A stretch of 45,935 bases of DNA from contig JAQBNO010000141.1 of assembly GCA_028288485.1 (NCBI GenBank), positions 1 to 45,935 on the forward strand. The letters are read 5' to 3'. Numbering within the stretch: the stretch's first letter is position 1; each line of letters starts with the position of its first letter. This DNA is from Segetibacter sp. (GTDB taxonomy: Bacteria; Bacteroidota; Bacteroidia; Chitinophagales; Chitinophagaceae). The position numbers were made by a program, and so were the translations under genes. Below are positions 1 to 45,935 of the stretch, one piece after another. The notes beneath the pieces were generated by a model. It was not told the DNA's origin and ran no database searches. It saw only the letters and a program-made list of their open reading frames with translations.

Positions 1-2600
1 CTTAGCCGCTTGAAGTAAACGATGTTCCCTACGCCCCAATCGGGATACAGTAAAGGAAAATGATAATTTGAACCAAATCTCCACATGCGTGGGAAATCAA
101 CCGCAGAATAACCGCGTGAAAAAGGGAAATTGTTGGCGAAAGCATATTGGCGCAAGGTATCACGTCGTTGGTAAGCGGCAGTTAAAACAATATTATGGTT
201 CACTTGAAGCCCTGGCAAATAAACAGCACCATTTGCAAGGAACTGGTTTGCGGTATATTTATTTAGGATGCTCCTGTATTGTAGCAGCAGCGTTTGCGCC
301 CAACGTGGATAAATATGCTGCACCGCCTTTTGTATTTGCCCCGAGTACTGCAACCGCCCCTGCCAGAAATTGAAGCTTCGGTCAGTAATAAAATGCTTGT
401 TTATCCCGGTACCTTTTACCTGTTGATTATTGAGGCTTCCTGTAACTACCAGGTTGCGGTACTGCTTGCCCCCGGAAAAATTTAAAGGAAGCCGAAAACC
501 AGCATTAGCATTAAATTCATTATACGATATAGTTGTATCCGCATTAAGGTTTACATCTCTGCTCCACGTTTGGCTTACGCCAATAACAGGCTGAATAAAC
601 CAACCTCCATATACGGCACTAGCTCCTGTGCGGTGACTGCTCTCGTTGCGATTGTAAGTATAGGATAATTGGCTTTGAAGCGTGTTTAAAATATTTTCAC
701 CAAAAAGGGTAAACGATATTTCAGGATCAGTATAGTCGGGCCGCCAGCTATGGAAATTGAACAGGTTAAAAGCTTTGTTGTATTTCCCTACAGCGAAACT
801 TCTTATGCGAATATTTTCAAGTGTGGTGTTATTTTCCTGGTTAAGAGCTGTGGGAATATAAATATCGGGTAAGGCATTTTCTTTTTCGCTTACCGGTTGC
901 CATAGCAAAGCTGAATTATTTATGGCAGCAAGCCTGTAACCGTCGGCAGTAAAATTAGAAGAAATGAGCCGCTTGTTTTTGCCATCGTACACTGCCTGGT
1001 AATAGCCCGTAGGATTAACTGCAACACGGTATGCCTGGTTCTTACTCTCAATAAAGGCCCACGTTTCGTCGCTTCCCCTGTACGAACTTGTGAAAAGTAT
1101 AGTATCACCCTGTACGGTAGGAAAACCAATAATTCGGTTAGAAAACGGGATTAGTGTTGTTTCCTTTCCTGAGGCCAGCTCTAGTTTTAGCAAAGACATC
1201 TTTCCATCTTCATTTCTAACAGCCGAATATACAAAGGAGTCGCTGGCAGAAAATTTTGGATAGGTGTATACTATTCCACGTGCTGCTTTCGAACGGAATA
1301 TTGTTTGCCCTATCTGGTCCATCACTATCAGGTTCGACATTTGATTGGTACGCATTTCAACTGCAATTATTTTCAAACCGTCGTGCGAAATGTCCGGTGA
1401 AAAAAAACGCTGTTTGTCCGTTATTTTCTTTGTCTTCCCCGAAGAGAGATCCATTATTTTTATATCACTGTATTCCCGGTATCCCCACCTCACATCGGGC
1501 TTATAAGCTGAGTAAATAATTTTTCCGTTATTAAATGAAAAATAATCATCACTGCCAAGATCCCTGACCGCTAACTTTTCTTCTCTTCCACCTGGAAAAA
1601 CCTTATAAAAAGATGGGATTTTGCGATAGCTGGACTTTAGGACGATTACAGACCCGTCAGCATCTAAATAAGGATATTTATAACTTATTACATAATTTTT
1701 ATGAACAGGAGTAATGTATTCAACTGCATTACCTTTTGCCAGTTGCCATTTGTTGTTGTAAAATGTTAGTGCATCAGCTACGAATTGTTTGTAAGATATC
1801 CCTGCATATTTTTTTACTGCCCCCTGCCACGGATAAACAAGCGGCTTAAAACGGGCAGCATCCTGCGATACTTTCCTCCAAAAATCTGCACCATATTTCT
1901 CCCGTCCGTAACCCACCAATAAATAGCCCAGCTTATAATGATCGGGAACGTAATTACGAAGCGAACCGTTTCGAAGCTTCATATAAGAATACTTTTTTCC
2001 CCACGCCAGCAGAGACTGGTACCCGTTAAAAAAGCTGGGTAACCTTCCCCTGCCCTGGTTGCTTAACGAGGTTTCATTAAAAACCGCGTCACCTTCAAAA
2101 AACCAGTTAGGAACCGATGCTGCATTGGCAAAAGCCTGGCCTTGCTGCCCAAATAGTACACTTGCTGCTTTCGATAAACCTACATTGAAATTATTGAACT
2201 GCTGAACATGCCTGTATTCGTGCATCGACAAGTTGTCGACCCAATTCAATGCCCCCAGTTCGAAACTGTTCTGAGGAGCAAACAAATAAAACTCGCTTCT
2301 AAAAGGGCCAAGGCCAACATAACCGTTTGAAAGTGTCGATTGATTTTGAAGAACAATATTTACTTTCCTTAACCTGCTTCCTATGGTAGCCTCGTGATTT
2401 TTTTGTAAGTCATGAACGATTGAGGAAACTCTTCTTCCGGCATCTTCAAGTCCTTCCGGGAAAATAATGCGGGCAGTATCGGTATTGATTTGTTGCCATT
2501 TTATACTGGCAGGATTGCCACCAAATTGCTGTGCCTGCGCAAACAAAGCAGTAAAAAAAATAAAAGCGAACAAAATAAACTTGCGACAGCATTGCTGCAT
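1..2600 (-). CDS. Peptidase-MA-like / TolB-like / beta-barrel outer-membrane protein (3' end cut by the window)
   Basis: The reading frame starts with ATG at 2600 and stays open to base 1, so at least 866 residues are present and the C-terminus lies outside the window. Residues 1-24 form a signal peptide (hydrophobic run ending in ALFAQAQ). A zinc-peptidase region follows: HEYRH at about 127-131 (HExxH) and, about 40 residues later, NWFFEGDA, the WF-x-EG-x-A element that carries the third ligand in gluzincins of the peptidase MA type. Around residues 300-500 are blades typical of TolB/WD40-like repeats (for example PDISHDG). From about 600 the sequence has alternating aromatic strands that look like an outer-membrane barrel. 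The three-part architecture is known in Bacteroidota; the substrate is unknown. It is likely a cell-surface protein. No partner gene is visible on this side. Confidence 0.8.
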   Translation of the reverse strand, partial: MQQCCRKFILFAFIFFTALFAQAQQFGGNPASIKWQQINTDTARIIFPEGLEDAGRRVSSIVHDLQKNHEATIGSRLRKVNIVLQNQSTLSNGYVGLGPFRSEFYLFAPQNSFELGALNWVDNLSMHEYRHVQQFNNFNVGLSKAASVLFGQQGQAFANAASVPNWFFEGDAVFNETSLSNQGRGRLPSFFNGYQSLLAWGKKYSYMKLRNGSLRNYVPDHYKLGYLLVGYGREKYGADFWRKVSQDAARFKPLVYPWQGAVKKYAGISYKQFVADALTFYNNKWQLAKGNAVEYITPVHKNYVISYKYPYLDADGSVIVLKSSYRKIPSFYKVFPGGREEKLAVRDLGSDDYFSFNNGKIIYSAYKPDVRWGYREYSDIKIMDLSSGKTKKITDKQRFFSPDISHDGLKIIAVEMRTNQMSNLIVMDQIGQTIFRSKAARGIVYTYPKFSASDSFVYSAVRNEDGKMSLLKLELASGKETTLIPFSNRIIGFPTVQGDTILFTSSYRGSDETWAFIESKNQAYRVAVNPTGYYQAVYDGKNKRLISSNFTADGYRLAAINNSALLWQPVSEKENALPDIYIPTALNQENNTTLENIRIRSFAVGKYNKAFNLFNFHSWRPDYTDPEISFTLFGENILNTLQSQLSYTYNRNESSHRTGASAVYGGWFIQPVIGVSQTWSRDVNLNADTTISYNEFNANAGFRLPLNFSGGKQYRNLVVTGSLNNQQVKGTGINKHFITDRSFNFWQGRLQYSGQIQKAVQHIYPRWAQTLLLQYRSILNKYTANQFLANGAVYLPGLQVNHNIVLTAAYQRRDTLRQYAFANNFPFSRGYSAVDFPRMWRFGSNYHFPLLYPDWGVGNIVYFKRL

Positions 2601-2710
2601 TTGACCTTGATTTAATTATTACAACAGTAAAAACGATAAAAATTATACCGAAGTTTAGAGAATAGAATCACAACTGCAACAATCTTACAGATTTTCATCA
2701 CCTGCTCTAA

Positions 2711-2739
2711 AATAAAAAGCCCGCTTAGAGAAACGGGCT
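2711..2739 (-). terminator. Rho-independent terminator of the 134-residue gene
   Basis: On the minus strand a 9-bp stem (AGCCCGTTT / AAGCGGGCT, one G-U pair, CTCT loop) is followed by TTTTTATTTT. It lies 25 bases past the stop codon of the gene ending at 2764 and separates it from the large gene downstream. Confidence 0.85.
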
Positions 2740-2763
2740 GTACTTAACACTTCTATATATAAA

Positions 2764-3168
2764 TCACTCTCCTTTCGTGAGATGCACTTTTGTCATCTCA
2801 TAATACTTATTTTGAAAATCATGTAAATGTATCGGTTGACTAATGTGGCGCTTATCTTCCCTGTACCACATTTCGAAATTCGAAAAATTATCTGGCTGAT
2901 GAATAAGAACGCGGAAAGCTCCTTTTAGATACTTTACCGATCCATCGCCGTTTGCCTGCTTTTGAAATCCAAGCTTAAATAATTGTGCTTCGTCTAATGT
3001 AATCGGCTGGGTGTCTTTTGGCTCATACCAAAACTCCTGGCCATCATTAGTTAGTATACAAACCTGTTTGTCGAGATTATTAACGTCTATAATTTCACCT
3101 TCCTTTAGTTGTTCGTCAAATTCAACCATTACAAGGTCGCCTACCTTAAGTTCACTAAATTTAAGCAT
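2764..3168 (-). CDS. Conserved hypothetical protein, 134 aa
   Basis: There is no signal peptide or membrane helix. Residues 7-50 look like a small beta-barrel (VGDLVMVEFDEQLKEGEI, then a strand ending in FWYEPKD). Residues 55-70 (ITLDEAQLFKLGF) and the C-terminal stretch HLHDFQNKYYEMT (about 115-127) resemble short proteins common in Bacteroidota and their prophages, which carry a comparable HQLQNLYFALTG-like ending. That similarity is from memory. I can assign no function. It is monocistronic, with its own terminator and a long leader: a TAACTTTG box on the minus strand at 3261-3268 would give a transcript start about 85 bases upstream. Confidence 0.75.
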   Translation of the reverse strand: MLKFSELKVGDLVMVEFDEQLKEGEIIDVNNLDKQVCILTNDGQEFWYEPKDTQPITLDEAQLFKLGFQKQANGDGSVKYLKGAFRVLIHQPDNFSNFEMWYREDKRHISQPIHLHDFQNKYYEMTKVHLTKGE

Positions 3169-3260
3169 ATGGTTTGTTTTTTAGATAATAAATTTCATTA
3201 TTTTTCTGGGATTGACATAATATTTTAAGGAATAATATTATTCTTCAGTGACAGAGCCGG

Positions 3261-3268
3261 CAAAGTTA
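3261..3268 (-). promoter_or_regulatory. Candidate -7 box for the 134-residue gene
   Basis: TAACTTTG on the minus strand matches the Bacteroidota TAnnTTTG box. No convincing -33 TTTG is seen. The leader would be about 85 bases. Confidence 0.35.
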
Positions 3269-3310
3269 GAATTCTTTTTGTACTTCTAAAGCTTTTAAAG
3301 TCAAGTATTT

Positions 3311-3390
3311 GTTCTGTAACAGGCTGAAGAACAGGAATTAAACATCGTCCCGAGCTGCCGGGCACCCTTGTACCGCAAATCCTTGATCAT
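3311..3390 (+). repeat. Interspersed repeat copy 1, in a divergent promoter region
   Basis: It carries CTGTAACAGGCT (left end), ATTAAACATCG, a variant centre with a CCCGAGCTGCCGGG hairpin, and CCCTTGTACCG followed by CAAATCCTTG. It belongs to the same family as the other 16 copies but lies between two divergent genes rather than at a 3' end. Confidence 0.6.
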
Positions 3391-3421
3391 CTTTTTCCAA
3401 ACGTCAATTTAGCTACCCAAG

Positions 3422-3449
3422 TTTGACGGAAGGTATTATGCTACCTTTA
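3422..3449 (+). promoter_or_regulatory. Candidate promoter of the metallophosphoesterase gene
   Basis: TTTG at 3422-3425 and TACCTTTA at 3442-3449 with a 16-base spacer fit the Bacteroidota -33/-7 pattern with one mismatch. The leader to the TTG start at 3497 would be about 44 bases. Confidence 0.45.
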
Positions 3450-3496
3450 TCATTTGAAACGTTCCTCTGGTTGCGGGAACTAAAAACAACATTGAT

Positions 3497-3991
3497 TTGA
3501 AACGAATAGGACTATTATCTGATACCCACCATTACCTGGATGAAGCAGTTTTAAAACATTTTGACAATTGCGATGAAATTTGGCACGGCGGCGATTTTGG
3601 CAACTCGGTGGTCGCAGACGAATTGAAAGAGTTCAAACCATTGAGAGGCGTGTATGGAAATATAGATGGTAATGATATCAGGAGTGAATTTCCTGAAATT
3701 TTAAAGTTTAGTTGTGAACAGGTAAAAGTATTAATGATACATATCGGCGGCTATCCGGGCAAATATTCTCCGCTTGCCAAAAAAGAAATCATGTCGTTTC
3801 AACCAAAAATATTTATCGCCGGCCACTCGCACATTTTGAAAATAATGTACGATGAAAAGTTCCAGTGCCTGCACCTGAACCCGGGAGCTGCAGGTAAACA
3901 GGGCTGGCATAAAGTAAGAACACTTATCAGGTTTGTAATTGATGGTGAAAATATAAAAGACTGTGAAGTAATTGAGTTAGGGAGGAGGTAA
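3497..3991 (+). CDS. Metallophosphoesterase, YfcE/MJ0936 type
   Basis: This 164-residue calcineurin-like phosphodiesterase has all the metal-binding motifs in order: LLSDTHH (Asp8-x-His10), GGDFGN around residue 32, GNIDG around 54-58, MIHIGG around 80, and AGHSH around 108-112. Its length is typical of the YfcE group, whose members hydrolyse phosphodiesters in the cytoplasm; the substrate here is not evident. The start is TTG: no in-frame ATG lies upstream, and the product begins MKRIGLLSDTH as in homologues. It is monocistronic and divergent from the gene at 2764-3168. Confidence 0.9.
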   Translation: MKRIGLLSDTHHYLDEAVLKHFDNCDEIWHGGDFGNSVVADELKEFKPLRGVYGNIDGNDIRSEFPEILKFSCEQVKVLMIHIGGYPGKYSPLAKKEIMSFQPKIFIAGHSHILKIMYDEKFQCLHLNPGAAGKQGWHKVRTLIRFVIDGENIKDCEVIELGRR

Positions 3992-4303
3992 ACTCTTTTA
4001 GTCATCAGTCATAAGGTCAGTAAGGAGGAATGAAGGCAGGAGTTTAAGGGCCTTGCGCGATTATGCAGCTGTGAGCTTTCCACGTATGGTTGCAATTCGA
4101 TGGTCATTCGTCTGTCGTCGGTTGTCAATTTCTACGGCTCTTTTTCATTTTACATAATATTTTTTTTAATTTACCGTTATAGAAATGTATTAATTTTTTG
4201 TCATAGAGCTAAATTCTACTCCTGTTTCTACAGGAGTTTTTTTTTATTTCTGCTTTTTTCGGCCACCCAACAGAAGTCGCTAATTATACCCGCTATTTTT
4301 CTG
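3992..4303. other. Gene-free spacer between convergent genes
   Basis: There is no supported coding region. Bases 4000-4030 hold short degenerate repeats of a GTCAT/GTCAG word. From 4140 the DNA is very T-rich and ends in the terminator hairpin at 4218-4245. The open frame at 4100-4312 is low-complexity and crosses the hairpin, so I do not call it. Confidence 0.5.
4218..4245 (+). terminator. Rho-independent terminator, 227 bases past the nearest stop codon
   Basis: A 7-bp stem ACTCCTG / CAGGAGT with a TTTCTA loop is followed by nine T residues on the plus strand. The minus strand has no T tract here. The only plus-strand gene upstream ends at 3991, so it ends either a long 3' UTR or an unseen small RNA. 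Confidence 0.8.
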
Positions 4304-4720
4304 CTACAGTAGTTCAGAAAAAATATCACTCGGTTTTCCTAATAGTTTCTGAATCGGGCATGCCTCCGAAATATCAAGCATCCGACTTTTCTGCTCGTCA
4401 GTAAGGTCGCCTTTTAATTCAAGGGTACAGTTGAAAGTATTATTTCCTGATTCCATATCTGCACCTTTTACAAGGCTTACTTTCACCTTTATAGAATCTA
4501 TTTTCCAGCCCTTTCGCTGTGCATACATCCTAAGTGTAATTACTTTGCAGGAGGCTAACGACATGCACAAGTAGTCGCCGGGAGCAGCTCCTTCATCTTT
4601 ACCTCCAACTTCTACAGGTTCATCTGCTATAAGTACATGCTGGTTTTTTACCATCCGGGTGTTGTATATGCTGCCCGTGTTTTCTGCTTCTGCAGAAGCA
4701 ATAATTTTTTTTTGTAACAC
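4304..4720 (-). CDS. OsmC/Ohr-family protein
   Basis: The 138-residue protein has the two conserved cysteines of the peroxide-reducing OsmC fold: Cys58 in SLASCKVITLRM and Cys121 in EACPIQKLL. The APGDY segment before the first cysteine helix is also typical. Family members reduce organic hydroperoxides with a redox-active Cys pair in the cytoplasm. A second family member, with different sequence, lies at 12728-13135. It is convergent with the metallophosphoesterase gene and no partner is apparent. Confidence 0.88.
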   Translation of the reverse strand: MLQKKIIASAEAENTGSIYNTRMVKNQHVLIADEPVEVGGKDEGAAPGDYLCMSLASCKVITLRMYAQRKGWKIDSIKVKVSLVKGADMESGNNTFNCTLELKGDLTDEQKSRMLDISEACPIQKLLGKPSDIFSELL

Positions 4721-5240
4721 TATACTTGAATTTGTCAGAAAGTTAATTGTTGTTATTGTTGCACCGCATCATCCCTCGCTAATTCATCACCTGTAATAAA
4801 ACATCTTTCATTTTCTAAAATATCCCTGGACTCTAATCTTCACACCTGCTTTAATTCCATCTTCTTCCTGCCTGTAATATTTTTTCAGGCCTTTTCGGTG
4901 TAGCGTTGCAGATGAGTTCCGTAATAATTGTTTGAGAGGCTGAAACACGTTTATAACCCTCCATAGCTGACCAGATTTTCAAACAACTAAAAATAGGAAT
5001 ATTCAGCAAGAAGCAAGAATAATCTGAATTACCGTGATTTTTTAGAGGGTTTATTTTTAGTTGCTGCAGAAACAATATTTCAGAGAATTGCAGGCGAACC
5101 AATCGCCTTTAATAATCTGCAGGCAGTTTTCACATGCATTTGGTAAAAGTTGATAAGATACTCCGGCTAATGGCATTTAATATTCCGCAGAATTACAACA
5201 AGTTGAAGAGTGCGACCCTTCGGCGAACTTAGCGTAAACT
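4721..5240. other. Long spacer without a supported gene
   Basis: About 500 bases upstream of the OsmC-type gene have no credible coding region. The 83-codon frame at 4851-5102 (minus) has no recognisable motif and unconvincing composition. The segment could hold gene decay, but I cannot name a parent. Around 5199-5219 a short piece (AAGAGTGCGACCC on plus) resembles the core of the interspersed repeat and lies next to the full copy at 5241-5320. Confidence 0.4.
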
Positions 5241-5320
5241 GCCATGTTGAATAATGCGCTACAGTAAAAGCGAGCGTGGCAACGATGTGTAATGCTTATT
5301 CTACGGCCGGGAACCAAAAA
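5241..5320 (-). repeat. Interspersed repeat copy 2, just past a terminator
   Basis: Read on minus it begins TTTTTGGTTCCCGGC, continues GAATAAGCATTACACATCG, TTGCCACGCTCGC and TTTTACTGTAGCG, then TTATTCAAC. It closely matches the copy at 32760-32832. It starts directly at the T tract of the terminator at 5322-5349 and points the same way as that gene. Confidence 0.8.
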
Positions 5321-5321
5321 G

Positions 5322-5349
5322 AAAAACCAGCCGCAATTGCCTGGTTTTT
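5322..5349 (-). terminator. Terminator of the 5365-6634 gene pair
   Basis: A 9-bp perfect stem AAAAACCAG / CTGGTTTTT lies 16 bases past the stop codon of the four-helix membrane protein, with further T residues continuing into the repeat. Confidence 0.85.
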
Positions 5350-5364
5350 AAAAATAGCTTTTAG

Positions 5365-5853
5365 TTATGTGCCGGGAAAAAGCGGTCTTGCCACTTCCCT
5401 GAACGGCCAGGGAACTGATGCAACGATTATAAGCAGGGCAATAAAATAAAACCAGAATGAGCGGGTATGCTTTGCTTTGTCAGTGATTTTTTTCTTTGCT
5501 GAAGCTCGTCCCATTGTTATCAGGATAATTCCGATAATCATCCCGAGCGGATGCTCGACAGCCCAAAAACGTGCAACGCTGTTTTGCATGGCGGCCTTCA
5601 TTCCCATGTTTTGGATGCTTCCCAAACCCGGCCCCGCAAACCATTGATATAAACCCACCAGCAACATTATATGTGCGGAAATCATTAAGAATAATGCTGT
5701 TTTATTATCAGCCGAGTTAAAAGACTTATTACCCGCCATACCTATAAGCGATTTCAAAACAGCTATTAATAGCAAACTAAGCACAACCCAACGGCCGAAA
5801 TTGTGCAGGTGAAGCAGTCCCTGGTACATAAACAGATTTTTGATTTTCGGCAA
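5365..5853 (-). CDS. Four-helix integral membrane protein, cytochrome-b-like
   Basis: The 162-residue protein has four predicted membrane helices (about 20-40, 52-70, 102-118, 132-148). Motifs LLHLHNFGRW near the first helix and AVEHPLGM before the third place histidines near the membrane face. This fits the small Bacteroidota proteins usually labelled cytochrome B, but haem binding is an inference. The start could be Met9 (MYQGLLHLH), since the first eight residues are not typical. It follows the metalloprotease gene by 13 bases on the same strand, so the two are probably co-transcribed, and a strong terminator follows. Confidence 0.7.
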   Translation of the reverse strand: MPKIKNLFMYQGLLHLHNFGRWVVLSLLLIAVLKSLIGMAGNKSFNSADNKTALFLMISAHIMLLVGLYQWFAGPGLGSIQNMGMKAAMQNSVARFWAVEHPLGMIIGIILITMGRASAKKKITDKAKHTRSFWFYFIALLIIVASVPWPFREVARPLFPGT

Positions 5854-5866
5854 AATTAAGGCTTAA

Positions 5867-6634
5867 TCACTTTCCGCCGTTTGCAATTAAATCGTTACGA
5901 CAATTTGTATCGAAAGAAGGGATATTATTAGCCATTAAAGTACCAAGAAAACGGGAGGTTTCAGTTTGATAATACATTAAGCATTTGCTGTTAACGCAAT
6001 GTGCGGGGTTAGCAGGGTCATTATGGTTTGTTTGCATCGGTGTACCTACGTTCACCAATCCAAACAGATGCCCGAATTCATGCTCCAAAGTACCTAATTC
6101 AAGTTTGGACCGTGGAACCTGGTTAGCACCGCCCGAAAACTTACTGATCGTTTTACCGAGCAAAACGATGGAAGTATTGCGGTACGCAAACCCGACCGTA
6201 TTTTCAGGGTTATAGCCGCCATCGGTTACTAAAAGGTATACGGAAACCTGGTTGGTTGAATTAAAGGTTGTACGGTTCTGTCTTTCTATTTTATCAATTT
6301 CCGCGAGGGAAAGGGAGTCCTTTCCTGATGCAGTTATTTCCTTTTGCACAACCTGGAACGCACCTTTCTTCGTATAAGTGCTTAAAAAAGAATTTAAAGA
6401 GTTAAGAGTAGAGCTTTGCAATGCGAACCCTTTCATATAGTTTACTTCTAATACAATACTCGGTTTTTCAGCAGATAATAACTCGTTTGCTGAAGCACCG
6501 ACAGCTTTATTGTTGAAAGTATTTAAGGTTACCGAACTGCTACTGCCAGGCCCATCAGCTGTTTTCGAACATTGACTGGTAAAAAGAACTAAAAAAGATA
6601 AAGAAACCAGGGTGAGTATCTGCCGTACTTTCAT
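5867..6634 (-). CDS. Secreted archaemetzincin-like zinc metalloprotease lipoprotein
   Basis: The 255-residue protein has a lipoprotein signal peptide (LFTSQC, lipidated Cys22). The catalytic motif is HEFGHLFGLVN at 185-195: HExxHxxG, but with Asn where the third zinc His normally sits. After a short insertion comes HC-VNSK-CLM (212-220), the HC-x4-C-x-M arrangement of archaemetzincins, so His212 may supply the third ligand and Met220 the Met-turn. Bacteroidota have lipoproteins of this kind; their substrates are not known. It is first gene of a pair with the four-helix protein. A GGCATA-AAG-TATGCC inverted repeat lies upstream. Confidence 0.8.
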   Translation of the reverse strand: MKVRQILTLVSLSFLVLFTSQCSKTADGPGSSSSVTLNTFNNKAVGASANELLSAEKPSIVLEVNYMKGFALQSSTLNSLNSFLSTYTKKGAFQVVQKEITASGKDSLSLAEIDKIERQNRTTFNSTNQVSVYLLVTDGGYNPENTVGFAYRNTSIVLLGKTISKFSGGANQVPRSKLELGTLEHEFGHLFGLVNVGTPMQTNHNDPANPAHCVNSKCLMYYQTETSRFLGTLMANNIPSFDTNCRNDLIANGGK

Positions 6635-6666
6635 TTAATTATTTTTTCTAAATTTCCCGCTTTCCA

Positions 6667-6681
6667 GGCATAAAGTATGCC
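6667..6681. promoter_or_regulatory. Possible operator upstream of the metalloprotease
   Basis: GGCATA, AAG, TATGCC is a perfect 6-bp inverted repeat with a 3-base spacer, 33 bases upstream of the start at 6634. On minus it contains TACTTTAT, which could be part of a -7 box. It may be an operator or a small hairpin; only the symmetry is observed. Confidence 0.3.
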
Positions 6682-6851
6682 AGCGAAACTTCATTTTATT
6701 TCTTCTAAGGCTAACAGTAAATTTCTTTTCAAATAATTAACTGATGATAAATCTACAGTTATCGTTGGGTAGCCGGGTTTTTATTTGCAAAATAATTCTT
6801 GCAATGCCTTGATTAATGGAAGAAAAAAACAGGAAAGCAGGTTTACAGTTT

Positions 6852-6859
6852 TACTTTTG
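6852..6859 (+). promoter_or_regulatory. -7 box adjacent to the TPR lipoprotein start
   Basis: TACTTTTG fits TAnnTTTG and ends four bases before the ATG at 6864. If used, the mRNA would start at or within a base or two of the start codon. No clear -33 element is seen. Confidence 0.4.
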
Positions 6860-6863
6860 CCGC

Positions 6864-7661
6864 ATGAAAAAATGGATGATCGTTCTGGTTGTGCTGGTTG
6901 TAATTTGTTCGTGTGGTGAAGACGAGAATAAAATAACACCTCCTGTAAACCCTGTATCATCCTCATTAATAGATGAACTCACAGCAGAGGTGCGGCAACA
7001 TCCGGATAGTCCAAACGTAAGAATGAAACTGATCAATACACTTGATAGCCTCAAAATGTATAGAGAAGCAATTGCACAAACAGATAGCCTGATAAGAAAA
7101 GACAGCCTTAACAATAATTACTGGCTGATTAAAGCCCAATTGCAGGAAGATGATAGAGACACTTCGGGTGCAATAAATAGTTATATCAGTTCATTAAACA
7201 TCTACCCTGCTTCAGACGTTCAGCTTAACCTCGCCAACCTTTTTGCAGAAACCAAAAACCAGAGGGCGCTTATAATATGCGACAACGTTCGTAAAATGGG
7301 CTTAGGACGGGAAGTTGATGCGGACTGTAATTTTATTGCAGGTGTTTATTTTGCACGAACAGGGGATAATAAAAAAGCACTGCAATTGTTTGACCTGGCC
7401 ATCAATGATAACTACACATTAATGGAAGCTTACATGGAAAAGGGCTTTATTTATTACGAAAGCAAAAACTACCAGGATGCTTTAAAAGTTTTTGACAAAG
7501 CCGTTACAGTAAGTAACACCTATGCTGATGCATATTACTGGAGAGCAAAATGCTATGAGGCAATGGGCAATAAGCCGGAAGCCATTATTAATTATAAAAG
7601 ATCGTTAGGTTTAGACAAACAGTTGAAGGAAGCTGCGGAGGCGATAAAGAGATTGGAATAG
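6864..7661 (+). CDS. TPR-repeat lipoprotein
   Basis: I start the gene at 6864 (MKKWMIVLVV), not at the upstream ATG at 6816, because residues from 6864 form a lipoprotein signal (VVICSCGED, lipidated Cys) and the upstream codons overlap the promoter box. The 265-residue product has tetratricopeptide repeats: AIAQTDSLIRKDSLNNNYW, GAINSYISSLNIYP, ALQLFDLAINDNYT, ALKVFDKAVTVSNT and AIINYKRSLGLDKQ, the last three in regular 34-residue spacing. Such proteins act as periplasm-facing scaffolds on the inner or outer membrane; the partner here is unknown. It stands alone and is divergent from the metalloprotease. Confidence 0.85.
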   Translation: MKKWMIVLVVLVVICSCGEDENKITPPVNPVSSSLIDELTAEVRQHPDSPNVRMKLINTLDSLKMYREAIAQTDSLIRKDSLNNNYWLIKAQLQEDDRDTSGAINSYISSLNIYPASDVQLNLANLFAETKNQRALIICDNVRKMGLGREVDADCNFIAGVYFARTGDNKKALQLFDLAINDNYTLMEAYMEKGFIYYESKNYQDALKVFDKAVTVSNTYADAYYWRAKCYEAMGNKPEAIINYKRSLGLDKQLKEAAEAIKRLE

Positions 7662-7724
7662 GGAATAAATCGTGGACTCAAGTAGTCATAGCTAAAACGA
7701 AAGATCAATTTTTAAAAATGAATA

Positions 7725-7785
7725 TCTAACTATCAATTCTCATCTCTGTCAACCGTTATCTGTCATCCGTTAACGGTCAACTTAA
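7725..7785. repeat. Degenerate short-word repeats
   Basis: The spacer between the TPR gene and rpe repeats variants of a GTCAA/GTCAT-CCGTTA word (CTGTCAACCGTTATC, then CTGTCATCCGTTAACGG). Similar word-like patches recur in other spacers of the window. Confidence 0.4.
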
Positions 7786-7796
7786 AAAAACAATAC

Positions 7797-8447
7797 ATGC
7801 CCATAATAGCCCCATCTTTATTAGCTGCTGATTTTTTACACCTGCAGGACGAATGCGACATGCTGAATAAAAGTGAGGCGGAATGGTTTCACCTCGATGT
7901 AATGGATGGCAGATTTGTTCCAAATATCAGTTTTGGGCTGCCGGTGATTGAGCAAATAAGAACGGCAACAAAAAAGGTCTGCGATGTTCATTTAATGATC
8001 GTTGAACCTGAAAAATATGTGGAGGCTTTTAAAAAAGCGGGAGCAGATAATTTAACAGTTCATATTGAAGCAAGCGTTCATTTACACCGAACGATTGAGC
8101 TGATAAAAAGCCTGGGAATGAAAGCCGGGGTTGCAGTAAATCCGCATACTTCCATCTCATTATTGACTGACATTATTCATGAGATTGATCTTGTAAACTT
8201 AATGAGTGTAAATCCTGGATTTGGGGGGCAGAAATTCATTCAGCATACGATCGAAAAAATCAAGCAGTTGCGAAAAATGATTGACGAAAAGGGTTTGAAA
8301 GTGCATATCGAAATCGATGGCGGAGTAACGATGGAAAATGCATCAGAAATTATTGAAGCCGGTGCAGACGTTTTAATTGCAGGAAGTACTGTTTTCAAAG
8401 CTGCAGACCCGTTAGCCACTATTGCTCAGTTAAAGGCTATTCGTTAA
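7797..8447 (+). CDS. rpe: Ribulose-phosphate 3-epimerase
   Basis: The 216-residue TIM barrel interconverts ribulose 5-phosphate and xylulose 5-phosphate in the pentose phosphate pathway, in the cytoplasm. Landmarks in order: IAPSLLAADF at the N-terminus with the active-site Ser, HLDVMDGRFVPN (catalytic Asp and metal ligands), DVHLMI with the second His, MSVNPGFGGQKF (phosphate-binding loop) and EIDGGV with the catalytic Asp. Length is standard. It is followed by mtaB on the same strand after 147 bases, with mtaB having its own promoter. Confidence 0.97.
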   Translation: MPIIAPSLLAADFLHLQDECDMLNKSEAEWFHLDVMDGRFVPNISFGLPVIEQIRTATKKVCDVHLMIVEPEKYVEAFKKAGADNLTVHIEASVHLHRTIELIKSLGMKAGVAVNPHTSISLLTDIIHEIDLVNLMSVNPGFGGQKFIQHTIEKIKQLRKMIDEKGLKVHIEIDGGVTMENASEIIEAGADVLIAGSTVFKAADPLATIAQLKAIR

Positions 8448-8559
8448 ACGCATACCCTTATTAAAGAAGACCGATGAAAGGGTCATAAGCGAAAGTTAAA
8501 ATAAAGACCGTTTAATATAAATATCCATTAATACAGCCGTGCTGGTTTACAGAAGGCAA

Positions 8560-8587
8560 TTGCAATTATACCGTTGCACTATCTTTG
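8560..8587 (+). promoter_or_regulatory. Promoter of mtaB
   Basis: TTG at 8560-8562 and a perfect TATCTTTG at 8580-8587 are separated by 17 bases, the Bacteroidota -33/-7 pattern. Only seven bases separate the box from the ATG at 8595, so the leader would be about 3-4 bases. Confidence 0.75.
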
Positions 8588-8594
8588 CGCCCTT

Positions 8595-9869
8595 ATGGAT
8601 GAGAAAAGATCAGTAGCATTTCATACACTTGGCTGCAAACTCAATTTTTCTGAAACCTCTACCCTTTCAAGAATGCTTGAAAATGAAGGCTTCGAAAAGA
8701 AAGATTTTGATGACAAGGCCGACGTTTATGTTATAAATACCTGCTCTGTTACTGATAATGCCGATAAAGAATGCCGCCAGCTTGTTCGACGCATTCAACG
8801 AAAAGCTCCCGAGAGCCTTGTAGTAATAACAGGCTGCTACGCTCAATTAAAATCTAAAGAAATAGCTGAAATTGAAGGTGTGGACCTTGTATTAGGTGCA
8901 GCGGAGAAATTCAATATTGCCCAGCACTTAAAAGAACTCACTAAAAACGATAGCGCAAAGATCTGCAGTTGTGATATTTCGGAGGTCTCGGGTTTCAATT
9001 CTTCCTTCTCTATCAACGACCGCACCCGTACCTTTTTAAAAGTGCAGGACGGTTGCGATTACAATTGTTCTTTTTGCACGATACCCCTGGCAAGGGGAAA
9101 GAGCCGCAGCGATACTATTACAAATGTTGTTAATAACGTAGAACAACTCGCATCAACAGGCGTTAAAGAAATTGTACTTACAGGAGTTAATCTCGGCGAT
9201 TTTGGAAAAGGTACGTTGGGAAATAAAAAACATGAAGAAAACTTCCTTGAGCTCGTAAGCGCATTGGAATCGGTTGAAGGAATTGAACGCTATCGCATTT
9301 CATCTATTGAACCGAACCTGCTTACAAACGAAATCATAGAGCTTGTTGCCAACAGCGATAAGTTTATGCCTCATTTCCATATTCCTTTACAGAGCGGTAG
9401 TAATTCTATTTTAGCATTAATGAGAAGAAGATATAAAAGAGAATTATACGCCGAACGCGTAAAGTTGATAAAAACATTAATGCCTCATTGTGCAATTGGC
9501 GTTGATGTAATTGTTGGCTTCCCTGGTGAAACAGAAGCGCATTTTAATGAAACCTTCCAGTTCCTGCACGACCTGGATATCTCTTACCTGCACGTTTTTA
9601 CTTACAGCGAAAGACCGAATACCTTAGCAGTAGAGATGAAGGGTGTGGTACCTGTAAACATTCGCCACGAACGAAACAAAAAGCTTCGAAACCTCAGTTT
9701 CATGAAAATGAGCGAACATACACGCCGGCATATTGGTGAAACCAGGAAAGTGCTTTTCGAAGCGAACCAAAAAAGCGGGATGATGGAAGGTTACACCGAC
9801 AATTATATTAAAATTAACGCCCCTTACAAGACCGAATGGGTTAACGAAATCGTAGATTGGACAATATAA
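8595..9869 (+). CDS. mtaB: tRNA t6A37 methylthiotransferase MtaB
   Basis: The 424-residue radical-SAM enzyme adds a methylthio group to N6-threonylcarbamoyladenosine at tRNA position 37. The N-terminal MTTase domain has its cluster cysteines Cys14 (TLGCKLN), Cys50 (NTCSVT) and Cys81 (GCYAQ). The radical-SAM cluster is Cys154-x3-Cys158-x2-Cys161 in DGCDYNCSFCTIPLARG. A TRAM-like C-terminal region follows. I start at 8595 because an upstream in-frame ATG at 8574 lies within the promoter, 5' of the TATCTTTG box. The last 13 bases overlap a possible upstream start of the next gene, so the two are likely co-transcribed. Confidence 0.95.
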   Translation: MDEKRSVAFHTLGCKLNFSETSTLSRMLENEGFEKKDFDDKADVYVINTCSVTDNADKECRQLVRRIQRKAPESLVVITGCYAQLKSKEIAEIEGVDLVLGAAEKFNIAQHLKELTKNDSAKICSCDISEVSGFNSSFSINDRTRTFLKVQDGCDYNCSFCTIPLARGKSRSDTITNVVNNVEQLASTGVKEIVLTGVNLGDFGKGTLGNKKHEENFLELVSALESVEGIERYRISSIEPNLLTNEIIELVANSDKFMPHFHIPLQSGSNSILALMRRRYKRELYAERVKLIKTLMPHCAIGVDVIVGFPGETEAHFNETFQFLHDLDISYLHVFTYSERPNTLAVEMKGVVPVNIRHERNKKLRNLSFMKMSEHTRRHIGETRKVLFEANQKSGMMEGYTDNYIKINAPYKTEWVNEIVDWTI

Positions 9870-9880
9870 AACTCTCGAGA

Positions 9881-10186
9881 ATGGAGGAGCCGAATGTTAA
9901 GAAATTTCTTGTAACCATAAACTTTTTTATGGACGAGCAATTTATGAACCTCGTTCCTCCTCACCGCACCTATATCAATTACCTCATCAACAAAGGCATA
10001 GTAGATTCTTACGCGGTCAGCATGGAAAGCTACCGAAGCTGGATCATGATGACCGCCGAAAATAAAGATGAGGTTAGGAATTATCTCAAAAAGTCCCCTC
10101 TCTTCAAATACTGGACTTTCGAGATTGATGAACTCTTTGTGTACGACGGGCAAACTTATCGGCTGCCGGCTTTGCAAATGAATTAG
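9881..10186 (+). CDS. YciI-like small protein
   Basis: The 101-residue protein (109 if started at ATG 9857, which overlaps mtaB by 13 bases) has the ferredoxin-like pattern of YciI/muconolactone-isomerase-type proteins: FLVTINFFMDEQFMNLVPPHRTYI, a helix with LINKGIVDSYAVSM, a strand IMMTAENKDEVRNYL and a C-terminal strand TFEIDELFVYDG. Residue His-Arg-Thr-Tyr around 33 matches the position of the conserved His in YciI. Function is unknown. The repeat copy at 10187 begins immediately at the stop codon. Confidence 0.7.
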   Translation: MEEPNVKKFLVTINFFMDEQFMNLVPPHRTYINYLINKGIVDSYAVSMESYRSWIMMTAENKDEVRNYLKKSPLFKYWTFEIDELFVYDGQTYRLPALQMN

Positions 10187-10260
10187 TTTTTTTTGTTACC
10201 GGCTTTTGAATATATGATAGCCATCGTTGTGTCACTCACTGGTACTTGCAGATTCGTTAT
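10187..10260 (+). repeat. Interspersed repeat copy 3, abutting a stop codon
   Basis: TTTTTTTTGTTACCGGC starts at the base after TAG of the YciI-like gene, followed by TTTTGAATATATGATAG, CCATCGTTGTGTCACTCAC, and TGGTACTTGCAG. It has the same orientation as the gene. No other terminator lies between. Confidence 0.85.
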
Positions 10261-10347
10261 GCCTCTATCTCCTCAAAACTCATTCGATAGATATTATAAA
10301 TATTCGTGGATGTAACTTTAAAATGCTGTTATTTTTCGAAACCTGCT

Positions 10348-10499
10348 TTAGAGAAGGCAGAAATCCAACGCTTCTTTCAAATTTTGTAAAGCTTCTTCCC
10401 TTGTATCCCCAAAACTTGAAGATTCTACATCAAAGCATTGGGCTCATAAAAATCTCCTTCTTTCCAAACAACATTCTTTAACGGCGCTTTCATATTCAT
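10348..10499 (-). pseudogene. Remnant of a HicB-type antitoxin gene
   Basis: On the minus strand ATG at 10499 opens MNMKAPLKNVVWKEGDFYE, which then shifts frame; the next frame continues AQCFDVESSSFGDTREEALQ and NLKEALDF before a stop at 10348. Together these read as the N-terminal partial-RNase-H-like domain of HicB (VVWKEGDFY-x-AQC-DVE-SSFGDT-EEAL-NLKEAL). One missing G at about 10446 in a GAG|CCC context explains the shift. The product would also be short. No HicA toxin gene is seen nearby, so this is an orphaned and broken antitoxin. Confidence 0.7.
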
Positions 10500-10624
10500 T
10501 TCTGCAGATAAAACTAAAAACAAAAATTAAACATTTTTCCAATCAATTTTGAAACTATCAATTTTCATCCTGCGTTCACGCATTTCTTCTTTATGGAATC
10601 CCGTCCTTACTCCTGGCGCATAAA

Positions 10625-10656
10625 AAAACGATAGTGCCTTGCAGAGCTATCGTTTT
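10625..10656 (-). terminator. Terminator of lipA
   Basis: A 10-bp perfect stem AAAACGATAG / CTATCGTTTT with a 12-base loop lies 24 bases past the lipA stop, followed on minus by T residues. Confidence 0.85.
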
Positions 10657-10679
10657 CAAACTTATATTTAAAAGGTAAC

Positions 10680-11615
10680 CTACGCTACCATCATCGCCTT
10701 CTCTTCCTCATATTTTTTCCTCCCATAACCAGGAATAACATGACGTTCGCTATGATAAGAAGAACGAACGAGCGGTCCGCTTTCTACGTAGTCAAATCCA
10801 AGTTCATATCCTATTTCCCTTAGTTCGGCAAATTCTGTTGGATGGACAAATCGTTCTACCGGTAAATGCTTTTTAGTAGGTTGCAAATATTGACCGAGTG
10901 TAAGAACATCTACTCCAACTGCTACGAGGTCTTCCATACTTTGAATAACTTCCTCCTTCTTCTCGCCAAGACCCAGCATAATACCGGTTTTGGTTCTCAT
11001 GCCGCCTTCTTTTAAAATTCGTAGTACTTCAAGGCTTCTACGATATTTTGCCTGTATACGAACCTGCCGGCTAAGTCTCTCTACCGTTTCCATATTATGA
11101 CTTACCACATCAGGTGCTGCATCAATTATTCGTTGAACCTGGTCGGCATACCCTTTAAAATCAGGAATTAAGGTTTCTAAAGTTGTATCGGGGTTTAGCG
11201 ATTTTACTGCTTTAATTGTATTATACCAGATTATTGAACCCCCATCTTTCAGCTCGTCGCGGTCAACACTGGTTAAAACCGCATGCTTGACCCGCATTAA
11301 ATGGATAGCTTCTGCCACCCTTTGTGGTTCATCCCAATCTACAGGATCAGGTCGGCCCGTGGCAACTGCACAAAAACCACAGCTACGGGTACAGGTATTC
11401 CCTAAAATCATGAAAGTAGCCGTTCCCTCACCCCAGCATTCGCCCATATTCGGGCAGTTTCCGCTTTCGCAGATGGTATGCAGTTTATGTGTATCAACAA
11501 GGCCACGAACGTGTTTATAACTTTCACCTATCGGCAATTTTACACGAAGCCAATCAGGTTTTTTTATTCTTGAATTTGCAGGATCGATCTTAGCAACTAC
11601 AGGTAATTCTATCAT
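10680..11615 (-). CDS. lipA: Lipoyl synthase
   Basis: The 311-residue radical-SAM enzyme inserts two sulfurs into octanoyl groups on the E2 and GcvH domains. Both 4Fe-4S clusters are intact: the auxiliary cluster Cys49-x4-Cys54-x5-Cys60 ([12 protein letters not shown]) and the radical-SAM cluster Cys75-x3-Cys79-x2-Cys82 (CTRSCGFC). The C-terminal RSSYHSE stretch contains the Ser that ligates the auxiliary cluster. Length is normal. No lipB lies next to it in this window. It is transcribed alone, with its own terminator. Confidence 0.97.
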
Positions 11616-11754
11616 GGAATACCAATGGAATTATTTGATTAACGAATTTCTATCTCTCTTTCTAAAGACACGTAGAAATAACAAAGGTCTGACATTAAAC
11701 ATTACAAACAGCAGGAATTGTGACCCCAGGATAAAGTTTGGAACGTTGCGCACA

Positions 11755-11822
11755 GTTATAAAAGCACAAGTGTGCGACGCAACGACCGCCTTATAGAACT
11801 ACAATTGTCTGCTATCAAAAAG
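11755..11822 (-). repeat. Interspersed repeat copy 4
   Basis: Read on minus: TTTTTGATAGCAGAC, a variable part, GGTCGTTGCGTCGCAC and ACTTGTGC. It lies 56 bases past the stop of the outer-membrane protein gene (11878-12687) and points the same way as it. Confidence 0.75.
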
Positions 11823-11877
11823 TTCTCAGTTCTTAGCTCCTACTTACCACATGACTTTTTAACTTATTGACTTTTCC
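11819..11877. repeat. Degenerate short-word repeats
   Basis: Words of the type GTTCTCAGTTCTTAGCTCC and TGACTTTTTAACTTATTGAC recur here, similar in style to patches at 7725, 37437 and 42142. Confidence 0.3.
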
Positions 11878-12687
11878 CTACTTCCTTCTGCCGAAAGCAA
11901 TAGCGGCATAAGCATTAAAGAATAATTGCCTTTCTTTATTCAACAATAATATCGGCATTTTTTGGGAATAGAATTCAACGTTCAAGCCTACTTCAAGTGC
12001 GCTCACCAGTTCATTATACCGCCCGTAATCGAATCGTAAAGCTGTTTTTACAAAAGCCCCCGGAACAAATTTCAGATCGCCAAAACCTTTTCCAAAACCT
12101 GAAGCGCCTATTACCGAATTAGGGTTTTTCAAAAAAACGTCTTCGTTCGTATTATCGAACTTCACGTCTTTTGCGCTATTGGTTTGCGGGTCGCCCACTT
12201 TCAAATAGTAAGGTTTTAACAATCCTGCAGCGAAACCACCGCCATAATTGGCCGATATAGCAACACCATTTTTGTTTCCTTTGTTGCCTATTAAGCGCTG
12301 CTGCGAGTAGCCAAGTTTTGAATAGTAGAAATTATTAATCTTTCCATACACGTACGGATTGCTTAAATAACTTCCGAGGGTAGAAGGAATTTTTTCCTCT
12401 TTTGCATGTTTTCTTTCGCCTAATTCAAGGCTGAACAAGTTTGATTTGCGTGCCGTTTTCATCCTTCCCATTTCGAGGAACATACCATAACCATCGGTGT
12501 TTAACTTAATTCCAAAAATAGTTTGCCGGCTAAATATGATCGCACCCTGTTCTTCCTGCATCACGAGTTGTTTAATTTTCTCATCCCTTTCCAGCTTTTT
12601 TTTATCACGCTCATTTCTTTGCTGGCTGTAACCAATGCTGACGGCAAGGGTGCAGATGGTTAGAAAAACTATTTTCTTCACTTTCAT
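11878..12687 (-). CDS. Predicted outer-membrane barrel protein, Bacteroidota-conserved
   Basis: I place the start at 12687 (MKVKKIVFLT) rather than at 12957, because only this start gives a signal peptide (LAVSIGYSQQ) and avoids overlap with the divergent OsmC gene. The 269-residue product has a charged segment after cleavage (RNERDKKKLERDEKIKQL) and then alternating hydrophobic/aromatic strands with Gly-rich turns (ISANYGGGFAAGLLKPYYLK, VPGAFVKTALRFDYGRY) and an ending AYAAIAFGRRK. This looks like an 8-12-strand barrel. The family is familiar in Chitinophagaceae-type genomes but has no assigned role. Confidence 0.8.
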   Translation of the reverse strand: MKVKKIVFLTICTLAVSIGYSQQRNERDKKKLERDEKIKQLVMQEEQGAIIFSRQTIFGIKLNTDGYGMFLEMGRMKTARKSNLFSLELGERKHAKEEKIPSTLGSYLSNPYVYGKINNFYYSKLGYSQQRLIGNKGNKNGVAISANYGGGFAAGLLKPYYLKVGDPQTNSAKDVKFDNTNEDVFLKNPNSVIGASGFGKGFGDLKFVPGAFVKTALRFDYGRYNELVSALEVGLNVEFYSQKMPILLLNKERQLFFNAYAAIAFGRRK

Positions 12688-12702
12688 TTGATTTGTTACT
12701 TG

Positions 12703-12710
12703 TAAATTTA
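12703..12710. promoter_or_regulatory. Palindromic -7 box between divergent genes
   Basis: TAAATTTA is its own reverse complement, so it reads as TAnnTTT(A) on both strands. It is 17 bases from the plus-strand start at 12728 and 15 bases from the minus-strand start at 12687. Confidence 0.45.
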
Positions 12711-12727
12711 AGGCAAAATTACTATCA

Positions 12728-13135
12728 ATGACATCACAGATAAAATACGAAGGGAATTTACGAACGGTTGCCACCCATTTACAAAGTGAATCGGTAATTG
12801 AAACCGACGCACCAGTCGATAACCAGGGTAACGGAGCACGTTTTTCGCCTACCGATCTTGTGGCTACAGCCTTAGGTAGCTGCATGCTTACTATCATGGG
12901 AATCAAAGCAAGAGACCTAAATTTAAGCCTCGAAGGAACCAAAATAGATATCACCAAAATAATGGTTACAGATCCGCGTAGAATTGGAGAAATTAAAGTT
13001 GAGATAAATTTTCCTGAAAATTTAAAACCTGACGAAAAGCAAAAAACAATTATAGAAAGAGCCGCTATGACCTGCCCCGTTTTCGAAAGTCTTCATCCCG
13101 ATTTAAAGAAGGATGTGGCGTTTAGGTGGAGCTGA
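12728..13135 (+). CDS. OsmC-family protein
   Basis: The 135-residue protein has the OsmC fold with Cys52 (ALGSCMLTIMGIKA) and Cys116 (AAMTCPVFESL), the two redox cysteines. The N-terminal strand region (IKYEGNLRTVATHLQSESVI ending in TDAP) and FSPTDLVATALGSC are typical of the YhfA/OsmC group. It is predicted to reduce peroxides in the cytoplasm; the substrate is unknown. It is divergent from the outer-membrane protein gene and shares the 40-base promoter region with it. Confidence 0.9.
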   Translation: MTSQIKYEGNLRTVATHLQSESVIETDAPVDNQGNGARFSPTDLVATALGSCMLTIMGIKARDLNLSLEGTKIDITKIMVTDPRRIGEIKVEINFPENLKPDEKQKTIIERAAMTCPVFESLHPDLKKDVAFRWS

Positions 13136-13177
13136 GGGGAAAGGAATTAGGAATTTGGAAATCAGGAATTAGCGAAT

Positions 13178-13255
13178 GGTTTGTGTGGGACATGCATTTG
13201 AATAAAAATTATGCATTGTTGTGTCACTCACTTGTACTGTAGCGTTTTATTGAGC
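13178..13255 (+). repeat. Interspersed repeat copy 5
   Basis: It contains TTTGAATAAAAATTATG, CATTGTTGTGTCACTCAC, and TTGTACTGTAGCG then TTTTATTG. It lies 43 bases past the stop of the OsmC gene with the same orientation. The left end (GTTTGTGTGGGAC) is more diverged. A patch of GGAATTAGGAATTTGG words precedes it at 13141-13175. Confidence 0.75.
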
Positions 13256-13284
13256 TTTTTTCCGCGCAAGGAGTAGAGGAATTG

Positions 13285-14583
13285 TTACGACTTGATTATA
13301 ACAGTTCCTATCTCCCTCCCTTTAAGTATTGCATTTCCGACAGCACATTCCAGGCAGCGCCGCACGTTGCAATAATTATTTTTCAGCTCAATAAGGGCCT
13401 GGCTTTCCAGTGCATTTTTGTTTGAAACTTTAAGCGCTGCCCATTTCTGAGTAATTGAATTCTTCTCAGGTGAAAGTTCTGTAAGCCATTGTAGTGCTTT
13501 GTCTTTGATTGATTCTTCTTTGGTAAATGTTCCGTAAGCAAACAAAACAGGTATTACTGTATTGATAATAATATTGTCTGTCATTTGCTTGCCGAGCTGT
13601 TTCGGATTAAACTCACCGGGTTCGTCAAATAAATAATGATAGTGCCAGTAATCGTTCGCAGTCACATTTAATAACTCCCTTACAACAGTAACCGTTGCGG
13701 TTTCTTTAATTTTTGAGAATAAATGCGATGACTGCTGAATCAGCATAGCCAGTTGTGAAAGCCTGATAGTAGGGAAATTTGCAGGGCGCATTCTAAGAAA
13801 AAAAGGCTTTACGGAAACTTCTTTCAACAGGTACTTCTTCTTATAAAATAGATATTCTCTTTTCAAGAGCCTGGGATAATCTTCGGTAAAATCCTTTTGC
13901 AGTAAACCAGCCTGGCCTAATAAGAAACCTTCCAACTGGTGGATCTGGTTTTTGTGCTTTGCAAGAATAGTAAGGGGTAAGCTTTTGGCAACAGACTCAA
14001 AAATATCGGCGTTCACCTTCATACCGAAATTGCGCGCCAGCAGCCACCAGAAAACTTCTTCCCAGTGGTTGTTTGCTTCGCCAAGTAATTTTAATACAAA
14101 CGTTGATTTGCGTTGCAGTCTTTCAATGGCCATTCTTTCTTTCCACGCCGTCCACTTCATTTCGTCAAATACAGGAAGGTAGGCTTCGCATGGTACAAAT
14201 GCCTCCCTTAACATCAGTTCTTTAAACCGGTCCAGCAACAATTTAGGAACAAGGTGTTGAATAGACAGGGTTGGAATTACAGAACCGCTGCCGTAACTGA
14301 TGTCTACATCATTCTCCCAAACAACGTGCAAAATAATATTTGAATAGTTTTTATCAGATGAGTGATTGTGTTTCAGCCAATCAGAAGATTTTACATGAAT
14401 TTCGATATTCCCGGCCCAGGTAGTATTGCCAATTACGATCTTGGCATCAAGAAAATCGGGTCCCTGGTGAGTATTGTATATACCGGGATGGATGATCGAC
14501 AACTGGTCGCCATGGTCTACCTGCAGCTCGTTTTTATTGAAGTATTGAAACTGCCATATAAACTGGAGAAGGCGCTCATTCAT
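13285..14583 (-). CDS. DUF2851 family protein
   Basis: The 432-residue protein is recognised by its N-terminal block: MNERLLQFIWQFQYFN, a GIYNTHQGPDFLDAKI segment and NIEIHVKSSDWLKH. These resemble a nuclease-like beta-alpha core (GPDFLDA, then EIHV), but no activity is known for the family. The C-terminus has CNVRRCLECAVGNAIL, a three-Cys cluster. There is no signal peptide. It is Bacteroidota-typical and apparently monocistronic. A TACATTTG box at 14608-14615 lies 24 bases upstream of the start. Confidence 0.9.
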   Translation of the reverse strand: MNERLLQFIWQFQYFNKNELQVDHGDQLSIIHPGIYNTHQGPDFLDAKIVIGNTTWAGNIEIHVKSSDWLKHNHSSDKNYSNIILHVVWENDVDISYGSGSVIPTLSIQHLVPKLLLDRFKELMLREAFVPCEAYLPVFDEMKWTAWKERMAIERLQRKSTFVLKLLGEANNHWEEVFWWLLARNFGMKVNADIFESVAKSLPLTILAKHKNQIHQLEGFLLGQAGLLQKDFTEDYPRLLKREYLFYKKKYLLKEVSVKPFFLRMRPANFPTIRLSQLAMLIQQSSHLFSKIKETATVTVVRELLNVTANDYWHYHYLFDEPGEFNPKQLGKQMTDNIIINTVIPVLFAYGTFTKEESIKDKALQWLTELSPEKNSITQKWAALKVSNKNALESQALIELKNNYCNVRRCLECAVGNAILKGREIGTVIIKS

Positions 14584-14607
14584 TTATACAATATAAGAAA
14601 AACCCTT

Positions 14608-14615
14608 CAAATGTA
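14608..14615 (-). promoter_or_regulatory. -7 box of the DUF2851 gene
   Basis: TACATTTG on the minus strand matches the consensus exactly and leaves a leader of about 20 bases. The rest of the 14584-14733 spacer holds no gene that I can see. Confidence 0.5.
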
Positions 14616-14733
14616 ATAGAGGCGTAATTAGAAGAAATGTTGATTCGAAAACGTGTCAGGGGAAACAGTTCGCCAAAGAACTACAAAAGAAAGGCAACTC
14701 TCTTTTACTCTATTTCATTGTAATCCCCCAAAA

Positions 14734-15324
14734 TCAAAAAAATCGCGGTTCTATTTTATTAAGTTCCTGCACTACCCTGCTTACCGGCAATCCCATTACA
14801 TTGTAAAAATCTCCGTTTACCGATTTGATGCCTACAACTCCGATCCACTCCTGTATGGCATAAGCACCTGCTTTATCGTAGGGTTTGTATTTATCTACAT
14901 AGAATTCAATTTGCTCGCGGGTAAGGGGGTGAAATTCAACGGAAGTAATATCGGCAAAAGCAACTTCGCCCTTTGCATGTAACAAAACAACTCCCGTAAT
15001 AACCCGGTGAGTCTTTCCTGACAACGAGGTTAAAATGTTTACAGCATCTTCCCTGTCTTTCGGCTTTCCAATGACTAAGTTATCGAGGACTACGACTGTA
15101 TCTGCTGCCAGGATTGTTTTTATCGTATGAGTTCCGCTGCCCCCTATAAAACGCTTAACCCCGACTGCCTTATGACGTGCAATGTATATAGGCACTTCCT
15201 CAACCGGCATTTCCGCGGGAAACGATTCATCTGTTTCTTTTACAATTATTTCAAAGGGCACTTCAGCCCATTCCAATAATTGTTTTCTCCTGGGTGATTG
15301 GGATGCGAGGATGATACTTTGCAT
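14734..15324 (-). CDS. maf: Maf-like nucleotide pyrophosphatase
   Basis: The gene starts at 15324 (MQSIILASQSPRRKQLLEWA), not at the upstream in-frame ATG at 15456, because the Maf signature ASQSPRR begins seven residues in and a TACATTTG box sits four bases upstream. The 196-residue enzyme hydrolyses non-canonical or canonical nucleoside triphosphates to monophosphates. ETDESFPAEM (conserved Asp/Glu), ILAADTVVVLD (catalytic Asp) and KPKDREDAVNIL are in place, as is the YDKAGAYAIQEW motif of the family. It is transcribed alone. Confidence 0.93.
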   Translation of the reverse strand: MQSIILASQSPRRKQLLEWAEVPFEIIVKETDESFPAEMPVEEVPIYIARHKAVGVKRFIGGSGTHTIKTILAADTVVVLDNLVIGKPKDREDAVNILTSLSGKTHRVITGVVLLHAKGEVAFADITSVEFHPLTREQIEFYVDKYKPYDKAGAYAIQEWIGVVGIKSVNGDFYNVMGLPVSRVVQELNKIEPRFF

Positions 15325-15328
15325 GACG

Positions 15329-15336
15329 CAAATGTA
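15329..15336 (-). promoter_or_regulatory. -7 box adjacent to the maf start
   Basis: TACATTTG on minus is followed by CGTC and then ATG at 15324. The transcript would be essentially leaderless. Confidence 0.5.
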
Positions 15337-15439
15337 TAGAAACCCAACCCTTATTATGACTGCAGTTTCAGCGTAAATAAAAAAAGAAAAACTATTTAAA
15401 CAAGAGAACAGTTGCTCAAAGATTTGCAGATGACCCAAA

Positions 15440-15497
15440 TCCGGCCACGGCGGCAACGATGATCGATCCCGGAACTACTGCCGGTATCAAAAAAAAT
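15440..15497 (-). repeat. Interspersed repeat copy 6
   Basis: Read on minus: TTTTTTTTGATACCGGCAG, TAGTTCCGGGATCG, then ATCATCGTTGCCGCCGTGG. It lies 80 bases past the stop of the M14 peptidase gene, in the same orientation as it. The core differs from most copies (CCGCCGTGGC in place of CGTCGCAC). Confidence 0.7.
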
Positions 15498-15576
15498 GCG
15501 GGTAACTAAGCCGTTCGGATACCAGGGTTCATATTTCTTCCCATAAATTTCCTATTTCTGATTCTCAGTTCAACAT

Positions 15577-18102
15577 CTACTGTCCTACGAAGAAAACAGC
15601 ATTACAAAAAAGCAACTTTCCTTCTTCCCAAAATTGCCTGAAGAGCGGGTTGTCGGCAAGCATAACAACAGAACCTTCACCTATTTCGGCCACGCCAAAC
15701 AGGAGGCCATCCTTTAAGTGCGTTTTTACTTTAGTGCCTGCAAAACCGGTCACATAATTATCCTTTTTAATAACGCCAACATTCCATCCGTCTTTCAAGA
15801 ATTCGTACACCCGGGTATCCTGCTTCAGCGTATAATAGGTTTTGGGATAACCAAAAGCCAACGGGTGAGTGTTGTCGAGTTCAACTTTATAAATAGCGCC
15901 GGGAATGCTGTTGACCAAATCGTCACGTTCGCGGTTTTCATATTTCTTAAGCAAAGAATAATCTGCCTTTGTGTTTTTATCCTTATCCTTTTCATCCTCT
16001 TTATCGTCTTTAAGTACTATACCCCAATCGCCTTTTGCAAGTTGCTGTACTGCGTTTTCCAGGGCAATAACATTTCCCCCTCCGTTAACAAACTGCTTCA
16101 ACTTATCGGTTACATTCCTATCGTTCAACGTTCTGTAATTACCATCCGGAATTATCAGCACGTTATAATCGGATAAATTAACGCGGCCAAGATTTTCTGT
16201 ATTTATTAAAGTGAGCGGGTAATTCAATTGTTGTTCGAACATATTCCACACTTCACCCGCACCCAACGAAGACGTTTGTTCGCCGGTTAACAATGCTACC
16301 TTAGGAGCACGCAGAGATTTGATATCGGGTGATCCAAAGTCTGGCCCCTTATCCATAAAACCACTTTGAACCGCTTCAATTTCTACGTCGTTCTCAGAAA
16401 CATATTGATTTAAAAGCGCCAGCAGGTTTGCCGGATTATTTTTTTGAAGCACGATGAGGGTTCCCCTGTCGTATAAGTTTTGCCTATACGTAAAAGGCTT
16501 CTCAGAATACCGAACTTTGATGCCCTGCCTGAATAATTGACCGAGAACTTTTGCGCTGTTCACCGAGTTGTATTTTACCAGGTAGCCGTAAGTAGAAGCA
16601 GGTACGGCTTTAGCCGTTATCGGAATATTATAAGCTTGTAAAGGAAAGGCACCGTTAACAACATAGGCATCAACACCATAAGCATAAGGTACCGACCAGG
16701 CAGTGATGTCGTAAGTGTTTGAATCAACCAGGTTACTTTTTGGCTCTAATAAAACACCCGCTAAAACAGACCTCGACTGTGCTGTATTTACTGCGAGCGA
16801 ATATTTTTTCAACTGGCCTTTTTCCTCTTTGCCCGAGGCATAATTCAGACCGCTAAAACTTCTGCCAAAAGGCGGGGCTCCAAACTCAATTCCATTTATT
16901 TGCAGCAGGTGAGCAATGCCTTTGATCTTCGAAAGATTCTCACTCGTAAGCACATAAGTTTTATTCGATCCTGCTTTTGGCGACCTGCTGTCAGCAAAAA
17001 ACTTTTTATACTCCGTAACCAGTCTTTGAGCATTTGCTGATGCAACTTCTATCGTAGACAAACCGGTGGTATAATGGTGGTTAACGCGATCAACAAGGGT
17101 TAATGTATCTCCACTGTTGGTAACTACAGAAAGCCCCCCACCCGGACCGCCGCCTTGTTCAAACGTCATACCGATTGCGCCGCTGTATATAGGGTAAGTA
17201 TCGCCGTAAGAAGGGTAAAAAAGGTCGAACCGCTCTTTGGTAAAATACAGCCAGCCATTTTCATCGAAATATTTCGCATTATTTCTTCCGATAACGCCTT
17301 GAAATTCTCTTTGCCATGGTGTAATAACTTCGTGAAACGGCTCTGCAGCAGGGGCGAAATAATAGGGATTATTATAAGACTGCTCGTGAAAATCTACGTG
17401 TATCTGGGGAAGCCATTGATTATATTTAACCATTCGCTGCTGTGTTTCCAACTGCGTTTGCCATGCCCAGTCACGGTTAAGATCAAAATTATAATGATTG
17501 GTTCTGCCACCCGGCCATGGTTCGTTATGTTCTCTCGATTGTGGATCAGCGTTCATGTTTTTACCCGCGACAGAATTGAACCAGTTCACGTACCTGTCTC
17601 TTCCATCGGGATTAATGCAGGGATCTATAATAACCACCGTATTTTTCAGCCATTCTTTTGTTTTTGAATTTGCAGGATCAACCAAAGAATGCAAAGTTTG
17701 CATAGCGGCTTCTGATGAAGAAGTTTCGTTGCCATGTACGTTGTAACTTAACCAAACAATAGCAGGAGCACTTTCAATTGCAGCGGCATTTTTATTTGTA
17801 GATACGCCTGCAATGCTAAGATTGTTGTTCCGTATTTCCTCGAGCTTTGCAAGGTTAGCAGGTGAAGCTATATAGGCAAGTAACAGTTCCCTGCCCTCAT
17901 TAGTTTCGCCATATTTTTCAACCTTAACCATATCGGGCCGCGCCAGCCCAACGGATTTTACATAGTTTACTATCTTATAATGGGGAGTAAAACGGGTACC
18001 AATTTTATAACCCAGGAATTGTTCCGGGCTTTGTACCTGGGCAAATAAGAGGTTGGAAACGAATAAAAATAATACTGAAAGAATAGATCGGTGCTTCATC
18101 AT
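15577..18102 (-). CDS. Secreted M14-family zinc carboxypeptidase
   Basis: Start at 18102 (MMKHRSILSVLF) gives a clean signal peptide ending near LLFAQ; the upstream ATG at 18129 would put eight extra polar residues before it. In the 841-residue product the M14 zinc site is HGNE (His123, Glu126) with His239 in VDFHEQ as likely third ligand, and Glu315 in TFEQGG as catalytic base. INPDGRDRY and NLNRDW-like FDLNRDW are the substrate-binding motifs of the family. The C-terminal half (from about 560) resembles a GATase1-like domain with VLIIPDGNYRTL. It is periplasmic or secreted. The next gene upstream on the same strand is the TonB receptor. Confidence 0.9.
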   Translation of the reverse strand: MMKHRSILSVLFLFVSNLLFAQVQSPEQFLGYKIGTRFTPHYKIVNYVKSVGLARPDMVKVEKYGETNEGRELLLAYIASPANLAKLEEIRNNNLSIAGVSTNKNAAAIESAPAIVWLSYNVHGNETSSSEAAMQTLHSLVDPANSKTKEWLKNTVVIIDPCINPDGRDRYVNWFNSVAGKNMNADPQSREHNEPWPGGRTNHYNFDLNRDWAWQTQLETQQRMVKYNQWLPQIHVDFHEQSYNNPYYFAPAAEPFHEVITPWQREFQGVIGRNNAKYFDENGWLYFTKERFDLFYPSYGDTYPIYSGAIGMTFEQGGGPGGGLSVVTNSGDTLTLVDRVNHHYTTGLSTIEVASANAQRLVTEYKKFFADSRSPKAGSNKTYVLTSENLSKIKGIAHLLQINGIEFGAPPFGRSFSGLNYASGKEEKGQLKKYSLAVNTAQSRSVLAGVLLEPKSNLVDSNTYDITAWSVPYAYGVDAYVVNGAFPLQAYNIPITAKAVPASTYGYLVKYNSVNSAKVLGQLFRQGIKVRYSEKPFTYRQNLYDRGTLIVLQKNNPANLLALLNQYVSENDVEIEAVQSGFMDKGPDFGSPDIKSLRAPKVALLTGEQTSSLGAGEVWNMFEQQLNYPLTLINTENLGRVNLSDYNVLIIPDGNYRTLNDRNVTDKLKQFVNGGGNVIALENAVQQLAKGDWGIVLKDDKEDEKDKDKNTKADYSLLKKYENRERDDLVNSIPGAIYKVELDNTHPLAFGYPKTYYTLKQDTRVYEFLKDGWNVGVIKKDNYVTGFAGTKVKTHLKDGLLFGVAEIGEGSVVMLADNPLFRQFWEEGKLLFCNAVFFVGQ

Positions 18103-18242
18103 TCGAATTTGGTGATTAGACAGATACATTAGAACTCATTTGTTGAAATCCAAAAAATATTGTTCTAAACAACGCCTTTTCGTTAGAAAATTCAACTGGG
18201 GCTAGAGTTGTAATGGTGCGTATTCCCGGTAATTCTATAAGC

Positions 18243-18322
18243 TTTTTTGGTACCGGCATTTGTTCTTCCCCAAAACATCGTTGCGTCGCATTTCGTTCGT
18301 CCGTAAATCTTTATTCAACATT
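18243..18322 (+). repeat. Interspersed repeat copy 7 (left arm of an inverted pair)
   Basis: TTTTTTGGTACCGGC, ATTTGTTCTTCCCC, AAAACATCGTTGCGTCGCA and TTTCGTTCGTCCG, then TAAATCTTTATTCAACAT. It is oriented opposite to both flanking minus-strand genes and faces copy 8. Confidence 0.85.
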
Positions 18323-18359
18323 TTTCAAAGCTGATACCGGTTTATTAATGGCCGCACAA

Positions 18360-18427
18360 AGATATACGGTACAAGCTGTGCGACGCAACGGAAGATGCGG
18401 CGAAAACTAAAAGCCGGGCTCCAAAAA
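18360..18427 (-). repeat. Interspersed repeat copy 8 (right arm of an inverted pair)
   Basis: Read on minus: TTTTTGGAGCCCGGC, TTTTAGTTTTCGCCGCATC, TTCCGTTGCGTCGCAC and AGCTTGTACCG. It lies past the terminator of the TonB receptor gene in that gene's orientation. With copy 7 it forms an inverted repeat of about 190 bp whose outer ends are GCTTTTTTGG and CCAAAAAGC. Confidence 0.85.
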
Positions 18428-18457
18428 GCAATAAATAGATAGAATCTGAATTAATAT

Positions 18458-18490
18458 AAAAAGCTACCGCGTCGATTGCGATAGCTTTTT
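18458..18490 (-). terminator. Terminator of the TonB receptor gene
   Basis: A 13-bp stem (AAAAAGCTATCGC / GCGGTAGCTTTTT, one G-U) with a 7-base loop ends in the T tract of the stem itself. It lies 27 bases past the stop codon. Confidence 0.88.
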
Positions 18491-18516
18491 AAGAATGTAC
18501 AGTTTAGAAAAATGAA

Positions 18517-21321
18517 TTATAAAGAAAGTTCAAGTCTTCCAAATACATACCTTCCGTTGTAACCTATTTGAGTTGCACGGCGTGAGTAAATAAATTGGTT
18601 ACCGCCTGTATTACCAGGATCGGCAACAGCTTCAGGATACACATCAAATATATTATTAGCGCCGATACTAACCCGCGTACTCCTGGTTAACTTGTAACCA
18701 ATTGAAAAATCAGTAACAACGCGTGGATCAAATGTTTGAAGAAATGCTATAGCAGTCGTTGCCTCATCCACAGAACCAAAGTAAACGCTCCTGGCGAAAA
18801 AGTTGAACTTGCCAATACCATAAGTTAAGGTCGCATTTGCCTTTACTCTTGGTACCGAACTTTCGAGGTAAATGCGGCTTGCGTCGCTGAAGTAAATGTT
18901 CTCTTTTCCTTTTAGGAGTTCAGAAGCCATTACGCCGCCTACTTTATTTGTTTTAGAAACTGTTCCGGCTAAATCTGCACGGAAGTTACCTGCACCTAGT
19001 TTTGTGCCATAAGATATAACTACGTCTATACCTTTTGTTTCTGTATTAATGGCGTTAGCAAAGAATTGCGCCCTGTTTGCATTTGCCAGCGAAAGTAACC
19101 TAAAAAGTTCCTGGTCGGCAGCTGGCGCAGTAGAAGCGCTGTTACCCTGGAAAAGATCGGTATAAATAACGCGATCATTGATCCGCACAAAATAGCCATC
19201 GATGGTAACTTTAAACTTGCCGATGTTACTGGTGAAACCTGCGCTTACACTCTTCGATTTTTCGGGCCTTAACTCAGGAATACCTAACAATTTCGCTGCA
19301 CGGCTGTCGTTGGGAAAAGTACCGACCTCATAAGGAATGCCATTGACGAACAACGTAGAAGTTGCATTAAAATATCGCTGGTGGAGTGATGGCGCTCTAA
19401 AGCCTGTACTTACCGAACCGCGCAACGCAAAGTTCTCCTGTATCTTGTAACGCAGGGCAATCTTACCATTTAGGGTTGAACCGAAATCATTATAGTTTTC
19501 AAAACGTATAGCTCCATCGACCAAAAAAGCCTTTGAAAAATTGAAAGCGACATCGCTATAGGCCGATATAGCGCTTCTTGTAGCATTTACCGCATTTTCG
19601 GGCCTGAAACCAGGAAAACCTTGTGCACCACCACCACGTGCAGCACTGTCAGCCCCGCCAAACCGGGTACTTACAGAACCGGTAGGATCTAACACTAAAA
19701 TAGGCTGCCCGTTTGCACCGACACCTACATTTCTTGCCTTACCATAATCGTTAAAAGAAGCTGCTTCTCCCGGAATTAGCTCGTACCTTTCAAAGCGATG
19801 TTCTGCCCCAAAGGCCACGTCAATGCCACTCATCGAATTAAAATTTTTCGAAAAATCGAGGTTGGTAGTGTTTTGAGTAAAAACAGGTCCGCCAGAATTG
19901 AAACGGGTTGGAGAGGCTGTTTCCATAGAAGCGTTTAAGGTATTCACTACCCTGAACAGGAATTGGTTTTGCCCGTATGTATTACTGAAATCTACGTTCC
20001 AGTCTTTAAGTTTACCACGAATACCGAAAGCGAGATTTTTATCGTAAATGTCTGAATGTATTTCAGGCAAAAACCCTAAAGGATAAATGGTGGTAACATT
20101 ATTCGCTATACTTGGAAGACGCCTGTTGGCTGCGGCCTGACCATTCCGGTATCCGACTCCTCCAAACAAATACAACTCGGTTCCCTCCTCGTCCATGGGA
20201 ATAACTGAATTGAACATAAATTGTCCGCTACGTAACTTTGACTGACCCGCTCTTTGTTTAAAATCTCCCCGTGTAACATTATTTGCGGTAAGAAAAGAAT
20301 CGGTGCGGTCTACAGTTTGAATAGCTCCGGCCGAACTACGACCGTTATATCTTGAATAGATTGTTCCTGTTCTGTCGCCTGCCCTGTTGGTGGCATTGCG
20401 ATAATCAAAAGTACCGGCGAAGTTAATAAAACCCCCTCTTTGTCCTAAGGGAATACCATAATTAATCGCTGTTTGCGCCGTTTCACCATCGGTAACCGTT
20501 TTACCTAAAAACTTTGTCACATTCTGACCTCCTGTAACAGAAGCCGACAACCTGTTCACTGAACTTTTAAGTATGATATTAATAACGCCTGCAATCGCGT
20601 CGCTACCATATTGAGCTGATGCACCGTCCCTCAGAATTTCTATCCTGTCGATAGCAGCAACGGGAATAGCATTTAAATCAGTTCCTACAGAGCCTCGGCC
20701 AAAAGTACCGTTGATATTTACAAGAGCAGTGTTATGTCTTCTTTTTCCATTGATAAGAACCAACACCTGGTCTGGTCCTAACCCCCGCAGCGAAGCCGGG
20801 TCAATGTGGTCTGAACCATCGGCTACTGTCTGTGTTCCGGAGTTGAAAGATGGAGCGACATAATTGAGGATTTGATTTACATATACCTGCGGTGCATCTT
20901 GTGCTATTTTCTTAATATCAATTACATCTACCGGTACAGGCGTTTCTAATTGAGTTCGAGGTAATGCACGCGAACCAAGTACAACTACTTCGTTAGTTGC
21001 ACCGGAGTTTGTCAATGAAAAATCAAGGTTTGCTGTAGCACCATCTGCCACAGTAACCCGTTTAGGCAAAGTAGAAAACCCGACAAAACTTACACTAATG
21101 GTATGAGAACCTCCTCTCACTTTAAGGGAGTAAGTGCCCGCGTTGTCTGTAGTTGTTCCGGCAGATGTACCCTGGATTGAAACAGACGCACCACTCAAAG
21201 GGTTACCACTTTCATCTTTTACGGTTCCAGAAACTACTGCCTGTGCTATCGCCGCAGAAGTAATAATAAGTGTAAAAACAACGAAGGCTATAAATTTAGA
21301 AATTGAGGAAAAATTAATCAT
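18517..21321 (-). CDS. TonB-dependent outer-membrane receptor
   Basis: The 934-residue protein has a signal peptide (about 1-26), a carboxypeptidase-D-regulatory-like domain (about 28-110: VSGTVKDESGNPLSGASVSI), a TonB-dependent plug (about 125-250: LRGLGPDQVLVLINGKRRH, RIEILRDGASAQYGSDAIAG) and a 22-strand-type barrel to the C-terminus ending NGRYVFGRLELSL, with a terminal aromatic/Leu residue. Such receptors take up large ligands using TonB-ExbBD. No SusD-like partner lies next to it, so this is a solitary receptor rather than a SusCD pair; the substrate cannot be told. It is divergent from ggt. There is a strong terminator. Confidence 0.95.
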   Translation of the reverse strand: MINFSSISKFIAFVVFTLIITSAAIAQAVVSGTVKDESGNPLSGASVSIQGTSAGTTTDNAGTYSLKVRGGSHTISVSFVGFSTLPKRVTVADGATANLDFSLTNSGATNEVVVLGSRALPRTQLETPVPVDVIDIKKIAQDAPQVYVNQILNYVAPSFNSGTQTVADGSDHIDPASLRGLGPDQVLVLINGKRRHNTALVNINGTFGRGSVGTDLNAIPVAAIDRIEILRDGASAQYGSDAIAGVINIILKSSVNRLSASVTGGQNVTKFLGKTVTDGETAQTAINYGIPLGQRGGFINFAGTFDYRNATNRAGDRTGTIYSRYNGRSSAGAIQTVDRTDSFLTANNVTRGDFKQRAGQSKLRSGQFMFNSVIPMDEEGTELYLFGGVGYRNGQAAANRRLPSIANNVTTIYPLGFLPEIHSDIYDKNLAFGIRGKLKDWNVDFSNTYGQNQFLFRVVNTLNASMETASPTRFNSGGPVFTQNTTNLDFSKNFNSMSGIDVAFGAEHRFERYELIPGEAASFNDYGKARNVGVGANGQPILVLDPTGSVSTRFGGADSAARGGGAQGFPGFRPENAVNATRSAISAYSDVAFNFSKAFLVDGAIRFENYNDFGSTLNGKIALRYKIQENFALRGSVSTGFRAPSLHQRYFNATSTLFVNGIPYEVGTFPNDSRAAKLLGIPELRPEKSKSVSAGFTSNIGKFKVTIDGYFVRINDRVIYTDLFQGNSASTAPAADQELFRLLSLANANRAQFFANAINTETKGIDVVISYGTKLGAGNFRADLAGTVSKTNKVGGVMASELLKGKENIYFSDASRIYLESSVPRVKANATLTYGIGKFNFFARSVYFGSVDEATTAIAFLQTFDPRVVTDFSIGYKLTRSTRVSIGANNIFDVYPEAVADPGNTGGNQFIYSRRATQIGYNGRYVFGRLELSL

Positions 21322-21527
21322 ATTTGATTTTTTAGTGAAAAAAATGATACCTAGAACTATGAATTATATAAAAAGAACAGGAATACTTTATAGTCTTACA
21401 TCTTGTTAAATCTACACTGTAATGATTAAATAGTTTCAAGAAATGCTGCATTAACATAAATAAAAGTGTACAAGCTTTGAAATTGCCTGCCATTAACTTT
21501 ACTTATAATGTTAAAAACGAAATAACG

Positions 21528-21561
21528 TTGACAAACAATTATAGTTAAATGCTATAATTTG
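21528..21561 (+). promoter_or_regulatory. Promoter of ggt
   Basis: TTGACA at 21528-21533 and TATAATTTG at 21553-21561 (19-base spacer) match both the general sigma-70 pattern and, approximately, the Bacteroidota box. The box ends five bases before the ATG. Confidence 0.65.
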
Positions 21562-21566
21562 CCACC

Positions 21567-23300
21567 ATGCTAACAAAAACTTTTTCCTTCCTTGTAACTG
21601 CTTTACTATGTCAATCACCTCTTTCAGCGCAGTCTATTGTAGGGCCAGGGAGAGCAGTAAATCCTTATAATTTTTCTATACATAAAAATCATACTTATCA
21701 AAAAGGAGCGGTAGCCTCTGCTCATCCTTTAGCCAGTCTGGTAGGTGCTGCAATTTTAAAACAGGGCGGAAATGCGGTAGACGCCGCTATTGCTGTGCAA
21801 CTAACACTGGCAGTTGTTTACCCCGGGGCCGGCAATATCGGAGGCGGAGGTTTTATGGTTGCAAGGATGAAGGATAATAAAAGTTTTACGCTCGATTACC
21901 GGGAAACAGCTCCGGCAAAAGCAAGCAGGGATATGTACCTGGACAAAAATGGTAATGCTCAAACTAATCTTTCACAGTACGGTCATCTTGCTTCCGGTAT
22001 TCCGGGCACAGTTAGCGGTTTGTTTGCAAGCATGAAATATGCAAATCTTCCTTTTAAAACATTAATTCAGCCGTCTATAGACCTGGCTGAAAAAGGATTT
22101 ACATTAACAAAATCTGAAGCAGCAAAATTAAATAATACACAGGATGCATTTAAAAAATACAACACGGTAATGCCTGTATTTGTAAAAGCAAGTGCGTGGA
22201 AAGCCGGGGATACTTTGGTACAAAAAGAACTGGCAAATACATTAAAAAGAATAAGGGATAAAGGCGCAGCAGGTTTTTATGAAGGCGAAACTGCAAAACT
22301 CTTAGTTGAGGAAATGCAAAGGGGGAATGGTTTAGTTACACTGGAAGACTTGAAAAGCTATAAAACAAAAGAGCGGAAACCGCTGCAGTTTAATTACAAA
22401 GGCTACACTGTTATCAGTATGCCCCCACCCAGCAGCGGCGGCATTCTGTTATGGCAGATGCTGAAAATGGTGGAAAAAAGGCCTTTGGTGTCGTACGGCT
22501 TTGAAACCGCAAAGAGCGTTCAATTGATGACTGAAGCAGAAAGAAGGGCTTTTGCTGACCGGGCCCAACATATGGGCGATCCCGACTTTTGGAAAGTTCC
22601 GGTAGCAACTTTAACAAGCGATACTTACCTGGCAAAAAGAATGGCAGACTACGACAGTACAAAGGCAGGAAAAAGCACAGGTATACAGGCAGGCATTATT
22701 GAAAGCATGGAGACAACTCATATCAGTATTATAGACCGGTGGGGCAATATGGTTTCGGTAACCACCACATTAAATGGAAACTTTGGAAGTAAAACAATTG
22801 TAGCAGGTGCCGGGTTTTTGCTGAATAATGAGATGGATGATTTTAGTATAAAACCGGGCGTGCCTAATATGTATGGAGCGGTAGGTGGCGAAGCAAATGC
22901 AATTGCACCGGGCAAGCGTATGTTAAGCTCAATGACACCTACCATAGTTTTGAAAGGCGACAGACCTTTTATGGTGGCAGGCACACCGGGAGGCACCACA
23001 ATTCCAACATCTGTTTACCAAACGATAGTTAATGTGATTGACTTTAAAATGAGCGCCAACGATGCGGTCAATAAACCGAAATTTCATCACCAATGGTTAC
23101 CGGATGAAATTGTTACAGAAAAGGGGTTTCCCGAAAAAGTGATCCACGAGCTTGAAGCAATGGGTTATGTTATAAAAGACTATAATGTTAAGGGTTATTC
23201 AGTCGATCAAATAGGTCGGGTGGAACTAATTAAAGTAACGAATGGAAAACTTGAAGCAGTTGCAGACGGCAGGGGCGATGATGCGGTAGCGGGGTTTTAA
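21567..23300 (+). CDS. ggt: Gamma-glutamyltransferase
   Basis: The 577-residue precursor of this Ntn hydrolase cleaves gamma-glutamyl bonds of glutathione and related peptides in the periplasm. A signal peptide (LLCQSPLSAQ) is followed by the large-subunit start (VASAHPLASLVGAAILKQGG). The self-cleavage site is in SMETTHISIIDRWGN, with Thr383 as the nucleophile exposed on the small subunit. GNFGSKTIVAGAGFLLNNEM and the C-terminal GTPGGTTIPTSVYQTIVNVI are family hallmarks. Length is normal. Start is supported by the promoter, which leaves no space for an earlier one. It is transcribed alone, convergent with glmM. Confidence 0.96.
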   Translation: MLTKTFSFLVTALLCQSPLSAQSIVGPGRAVNPYNFSIHKNHTYQKGAVASAHPLASLVGAAILKQGGNAVDAAIAVQLTLAVVYPGAGNIGGGGFMVARMKDNKSFTLDYRETAPAKASRDMYLDKNGNAQTNLSQYGHLASGIPGTVSGLFASMKYANLPFKTLIQPSIDLAEKGFTLTKSEAAKLNNTQDAFKKYNTVMPVFVKASAWKAGDTLVQKELANTLKRIRDKGAAGFYEGETAKLLVEEMQRGNGLVTLEDLKSYKTKERKPLQFNYKGYTVISMPPPSSGGILLWQMLKMVEKRPLVSYGFETAKSVQLMTEAERRAFADRAQHMGDPDFWKVPVATLTSDTYLAKRMADYDSTKAGKSTGIQAGIIESMETTHISIIDRWGNMVSVTTTLNGNFGSKTIVAGAGFLLNNEMDDFSIKPGVPNMYGAVGGEANAIAPGKRMLSSMTPTIVLKGDRPFMVAGTPGGTTIPTSVYQTIVNVIDFKMSANDAVNKPKFHHQWLPDEIVTEKGFPEKVIHELEAMGYVIKDYNVKGYSVDQIGRVELIKVTNGKLEAVADGRGDDAVAGF

Positions 23301-23352
23301 TATAGAACCGGGATTAGTAGATCGAGTTGTGATTTAGAGGAAATTGAGGAGG

Positions 23353-23420
23353 GGTTTTTTGAAGCAAACAGCGGTTAGTGATGTTACATTGTTGCGTCGC
23401 ACACTTGTACTTTTTGCCCG
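23353..23420 (+). repeat. Interspersed repeat copy 9
   Basis: TTTTTTGAAGC (left end), ATGTTACATTGTTGCGTCGC and ACACTTGTACTTTTTGCCC. It lies 53 bases past the stop of ggt, in the same orientation. Confidence 0.7.
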
Positions 23421-23535
23421 TTTAGCAACAGGTTTAAAAATACTTTTAACCATTTCAGCTTCACAAATCCTGCAAAAATAAATACACTTAATACTTCTCG
23501 CTGCAACTTTAAATCGTTGCTTTAATTGATAAAAC

Positions 23536-23602
23536 AAGGATTTACAGTTGAACGGAGCGTCGCAACAAAAGACTCATTTCTTAATAATGCCGGCTACCAA
23601 AC
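23536..23602 (-). repeat. Interspersed repeat copy 10
   Basis: Read on minus: TTTGGTAGCCGGCATTATT, TTTTGTTGCGACGCTCCG and TTCAACTGTAAATCCTTG. It starts 23 bases past the glmM stop in the same orientation as glmM, and faces copy 9; the cores are about 170 bases apart with a 115-base central segment that holds no recognisable gene. Confidence 0.7.
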
Positions 23603-23624
23603 CATCCTTCCGGACTTTTAAAAA

Positions 23625-25004
23625 TTACATATTCTCCCTGATATCATTCATCATTTTACGGGCAATATTATCGGCAGTAGTTTCAAAATTGCTTTCTGCG
23701 TAAATACGAATGATCGGTTCGGTGTTGCTCGTTCTCAGGTGTACCCAATCGTTCTCGAACTCTATCTTTAGTCCATCTTCGGTGTTGATAGGATTATTTT
23801 TATACTTCGTTTTTATCTTATCAAAGATGGATTGAACGTTGGTGCCATAGTCCAGTTCGATTTTATTTTTGCTGATGAAGTAATCAGGGAATGTACCCCG
23901 GAGTTGCTTACTGCTCTTCTCGCTTTTCGATAAAAAAGTAAGGTACAATGCGATACCAATCAGGGCGTCGCGACCATAATGCAAATCAGGAATAATAATT
24001 CCGCCGTTTCCTTCACCCCCGATCACTGCGTTTACGGCTTTCATTTTTGTTACAACATTCACCTCTCCTACTGCGCTTGGAAAATATTCTCCGCCATGTT
24101 TTTCGGTAACATCTTTCAGCGCCCTCGTGCTCGACATATTACTAACCGTATTACCCGGCCGTTGTTGTAACACAAAATCGGAAATTGCTACGAGCGTATA
24201 TTCCTCACCAAACAAAGAACCATCTTCGTTAACAAAGCAAAGTCGGTCAACGTCGGGATCAACGGCTATGCCTAAGTTCGCCTTTTTACGGTTTACCTCG
24301 TTACACAACTGGGTAAGGTGTTGAGGTAAAGGTTCGGGATTGTGGGCAAAATTACCATTCACCTCTTCATTTAAAACGGTGACGTCTTTAACGCCCAGTG
24401 CTCGCAACAATGATGGAACCGCAATAGCCCCCGAACTATTGATCGCATCGACAACAATTTTAAATTTGCTTTTGGTGATGGCCTCAACGTCAACCAAAGG
24501 GTAATTAACAACTGCATCAATATGTTGTTGAAGTGCTGTAGTATTTTGGGTATAAGAGCCTAATTTATCAACCGATGCAAAGGTAAAATCTTCGTTCTCA
24601 GCCAGGGCCAGTACTGCCGCGCCGTCTTCACTGTTTATAAATTCGCCCTGGCTGTTTAATAATTTTAACGCGTTCCAGTCTTTTGGATTATGACTTGCTG
24701 TAATTATTATTCCCCCGGCAGCCTGTTCAAACTGAACAGCCATTTCAACAGTTGGAGTCGTACTTAATCCAACATCAATCACATCTAATCCTAATGCATT
24801 TAATGTACTTACAACTAAACGCTGCACCATTTCACCACTTATTCTTCCATCGCGACCTACCACTATCTTCCTTCCCGCACCTTGTTGCATAAGCCAGGTG
24901 CCATAACCAGCGGTAAACTTTACTACATCCAACGGACTTAGGGTATTTCCAGGTTTTCCTCCGATAGTTCCCCGTATCCCAGATATACTTTTTATAAGTG
25001 CCAT
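23625..25004 (-). CDS. glmM: Phosphoglucosamine mutase
   Basis: The 459-residue phosphohexomutase converts glucosamine 6-phosphate to glucosamine 1-phosphate for UDP-GlcNAc synthesis. The phosphoserine loop is TASHNPKDW with Ser104, the metal loop is DPDVDRL (about 244-250), the sugar-binding loop is GGEGNGG (about 323-329) and the C-terminal phosphate-binding loop is RTSNTEPIIRIYAE. The MALIKSISGIRGTIGG start is typical of the bacteroidal form, which is closer to archaeal-type GlmM/ManB enzymes; a phosphomannomutase activity cannot be excluded. It is transcribed alone. Confidence 0.88.
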   Translation of the reverse strand: MALIKSISGIRGTIGGKPGNTLSPLDVVKFTAGYGTWLMQQGAGRKIVVGRDGRISGEMVQRLVVSTLNALGLDVIDVGLSTTPTVEMAVQFEQAAGGIIITASHNPKDWNALKLLNSQGEFINSEDGAAVLALAENEDFTFASVDKLGSYTQNTTALQQHIDAVVNYPLVDVEAITKSKFKIVVDAINSSGAIAVPSLLRALGVKDVTVLNEEVNGNFAHNPEPLPQHLTQLCNEVNRKKANLGIAVDPDVDRLCFVNEDGSLFGEEYTLVAISDFVLQQRPGNTVSNMSSTRALKDVTEKHGGEYFPSAVGEVNVVTKMKAVNAVIGGEGNGGIIIPDLHYGRDALIGIALYLTFLSKSEKSSKQLRGTFPDYFISKNKIELDYGTNVQSIFDKIKTKYKNNPINTEDGLKIEFENDWVHLRTSNTEPIIRIYAESNFETTADNIARKMMNDIRENM

Positions 25005-25024
25005 TATTTTATTTTATTCGACTG

Positions 25025-25032
25025 CAAACATA
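25025..25032 (-). promoter_or_regulatory. -7 box of glmM
   Basis: TATGTTTG on minus matches TAnnTTTG; the leader would be about 17 bases. No clear -33 TTG is seen. Confidence 0.45.
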
Positions 25033-25137
25033 AAAGAAAATTCATTACTTATAGCAGAGATCTGTTCATCAAACCCCTTATTTACTACAACGCCTGTTAC
25101 CCGCCTCTCAAATCAAAGATTATAAATAATAGCGTGC

Positions 25138-25145
25138 TACATTTG
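25138..25145 (+). promoter_or_regulatory. -7 box of the methyltransferase gene
   Basis: TACATTTG ends at 25145, which is also the first base of an upstream GTG codon in the coding frame. The box therefore rules out that GTG as start. Confidence 0.45.
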
Positions 25146-25156
25146 TGAACTCTAAA

Positions 25157-25906
25157 ATGCAGTATATGGCTTTATACAAAAACACAGCAGATTGGCTCAA
25201 TTCCCGGTGGCACCAGGTGTTGAATTATCATGAAAATAAAACCAAGACTGTTTTTATAGAAGCGCTGATTCCGCACCTGGCACTCCCTGCCAGCAGTAAA
25301 CTTTTGGAGGTAGGTGCAGGCACAGGTATAAAAAGCCAAAAACTTGCTGAACAGGGATTTGATGTTACCGGAATTGATTATTCATTTGAAGCAATAAGAA
25401 AGGCAAAAGAATTGGAAAGCGAAACTTTACATTTTTTTCAACACGACATCCGGCTGCCTTTCTGGATCAATTATTTCGATGCTGCGTTTACCTTTTTTCC
25501 TGCTTTTGGTTATTACAATACGCGCCGTGAACACGAAAATTCGATAAGAGTTGTTTCGCAGTCGTTAAAACCAAATGGTTTATTGGTAATGGATTACCTG
25601 AATGTACATTACGAGGAAGATCACTTTACGGAAAAGCAGGAAAAATTAATGGATGGAGCGGAATTTGTTATTGAAAACAGGCAGGATGACGAAAACTTTT
25701 TTAAGCAGATCAAGGTAAAGGAACAAGGGGTCTTAAATGATTTATTTACCGAAAAATTTGCGAAGCTTTCGTTAGGAGATTTTACCGAAATGTGTGCTTA
25801 TCACGGATTACAGGTAGAGGAAGTATTCGGCGATTACAATTTCGCAGGTTATCATATTAGAACATCTCCCCGGTTAATTTTTACCGCCAAAAAAATCAAA
25901 CGATAA
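25157..25906 (+). CDS. Class I SAM-dependent methyltransferase
   Basis: I start at ATG 25157 (MQYMALYKNTADWLNSRWHQ); Met at 25166 is also possible. The 249-residue protein has SAM motif I LLEVGAGTGIKSQKLAEQGF (about residues 52-71), motif II VTGIDYSFEAI with the acidic Asp, DIRLPFWINYFDAAFTFFPAFGYY (motif III/IV) and SLKPNGLLVMDYLN (post-III). It is a typical Methyltransf_11/25-like fold; the substrate cannot be inferred. It is convergent with the small secreted-protein gene at 25910, with a 3-base gap between stop codons. Confidence 0.88.
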   Translation: MQYMALYKNTADWLNSRWHQVLNYHENKTKTVFIEALIPHLALPASSKLLEVGAGTGIKSQKLAEQGFDVTGIDYSFEAIRKAKELESETLHFFQHDIRLPFWINYFDAAFTFFPAFGYYNTRREHENSIRVVSQSLKPNGLLVMDYLNVHYEEDHFTEKQEKLMDGAEFVIENRQDDENFFKQIKVKEQGVLNDLFTEKFAKLSLGDFTEMCAYHGLQVEEVFGDYNFAGYHIRTSPRLIFTAKKIKR

Positions 25907-25909
25907 AGA

Positions 25910-26359
25910 TTACTGCTGCTGCCCCCCGGCTACCCCATCGTCATTTTTTTCCTGCTGTTTATTTGGAGAACGATCCAGTTGCAACTGAAAGTCGGGGGTG
26001 CCTTCAGATTTCACTACCGGCATGTTTGATTTAAATGATTTACCAGGAACGAGACAAGGCATATTATCGGGCTGCATAGAATAGATCTCTCCAACTGTGC
26101 CATTGGTTCCTTCATAAAATCCTTTTAAAGGCAGTTTTAATACCATCATTTTATTTTCAGTTTTTGGTAAGGCTTCGGGTTGTGGAACCAAAAAAGGTTG
26201 TGTAATATTCGATCGCGGCTTAAACGCCTTGGGAGATTCTATTAAAGATCTGTTTTTCTTATACTCATCCCATAACTTTTTCTTTAAAAGTTCATCTTGC
26301 TGGGCTGATGCATTGAATGAATAACACCCCGACACTAGTAGAAAGGCGAATAGTTTCAT
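25910..26359 (-). CDS. Small exported protein of unknown function
   Basis: The 149-residue protein has a signal peptide (MKLFAFLLVSGCYSFNASAQ) and then a polar, Pro/Lys-rich sequence without known motifs (LLKKKLWDEYKKNRSLIE; MKLPLKGFYEGTNGTV; YSMQPDNMPCLVPG). The C-terminus is low complexity (NKQQEKNDDGVAGGQQQ). I do not recognise a family. The KGFYEGTN / DNMPCLVP pattern appears in small exported Bacteroidota proteins, from memory. The TAAATTTA sequence about 20 bases upstream of the start could be its -7 box. Confidence 0.75.
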   Translation of the reverse strand: MKLFAFLLVSGCYSFNASAQQDELLKKKLWDEYKKNRSLIESPKAFKPRSNITQPFLVPQPEALPKTENKMMVLKLPLKGFYEGTNGTVGEIYSMQPDNMPCLVPGKSFKSNMPVVKSEGTPDFQLQLDRSPNKQQEKNDDGVAGGQQQ

Positions 26360-26454
26360 ACGAAAGATCTTTCACATAAATTTACCGCTAATTATTGTTG
26401 CAAAGAAAATATTTTCAGTCCGGTTAATAGTACCACAAATGGTAAATCATTGAA

Positions 26455-26520
26455 CGTCCCGGCCCCGAATCTCTATTAAACATCGTTCACGCCGGCAGGT
26501 GTGGCTCTTGTACAATTAGT
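26455..26520 (+). repeat. Interspersed repeat copy 11, in a divergent promoter region
   Basis: It has CCCGGC at the left end, ATTAAACATCGTTCACGCC, then GGCAGGTGTGG, then CTCTTGTAC. Like copy 1 it carries ATTAAACATCGT and lies between divergent genes. Confidence 0.6.
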
Positions 26521-26535
26521 TAGCACCTATCTTTG
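26508..26535 (+). promoter_or_regulatory. Promoter of the PAP2 gene, with the -33 inside a repeat
   Basis: TTG at 26508-26510 is the TTG of the repeat's CTTGTAC end. TATCTTTG at 26528-26535 follows after 17 bases, the same spacing as at mtaB. The TTG at 26533, an alternative start codon, lies inside the -7 box and cannot be the real start. Confidence 0.6.
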
Positions 26536-26556
26536 AGCTATAATTCAATCAGGCTT

Positions 26557-27159
26557 ATGAATGTTGCCCGCTGGTTTCTGGAAGCAGATCGTTCGGTATT
26601 TTATCTTATTAATAAAAAGCTTTCCTTCACTTTTCTCAACGAATTTATGCTCTTGTTGAGGCAGGCTTATACATGGATCCCGCTGTACCTTTTTATCCTG
26701 CTCTTTTTTTATGCCAATAGCAGGAAATATATATTACAGATTGTCGTCCTTTCCATTCTCACTTTTGCCATTGCAGATTTCACCAGTGCCAGTATTTTAA
26801 AACCTTTCATTCAACGACTTCGGCCTTGCCACGATGCATCGTTGCCCTTCGAGCTAAATAATCTTGCTGGTTGTGGCGGTATCTTTTCGATGCCTTCATC
26901 ACATGCATCGAATCATTTTGGCCTCGCAACCTTCTGGTTTTTAGTAATCAAACATATCTTAAACAGAAGTTGGAACTGGCTCTGGGGGTGGGCTTTTATA
27001 ATTGGTTATGCTCAAATTTATGTTGGTGTCCACTTTCCAGCTGATATTCTTACAGGGGCTTTGTTAGGTATAGGAACAGGTTGTTTCACCTGGTATCTTT
27101 TCAGGAAATGGACTAAGTTCGAAAACCGCAATATTGAACAGGCTGATAAATTAGCTTAA
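26557..27159 (+). CDS. PAP2-superfamily membrane phosphatase
   Basis: Start at 26557 (MNVARWFLEADRS) is set by the promoter box. The 200-residue protein has about five or six membrane helices and the PAP2 triad: motif 1 KPFIQRLRP (82-90), motif 2 PSSHAS (His116), and motif 3 GYAQIYVGVHFPAD (His159). In motif 3 the usual SR pair is AQ, a deviation that I have seen in Bacteroidota PAP2 proteins. Such enzymes dephosphorylate lipids (undecaprenyl diphosphate, lipid A or phosphatidic acid) at the periplasmic face. The glycosyltransferase gene begins 7 bases downstream, so the two form an operon and probably act on the same lipid pool. Confidence 0.9.
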   Translation: MNVARWFLEADRSVFYLINKKLSFTFLNEFMLLLRQAYTWIPLYLFILLFFYANSRKYILQIVVLSILTFAIADFTSASILKPFIQRLRPCHDASLPFELNNLAGCGGIFSMPSSHASNHFGLATFWFLVIKHILNRSWNWLWGWAFIIGYAQIYVGVHFPADILTGALLGIGTGCFTWYLFRKWTKFENRNIEQADKLA

Positions 27160-27166
27160 GCAGTAT

Positions 27167-28828
27167 ATGAGACCATTTGAAAAATACTTTCCTTATTTCT
27201 TACTTGCTGGGATCCTGATTAATGCTAACGGTTTATTTATTGATATCCTCGAACCAGATGGAGCATTGTACGCTACCATTGCTAAACATATTACATTAAC
27301 CAATGATTGGGTAAATTTATTCGGAGATGGTCACGACTGGCTCGACAAACCGCATTTTCCGTTTTGGGTTACTGCTGCAAGTTTTAAATTATTTGGTATT
27401 ACGGCGTTTGCTTATAAGGTTCCGGCCTTTATTTTTTGGCTTGCAGGAATTTGGTTTCTTTATGTTCTTGCGAAGGAGTTACAGAACAATTACACAGCAA
27501 AAGTTGCAGTAATTGTATATATATTTTCTCTTCACGGCCTCCTTAATAATTTCGATGTCAGGGCTGAACCGTACCTGACAGCTCTTTCAATTGCAGCTAT
27601 TTATTACTTCTATAAAGCTCATTTATACGGTAAAATTATTCACGTCGTTTTAGCCGCATTTATGGCCGCCTGCGCAGTAATGACGAAAGGAATTTTTGTA
27701 CTCGTTACTATTGGCGGCGGTTACGTTATTTATTGGGCTGTGACAAGGCAGTGGAAACAGTTTGTCAATTACAAATGGTGGGTGATGGTTGTATTGATCT
27801 TACTTTTTATTACGCCCGAGATCTACAGTTTGTATACCCAGTTTGACTTGCATCCTGAAAAAGTGGTATTTGGTAAGACAAATGTATCGGGAGTAAAATT
27901 CTTTTTCTGGGATAGCCAATTTGGGAGATTTTTTAATACAGGGCCGATAAAAGGCCATGGTGATCCCGGTTTCTTCTTACATACTACCCTATGGGCATTC
28001 CTGCCATGGTCGGTAATTTTATATATTGCTGTCGTACGTTTATTTCTAAAGGGCAAGCGTGCGCCACATCCAAAACGATGGATCATTTATGGAAGCGCGG
28101 CTATAACATTCCTGTTGTTTTCACTTTCGGGATTCCAGTTGCCACATTATGTCGTAATCCTCTTTCCACATTTTTCAATAATTGTAGCAGATTATCTTAC
28201 ATCGGTAAATAAAGAAAATACGTTTAAACGAATAAGGGTTCTTCAAACTGTCTTATTGGTACTCGGTGCGATTTCAATATGCTTGTTAGCCTATTATTCA
28301 AAATTTGGAAATGTTTTTATCATTGCAATTATTACAGCTGCCCTGGTGATTGTTACAATTACTGCTGTTAATAAAACGGAAATAAACTCAATTATTGCGA
28401 GAGGAATTGCGTTCTCCCTGGTTTTATTTGTATTCCTGTATAATTTTTTTTACCCCCGTTTGCTGGAGTACCAGGCAGGAATGATGGCGGGGAAATGGTT
28501 ACAACAAAACGCCCCAACCGCTTCTTCCGCCCTTTTTAAATCATGGTCGTATTCTTTTGAGTTCTATGCACCCGGATTTGTTGAAACAATAAATGATTAC
28601 GGGCAGCTGGATCAATTTCTTCGAAAAAACACCACTACCGGCGTTTACACTACCGCTAACACATTAGAAGAATTAAAGCAAAAAGGATATGAATACATCA
28701 TCTCCGGAAATTTTTCATTTTTCCATATCAGTATGTTAACCGGCAGTTTTATCAACCCTGCGACGAGGGAGAAAGCACTTGAAAAAATGGTTTTAATTAC
28801 GGGAGTTAGAAAAACCGCCCTTCATTAA
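27167..28828 (+). CDS. GT39-like (PMT_2/ArnT-type) membrane glycosyltransferase
   Basis: The 553-residue protein has about a dozen membrane helices and starts with a first periplasmic loop containing LEPDGALYATIAKH, where the Asp is the catalytic base of the dolichyl/undecaprenyl-phosphate-sugar GT39 group. DWLDKPHFPFWVTA and the YVLAKEL and MTKG elements are also characteristic. The C-terminal roughly 120 residues form a soluble periplasmic domain. It would transfer a sugar from a polyprenyl-phosphate donor to a lipid or protein. Partner of the upstream PAP2 gene. Which sugar is moved cannot be told from sequence. Confidence 0.88.
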   Translation: MRPFEKYFPYFLLAGILINANGLFIDILEPDGALYATIAKHITLTNDWVNLFGDGHDWLDKPHFPFWVTAASFKLFGITAFAYKVPAFIFWLAGIWFLYVLAKELQNNYTAKVAVIVYIFSLHGLLNNFDVRAEPYLTALSIAAIYYFYKAHLYGKIIHVVLAAFMAACAVMTKGIFVLVTIGGGYVIYWAVTRQWKQFVNYKWWVMVVLILLFITPEIYSLYTQFDLHPEKVVFGKTNVSGVKFFFWDSQFGRFFNTGPIKGHGDPGFFLHTTLWAFLPWSVILYIAVVRLFLKGKRAPHPKRWIIYGSAAITFLLFSLSGFQLPHYVVILFPHFSIIVADYLTSVNKENTFKRIRVLQTVLLVLGAISICLLAYYSKFGNVFIIAIITAALVIVTITAVNKTEINSIIARGIAFSLVLFVFLYNFFYPRLLEYQAGMMAGKWLQQNAPTASSALFKSWSYSFEFYAPGFVETINDYGQLDQFLRKNTTTGVYTTANTLEELKQKGYEYIISGNFSFFHISMLTGSFINPATREKALEKMVLITGVRKTALH

Positions 28829-28879
28829 AGAGGTTTCGAAATGTACTTGTTTTCTTAAGTAACAAGCTGCAAAAAAACT

Positions 28880-28940
28880 GGAAGTACAAGGGAGTGACAC
28901 AACGATGTTGAAGGAAGTACTATTGGCTGGTTACCTAAAA
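28880..28940 (-). repeat. Interspersed repeat copy 12
   Basis: Read on minus: TTTTAGGTAACCAGCC, AATAGTACTTCCTTC, AACATCGTTGTGTCACTCCC and TTGTACTTCCAG. It lies past the terminator of the flavoprotein gene in the same orientation. Confidence 0.75.
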
Positions 28941-28983
28941 ACTCTACCTAATTTCTACGGTTAAGATTCAACCTTTGTACCCA

Positions 28984-29014
28984 CAAAAAGAGGCTGCCTT
29001 AAAAGACAGCCTCT
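28984..29014 (-). terminator. Terminator of the flavoprotein gene
   Basis: An 8-bp perfect stem AGAGGCTG / CAGCCTCT (plus one more pair after a mismatch) is followed on minus by TTTTTGTG, 27 bases past the stop codon. Confidence 0.88.
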
Positions 29015-29041
29015 GCTATAAAATCTAAAAATTTATCAGTA

Positions 29042-30517
29042 TTAACCTACGCTTACTTTTCCCGGAATCATTCTGCCACCATCTTCTGCACCTCTGTCGC
29101 CACTTTCATGGTATTCGGCGTCTCCGTTTACATTCCACAGGTCGTACAACTCGCTTCCTGCTTTAATATTCTCAGCAGCAAGCATAGCAGTCATCATGCT
29201 GTGATCCTGGTTGTTATATTTATGCATGCCGTTACGTCCTACAAGGTATAAACCCGGGTAATTCTTAAGCTCTTCTTTTATTAAATCAAGTTTATCCTTG
29301 TAAACCGCATCATAAACCGGGTAAGCTTTCGGCTGACGAACAACATAGCCGTCCACAACATCAGAAGCCTTGCCTAATCCAATTTGTTCTAATTCCTTTT
29401 TACCCAGTTCAAGTAGTGTTTCATTACTGCTTGTCCACAAACCGTCTCCCTCGAAGCAAAAGTATTCAAGGCCGTAGCAAGCCATTGCAGGATCAGGTAT
29501 CATATGCGGGCTCCACGATTTAAAATTCTGAACACGTCCAACGGTAACTGAAGGATCATGAATATAGATCCAGTTATCAGAAAAGACGTTTTTATCTTTC
29601 ATAATCAGAACCACGGTTAAGAAGTCCCTGTACTTCAGGTCCTGTGACGCCTGGAGTGCCGGGGGAGCAAATTCAGGATAAATATTTGGAATAAGATCCC
29701 TTATAGGAGCGGAAGATATAACGTAATCGAAATTTGTTTCTTTAGGCGCATTTAGGAGGTTTACATTCCATTTACCGTCAACCAGTTCAATACTTGCAAC
29801 ACCTGTATCCATTCTTACCTCACCGCCAAATTGCCTGATTTTATCTACACAAACTTCCCACATCATTCCGGGACCGAATTTTGGATAGCGGAAAGTATCA
29901 ATTAAAGTCTTTATAACTTTACCCTTGTCTCCAGTATTTTTAGGTTTAAATATTGCATTTTTAATCGCGGACGAAAGCGATAATCCTTTAATTCGCTGAG
30001 CCGCCCAATCTGCTGATATTTCTTTACAAGGTGTTCCCCACACCTTTTCAGTATAAGTTTTAAAGAAAATATTAAAAAGTCTTTTGCCAAACTGGTTCGT
30101 TACCCAATCTTCAAAGTTCTGCGGGTCCTTTTTCGGAAACGCCTTAGCCTTCATATAACTTAAAACACAAAGTGCCGACTCAAAAACACCGAGCTTAGTC
30201 AATGCTTCCATTGCCTTCAAAGGGTAAGAGAAAAACTTTTTGTTATAATAGATCCGGGAGCTTCTTGGCCGGTCAATAAGGTCATCGCCTAAGATCTCCG
30301 TCCAGAAATCCTCGACTTCTTTGGATTTAGAGAAAAAGCGGTGACCACCAATATCAAAATTATAACCTTTGTAAGATTCGGTACGCGAAATACCGCCGAC
30401 GTATTTAGGATCTTTTTCGAAAACAACCACTTCATGGTTGGCTTTACTTAGAAGGTAAGCAGCGGTTAATCCGGCAGGTCCTGCGCCTATAACCCCAATT
30501 CTTTTTGTTTTTGCCAT
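29042..30517 (-). CDS. FAD-dependent oxidoreductase, UDP-galactopyranose-mutase-like
   Basis: The 491-residue protein starts with a Rossmann dinucleotide motif [16 protein letters not shown] and the acidic FEKD end of strand 2. GGISRTES and [10 protein letters not shown] match the GG-x-SRT motif of flavin amine oxidases/UGM-like enzymes. The C-terminal ATG-like segment [23 protein letters not shown] contacts FAD. Bacteroidota proteins of this group are labelled NAD(P)/FAD-dependent oxidoreductase; I cannot tell whether it is a UDP-Galp mutase or a protoporphyrinogen-type oxidase. It may contribute to envelope glycan synthesis. The promoter box is at 30526-30533. Confidence 0.82.
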
Positions 30518-30525
30518 AAAGGGTG

Positions 30526-30533
30526 CAAAGATA
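30526..30533 (-). promoter_or_regulatory. -7 box of the flavoprotein gene
   Basis: TATCTTTG on minus, ending eight bases before the ATG at 30517. The leader would be about four bases. No good -33 is seen. Confidence 0.5.
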
Positions 30534-30599
30534 ACGGATATGTATAAATCCTGCTTCGTTTTTTGGCTGGACCAGTTTTTTTATATATACTTAAACAAA

Positions 30600-30617
30600 T
30601 ACGTTTGCATAGCTTTG
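30600..30617 (+). promoter_or_regulatory. Two -7 boxes of the CorC/HlyC gene
   Basis: TACGTTTG at 30600-30607 and TAGCTTTG at 30610-30617 both fit TAnnTTTG, ten bases apart. The start at 30650 would have a 30-40 base leader. Confidence 0.45.
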
Positions 30618-30649
30618 CAGAAACAAATGGCTTTGCGGTAACAAATAAA

Positions 30650-31951
30650 ATGACTGAAGTACTTATAATTTTTGGATTAATATTATTGAACGGGCTCTTT
30701 TCGATGGCTGAAATTGCACTACTATCTGCCCGTAAAACACGGCTTGAGCTACAGGCCAGACAAGGAGATGATGCAGCAAAAAAAGCACTCGACCTTGCAA
30801 ACAACCCTGACACTTTTTTATCAACAGTTCAAATAGGAATTACACTAATAGGAATTTTGACAGGTATCTACTCGGGCGAAAACCTGCAGGACGGAGTAGA
30901 GGAATTTGTAAAAGGATTCACAATTCTTGCCCCTCACAGCCATGGAATCGCTACAGCTTTAGTAGTAATAGTCCTTACCTACTTTTCGTTGGTTATAGGT
31001 GAACTGCTGCCTAAAAGACTAGGGCTTTCCAATCCGGAATCCATAGCAAAATTTGTGGCAACGCCAATGCGGTATGTTACTTTCATTACATACCCTTTCA
31101 TTTGGTTATTAAGCAAAAGCAGTCAAATTCTTGCTACGCTTTTTAAGATAAAACCTGCAGAAAACTCGGTGACAGAAGAAGAAATAAAGGCGATTATTAA
31201 TGAAGGAACCGAGAATGGCGCTATAGAAGAGAAAGAACAGGAAATTATTGAAAGAGTTTTCCACCTTGGAGATCGAAACATTACTTCGCTAATGACTCAC
31301 CGCAGCGATATTGTGTGGATGGATGTAAGCTGTAAAGTAGCCGACATTAAGCAAAAAATGCGGGAAGTGGTTCATACCAGTTACCCGGTGTGCGAAGGTG
31401 TTATCGATAACGTTAAAGGTAGTGTCTCGATAAAAGACATCTTGCTTGCAACAGATGACATTCTGTTGAAGGATCTTATGAAACCCGGTCTGTTCGTGCC
31501 TGAAAACAATACGGTTTACCAGGTACTTGAAAAATTCAAACAGCACCAGTCGAACAGCTGTTTTATTGTAGACGAGTATGGCAGCCTGGAAGGAATGATG
31601 ACTTTAAATGACATTCTTGAAGCGATTGTAGGCGATATTGGTCCGGCAGATGATGACGATTATGAAATTATGGAAAGAGAAGACGGAACCTATCTTATTG
31701 ATGCTCAAATTCCTTTCTACGATTTCTTAAGTCGTTTTGAGAAAACTGAATTTATGAATGAAGGCGAGCATGATTTCAATACAGTTGCCGGCTTTATTCT
31801 GCACCATCTACAAACCATCCCTAAAACCGGCGACCATCTTAAATGGAAAGGCTTCCACCTCGAAATCATGGATATGGACGGAAACAGGATTGACAAAGTG
31901 CTGGTAACGCTGTCGGAGGAAATGAAAACTGAAATGGAGGAGAATGTGTAG
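30650..31951 (+). CDS. HlyC/CorC-family CBS-domain membrane transporter
   Basis: Start at ATG 30650 (MTEVLIIFGLILLNGLFSMAEIAL), because this Met begins the first membrane helix; an upstream in-frame start at 30563 would include non-conserved residues within the promoter. The 433-residue product has a DUF21/CNNM domain with three or four helices (about 1-190, including GELLPKRLGLSNPE), two CBS domains (about 205-330; SLMTHRSDIVWMDV and FIVDEYGSLEGMMTLNDIL) and a C-terminal CorC_HlyC domain (about 345-430). It is predicted to move Mg2+/Co2+ or related cations across the inner membrane. It is divergent from the flavoprotein gene. Confidence 0.92.
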   Translation: MTEVLIIFGLILLNGLFSMAEIALLSARKTRLELQARQGDDAAKKALDLANNPDTFLSTVQIGITLIGILTGIYSGENLQDGVEEFVKGFTILAPHSHGIATALVVIVLTYFSLVIGELLPKRLGLSNPESIAKFVATPMRYVTFITYPFIWLLSKSSQILATLFKIKPAENSVTEEEIKAIINEGTENGAIEEKEQEIIERVFHLGDRNITSLMTHRSDIVWMDVSCKVADIKQKMREVVHTSYPVCEGVIDNVKGSVSIKDILLATDDILLKDLMKPGLFVPENNTVYQVLEKFKQHQSNSCFIVDEYGSLEGMMTLNDILEAIVGDIGPADDDDYEIMEREDGTYLIDAQIPFYDFLSRFEKTEFMNEGEHDFNTVAGFILHHLQTIPKTGDHLKWKGFHLEIMDMDGNRIDKVLVTLSEEMKTEMEENV

Positions 31952-31977
31952 CCGACAGTTGACGAAACTCTTTTTGT

Positions 31978-32050
31978 GTATTTTTTTGGTACAGGTTTTA
32001 GTTCCCTGATTGTTCATCGTTGCGTCGCATTTCGTTCAACGGCAACAACT
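31978..32050 (+). repeat. Interspersed repeat copy 13
   Basis: TTTTTTTGGTACAGGTTTTAG, TTCCCTGATTG, TTCATCGTTGCGTCGCATTT, then CGTTCAACGG. It lies 26 bases past the stop of the CorC-type gene in the same orientation. Confidence 0.75.
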
Positions 32051-32174
32051 CCATGCGGCTTTTTTCATGTTTTGCTCATCATCCGAAGCTGTTAGCTTTA
32101 TGGTTGTTTAGTTTTAAAAAACGTCGATCGTATTTTAACCGTTAGTTATAGATACAGCGATAATAAGACAACAG

Positions 32175-32714
32175 TTACATAATCACCTTGAAGTAGCAGA
32201 CGACGAAAAAATAAAGCCATCTACACGGGTTTTTGCTTACTTCAGCAGATACATGGCCGGAAAGGCGAAGCTCTTTCTTTTCGGCATCGATGTAATTAAT
32301 ATTTCGCAACTTGGGCTTTTCTTCCTTTTTATTATAAGCCTCGTTTTCCTTCACCAAATGTTGAACATACTTCATCAAAAAAAATCAAACTTACCCATTG
32401 CAGCCCGCTGGGCGACAATAATTTTTCCCAGCCTTTATCCCTTGTTAGATCTGTTTGAATTGTAGATGTTCCTTTTGAATAGTAAATCCAACCGAGTTGA
32501 TGACCGGTTAAAAGCTCAAGTACCTCGTTAAGCTCCTTTTCAAGCTGTGCTTTACTTGTAACGAACCAATGCTACCGGCTAAATTCCTTTGCAACTATGG
32601 TAAGTCAACCGGCCCCCGGCGGCTGAAGATGCGTTTTAAAATTGCCGCAGCATGTAATGTGAGCAGGACAAAGCTTTCATTTATTCTTAATTTCGATGCA
32701 ATAGTGTTGGCCAT
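32175..32714 (-). pseudogene. Degraded DUF3052-type gene
   Basis: ATG at 32714 opens MANTIASKLRINESFVLLTL. After HAAA the frame shifts and continues FKTHLQPPGAG-stop-LTIVAKEFSR-stop-HWFVTSKAQLEKELNEVL. The following stretch LTGHQLGWIYYSKGTS, IQTDLTRDKGWEKLLSP, LQWVSLIFFDEVCSTFG matches the conserved C-terminal half of DUF3052-like proteins (the TDLTRDKGW and VSLI-FDE motifs). A second frameshift after STFG leads to KKEEKPKLRNINYIDAEKKE and a stop at 32175. Two frameshifts and two stops show long-term decay. The C-terminal tail resembles the DUF1905/YdeI-type extension found in some family members. Confidence 0.75.
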
Positions 32715-32740
32715 ACTCAATTATTGGCCATACTCAATTA
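32707..32740 (-). repeat. 17-bp exact tandem duplication over the dead start codon
   Basis: On plus, TTGGCCATACTCAATTA occurs twice in direct succession (32707-32723, 32724-32740). It copies the start region of the DUF3052 pseudogene, adding an upstream ATG that opens a four-codon frame ending in TGA. Confidence 0.85.
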
Positions 32741-32759
32741 GATGATTGATTAATTGCTG

Positions 32760-32832
32760 CATGAACGTTTGCAGTAGAAGTGAGTGACACAACGATGTAT
32801 AATGCTTATTCAACTGCCGGCAACCACAAAAT
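32760..32832 (-). repeat. Interspersed repeat copy 14
   Basis: Read on minus: TTTTGTGGTTGCCGGCAG, TTGAATAAGCATTATAC, ATCGTTGTGTCACTCAC and TTCTACTGCAAACG. It begins one or two bases past the stop of the DUF6702 gene, in the same orientation. It is nearly the same as copy 2 over 60 bases. Confidence 0.82.
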
Positions 32833-32833
32833 C

Positions 32834-33316
32834 TTAAAAATTAATAGCGTAATTTTTCTTCGGATAATCTAATTTGTCTGATTGTTCCTTGCCATTCGCC
32901 ATTATATGCAACATGTTTATCTGCTCAGGCCGGTAATCGTGCAAAAGGCTGTTAGTGATCTCCATTTTGTTCACGCCGGTTACGTTTCTAACCACAAAAT
33001 AATTCCACGTGCTTTCTTCTTCCTGTTGGTAGCCCGCGAACTCCAGGTTCTGTAACTGGCCGTTTACTTTAATCTGTAAATGTTTGAGAACATAAGCATT
33101 TACCAGTTTTTCCATGGCATTTTTATCCTGCTGAGCCAATAAATCCACTTTGCAATTGCAATTCTTTCTCAGTGTTTTTTCAAAATCATCGGTAAAGATC
33201 CTTACACTAACCTCCAACGCCTTCGATTTATTATTATAATTTATTTCCGTCATACTAATATAAAAGGGATGGAAAAAAGCGGCTGTGTAAATAGTTAACC
33301 AGGTAAAAAAAGGCAT
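32834..33316 (-). CDS. DUF6702 family exported protein
   Basis: The 160-residue protein has a short signal/anchor segment (FFTWLTIYTAAFF) then HPFYISMTEINYNNKSKALE and VSVRIFTDDFEKTLRK, the two defining motifs of DUF6702. KVDLLAQQD, LQIKVNGQLQNLEFAGYQQE and the ending QSDKLDYPKKNYAINF are also family-like. Function is unknown; the protein is probably periplasmic. It is divergent from a HupE/UreJ-like gene and an M1 peptidase gene. I know DUF6702 as recurring next to these two in Bacteroidota. Confidence 0.85.
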   Translation of the reverse strand: MPFFTWLTIYTAAFFHPFYISMTEINYNNKSKALEVSVRIFTDDFEKTLRKNCNCKVDLLAQQDKNAMEKLVNAYVLKHLQIKVNGQLQNLEFAGYQQEEESTWNYFVVRNVTGVNKMEITNSLLHDYRPEQINMLHIMANGKEQSDKLDYPKKNYAINF

Positions 33317-33415
33317 TTATCTAAAATTTATTTTTACAGCTACAAAAGTCTTACATAAATTGGCGACTTTTATAACCTCTTTACAAATAGGAGGTTAAAT
33401 TACTCTGAAAGACTG

Positions 33416-33997
33416 ATGAATAGCTTTGGATTGTATTTTGCACTTGGCAGGCAACATATTGCAGATCTTAACGGGGTTGACCATATTTTGTTTGTTACCG
33501 CTTTATGTATCCGTTACCTGTTTGCTGACTGGAAAAAGCTGTTACTACTGATCACTGCTTTCACTATCGGTCACTCTATCACGCTTGCCCTAAGTGTTTT
33601 GAATATCATTCATTTTTCAACAAAATGGATTGAGTTTTTAATTCCCGTTACTATCATCATTACTGCTGTCAGTAACCTTTTTGTTAAAAAATTTGCTTTT
33701 AAAAGTAAATACCCGGTTATTTATTTTCTTGCCATTTTCTTTGGATTAATTCACGGGCTTGGTTTTAGTAATTACTTAAAAAGCCTGTTAGGCCGTGGAG
33801 AATTTGTTGTCATGAAACTACTTGCTTTTAACATTGGACTTGAAATTGGTCAGCTATTAATTGTGCTCGCCGTATTGCTCCTAACGTTTGTTTGCATAAA
33901 TCTTTTAAAAATAAATCGCAGGGAGTATATCCTTTTTTTAAGTGGAGGTATTCTTGGGATTGCCGTAAATATGGCTTTACAGAGAATTCCTTTTTAA
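33416..33997 (+). CDS. HupE/UreJ-like membrane protein
   Basis: The 193-residue protein has about six membrane helices and the motifs of the HupE/UreJ_2 family: GRQHIADLNGVDHILFVTAL (His-rich helix with G-x2-H and DH), FTIGHSITLALS, FGLIHGLGFSNYL and FNIGLEIGQL. These His/Asp residues suggest metal binding; family members have been linked to nickel or cobalt supply, but no hydrogenase or urease genes are present here. The M1 peptidase gene follows with an 11-base gap, so they are probably co-transcribed. Confidence 0.88.
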   Translation: MNSFGLYFALGRQHIADLNGVDHILFVTALCIRYLFADWKKLLLLITAFTIGHSITLALSVLNIIHFSTKWIEFLIPVTIIITAVSNLFVKKFAFKSKYPVIYFLAIFFGLIHGLGFSNYLKSLLGRGEFVVMKLLAFNIGLEIGQLLIVLAVLLLTFVCINLLKINRREYILFLSGGILGIAVNMALQRIPF

Positions 33998-34008
33998 TTT
34001 TTAAGTAC

Positions 34009-36336
34009 ATGAAGAAACTTTTGTTTTTAATTTCTGCTGCAGGATTTTCTCTTCTTTCAGCAAACGCACAACAACTAAGCAATCCCGGTTCTCACCACGC
34101 CAACCGGTTCGAGGAATTGAACTACTTACTTGCTACACCTAATGAATATCGCACTGCAACAGGTGCACCGGGGCCAAAGTACTGGCAACAAAGAGCCGAT
34201 TATGATATTGCTGTAGAGTTAGACGAACCGAACAATATGCTGAAAGGAACGGAAACCGTTACCTACTACAACAACTCTCCAAACCCATTGAATTATATCT
34301 GGATGCAGATAGATGAAAACTTCCATAACCCTAACAGTGAAAGCAATCGTACAAATACCAGTCGTGTCGACAACCGGATGACGGATGCACAACTGAATAA
34401 CCTTGAGCCATGGAGGAAATTAGAAGGATATGGCATCAATATCACAAGGGCGACCGATAATGGACTACGGCCATTGAAATATACCATTAATCAAACGATG
34501 ATGCGTATCGACCTTCCGGCTACGCTTAATCCCGGCGAACGTTTTGTTTTCAAACTTGACTGGAATTTTAAAATTCCTGATAAGCTGACCAGGTACGGTC
34601 GCGGAGGTTTTGAACACTTTGATGAAGATAATAACAACCTTTATTCAATAGCGCAGTTTCACCCTCGCCTGGCAGTGTACAGCGATTTCCAGGGTTGGCA
34701 AACATTGCAGTTTACCAGTGGTGCAGAGTTTGCCTTGAATTTTGGAAACTTTAAAGTAAGCATTACAGTACCCGCAGATCATATCATTGCAGCTACCGGC
34801 GAATGCCAGAACTACAAAAGTGTATTAACACCCGCACAATATAGCAGGTGGCAGCAGGCTCAAACTTCAAAACAACCTGTAGAAGTTATTACACTCGATG
34901 AAGCATTAAAGGCAAGTCAATCGAAAAGCACTGCAAAAAAAACCTGGATCTATACCGCATCAAATGTTCGCGACTTCGCTTTTAATTCATCGCGCCGCCT
35001 GGTGTGGGACGCAATGGCTGCAAACATCGAAGGTAAAAAAGTAATGTGCATGAGCTATTATGGTAAAGAAGCCTACCCTTTATATAGAAAATACTCTACC
35101 AAAATTGTTGCCCATACGCTGAGATCCTATTCTAAACATACGATACCTTATCCTTACCCGGTAGCTATTTCGGTTGAAGCAGCGATCGGCATGGAATACC
35201 CGATGCTTGCGATGAACTATGGTCGTGCAGAAAAAGACGGCACTTATTCAGAAGCAACAAAAAACGGCATGATCGGGGTTATCATTCATGAAGTAGGGCA
35301 CAACTTCTTCCCAATGATCGTTAACAGCGATGAGCGCCAATACTGGTGGATGGATGAAGGTTTGAACTCTTTTGTGCAATTCCTGGCCGAACAGGAGCTT
35401 GATATTAATTTCCCTTCTAACCGGGGTCCTGCGCATAAAATCGTTGACTACATGCGTTTGCCAAAAGACAAGCTAGAACCTATAATGACAAAAGGCGATG
35501 CAGTAGCCAATGTAGGTTCAAATGCTTATGGAAAGGCATCTACAGGATTAAACATACTTCGCGAAACAATTATGGGTCGCGAACAGTTTGATTTTGCATT
35601 TAAAGAATATGCACGGCGGTGGGCTTTCAAACATCCTACACCGGCTGACTTATTTAGAACGATGGAAGATGCAAGTGGAATTGATTTAGACTGGTTTTGG
35701 AGAGGATGGTATTTTGGAACAGACGCGGTAGATATTTCTATAGACAGCGTGAAATGGTTCAAGCTCGATCCTAATGCAACTGCAAGGTCGCCCAAACTTG
35801 CTTTTGAACCTACCTATATTACCCGCAACAAACAGGATACTTCGATGAAGTTCGAAGTGGATGTAGATACCACGCTCCGTGATTTTTATTTTTATAATCG
35901 CCTGGCCGATTCGGCTTATGCTGATGAAAAAAGAAATTTAGCAAGTGCAGCAACGGCCGACAAAGAAAATGAAGGAAAGTGGGTCAATAAAAATTTCTAC
36001 GAGCTTACCTTCTCCAACAAAGGTGGAATGGTGATGCCGATCATTTTAGAATGGACCTACCAGGACGGAACAAAAGAAGTAGAACGCGTTCCGGTTCGCA
36101 TTTGGATGCTAAACGAACAACACGTTACCAAAGTATTCATAAAAGATAAGCCTGTCGCCGGCATCCGTTTAGATCCTTTTAGGGAAACAGCCGACATTAA
36201 TGAAGGCAACGGAATATGGCCGGTTAAAGAAATGCCTGGAAGGTTTGAGTTATTTAAACACGCACAGGGTGCTGGCAGGGGACAAAGTGCCGGTGGCAAT
36301 TCAATGCAAAGAGCTCAACAGAGACCACGCCTATAA
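34009..36336 (+). CDS. Secreted M1-family metallopeptidase
   Basis: Start at ATG 34009 (MKKLLFLISAAGFSLLSANAQQ) because it gives the signal peptide; the upstream in-frame ATG at 33892 lies in the HupE gene. The 775-residue aminopeptidase-like enzyme has zinc motif HEVGHNFFP (His427, Glu428, His431) with Glu450 in WWMDEGLNSF as third ligand. AIGMEYP replaces the usual GAMEN substrate loop, as seen in other Bacteroidota M1 proteins. The N-terminal domain (about 50-290) has the M1 saddle-like beta fold; the C-terminus has a Gln/Arg/Gly-rich tail. It is periplasmic or surface-bound; its substrate is unknown. Confidence 0.93.
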   Translation: MKKLLFLISAAGFSLLSANAQQLSNPGSHHANRFEELNYLLATPNEYRTATGAPGPKYWQQRADYDIAVELDEPNNMLKGTETVTYYNNSPNPLNYIWMQIDENFHNPNSESNRTNTSRVDNRMTDAQLNNLEPWRKLEGYGINITRATDNGLRPLKYTINQTMMRIDLPATLNPGERFVFKLDWNFKIPDKLTRYGRGGFEHFDEDNNNLYSIAQFHPRLAVYSDFQGWQTLQFTSGAEFALNFGNFKVSITVPADHIIAATGECQNYKSVLTPAQYSRWQQAQTSKQPVEVITLDEALKASQSKSTAKKTWIYTASNVRDFAFNSSRRLVWDAMAANIEGKKVMCMSYYGKEAYPLYRKYSTKIVAHTLRSYSKHTIPYPYPVAISVEAAIGMEYPMLAMNYGRAEKDGTYSEATKNGMIGVIIHEVGHNFFPMIVNSDERQYWWMDEGLNSFVQFLAEQELDINFPSNRGPAHKIVDYMRLPKDKLEPIMTKGDAVANVGSNAYGKASTGLNILRETIMGREQFDFAFKEYARRWAFKHPTPADLFRTMEDASGIDLDWFWRGWYFGTDAVDISIDSVKWFKLDPNATARSPKLAFEPTYITRNKQDTSMKFEVDVDTTLRDFYFYNRLADSAYADEKRNLASAATADKENEGKWVNKNFYELTFSNKGGMVMPIILEWTYQDGTKEVERVPVRIWMLNEQHVTKVFIKDKPVAGIRLDPFRETADINEGNGIWPVKEMPGRFELFKHAQGAGRGQSAGGNSMQRAQQRPRL

Positions 36337-36381
36337 GATTTTAAAGACCTTTCGATCGCACCGCTTTTTTATGTTTGTTAT

Positions 36382-36462
36382 TTTCTTTTGTTACCGGCAT
36401 TGGTTCTTTTTGCGGCCCAGGTTGTGTCACTCACTTCATCTTGTAGAATCTTTATTCATCGA
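36382..36462 (+). repeat. Interspersed repeat copy 15
   Basis: TTTTCTTTTGTTACCGGCAT, TGGTTCTTTTTGCGGCCC, AGGTTGTGTCACTCACTTC and TTGTAGAATCTTTATTCATC. It lies 46 bases past the M1 stop in the same orientation, and shows the right-hand end (TTTATTCA) well. Confidence 0.85.
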
Positions 36463-36515
36463 TTATAAATTGCAGTACGAACAATTGTAAATACTCAACT
36501 TAAACGAAACTGTAA

Positions 36516-37343
36516 ATGAAAAAAATCGGCTTTCTTTTTACCATTGCATTCATAATTTCAAGCCGCTCTTTTGCTTCAATAGACACTATAAGCATTTACA
36601 GCAAAGGCATGTTTAAGAATGTAAAATGTGTTGTAGTTACACCAACTGATTATAAAAAATCAGGCAAAAGTTTCCCGGTTGTTTACCTCTTACATGGTTT
36701 CAGCGGAAATTATAGAAACTGGGCCGACAGAGTTCCTGATCTTCAACAGCTTGCAGATCAAAATCAGTTGATGATCGTTTGCCCTGATGGTGCTTACAGC
36801 AGCTGGTATTTTGATAGTCCGGTCGATCTTAACATGCATTATGAAACAAATGTTGCTGTTGAAATTCCCGCTTACATTGACTCTGTCTACAATACTATCC
36901 GTGACCGTAAAGCCCGGGCAATTACCGGTTTAAGTATGGGGGGACATGGAGGATTATTTCTCGGCTTCAGACATGCTGATAATTTCGGCGCCTGCGGAAG
37001 CATGAGCGGCGCATTAGATGTAAGCAGGATTACCAAAGGTTACGATGTAGAAAAAAGATTAGGAGATACACTTGCTAACAGGCAGACCTATCTTGACTGG
37101 TCGGTAATAAATGTGATTGAAAAATACCCGAAAGATTCTATTGCAATAATTGTTGATTGCGGAACAGAAGACGGTTTAATAACAATAAACCGAAGAACGC
37201 ACGCAAAAATGCTGCAACTCAAAATACCGCACGATTACACCGAAAGACCAGGCAAACACGATTGGGACTACTGGAAAAACGCAGTAAGGTACCAACTGCT
37301 GTTTTTCAAACAATACTTTGATACGGGAAGACTAAAAAAATAA
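36516..37343 (+). CDS. Exported esterase, alpha/beta-hydrolase (esterase D / antigen 85-like)
   Basis: The 275-residue protein has a signal peptide (IAFIISSRSFAS). The nucleophile elbow is TGLSMGGHGG with Ser140; the oxyanion loop is LLHGFSGNYRNW. His248 in RPGKHDWDYW and an acid in VDCGTEDGL (about 214-219) complete the triad. Length and motifs fit the esterase D-type group, often acting on acyl groups of sugars or on feruloyl esters. It is likely periplasmic. It stands alone, with its own terminator and no carbohydrate genes nearby. Confidence 0.9.
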   Translation: MKKIGFLFTIAFIISSRSFASIDTISIYSKGMFKNVKCVVVTPTDYKKSGKSFPVVYLLHGFSGNYRNWADRVPDLQQLADQNQLMIVCPDGAYSSWYFDSPVDLNMHYETNVAVEIPAYIDSVYNTIRDRKARAITGLSMGGHGGLFLGFRHADNFGACGSMSGALDVSRITKGYDVEKRLGDTLANRQTYLDWSVINVIEKYPKDSIAIIVDCGTEDGLITINRRTHAKMLQLKIPHDYTERPGKHDWDYWKNAVRYQLLFFKQYFDTGRLKK

Positions 37344-37363
37344 TAGAATTCGTTCGAAAACAA

Positions 37364-37398
37364 AAAAAACCGCCTGGTGTTTTTCAAGCGGTTTTTTT
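37364..37398 (+). terminator. Terminator of the esterase gene
   Basis: A 10-bp perfect stem AAAAAACCGC / GCGGTTTTTT with a 14-base loop, 20 bases past the stop. T and A tracts on both sides make it usable on both strands. Confidence 0.88.
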
Positions 37399-37436
37399 AT
37401 GCAAAGGATAGTAGAACACTACTATTTCTTCTAACT

Positions 37437-37496
37437 CTTTTAACTATCATCAGTCATCCTCTTATCTGTTATCTGTTATCTGTCATCCGCCAGCTT
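37437..37496. repeat. Degenerate short-word tandem repeats
   Basis: TTATCTGTTATCTGTTATC is followed by TGTCATCCGCC and preceded by CATCAGTCATCC: an 8-base word (TTATCTG) in near-perfect tandem. Its words overlap those at 7725-7785. Confidence 0.6.
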
Positions 37497-37519
37497 CGAT
37501 CATCCCGCGATCTCACTTC

Positions 37520-38194
37520 CTACAACGTCGTTCCATCAATCACCTTCACCTTCTTCTTTCCGACCTTTTTTTCAAATTCCATTACTTCCTTTGGTTTTGC
37601 TTTTACAGGCGGTTTCGTTGTCTTACTATCTGAAGATTCTGATGAAGCCGTAGCGTCGGCCATTATTTTTCTTGGGTCTTCCATCTTACCAAGAAAATAG
37701 GTTTCACTTCTTATCACCGCACCTGATCCGCTTGCAAAGTATTTCCAAATCCCATGCTTAACTGAAGTGCCTTCAATTTTAATTACCTGTCTTTGCACTT
37801 TATTTGGGTCAACCGGGTCAAATACATCAACCGTATCAAAAGGATTATCAGGATTAACGGCTTTCCAGCTTTCTTCTCTTGTCAAACCCGATATGTCGTA
37901 GTATTGGCTCTTGCCATCCTTGTTACCCCAGCGGTACCTTTCGATACCCAATAAATCACCCATTCTGGTGTAGATCCGCCAAACTCCCTCTTTTTTGCCA
38001 TCCTTGTAAATGCCCTCTTCATCATACCCGGGTTCGCCCCTAATACTTTCAACCTTGTTCGACCATCTTCCCTGGCGAAGGTCTTTTTGGTCAATTCGGT
38101 TAATAGTATCTCCGTTATTTATTAGCCGATAACTTTTCCACTGTGCGTTAACGGTAAATGATGTAAACAACAATAAAATAAATAACCATTTCAT
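37520..38194 (-). CDS. Exported MORN/YwqK-like repeat protein
   Basis: The 224-residue protein has a signal peptide (MKWLFILLLFTSFTVNAQ) followed by MORN-variant strands: DLRQGRWSNKV, GIYKDGKKEGVWRIYTRMGDLL, RYRWGNKDGKSQYYDISGLTR and VKHGIWKYFASG. The C-terminal 50 residues are Ser/Lys/Pro-rich. Such proteins are common in Bacteroidota and have no known activity despite the 'YwqK antitoxin-like' label often given. It is transcribed from the same strand as aroQ but is separated from it by a 135-base spacer. Confidence 0.8.
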   Translation of the reverse strand: MKWLFILLLFTSFTVNAQWKSYRLINNGDTINRIDQKDLRQGRWSNKVESIRGEPGYDEEGIYKDGKKEGVWRIYTRMGDLLGIERYRWGNKDGKSQYYDISGLTREESWKAVNPDNPFDTVDVFDPVDPNKVQRQVIKIEGTSVKHGIWKYFASGSGAVIRSETYFLGKMEDPRKIMADATASSESSDSKTTKPPVKAKPKEVMEFEKKVGKKKVKVIDGTTL

Positions 38195-38329
38195 AGCTGA
38201 AAATTATACTTCGAAATTAACCTTGTATTTATAAACCAGCGAGAGAAGGTGTGTTAATTAACATCTAAGCTTGACCACATCTGAGCCATCTAGCACGAAA
38301 CTATTCGGGCAGGATAAACACGATGTTCT

Positions 38330-38749
38330 TTAACCCTTCAAAAAGAATTGTATGGCCAATTCGTATCCTTTCAGTCCCAAACCGCTTATTGTTCCTTTGC
38401 ACTTTGCAGAAACATGACTGATCTTTCTGAAATCCTCCCTTGCATGTACATTACTTATATGAACTTCAATTACCGCGGTTGAAATAGCAGCAATTGCATC
38501 ACCTATAGCAACCGAAGTATGCGTGTATCCCCCCGGGTTCATTATTATCCCCTCATGGCTAAAACCGTATTCCTGCAGTTTATTTATCAACTCCCCTTCT
38601 ACATTACTCTGGTAATATGATAACTCTACACCAGGAAATTTATTTTGTAACTCCCTGAAAAATTGCTCAAAGTTTTGCTTACCATACACCTCCGGCTCGC
38701 GAATACCCAGCAGGTTCAAATTAGGACCGTTAATAATTGCTATTTTCAT
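38330..38749 (-). CDS. aroQ: Type II 3-dehydroquinate dehydratase
   Basis: The 139-residue enzyme removes water from 3-dehydroquinate to give 3-dehydroshikimate in the shikimate pathway. IINGPNLNLLGIREPEVYG carries the substrate loop with the catalytic Tyr and Arg; QSNVEGELI, NPGGYTHTSVAI and EVHISNVHAREDFRK (catalytic His) are intact, and the C-terminal GLKGYELAI is standard. The C-rich hairpin repeat abuts the start codon: GGGGGT lies directly before ATG, so its hairpin may mask the start. The spacer to carA (159 bases) is filled by that repeat. Confidence 0.97.
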   Translation of the reverse strand: MKIAIINGPNLNLLGIREPEVYGKQNFEQFFRELQNKFPGVELSYYQSNVEGELINKLQEYGFSHEGIIMNPGGYTHTSVAIGDAIAAISTAVIEVHISNVHAREDFRKISHVSAKCKGTISGLGLKGYELAIQFFLKG

Positions 38750-38750
38750 A

Positions 38751-38908
38751 CCCCCTAACCCCCTGGAGGGGGAATTTTAAAGCCTCCGATATTTACCGGA
38801 GACGGATTTATAATAACTCGAAATAATAACTTTCCCCGGCTGCCTTTATAAACGTTTCAGCAATAAAGGCCGCTGTAGGCCTCCCCTTGAGGGGGAGGTT
38901 TGGTGGCG
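38751..38908 (-). repeat. C-rich hairpin repeat pair filling the carA-aroQ spacer
   Basis: The left element at 38751-38774 reads CCCCCTAACCCCC then TGGAGGGGGAA on plus. The right element at 38879-38908 reads CTCCCCTTGAGGGGGAGG then TTTGGTGGCG and abuts the carA stop. Each forms a G/C hairpin. Between them lie CTCCGATATTTACCGGAG (another hairpin) and no gene. This kind of element is familiar in Bacteroidota spacers from memory. Weaker relatives lie at 40861-40885, 41973-41993 and 42893-42912. Confidence 0.75.
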
Positions 38909-40000
38909 TTACTTCATCATCTCAATAAACTCGTCAAATAAATAGCGGCTATCGTGCGGACCAGGGAAACTTTCAGGATGGTATTGAACACTAAAAGCTT
39001 GTTTTCCTTTAACCCTGATTCCTTCAATACTGTCATCATTCAGGTTAACATGGGTGATCTCGATATTCGGGTTATTTCTTACTGCCTCAGGATCAACGCC
39101 AAAGCCATGATTTTGAGTCGTTATTTCACACCTCCCTGAGATAATGTTTTTTACAGGGTGATTTAAACCCCTGTGACCATGATGCATTTTATAGGTAGGA
39201 ATATCATTTGCCAAAGCCAGTAACTGGTGGCCCAGGCAAATACCAAACATCGGCTTGTTTTCCTCTAAAATTTCTTTCAGGGTATCAACTGCATAATTCA
39301 TTGCAGCGGGATCGCCAGGTCCGTTAGAAATAAAGTACCCATCCGGGTTGAACTCCTTCATCTCGCTTAAGGTTGCATTTGAAGGAAATACCTTTATATG
39401 AGCGCCCCTGCTGGTCATACAGGTTAAAATGTTCTGCTTAACGCCATAATCCATAACCGCAATCTTTATCGGCGAATTTTTATCGCCTTGCTCGTAAGCT
39501 TTTTGGGTACTCACTTTTGAAGCCAACTCTAGCCCATCCATGCTTGGAACCTCAGCAAGTTGTGCTTTTAATTGTTCGACGTCAAGTATCTCCGAAGAAA
39601 TTATGCAGTTCATTGCACCTTTTGTACGCACGTGCGCTACCAACGCCCTTGTATCTACATCTTCAATACTTACAATGTTATTCTGCTTCAAATATGCATC
39701 AAGAGAGCCATTCGCCTGTTTGCGGCTGTACAGTTCCTCCAGGTTACGACCAATCAGTCCCTGTATTTTCACAGTATCACTTTCAACATCAGATTCTTTT
39801 ACCCCGTAATTACCAACGTGGACATTGTTCATTATCACGATCTGCCCGTAGTAGCTGGGATCGGTAAATACTTCCTGGTAACCTGTCATGCCGGTATTAA
39901 AACAAATTTCGCCGGTAGTGGTTCCTGTTTTACCAAAGGCTTTGCCATAATACAAAGTACCATCATCGAGAAGTAGAATTGCGGTTGGTTGCTTGTTCAT
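38909..40000 (-). CDS. carA: Carbamoyl-phosphate synthase small (glutaminase) subunit
   Basis: The 363-residue subunit hydrolyses glutamine and supplies ammonia to CarB for carbamoyl phosphate synthesis (arginine and pyrimidines). The N-terminal CPSase domain (about 5-135) has FNTGMTGYQEVFTDPSYYGQ; the class I amidotransferase domain has ISNGPGDP, the nucleophile elbow MFGICLGHQLL and the His-Glu pair in SVQYHPESFPGPHDS. Length is normal. carB is not adjacent. Its position just past rplQ, as in other Bacteroidota, is a conserved neighbourhood from memory. Confidence 0.97.
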   Translation of the reverse strand: MNKQPTAILLLDDGTLYYGKAFGKTGTTTGEICFNTGMTGYQEVFTDPSYYGQIVIMNNVHVGNYGVKESDVESDTVKIQGLIGRNLEELYSRKQANGSLDAYLKQNNIVSIEDVDTRALVAHVRTKGAMNCIISSEILDVEQLKAQLAEVPSMDGLELASKVSTQKAYEQGDKNSPIKIAVMDYGVKQNILTCMTSRGAHIKVFPSNATLSEMKEFNPDGYFISNGPGDPAAMNYAVDTLKEILEENKPMFGICLGHQLLALANDIPTYKMHHGHRGLNHPVKNIISGRCEITTQNHGFGVDPEAVRNNPNIEITHVNLNDDSIEGIRVKGKQAFSVQYHPESFPGPHDSRYLFDEFIEMMK

Positions 40001-40020
40001 TTAGTTATAAAAGTTTCTTT

Positions 40021-40060
40021 TTTGTGAAACGTCAAACGTGAAACGTCAATTTTTCAACTT
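40021..40060. repeat. Short tandem words upstream of carA
   Basis: GTGAAACGTCAAACGTGAAA and CGTCAATTTTTCAAC: a 14-base unit (GTGAAACGTCAAAC) repeats nearly twice. Confidence 0.5.
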
Positions 40061-40079
40061 GACCTGCCCGTTTGCCGCG

Positions 40080-40146
40080 ACATATTTTATAGTACAAGAG
40101 TGCGACGCAAGAATGCCGCTTTCATTTTTTTAGCCGGGCCCAAAAT
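40080..40146 (-). repeat. Interspersed repeat copy 16
   Basis: Read on minus: TTTTGGGCCCGGCTAAAAAA, GAAAGCGGC, ATTCTTGCGTCGCAC and TCTTGTACTATAAAATATG. It lies past the rplQ terminator in the orientation of rplQ, upstream of carA. Confidence 0.8.
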
Positions 40147-40186
40147 TATCAATATCCTTAAAAATGTTATGCTAAACTTACCAACA

Positions 40187-40220
40187 ACAAAAAAGGCAAA
40201 GCCGTAAGACTTTGCCTTTT
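40187..40220 (-). terminator. Terminator of the alpha ribosomal operon (after rplQ)
   Basis: An 11-bp perfect stem AAAAGGCAAAG / CTTTGCCTTTT with an 8-base loop, followed on minus by TTGTTGTTGG; 19 bases past the rplQ stop. Confidence 0.92.
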
Positions 40221-40238
40221 GTTATTTTGTAAGCTAAC

Positions 40239-40811
40239 TTATTCACCAGCTTTTTCTTCAGGTTTGTTATTGATAACGGCTTCATCAGCATTTGCATCAG
40301 TAGCAGCAGGAAGATCAGTAGCAGTTGTAACTTCAGCAGCAGTTGTTGCAGGAGCAGTTGTTGCCGTTCCTTCACCACCTCTTCTGCTACGTCCGCGACG
40401 GGTTCTTTTAACCGCAGTATCGGCTTCAGCAGCAACACCATTTCCGTAGATTTCGTTGTAGTCAACCAGTTCAATAAGTGCTAATTCAGCATTATCTCCG
40501 TGACGGGCTCCTAACTTAATGATACGTGTGTAACCACCAGGGCGACCTTCAACTTTCAAACGAACTACATCAAATAATTCTTTGATGGCTTCTTTGTCCT
40601 GCAGGTAACTGAACACTATACGACGTTGGTGTGTAGTGTTATCTTTAGCCTTAGTGATAAGAGGCTCAACATAAGTTCTTAAAGCTTTTGCTTTAGCTAA
40701 TGTTGTAGTAATACGCTTGTTCGCGATCAATTGAGCAGCCAGGTTGCTAAGCAACGCAGCGCGGTGGGCGGCCTTACGGCCTAAATTGTTAATTTTGTCT
40801 CCGTGACGCAT
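40239..40811 (-). CDS. rplQ: 50S ribosomal protein L17 with a C-terminal extension
   Basis: The first about 120 residues are standard L17: [40 protein letters not shown] and a C-terminal [22 protein letters not shown]. Residues 125-190 form an extra tail that is first basic ([13 protein letters not shown]) and then Ala/Thr/Glu-rich ([17 protein letters not shown]). This kind of extension is known in Bacteroidota L17. Last gene of the alpha operon. Confidence 0.97.
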
Positions 40812-40951
40812 GACTTTTTTGTTTTATTCCGTTGCACCGTGTCAGGACTTACAACAGTTGATCCTCAACCCCTAAAGGGAATAAGAGATCGTTAATTAAA
40901 ATTTATGAACTTCTGCCTTCTCGTACCCTCAACGGTACGCCGGGAAGGGTT
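40812..40951 (-). repeat. Spacer with decayed C-rich repeat and a hairpin
   Basis: Between rpoA and rplQ: CCTCAACCCCTAAAGGGAAT at 40863-40882 resembles the C-rich hairpin element. CGTACC / GGTACG around 40923-40940 forms a 6-bp hairpin without T tract. No gene. Confidence 0.4.
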
Positions 40952-41953
40952 TTAATAATCGTCTTTATCAACGCCTAACTTACCAAGATCCATTCCGAAA
41001 CCTAAACCTCTTTCGTTCAGCACCTGCTCAATTTCACTCAAAGATTTCTGACCGAAGTTCCTGAACTTCATCAGGTCTTCCTGCTCGTATTGTACCAGTT
41101 CGCTTAAACTGTTGATTTTTGCCGCTTTTAAGCAGTTAAAGGCACGTACAGAAAGGTCAAGATCTTCAAGCGGAGTTTTCAGTACTTTACGCAGTTGAAG
41201 TGTTTGCTCATCTACCAGGTCTTCTTTCTTTTCTTCTTTGCTGTCGAAAGTAATGTTCTCGTCGGTAATGATCATCAGGTGCTGTATCAAAATTCGTGAA
41301 GCCTGTTTAACAGCTTCTTCCGGATGAATGGTACCGTCGGTCTGAACTTCCATCAACAGTTTTTCGAAGTCGGTCCTTTGCTCCACACGGGTATTTTCAA
41401 TCGTATATTTTACGTTTTTAATCGGCGTATGAATACTATCAATAGGAATATATCCGAACACAGAGTCTTTCACCCTGTTATCTTCGGCAGGAACGTAACC
41501 ACGACCTTTGGCAATAGTGATCTCGATATCGAGCTTAGAAGTATTATCCATTGTACAAATAAGTAGCATTGGATTCATCACGTCGAAAGCCTGGGTTGCA
41601 TCACCGATCATACCTGCAGTAAACTCGGTTTGATTTTTAATGCTAAGCGTTATCTTTTCGGTATTAACGTCGCCTTCTACTTTTTTCTTAAAACGAACCT
41701 GCTTAAGGTTCAGTACGATTTCGGTTACATCTTCTGTAACACCTCTCAGTGTGGCAAATTCATGCTCAGCACCTTCGATTTTTATACCTACAATGGCATA
41801 CCCTTCCAGCGAACTCAATAACACTCTACGAAGTGCATTTCCAATGGTAAGGCCATAACCTGGCTCCAATGGACGAAATTCAAACTGTGCCTCAAAATCG
41901 TTTGCCTTCTGTAAAACGATCTTGTCGGGTTTCTGAAAATTTAAAATGGCCAT
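40952..41953 (-). CDS. rpoA: RNA polymerase alpha subunit
   Basis: The 333-residue subunit has the N-terminal assembly domain ([31 protein letters not shown], about 25-55; [20 protein letters not shown]-like segment about 165-185) and a C-terminal domain with helix-hairpin-helix ([38 protein letters not shown]). The linker between domains is acidic ([11 protein letters not shown]). Length is normal for the phylum. In the alpha operon between rpsD and rplQ. A 211-base spacer with a repeat copy separates it from rpsD. Confidence 0.98.
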   Translation of the reverse strand: [333 protein letters not shown]

Positions 41954-41972
41954 TATTTGTTGACGATTTGTA

Positions 41973-41993
41973 CCCCAACCCCTTAAGAGACTT
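41973..41993 (-). repeat. Decayed C-rich repeat between rpsD and rpoA
   Basis: TACCCCAACCCCTTAAGAGA on plus resembles the element upstream of aroQ (CCCCCTAACCCCCT) but has lost most of its 3' half. It lies about 20 bases upstream of the rpoA start. Confidence 0.4.
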
Positions 41994-42025
41994 TTTATCC
42001 TCTTGATAAGCTTGAGGTGATTCTA

Positions 42026-42095
42026 TTTTTTTTGTTACCGGCTTTTGTGTGTTATTGAACTTCTCTTGCGTCGCACTCTTGTACCGTTGTTAATG
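42026..42095 (+). repeat. Interspersed repeat copy 17, inside the ribosomal operon
   Basis: TTTTTTTTGTTACCGGC, TTTTGTGTGTTATTG, AACTTCTCTTGCGTCGCAC and TCTTGTACCGTTG. It is oriented against the minus-strand operon, and is the only copy interrupting a co-directional operon. A word repeat CACCATTCACTATTCACC lies at 42147-42164 next to it. Confidence 0.85.
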
Positions 42096-42164
42096 AATGG
42101 GCAACGGGCAGTTGTCGATGACGAAGTAACATTCGGTGTTTCTATTCACCATTCACTATTCACC

Positions 42165-42770
42165 TTACTTACTGTACAATTCCACAATAAGTTGTTCCCT
42201 GATATTCTCAGGAACGCTTTCTCTTTCAGGATATGCGATGAAAGTCCCTCTTAGTTCAGCTTCATTCCAATCTAACCACGCAAACTTTTGGTTCTTACCA
42301 CGAATAGCGCTTGTAACGGCAGTGTTAACAGAACTCTTTTCTTTTAAACCGATGATATCACCAGGTTGTAATTGATAAGAAGGAACGTTTGTAACAAAAC
42401 CGTTTACAGTAACGTGCTTGTGCGAAACCAACTGGCGGGCAGCGGGACGACTTGGAGCAATACCTAAGCGGAAAACTGTATTGTCTAAACGAGCTTCCAA
42501 TAACTTAATCAGGTTTTCACCGGTTACACCTTTACGGCGTGCGGCTTCACCAAACGTATTACGGAATTGTTTCTCCAATACACCGTATGTATACTTCGCT
42601 TTTTGCTTTTCTTTTAACTGAGTTGCATATTCACCTAAAGTTTTGCGCTTACGTTGAGCACCGTGCATTCCCGGAGGGTTGCTGTTTTTGCTTAACCATT
42701 TGCCATTGCCTAAGATAGGCTCTCCAAACATCCTGGAGATTTTGGTCTTTGGACCAGTGTACCTTGCCAT
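42165..42770 (-). CDS. rpsD: 30S ribosomal protein S4
   Basis: The 201-residue protein starts MARYTGPKTKISRMFGEPIL, the usual Bacteroidota form, and has the S4 RNA-binding domain LEARLDNTVFRLGIAPSRPAARQLVSHKHVTVNGFV. It binds 16S rRNA early in 30S assembly and, in other bacteria, represses the alpha operon. Length is standard. Confidence 0.98.
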   Translation of the reverse strand: MARYTGPKTKISRMFGEPILGNGKWLSKNSNPPGMHGAQRKRKTLGEYATQLKEKQKAKYTYGVLEKQFRNTFGEAARRKGVTGENLIKLLEARLDNTVFRLGIAPSRPAARQLVSHKHVTVNGFVTNVPSYQLQPGDIIGLKEKSSVNTAVTSAIRGKNQKFAWLDWNEAELRGTFIAYPERESVPENIREQLIVELYSK

Positions 42771-42892
42771 GTTTATTCTTTTTGTAGATTTTTTAGTTCC
42801 AGATGCAGTTCATCAAAAATCTTAAAACGCGACCCGCACCTGCTTTGTAATTTATAATTCTATCCTTTGCCGGGATTAATTTCTCTCTTCTC

Positions 42893-42912
42893 CCATTAGG
42901 GCTGGGGTTTAT
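42893..42912 (-). repeat. Decayed C-rich repeat between rpsK and rpsD
   Basis: TCCCATTAGGGCTGGGGTTT on plus; its reverse complement is AAACCCCAGCCCTAATGGGA, similar to the C-rich element. No gene in the 138-base spacer. Confidence 0.35.
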
Positions 42913-43319
42913 ACTCTACGCTTCTTCGGAGGACGGCAACCGTTGTGCGGTAAAGGAGTTACGTCTTTGATCATTGTCACTTCCAGTCCGCTATTGGCCA
43001 GTGCACGAATAGCACCTTCTCTTCCTGAACCTGGACCCTTTACGTAAACGTCTACTCTTTTCAGACCTGCGTCTAATGCTACTTTAGCAGCGTCCTGCGC
43101 AGCTAATTGTGCAGCATAGGGAGTGTTCTTTTTAGAACCTCTGAAGCCCATCTTACCTGCACTGCCCCAGCTAATAACCTGGCCGCTTTTGTTGGTAAGA
43201 CTGATAATAATGTTGTTAAAAGTTGCGTTAATATGAGCATCGCCATATGCGTCAACCTTTACTATTCTTTTTTTCGCAGCTGCCTTTGCGCTGTCTTGTC
43301 TTTGTGGTGCTTTCGCCAT
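42909..43319 (-). CDS. rpsK: 30S ribosomal protein S11
   Basis: The 136-residue protein has the expected [55 protein letters not shown] and C-terminal [16 protein letters not shown]. The N-terminal lysine-rich [18 protein letters not shown] is slightly longer than in many species. Confidence 0.98.
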
Positions 43320-43426
43320 GATGTTGTGTTGTAGGTAATCTTAAATTAATATATCCCGGTTTAATCGGGACCCAAACCTTCCCTCCAATCTTCAAATTAC
43401 TTCAGAATTATCCGGCGAAGGTTTAG

Positions 43427-43472
43427 TATATAAAAAAGCAGCAAGCAGTTCGAGTATATCAAACTACTTGCT
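43427..43472 (-). terminator. Terminator-like hairpin inside the ribosomal operon
   Basis: On minus, AGCAAGTAGTT, an 11-base loop and AACTGCTTGCT form an 11-bp stem with one G-U pair, followed two bases later by TTTTTT. It lies 16 bases past the rpsM stop, before rpsK. It could end or attenuate transcription between rpsM and rpsK. Confidence 0.75.
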
Positions 43473-43487
43473 ACTAATATCTTACTA

Positions 43488-43868
43488 CTATTTCTTAGGT
43501 GCCTTCTTCTTACCGGCAACAGTTTTACGCTTACCTTTTCTTGTACGGCTATTGGTACGAGTACGCTGTCCACGGAGTGGTAAACCTTTACGATGGCGTA
43601 GACCACGGTAAGAAGCAATATCCATCAAACGCTTAATGCTCATTTGAACCTCACTACGCAAGGCACCTTCTACTTTAATCTCGCTATTAATGGTATTACG
43701 AATAGCAGTTTGCTCTTCATCATCCCATTGATTCACTTTTTTATTCCTGTCTATTCCGTTCGCATCAAGAATGTGTTGAGCAGTAGAAAGACCTATACCG
43801 TAAATATAGGTAAGACCTATTTCGCCTCTTTTATTTTTTGGTAAATCTATACCGGCAATACGAGCCAT
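43488..43868 (-). CDS. rpsM: 30S ribosomal protein S13
   Basis: The 126-residue protein starts [20 protein letters not shown] and includes [20 protein letters not shown] and [20 protein letters not shown], both typical. The Lys-rich tail ([14 protein letters not shown]) contacts tRNA at the P site. Followed by the hairpin at 43427-43472. Confidence 0.98.
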
Positions 43869-43964
43869 ATTTTAATTTCTGATTTTTAGATTTATTGATT
43901 TTAACACGTAGTTCCGAAATTTCTAAATCACTAAATCACGCAATTCCGAAATCTACCGTTCATC

Positions 43965-44081
43965 TTATCCCTGGCGTTGCTTAAAACGAGGGTTCTTCTT
44001 GTTTACAATATACAGCTTGCCTTTTCTTCTCACGATCTTGCAATCTGCACTGCGTTTTTTGATAGATGCTCTTACTTTCAT
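43965..44081 (-). CDS. rpmJ: 50S ribosomal protein L36
   Basis: The 38-residue product starts with ATG at 44081 and stops at 43965. It reads [20 protein letters not shown] then [18 protein letters not shown]. Only one Cys remains of the zinc-binding C-x2-C-x12-C-x4-H of classic L36: Cys14. This is the C-minus form found in many Bacteroidota. It lies between infA and rpsM in the usual order. Confidence 0.95.
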
Positions 44082-44174
44082 GACTTGTTTTTTATTTCTT
44101 AAGCTTTAAGACCGTAAGCTTAAAGCGTTTATCGTTTTCTTAACCTTAAACCTTATTGCCTCATACTCTGCCCC

Positions 44175-44393
44175 TTACTTATACCTGAAAATAATCCTCC
44201 CCCTGCTCAAATCGTAAGGACTCATCTCTACTCCAACTTTATCACCTGGAAGAATACGGATGTAGTTCATCCTCATTTTTCCGCTAATCGTAGCAATGAT
44301 CTCGTGACCATTTTCCAACTTTACCCTGAACATCGCATTCGAAAGGGCTTCGACTATAGAACCATCTTGTTTAATCAGTGCTTGTTTAGACAT
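44175..44393 (-). CDS. infA: Translation initiation factor IF-1
   Basis: The 72-residue OB-fold protein has [41 protein letters not shown] and the C-terminal [15 protein letters not shown], all standard. It binds the 30S A site during initiation. It is the first gene of the visible operon. In most bacteria it follows secY and map, which are absent from this window. Confidence 0.98.
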
Positions 44394-44557
44394 ACTATTT
44401 TTGGGAGCGCAAAGATAAGAGTATGTAATGTAACAGAGAAAAAAACGTGGATAAATTTCTCTTTTTTGTGGAAAAGTTAATAGAAAAGAGGTGCATTTAA
44501 GACGAAATTAAGAAAACTTTTTAAATAGACTAAAGATTTGGGTAGCCAATTCATTAT
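44394..44557. other. Spacer upstream of infA
   Basis: 164 bases, AT-rich, with no gene. It holds the infA promoter region; TTTG and T-rich tracts occur, but no convincing -33/-7 pair is fixed. Confidence 0.4.
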
Positions 44558-45442
44558 TTAAACACAATGATTAGCAGGCCTGGTAGAAATAACGTTGTGT
44601 ACATACCGGCCCGGGAGTAATCGATAAATAGGGAAACCAATATGGTAATGCTTGCAGCAACTATTAATACACTCATCTATTTCCTCGTTTGTATACCTGG
44701 AAGAAAAATGACCAAGAATGAGCGTTTGAAGGTTAATACCTGCGGCAGCCTGCAACACATCCTCTAAAACACTGTGTTTATTTCTCCGGGAATCATTATC
44801 TGCGATTTCTTTTTTACTTAAGAAAGTACATTCATGAATAAGGATTTCAGTATTATTCCAGAAACTAAAGTTTTCGACAGGTGTATCACCGGAGTAAGCT
44901 AAAATGTTATCACGAACTTCATCGGTTACAAAGGCATCTCCCCGCTCCTTGCGTAGGTTTATTAATTCGTTTTTCGGCATCTGCAGGTACTCCCGTTTCA
45001 GCTTGTATTTCCTTGCCTGTACGAGGTAGCCAAAACTCTTCGCTAATGAACCGGGAGCGGGAACATGATTATTCTTTACTGAGCGAACAATAATGTCTTT
45101 TTTTATTTCAATTTCCTCACCTTCCTCTAAAGGAAGCCATTCTGTTTGCTTTACCTGGCTGTCGAAACTTTTTGAAAATGTTTCGAACGCTGCAATAGAC
45201 CGGGCATCTTTAGGATAATATATTTTAGGAAATGCAGGCCGCGCATTTAGCTGGTTCAATTGCAATAAGCCGGTTAGATGGTCTCTATCGGCATGAGAAA
45301 TAAAAACCGATTTTATTTTCCTGGATTTCTGTAACAGGTTTGAAATAATTCCGTCTCCGGCGTCGAATAACAATCCAAGCTCTTCTATGAAATACCAGGT
45401 GGAAAATAGTGCTGTTGAATATCCTGATATCGTCAATTTCAT
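44558..45442 (-). CDS. RNase Z-like metallo-beta-lactamase-fold protein
   Basis: The 294-residue protein begins ISGYSTALFSTWYFIEELGL and LLFDAGDGIISNLL, the N-terminal beta strands of the RNase Z/ElaC type. The metal motif is ISHADRDHLTG (His50, Asp52, Asp54, His55), with Asp in place of the second His. Further ligands: LAYSGDTP, ILIHECTFLS, and LGHFSSRY, all RNase Z-like. It may process tRNA 3' ends or be a phosphodiesterase relative. It is next to infA on the same strand but ends 164 bases upstream of it. Confidence 0.82.
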   Translation of the reverse strand: MKLTISGYSTALFSTWYFIEELGLLFDAGDGIISNLLQKSRKIKSVFISHADRDHLTGLLQLNQLNARPAFPKIYYPKDARSIAAFETFSKSFDSQVKQTEWLPLEEGEEIEIKKDIIVRSVKNNHVPAPGSLAKSFGYLVQARKYKLKREYLQMPKNELINLRKERGDAFVTDEVRDNILAYSGDTPVENFSFWNNTEILIHECTFLSKKEIADNDSRRNKHSVLEDVLQAAAGINLQTLILGHFSSRYTNEEIDECINSCCKHYHIGFPIYRLLPGRYVHNVISTRPANHCV

Positions 45443-45475
45443 TTGATGAATCTATTCTTTATAAGGTGAAGTGTA

Positions 45476-45483
45476 TAACTTTA
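45476..45483 (+). promoter_or_regulatory. -7 box of the toxin-antitoxin pair
   Basis: TAACTTTA fits TAnnTTT(A). It precedes the ATG at 45501 and follows the GTG at 45471, which rules out that GTG as start. Confidence 0.45.
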
Positions 45484-45500
45484 ACTGGCAAATTGAAGAT

Positions 45501-45704
45501 ATGACATTACAACCTCATTTTGTAACTGATGGCAAAGGGAAAAAGCTCGCTGTTCAACTTTCGGTCGAGGAGTATGAATACCTTGTAGAAAACTTAGAAA
45601 TGAAGGAAGACATTGTTCTTTACGAAAAGGTAAAAGCAAATGAAGAGGAATCTTATATCCCGTTGGACGAATATCTCAAAAAGCGTCAAAAGAAAGATGC
45701 CTGA
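45501..45704 (+). CDS. RelB/Phd-like antitoxin
   Basis: Start at ATG 45501 (MTLQPHFVTDGKGKKLAVQL); an upstream GTG at 45471 lies before the promoter box. The 67-residue protein has a short N-terminal beta strand and helix (SVEEYEYLVENLEMKEDI), typical of Phd/YefM/RelB-type antitoxins, then an acidic linker and a C-terminal KYLKKRQKKDA-like tail (DEYLKKRQ) that binds the toxin. It overlaps the toxin start by 8 bases, the normal arrangement of type II pairs. Confidence 0.82.
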   Translation: MTLQPHFVTDGKGKKLAVQLSVEEYEYLVENLEMKEDIVLYEKVKANEEESYIPLDEYLKKRQKKDA

Positions 45705-45935
45705 ATATGAAATCTTACTTTCCTCCACTTCCCGCAAGCAAATAGACAAGTTGCCCTTGCATACGGCTGATGGAATCCTCGAACATATAGGAAAACCTTC
45801 TACAAATCCACGACCAGCAGGATGCAAAAAATTAAAAGGCTTCAGTAATTCCTGAGAATAAGAATAGGAGACTATAGAGTTATCTACGAAATCGAAGACA
45901 AAAAGCTGAAAGTATTGGTAATAGGTCTAGGGCGT
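45697..45935 (+). pseudogene. ParE/RelE-like toxin, frameshifted, cut by the window edge
   Basis: From ATG at 45697 the first part reads MPEYEILLSSTSRKQIDKLP, then LHTADGILEHIGKPSTNPRP and AGCKKLKGFSNS, and meets a TGA at 45853. The next frame continues WR-like RIRIGDYRVIYEIEDKKLKV and LVIGLGR, the conserved C-terminus of the RelE/ParE family (KGFSN-WRIRIGDYRVIYEI). Adding one G (TGA to TGGA) restores an SNSWRIRIGDYR reading. So one missing G breaks the gene, either truly or as a sequencing error. The end lies outside the window. Confidence 0.75.

Follow-up and report, generated by a model that had tools for sequence, protein, structure and literature searches.

The window, the whole stretch of 45,935 nucleotides from a Segetibacter sp. 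genome (Chitinophagaceae) that was analysed, includes the genes for ribosomal proteins L17 and S4 and for RNA polymerase alpha, and its intergenic gaps are dotted with copies of an element of ~80 bp. The element runs T-tract, CCGGC, spacer, CATCG and a core (TTGYGTCRCNCNCTTGTAC), the last being 19 bp long and made up of a GYGTCRC dyad and a CTTGTAC-type box, and some copies are interrupted by inserts. Several variants of the core occur: variant A (TGTCACT) was found in 67 of 206 copies, a CCACGCT or CTACGCT reading in 32 of the 206, and variants B (CGTCGCA) and C (TTGCGTCGCATTTCGTTC) are further forms. Short direct repeats like TATTCARC were seen by eye to flank the core, and the dyad columns were complementary in 184 of 187 cases against 98.8 expected, a signal that could partly stem from old subfamilies. 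The copies of the window are listed below, placed with a profile HMM of the element and with gene calls unless other evidence is given; a profile HMM of the left module alone was too weak for use.

3304..3380, + strand: copy in a divergent gap, its core interrupted between CATCGT and CACCCTTGTAC by a small GC-rich insert; HMM E=0.023 for 3304-3348, right end by eye
5241..5321, - strand: copy with core variant TTGCCACGCT, upstream gene on the same strand
10178..10255, + strand: copy of variant A (TGTCACT) in a convergent gap, upstream gene on the same strand
11734..11829, - strand: copy of variant B (CGTCGCA), upstream gene on the same strand
13173..13267, + strand: copy of variant A, opposite in strand to both neighbouring called genes
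15453..15497, - strand: left module with interrupted core, upstream gene on the same strand
18234..18290, + strand: copy of variant C, antisense, facing the copy at 18340-18430
18340..18430, - strand: copy of variant B, upstream gene on the same strand
23345..23440, + strand: copy of variant B in a convergent gap
23523..23608, - strand: copy with core variant TTGCGACGCT in a convergent gap, facing the copy at 23345-23440; HMM E=0.008 and gene calls
26455..26500, + strand: weak candidate for a copy with interrupted core, below significance by itself; HMM E=7.6, CATCGTT and CTTGTAC seen
28854..28949, - strand: copy of variant A in a convergent gap
31978..32029, + strand: copy of variant C in a convergent gap
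32747..32838, - strand: copy of variant A, upstream gene on the same strand
36381..36436, + strand: copy of variant A with altered second box
40071..40152, - strand: copy of variant B, 3' of the ribosomal L17 gene
42024..42105, + strand: antisense copy of variant B in the S4/RNA polymerase alpha gap

A preliminary description had named 17 copies, 15 of which were recovered at E<0.01, while those it placed at 3311 and 26455 fell short of this threshold; the former (3304..3380) is probably genuine but interrupted, and a standard copy lies at the orthologous gap of the congener G009. The window scores are partly circular because eight window copies sat in the HMM seed, which leaves the genome-wide count unaffected: with at most one mismatch, the core matched 886 times (434+452) in the 6.38-Mb Segetibacter sp. 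genome, and the reversed motif, searched as a control, 0+0 times. The repeat family with a common layout that had been proposed is thus real, and it is far bigger than the window. Core matches were found in 23 of 36 Chitinophagaceae genomes searched and in none of 23 other genomes of the order, and they were spread very unequally within the genus, from 5 to 1,296 per genome. The literature searched, in which coverage of subscription journals was thin, held no report of this family in Chitinophagaceae or Segetibacter.

The copies had been described as sitting at gene 3' ends in the orientation of the gene, and within the window 12 of the 15 HMM-supported copies do follow a same-strand gene. The envelope of the copy at 10178..10255 even covers the last 9 nt of its upstream gene, and the copy at 13173..13267 was scored antisense because a plus-strand ORF at 12728-13135, opposite a called gene, went uncalled. 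In larger samples, however, the rule shrank to a bias: tandem gaps held 71 sense and 36 antisense copies in 826 kb of the Segetibacter sp. genome (p=0.0009) and 28 and 13 in 500 kb of G009 (p=0.028), but 21 and 20 in 274 kb of G005 (p=1.0). Copies per kb of gap in the Segetibacter sp. genome amounted to 1.76 for convergent, 1.26 for tandem and 0.65 for divergent gaps, with a median distance of 52 nt to the upstream stop (n=127 copies), and genes are avoided, with 9 of 206 copies lying within called ones. Residual gap length did not differ with orientation in 148 single-copy tandem gaps (p=0.22). Copies are thus biased in strand and towards gene 3' ends, but modestly, and not in the G005 sample.

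Such a bias, together with the short distance to the upstream stop, would suit a 3' UTR RNA element, whether terminator, stabiliser or RNA-binding-protein site. The even split in G005 speaks against this, as does the outcome of the RNA searches, which gave no consensus fold on either strand (RNAalifold, 100 of 189 aligned copies; a low-power test in which shuffled controls also gave none) and nothing matching Rfam, either in the window or across a stretch of 20 kb. Hairpins were found only inside interrupted copies. A stable fold stood directly before the T-tract in 12 of 104 same-strand copies against 5.4 expected, so that a terminator preceding the element, as noted for some window copies, holds for a minority and is not general. 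Moreover, among 17 loci shared between G005 and G009 the core was kept nearly as well in the five copies antisense to both neighbouring genes (86/95 positions) as in the 12 others (213/228), and tandem gaps of viral contigs held 15 sense and 21 antisense copies. A role at the RNA level is consequently very improbable.

Comparison of orthologous gaps revealed copies that come and go. The copy beside the L17 gene is also present in G005, G009 and G004 (as variant A) and absent from G006 and G003, while the copy in the S4/alpha gap recurs in G005, lies elsewhere in the same gap in G001 and G002, and is missing from G003, G004, G006, G008 and G009; the gap orthologous to that of the 36381..36436 copy holds none in G003 and G007. 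At one locus, four species have TAnTTTTG ahead of the element and two species have TAnTTTTG but no element, which supports landing beside T-tracts there. Empty sites were too diverged to yield exact ends or a target duplication, and with exact ends not fixed there was no pairing consensus for terminal inverted repeats; short direct repeats were seen by eye instead. Shared descent of copies was apparent at orthologous loci: left modules were 0.69 identical in 14 orthologous pairs and 0.54 in random pairs, left flanks 0.70 and 0.49, and the same rare core variant stood at the same locus in two or three species.

The core was then compared with its surroundings in gaps shared by G005 and G009. 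From 25 G005 copies in orthologous gaps, one had no readable core and 18 of the other 24 were retained on the left module alone; across these 18, 306/340 core positions were kept against 1505/2325 of the rest, and the core scored higher at 17 of the 18 loci (Wilcoxon 5e-5, gaps left out). Masking the core before alignment made the difference marginal (261/323 against 1440/2234, higher at 14 of 17 loci, Wilcoxon 0.05); 14 of the 17 loci retained 15-19 of the 19 core letters, and the three misses comprised one absent copy and two alignments that had lost register, where the core was visible without masking. At the 17 loci called shared, a call that also required a majority of the core's first nine letters, identity was 0.93 in the core and 0.56 outside it, with the core higher at 17/17 (Wilcoxon 1.5e-5, gaps counted as differences). 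Of 4,199 cases in which another intergenic 19-nt window was set against the core, 306 had a window that did as well or better; at 5 of the 17 loci the core was unsurpassed. Aligned alone, the core was 0.87 identical in 14 orthologous pairs, in 10 of which its first 9 nt were identical; random pairs already reached 0.76, so part of the core likeness is family likeness. In G008, 17-19 of 19 core letters were kept in six comparisons (five loci) with a copy present, three further aligned loci had no core and three more copies were unalignable; the corresponding G005/G008 test gave p=0.06, two core losses included. From this small sample of shared loci, and judged from sequence comparison, the core seems less diverged than its surroundings in one species pair, whichever way the copy points, which is a new observation.

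A selfish MITE- or REP-like repeat without host function would also leave such a pattern if the core likeness came from fresh insertions into the same gap or from copy conversion. The range of copy number among congeners, the presence and absence at orthologous gaps, the differing positions within one gap, the high core identity of random pairs and the marginal masked test all suit this account. It fits poorly with left modules and flanks that are more alike in orthologous than in random pairs, and with rare core variants that recur at their own loci, and I regard it as unlikely, if still a serious contender.

Nor did a mobiliser emerge. The preliminary statement that the window holds no RAYT stands for the part examined, and the search elsewhere in the Segetibacter sp. 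genome turned up one intact Y1_Tnp gene, with no copy in the 2,040 bases around it, and one broken match. The short flank of the intact gene shows a different hairpin. Descent from IS91 (Y2, rolling-circle) or IS200/IS605 (Y1) transposons could account for variants that run on into CTTG or GTTC, which are IS91 target words, for the TTTTG-side landing, which resembles IS200-type target use, and for copies in four of 11 regions around Y1 genes (L304 two; L312, L317 and L318 one each; none in the other seven), two of these genes having one copy less than 200 nt away on one side only. Against this, none of the 11 regions, some of them short, had copies on both sides of the gene, and Y1_Tnp counts across ten congeners do not track those of the repeat: copy-poor G007 has seven matches, while copy-rich G001 has just one match, broken by three stops, plus a weak partial one. 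Three of the ten genomes from the genus had Y2_Tnp, none of them being the copy-rich G001, G005, G008 or G009. Already weak, this derivation has very little chance of being right. An autonomous parent was sought in G004, where the copy pairs ~2 kb apart that were examined enclose ORFs with no sequence in common between pairs, and clustering of 1,785 proteins brought out no gene family with copies both before and after it; the one outlier cluster, 18 proteins of which 15 were flanked by a copy on one side or both, consists of what we take, from their sequences, to be short-chain dehydrogenases. That no transposase tested tracks copy number, and that no doubly flanked family stood out, likewise count against a purely selfish repeat. 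REP- or MITE-like mobility of the element is what I infer.

Stretches of viral contigs carried 65 distinct copies, at most four per stretch, and one such stretch has matches to families of phage transposases and transposition proteins. Viral carriage suits a repeat without host function, and also a tag in the genome that DNA-processing machinery would read in the manner of uptake sequences or Chi, with phages carrying the tag too; many dispersed copies and a core kept regardless of neighbouring genes would agree with the latter. Known uptake and Chi words are enriched in coding DNA, whereas short core words were not in the 826 kb, where TTGCGTCGCA occurred twice in coding and 85 times in non-coding DNA. 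Whole units come and go, and replication-strand bias was unconvincing in the single-contig relative G013 (34 of 57 copies on the strand presumed from the skew to be lagging, counted by eye on the 57 exact matches among those listed; 144 matches with at most one mismatch). A tag of this kind is therefore improbable.

The reading that I prefer, tentatively and at slightly under even chances, is that of a mobile, T-tract-directed, non-autonomous mosaic repeat of Chitinophagaceae whose core is a putative binding site at the DNA level. New copies would insert next to T-rich tracts with a TTTTG end, a preference that would account for the bias to gene ends; the T-tract and left module would subsequently drift, while the core would be retained because a putative protein binds it in double-stranded DNA. 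This protein may serve chromosome organisation or the separation of transcription units. The bolder version, in which the core is a site for a putative Chitinophagaceae chromosome protein, with hundreds of such sites carried by the mobile repeat into host genomes and their phages and each one selected, in either direction, for its place in a functional chromosome layout, is rather doubtful. If selection does act on the core as a site, the family would show how, in nature, a repeat can become a genome-wide binding-site network, for which the literature searched held no report in Chitinophagaceae. The range of 5 to 1,296 matches in one genus offers a ready comparison for site function, and the core a ready bait for the putative binding protein.

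Among known systems, the uptake sequences of Neisseria and Haemophilus share a dispersed conserved core with copies near gene ends, but the Segetibacter core is not coding-enriched and is present or absent as part of whole units. No Y2 transposase typical of IS91 accompanies the repeat in the copy-rich G001, G005, G008 and G009, and no conserved secondary structure typical of a structured RNA appeared in the low-power fold test. CGTC-tagged palindromic repeats are short, apparently lack a dedicated transposase and are reported from five phyla including Bacteroidetes (PMC3733652); variant B contains CGTC, but variant A has TGTC, and the CGTC lies inside the dyad with no shared stem-loop after it and no shared palindrome beside it. 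The Porphyromonas gingivalis MITE, from the same phylum, is likewise described as an interspersed non-autonomous element (PMC4596501), but in the Segetibacter repeat, whose empty sites gave no exact ends, neither terminal inverted repeats nor a duplicated target was seen.

Among 11 regions around Y1 genes, no REP-type Y1 (RAYT) gene flanked by the repeat was found, nor did RNAalifold, at low power, detect a REP-type stem-loop as the repeated unit. REP/BIME and REPIN families comprise short, imperfect copies between genes in their hundreds, scarcer in divergent gaps, with some inverted pairs and mosaic combinations. Unlike these, the Segetibacter repeat has no shared hairpin or GTAG tag as a family feature and is built of a T-tract side and a core over its ~80 bp. 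It resembles them in its hundreds of short, imperfect intergenic copies and mosaic combinations, and equally in its divergent gaps being poorer in copies and in the inverted pairs that some copies form.

In the genome that contains the window (6,375,045 bases in 220 contigs), a search with the core TTGYGTCRCNCNCTTGTAC at up to one mismatch returned 434 and 452 matches on the two strands, and the reversed pattern returned none in the same search. An iterated profile search of 826 kb of this genome collected 206 copies at E<0.02. Read in one direction, the element comprises a T-tract that generally closes with G, some three bases, CCGGC or CCAGC, then a spacer that ends in TATTNAACATCG, the core, and a weaker stretch that ends in TTATTCAGC; by eye, two TATTCARC-like words flank the core as short direct repeats. 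The letters after TTG were CGTCGCA in 83 of the 206 copies (variants B and C, told apart by the sequence beyond), TGTCACT in 67 (variant A), CCACGCT in 22, CTACGCT in 10 and other forms in 7, while in 17 the core was interrupted or not matched by the reading pattern.

The top covariation linked two columns of the core: of 187 sequences, 115 had C-G there and 69 had T-A, so that 184 were complementary (98.8 expected). Since its three-base arms have only one base between them, this pairing is no hairpin; it looks like a dyad that a protein would recognise. RNAalifold found no consensus fold on either strand in 100 of the 189 aligned copies, a weak test because shuffled controls also lacked structure. 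The core may act at the DNA level, through a putative dyad-binding protein.

The preliminary description placed most copies of the window (13 of 17) at gene 3' ends, on the strand of the gene. This held as a tendency, with 71 sense (same strand as the upstream gene) and 36 antisense copies in tandem gaps of the own genome and a ratio of 28:13 in the congener G009 (73 copies, 500 kb), but not as a rule, the ratio being 21:20 in another congener, G005 (66 copies, 274 kb). Elsewhere among the 206 copies, convergent gaps had 56 and divergent gaps 27, called genes contained 9, and 7 were at edges; densities per kb of gap were 1.26 (tandem), 1.76 (convergent) and 0.65 (divergent). A terminator hairpin ahead of the copy, noted at the outset for four window copies, applied to a minority: folds of -6 kcal/mol or below preceded the T-tract in 12 of 104 same-strand copies (5.4 expected) and in 4 of 63 other copies (3.3 expected). 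The orientation bias need not imply that transcripts use the element; it would follow from T-tracts at gene ends.

Presence and absence were compared among congeners at window copies, one of them the following:

42024-42105, antisense, copy between the genes for S4 and RNA polymerase alpha, within the S13-S11-S4-rpoA-L17 cluster

In this gap, the own genome and G005 carried a copy at one position and the congeners G001 and G002 at another, all antisense to the operon, and five congeners had no copy. Behind the L17 gene, the motif TAnTTTTG, which resembles a Bacteroidota promoter box, stood ahead of the copy in four species and also in two species without one, which suggests that the T-tract is the insertion target rather than part of the element. 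New copies would insert beside T-tracts. Core matches per genome of the genus ranged from 5 (G007) to 1,296 (G001), and those of a second core pattern from 3 to 388. Y1_Tnp, the IS200/RAYT transposase family, was rejected as mobiliser because its matches did not follow copy number (seven in G007, none in G006); G001 had one broken and one weak partial match, and of 11 regions around Y1 genes four held a copy and none held copies on both sides. Y2_Tnp, the IS91 family, was rejected because, of the five members of the genus richest in copies, four lack it.

Some copies were mosaic. CATCGTTGCTACGCTCAGTTCAA occurred within two edits at 12 places; by eye, a fold-back came next in many of them, and after it GCCGAAGGG units. 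At 9 of the 12, variant C's right-hand module, GTCGCAATNCGTTCATC (four substitutions allowed), was found again 74-122 nt downstream, against 17 of 3,000 random positions, so other units lie within a copy that is otherwise standard. Three window copies (3311, 15440 and 26455) resemble short interrupted forms, and the gap of the first holds an uninterrupted variant B copy in G009.

Further repeats were seen alongside. GCCTGAGCGAAGCCGAAGGGTA units, a separate repeat, lay within mosaic copies; GGTTGGGCTCTGCCCAAC-type hairpins, also separate, adjoined the Y1_Tnp gene in the stretch L051; and a different gap repeat of the form ACCCCCTAACCCCCTGGAGGGGG occupied window positions 38750-38908, and gaps of some congeners carried similar sequence. 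Members of a longer subfamily (own contigs C11, C54, C90 and C133) share extra bases, CTACTAATGAACTCGTTTTTGCTGTCTTGATTTTT, ahead of the T-tract, and a second left module sometimes precedes these.

Conservation was assessed between G005 and G009 (115 reciprocal best proteins in sampled stretches, median identity 87%). Orthologous gaps held HMM-called copies in both genomes in 14 cases, in G005 only in 8, where the core was still visible in G009 at two, and in neither in 48; the core was not readable in one of the 25 G005 copies in these gaps. Aligning 19 loci by the left module, two of them probably absent copies aligned by chance, gave identities (gaps omitted) of 149/160 and 157/180 in the first 9 and next 10 nt of the core, 384/551 in the left module, 146/231 in the T-tract, 68/88 in CATCG, 198/310 in the right module, and 474/683 and 360/637 in the flanks. 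Requiring at least 10 aligned core letters left 18 loci, with 306/340 for the core against 1505/2325 for the rest (core higher in 17 of 18, p=5e-5). When the core was masked in G005, so that it could not anchor the alignment, 15-19 of its 19 letters were recovered at 14 of 17 loci, the misses being one absent copy and two with lost register, and the totals were 261/323 against 1440/2234 (p=0.05). For 17 loci whose calling as shared drew in part on the core itself, identity was 0.93 in the core and 0.56 in the rest with gaps as differences (core higher in 17/17, p=1.5e-5); of 4,199 cases with other 19-nt windows, 306 attained the identity of the core, and at 5 of the 17 loci no window surpassed it.

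The core's high identity is owed in part to family likeness. Aligned alone, it gave 0.87 in 14 orthologous pairs against 0.76 in random pairs, compared with 0.69 and 0.54 for the left module, 0.70 and 0.49 for the left flank, and 0.66 and 0.49 for the right module. Orthologous pairs exceeded random pairs in each part, so orthologous copies share descent, with the core as the best-kept part. Against partial contigs of a further congener, G008, 7 G005 and 5 G009 copies lay in orthologous gaps: three were not aligned, three had no core, and six (five loci) kept 17-19 of 19 core letters. All three species retained the variant TTGCCACGCTCGG at a single antisense locus.

Core matches occurred in 23 of 59 searched genomes, own genome counted, all within one family (23/36); none of 23 genomes from other families of the order had one. 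The reversed control gave a single match across the searched genomes, in the single-contig relative G013. Several members of the family had only 1-4 core matches, which could partly be chance. In a scan of named genomes, the matching stretches listed (80 of 108) all came from records titled Chitinophagaceae genera or bacteria, Chitinophagales, Sphingobacteriales or Bacteroidota/Bacteroidetes. Along 1.7-3.4 Mb of the G013 contig C1, a block picked post hoc, 17 of 19 exact cores lay on the + strand (of 57 positions listed).

The exact core was also found in 46 stretches of contigs that are viral by prediction and may include host DNA, with profile hits in 42. Among their 65 distinct copies, those in tandem gaps were 15 sense and 21 antisense; a further 20 lay within or overlapped gene calls and 9 were at edges. 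The tandem ratio differed from that of the three bacteria, the own genome, G005 and G009 (Fisher p=0.016). One stretch, L275 (IMGVR_UViG_2920066549_000002), matched PHROG transposase and DNA transposition protein families and is Mu-like in my reading. It bears three copies. Many viral copies were squeezed between gene ends or lay over them.

These comparisons established a repeat family with its layout, presence and absence, orientation bias, and a core better kept in one species pair. A literature search (titles and abstract starts for REPIN and MITE work) found no published report of it. The repeat family works like REP/BIME-type interspersed repeats but falls outside them on both the palindrome and the RAYT tests. 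CGTC-tagged repeats are reported in Bacteroidetes among others, apparently without a dedicated transposase, in a paper on GTAG- and CGTC-tagged repeats (PMC3733652); compared with the repeats as described there, the present family has no shared stem-loop and carries CGTC in only some of its variants.
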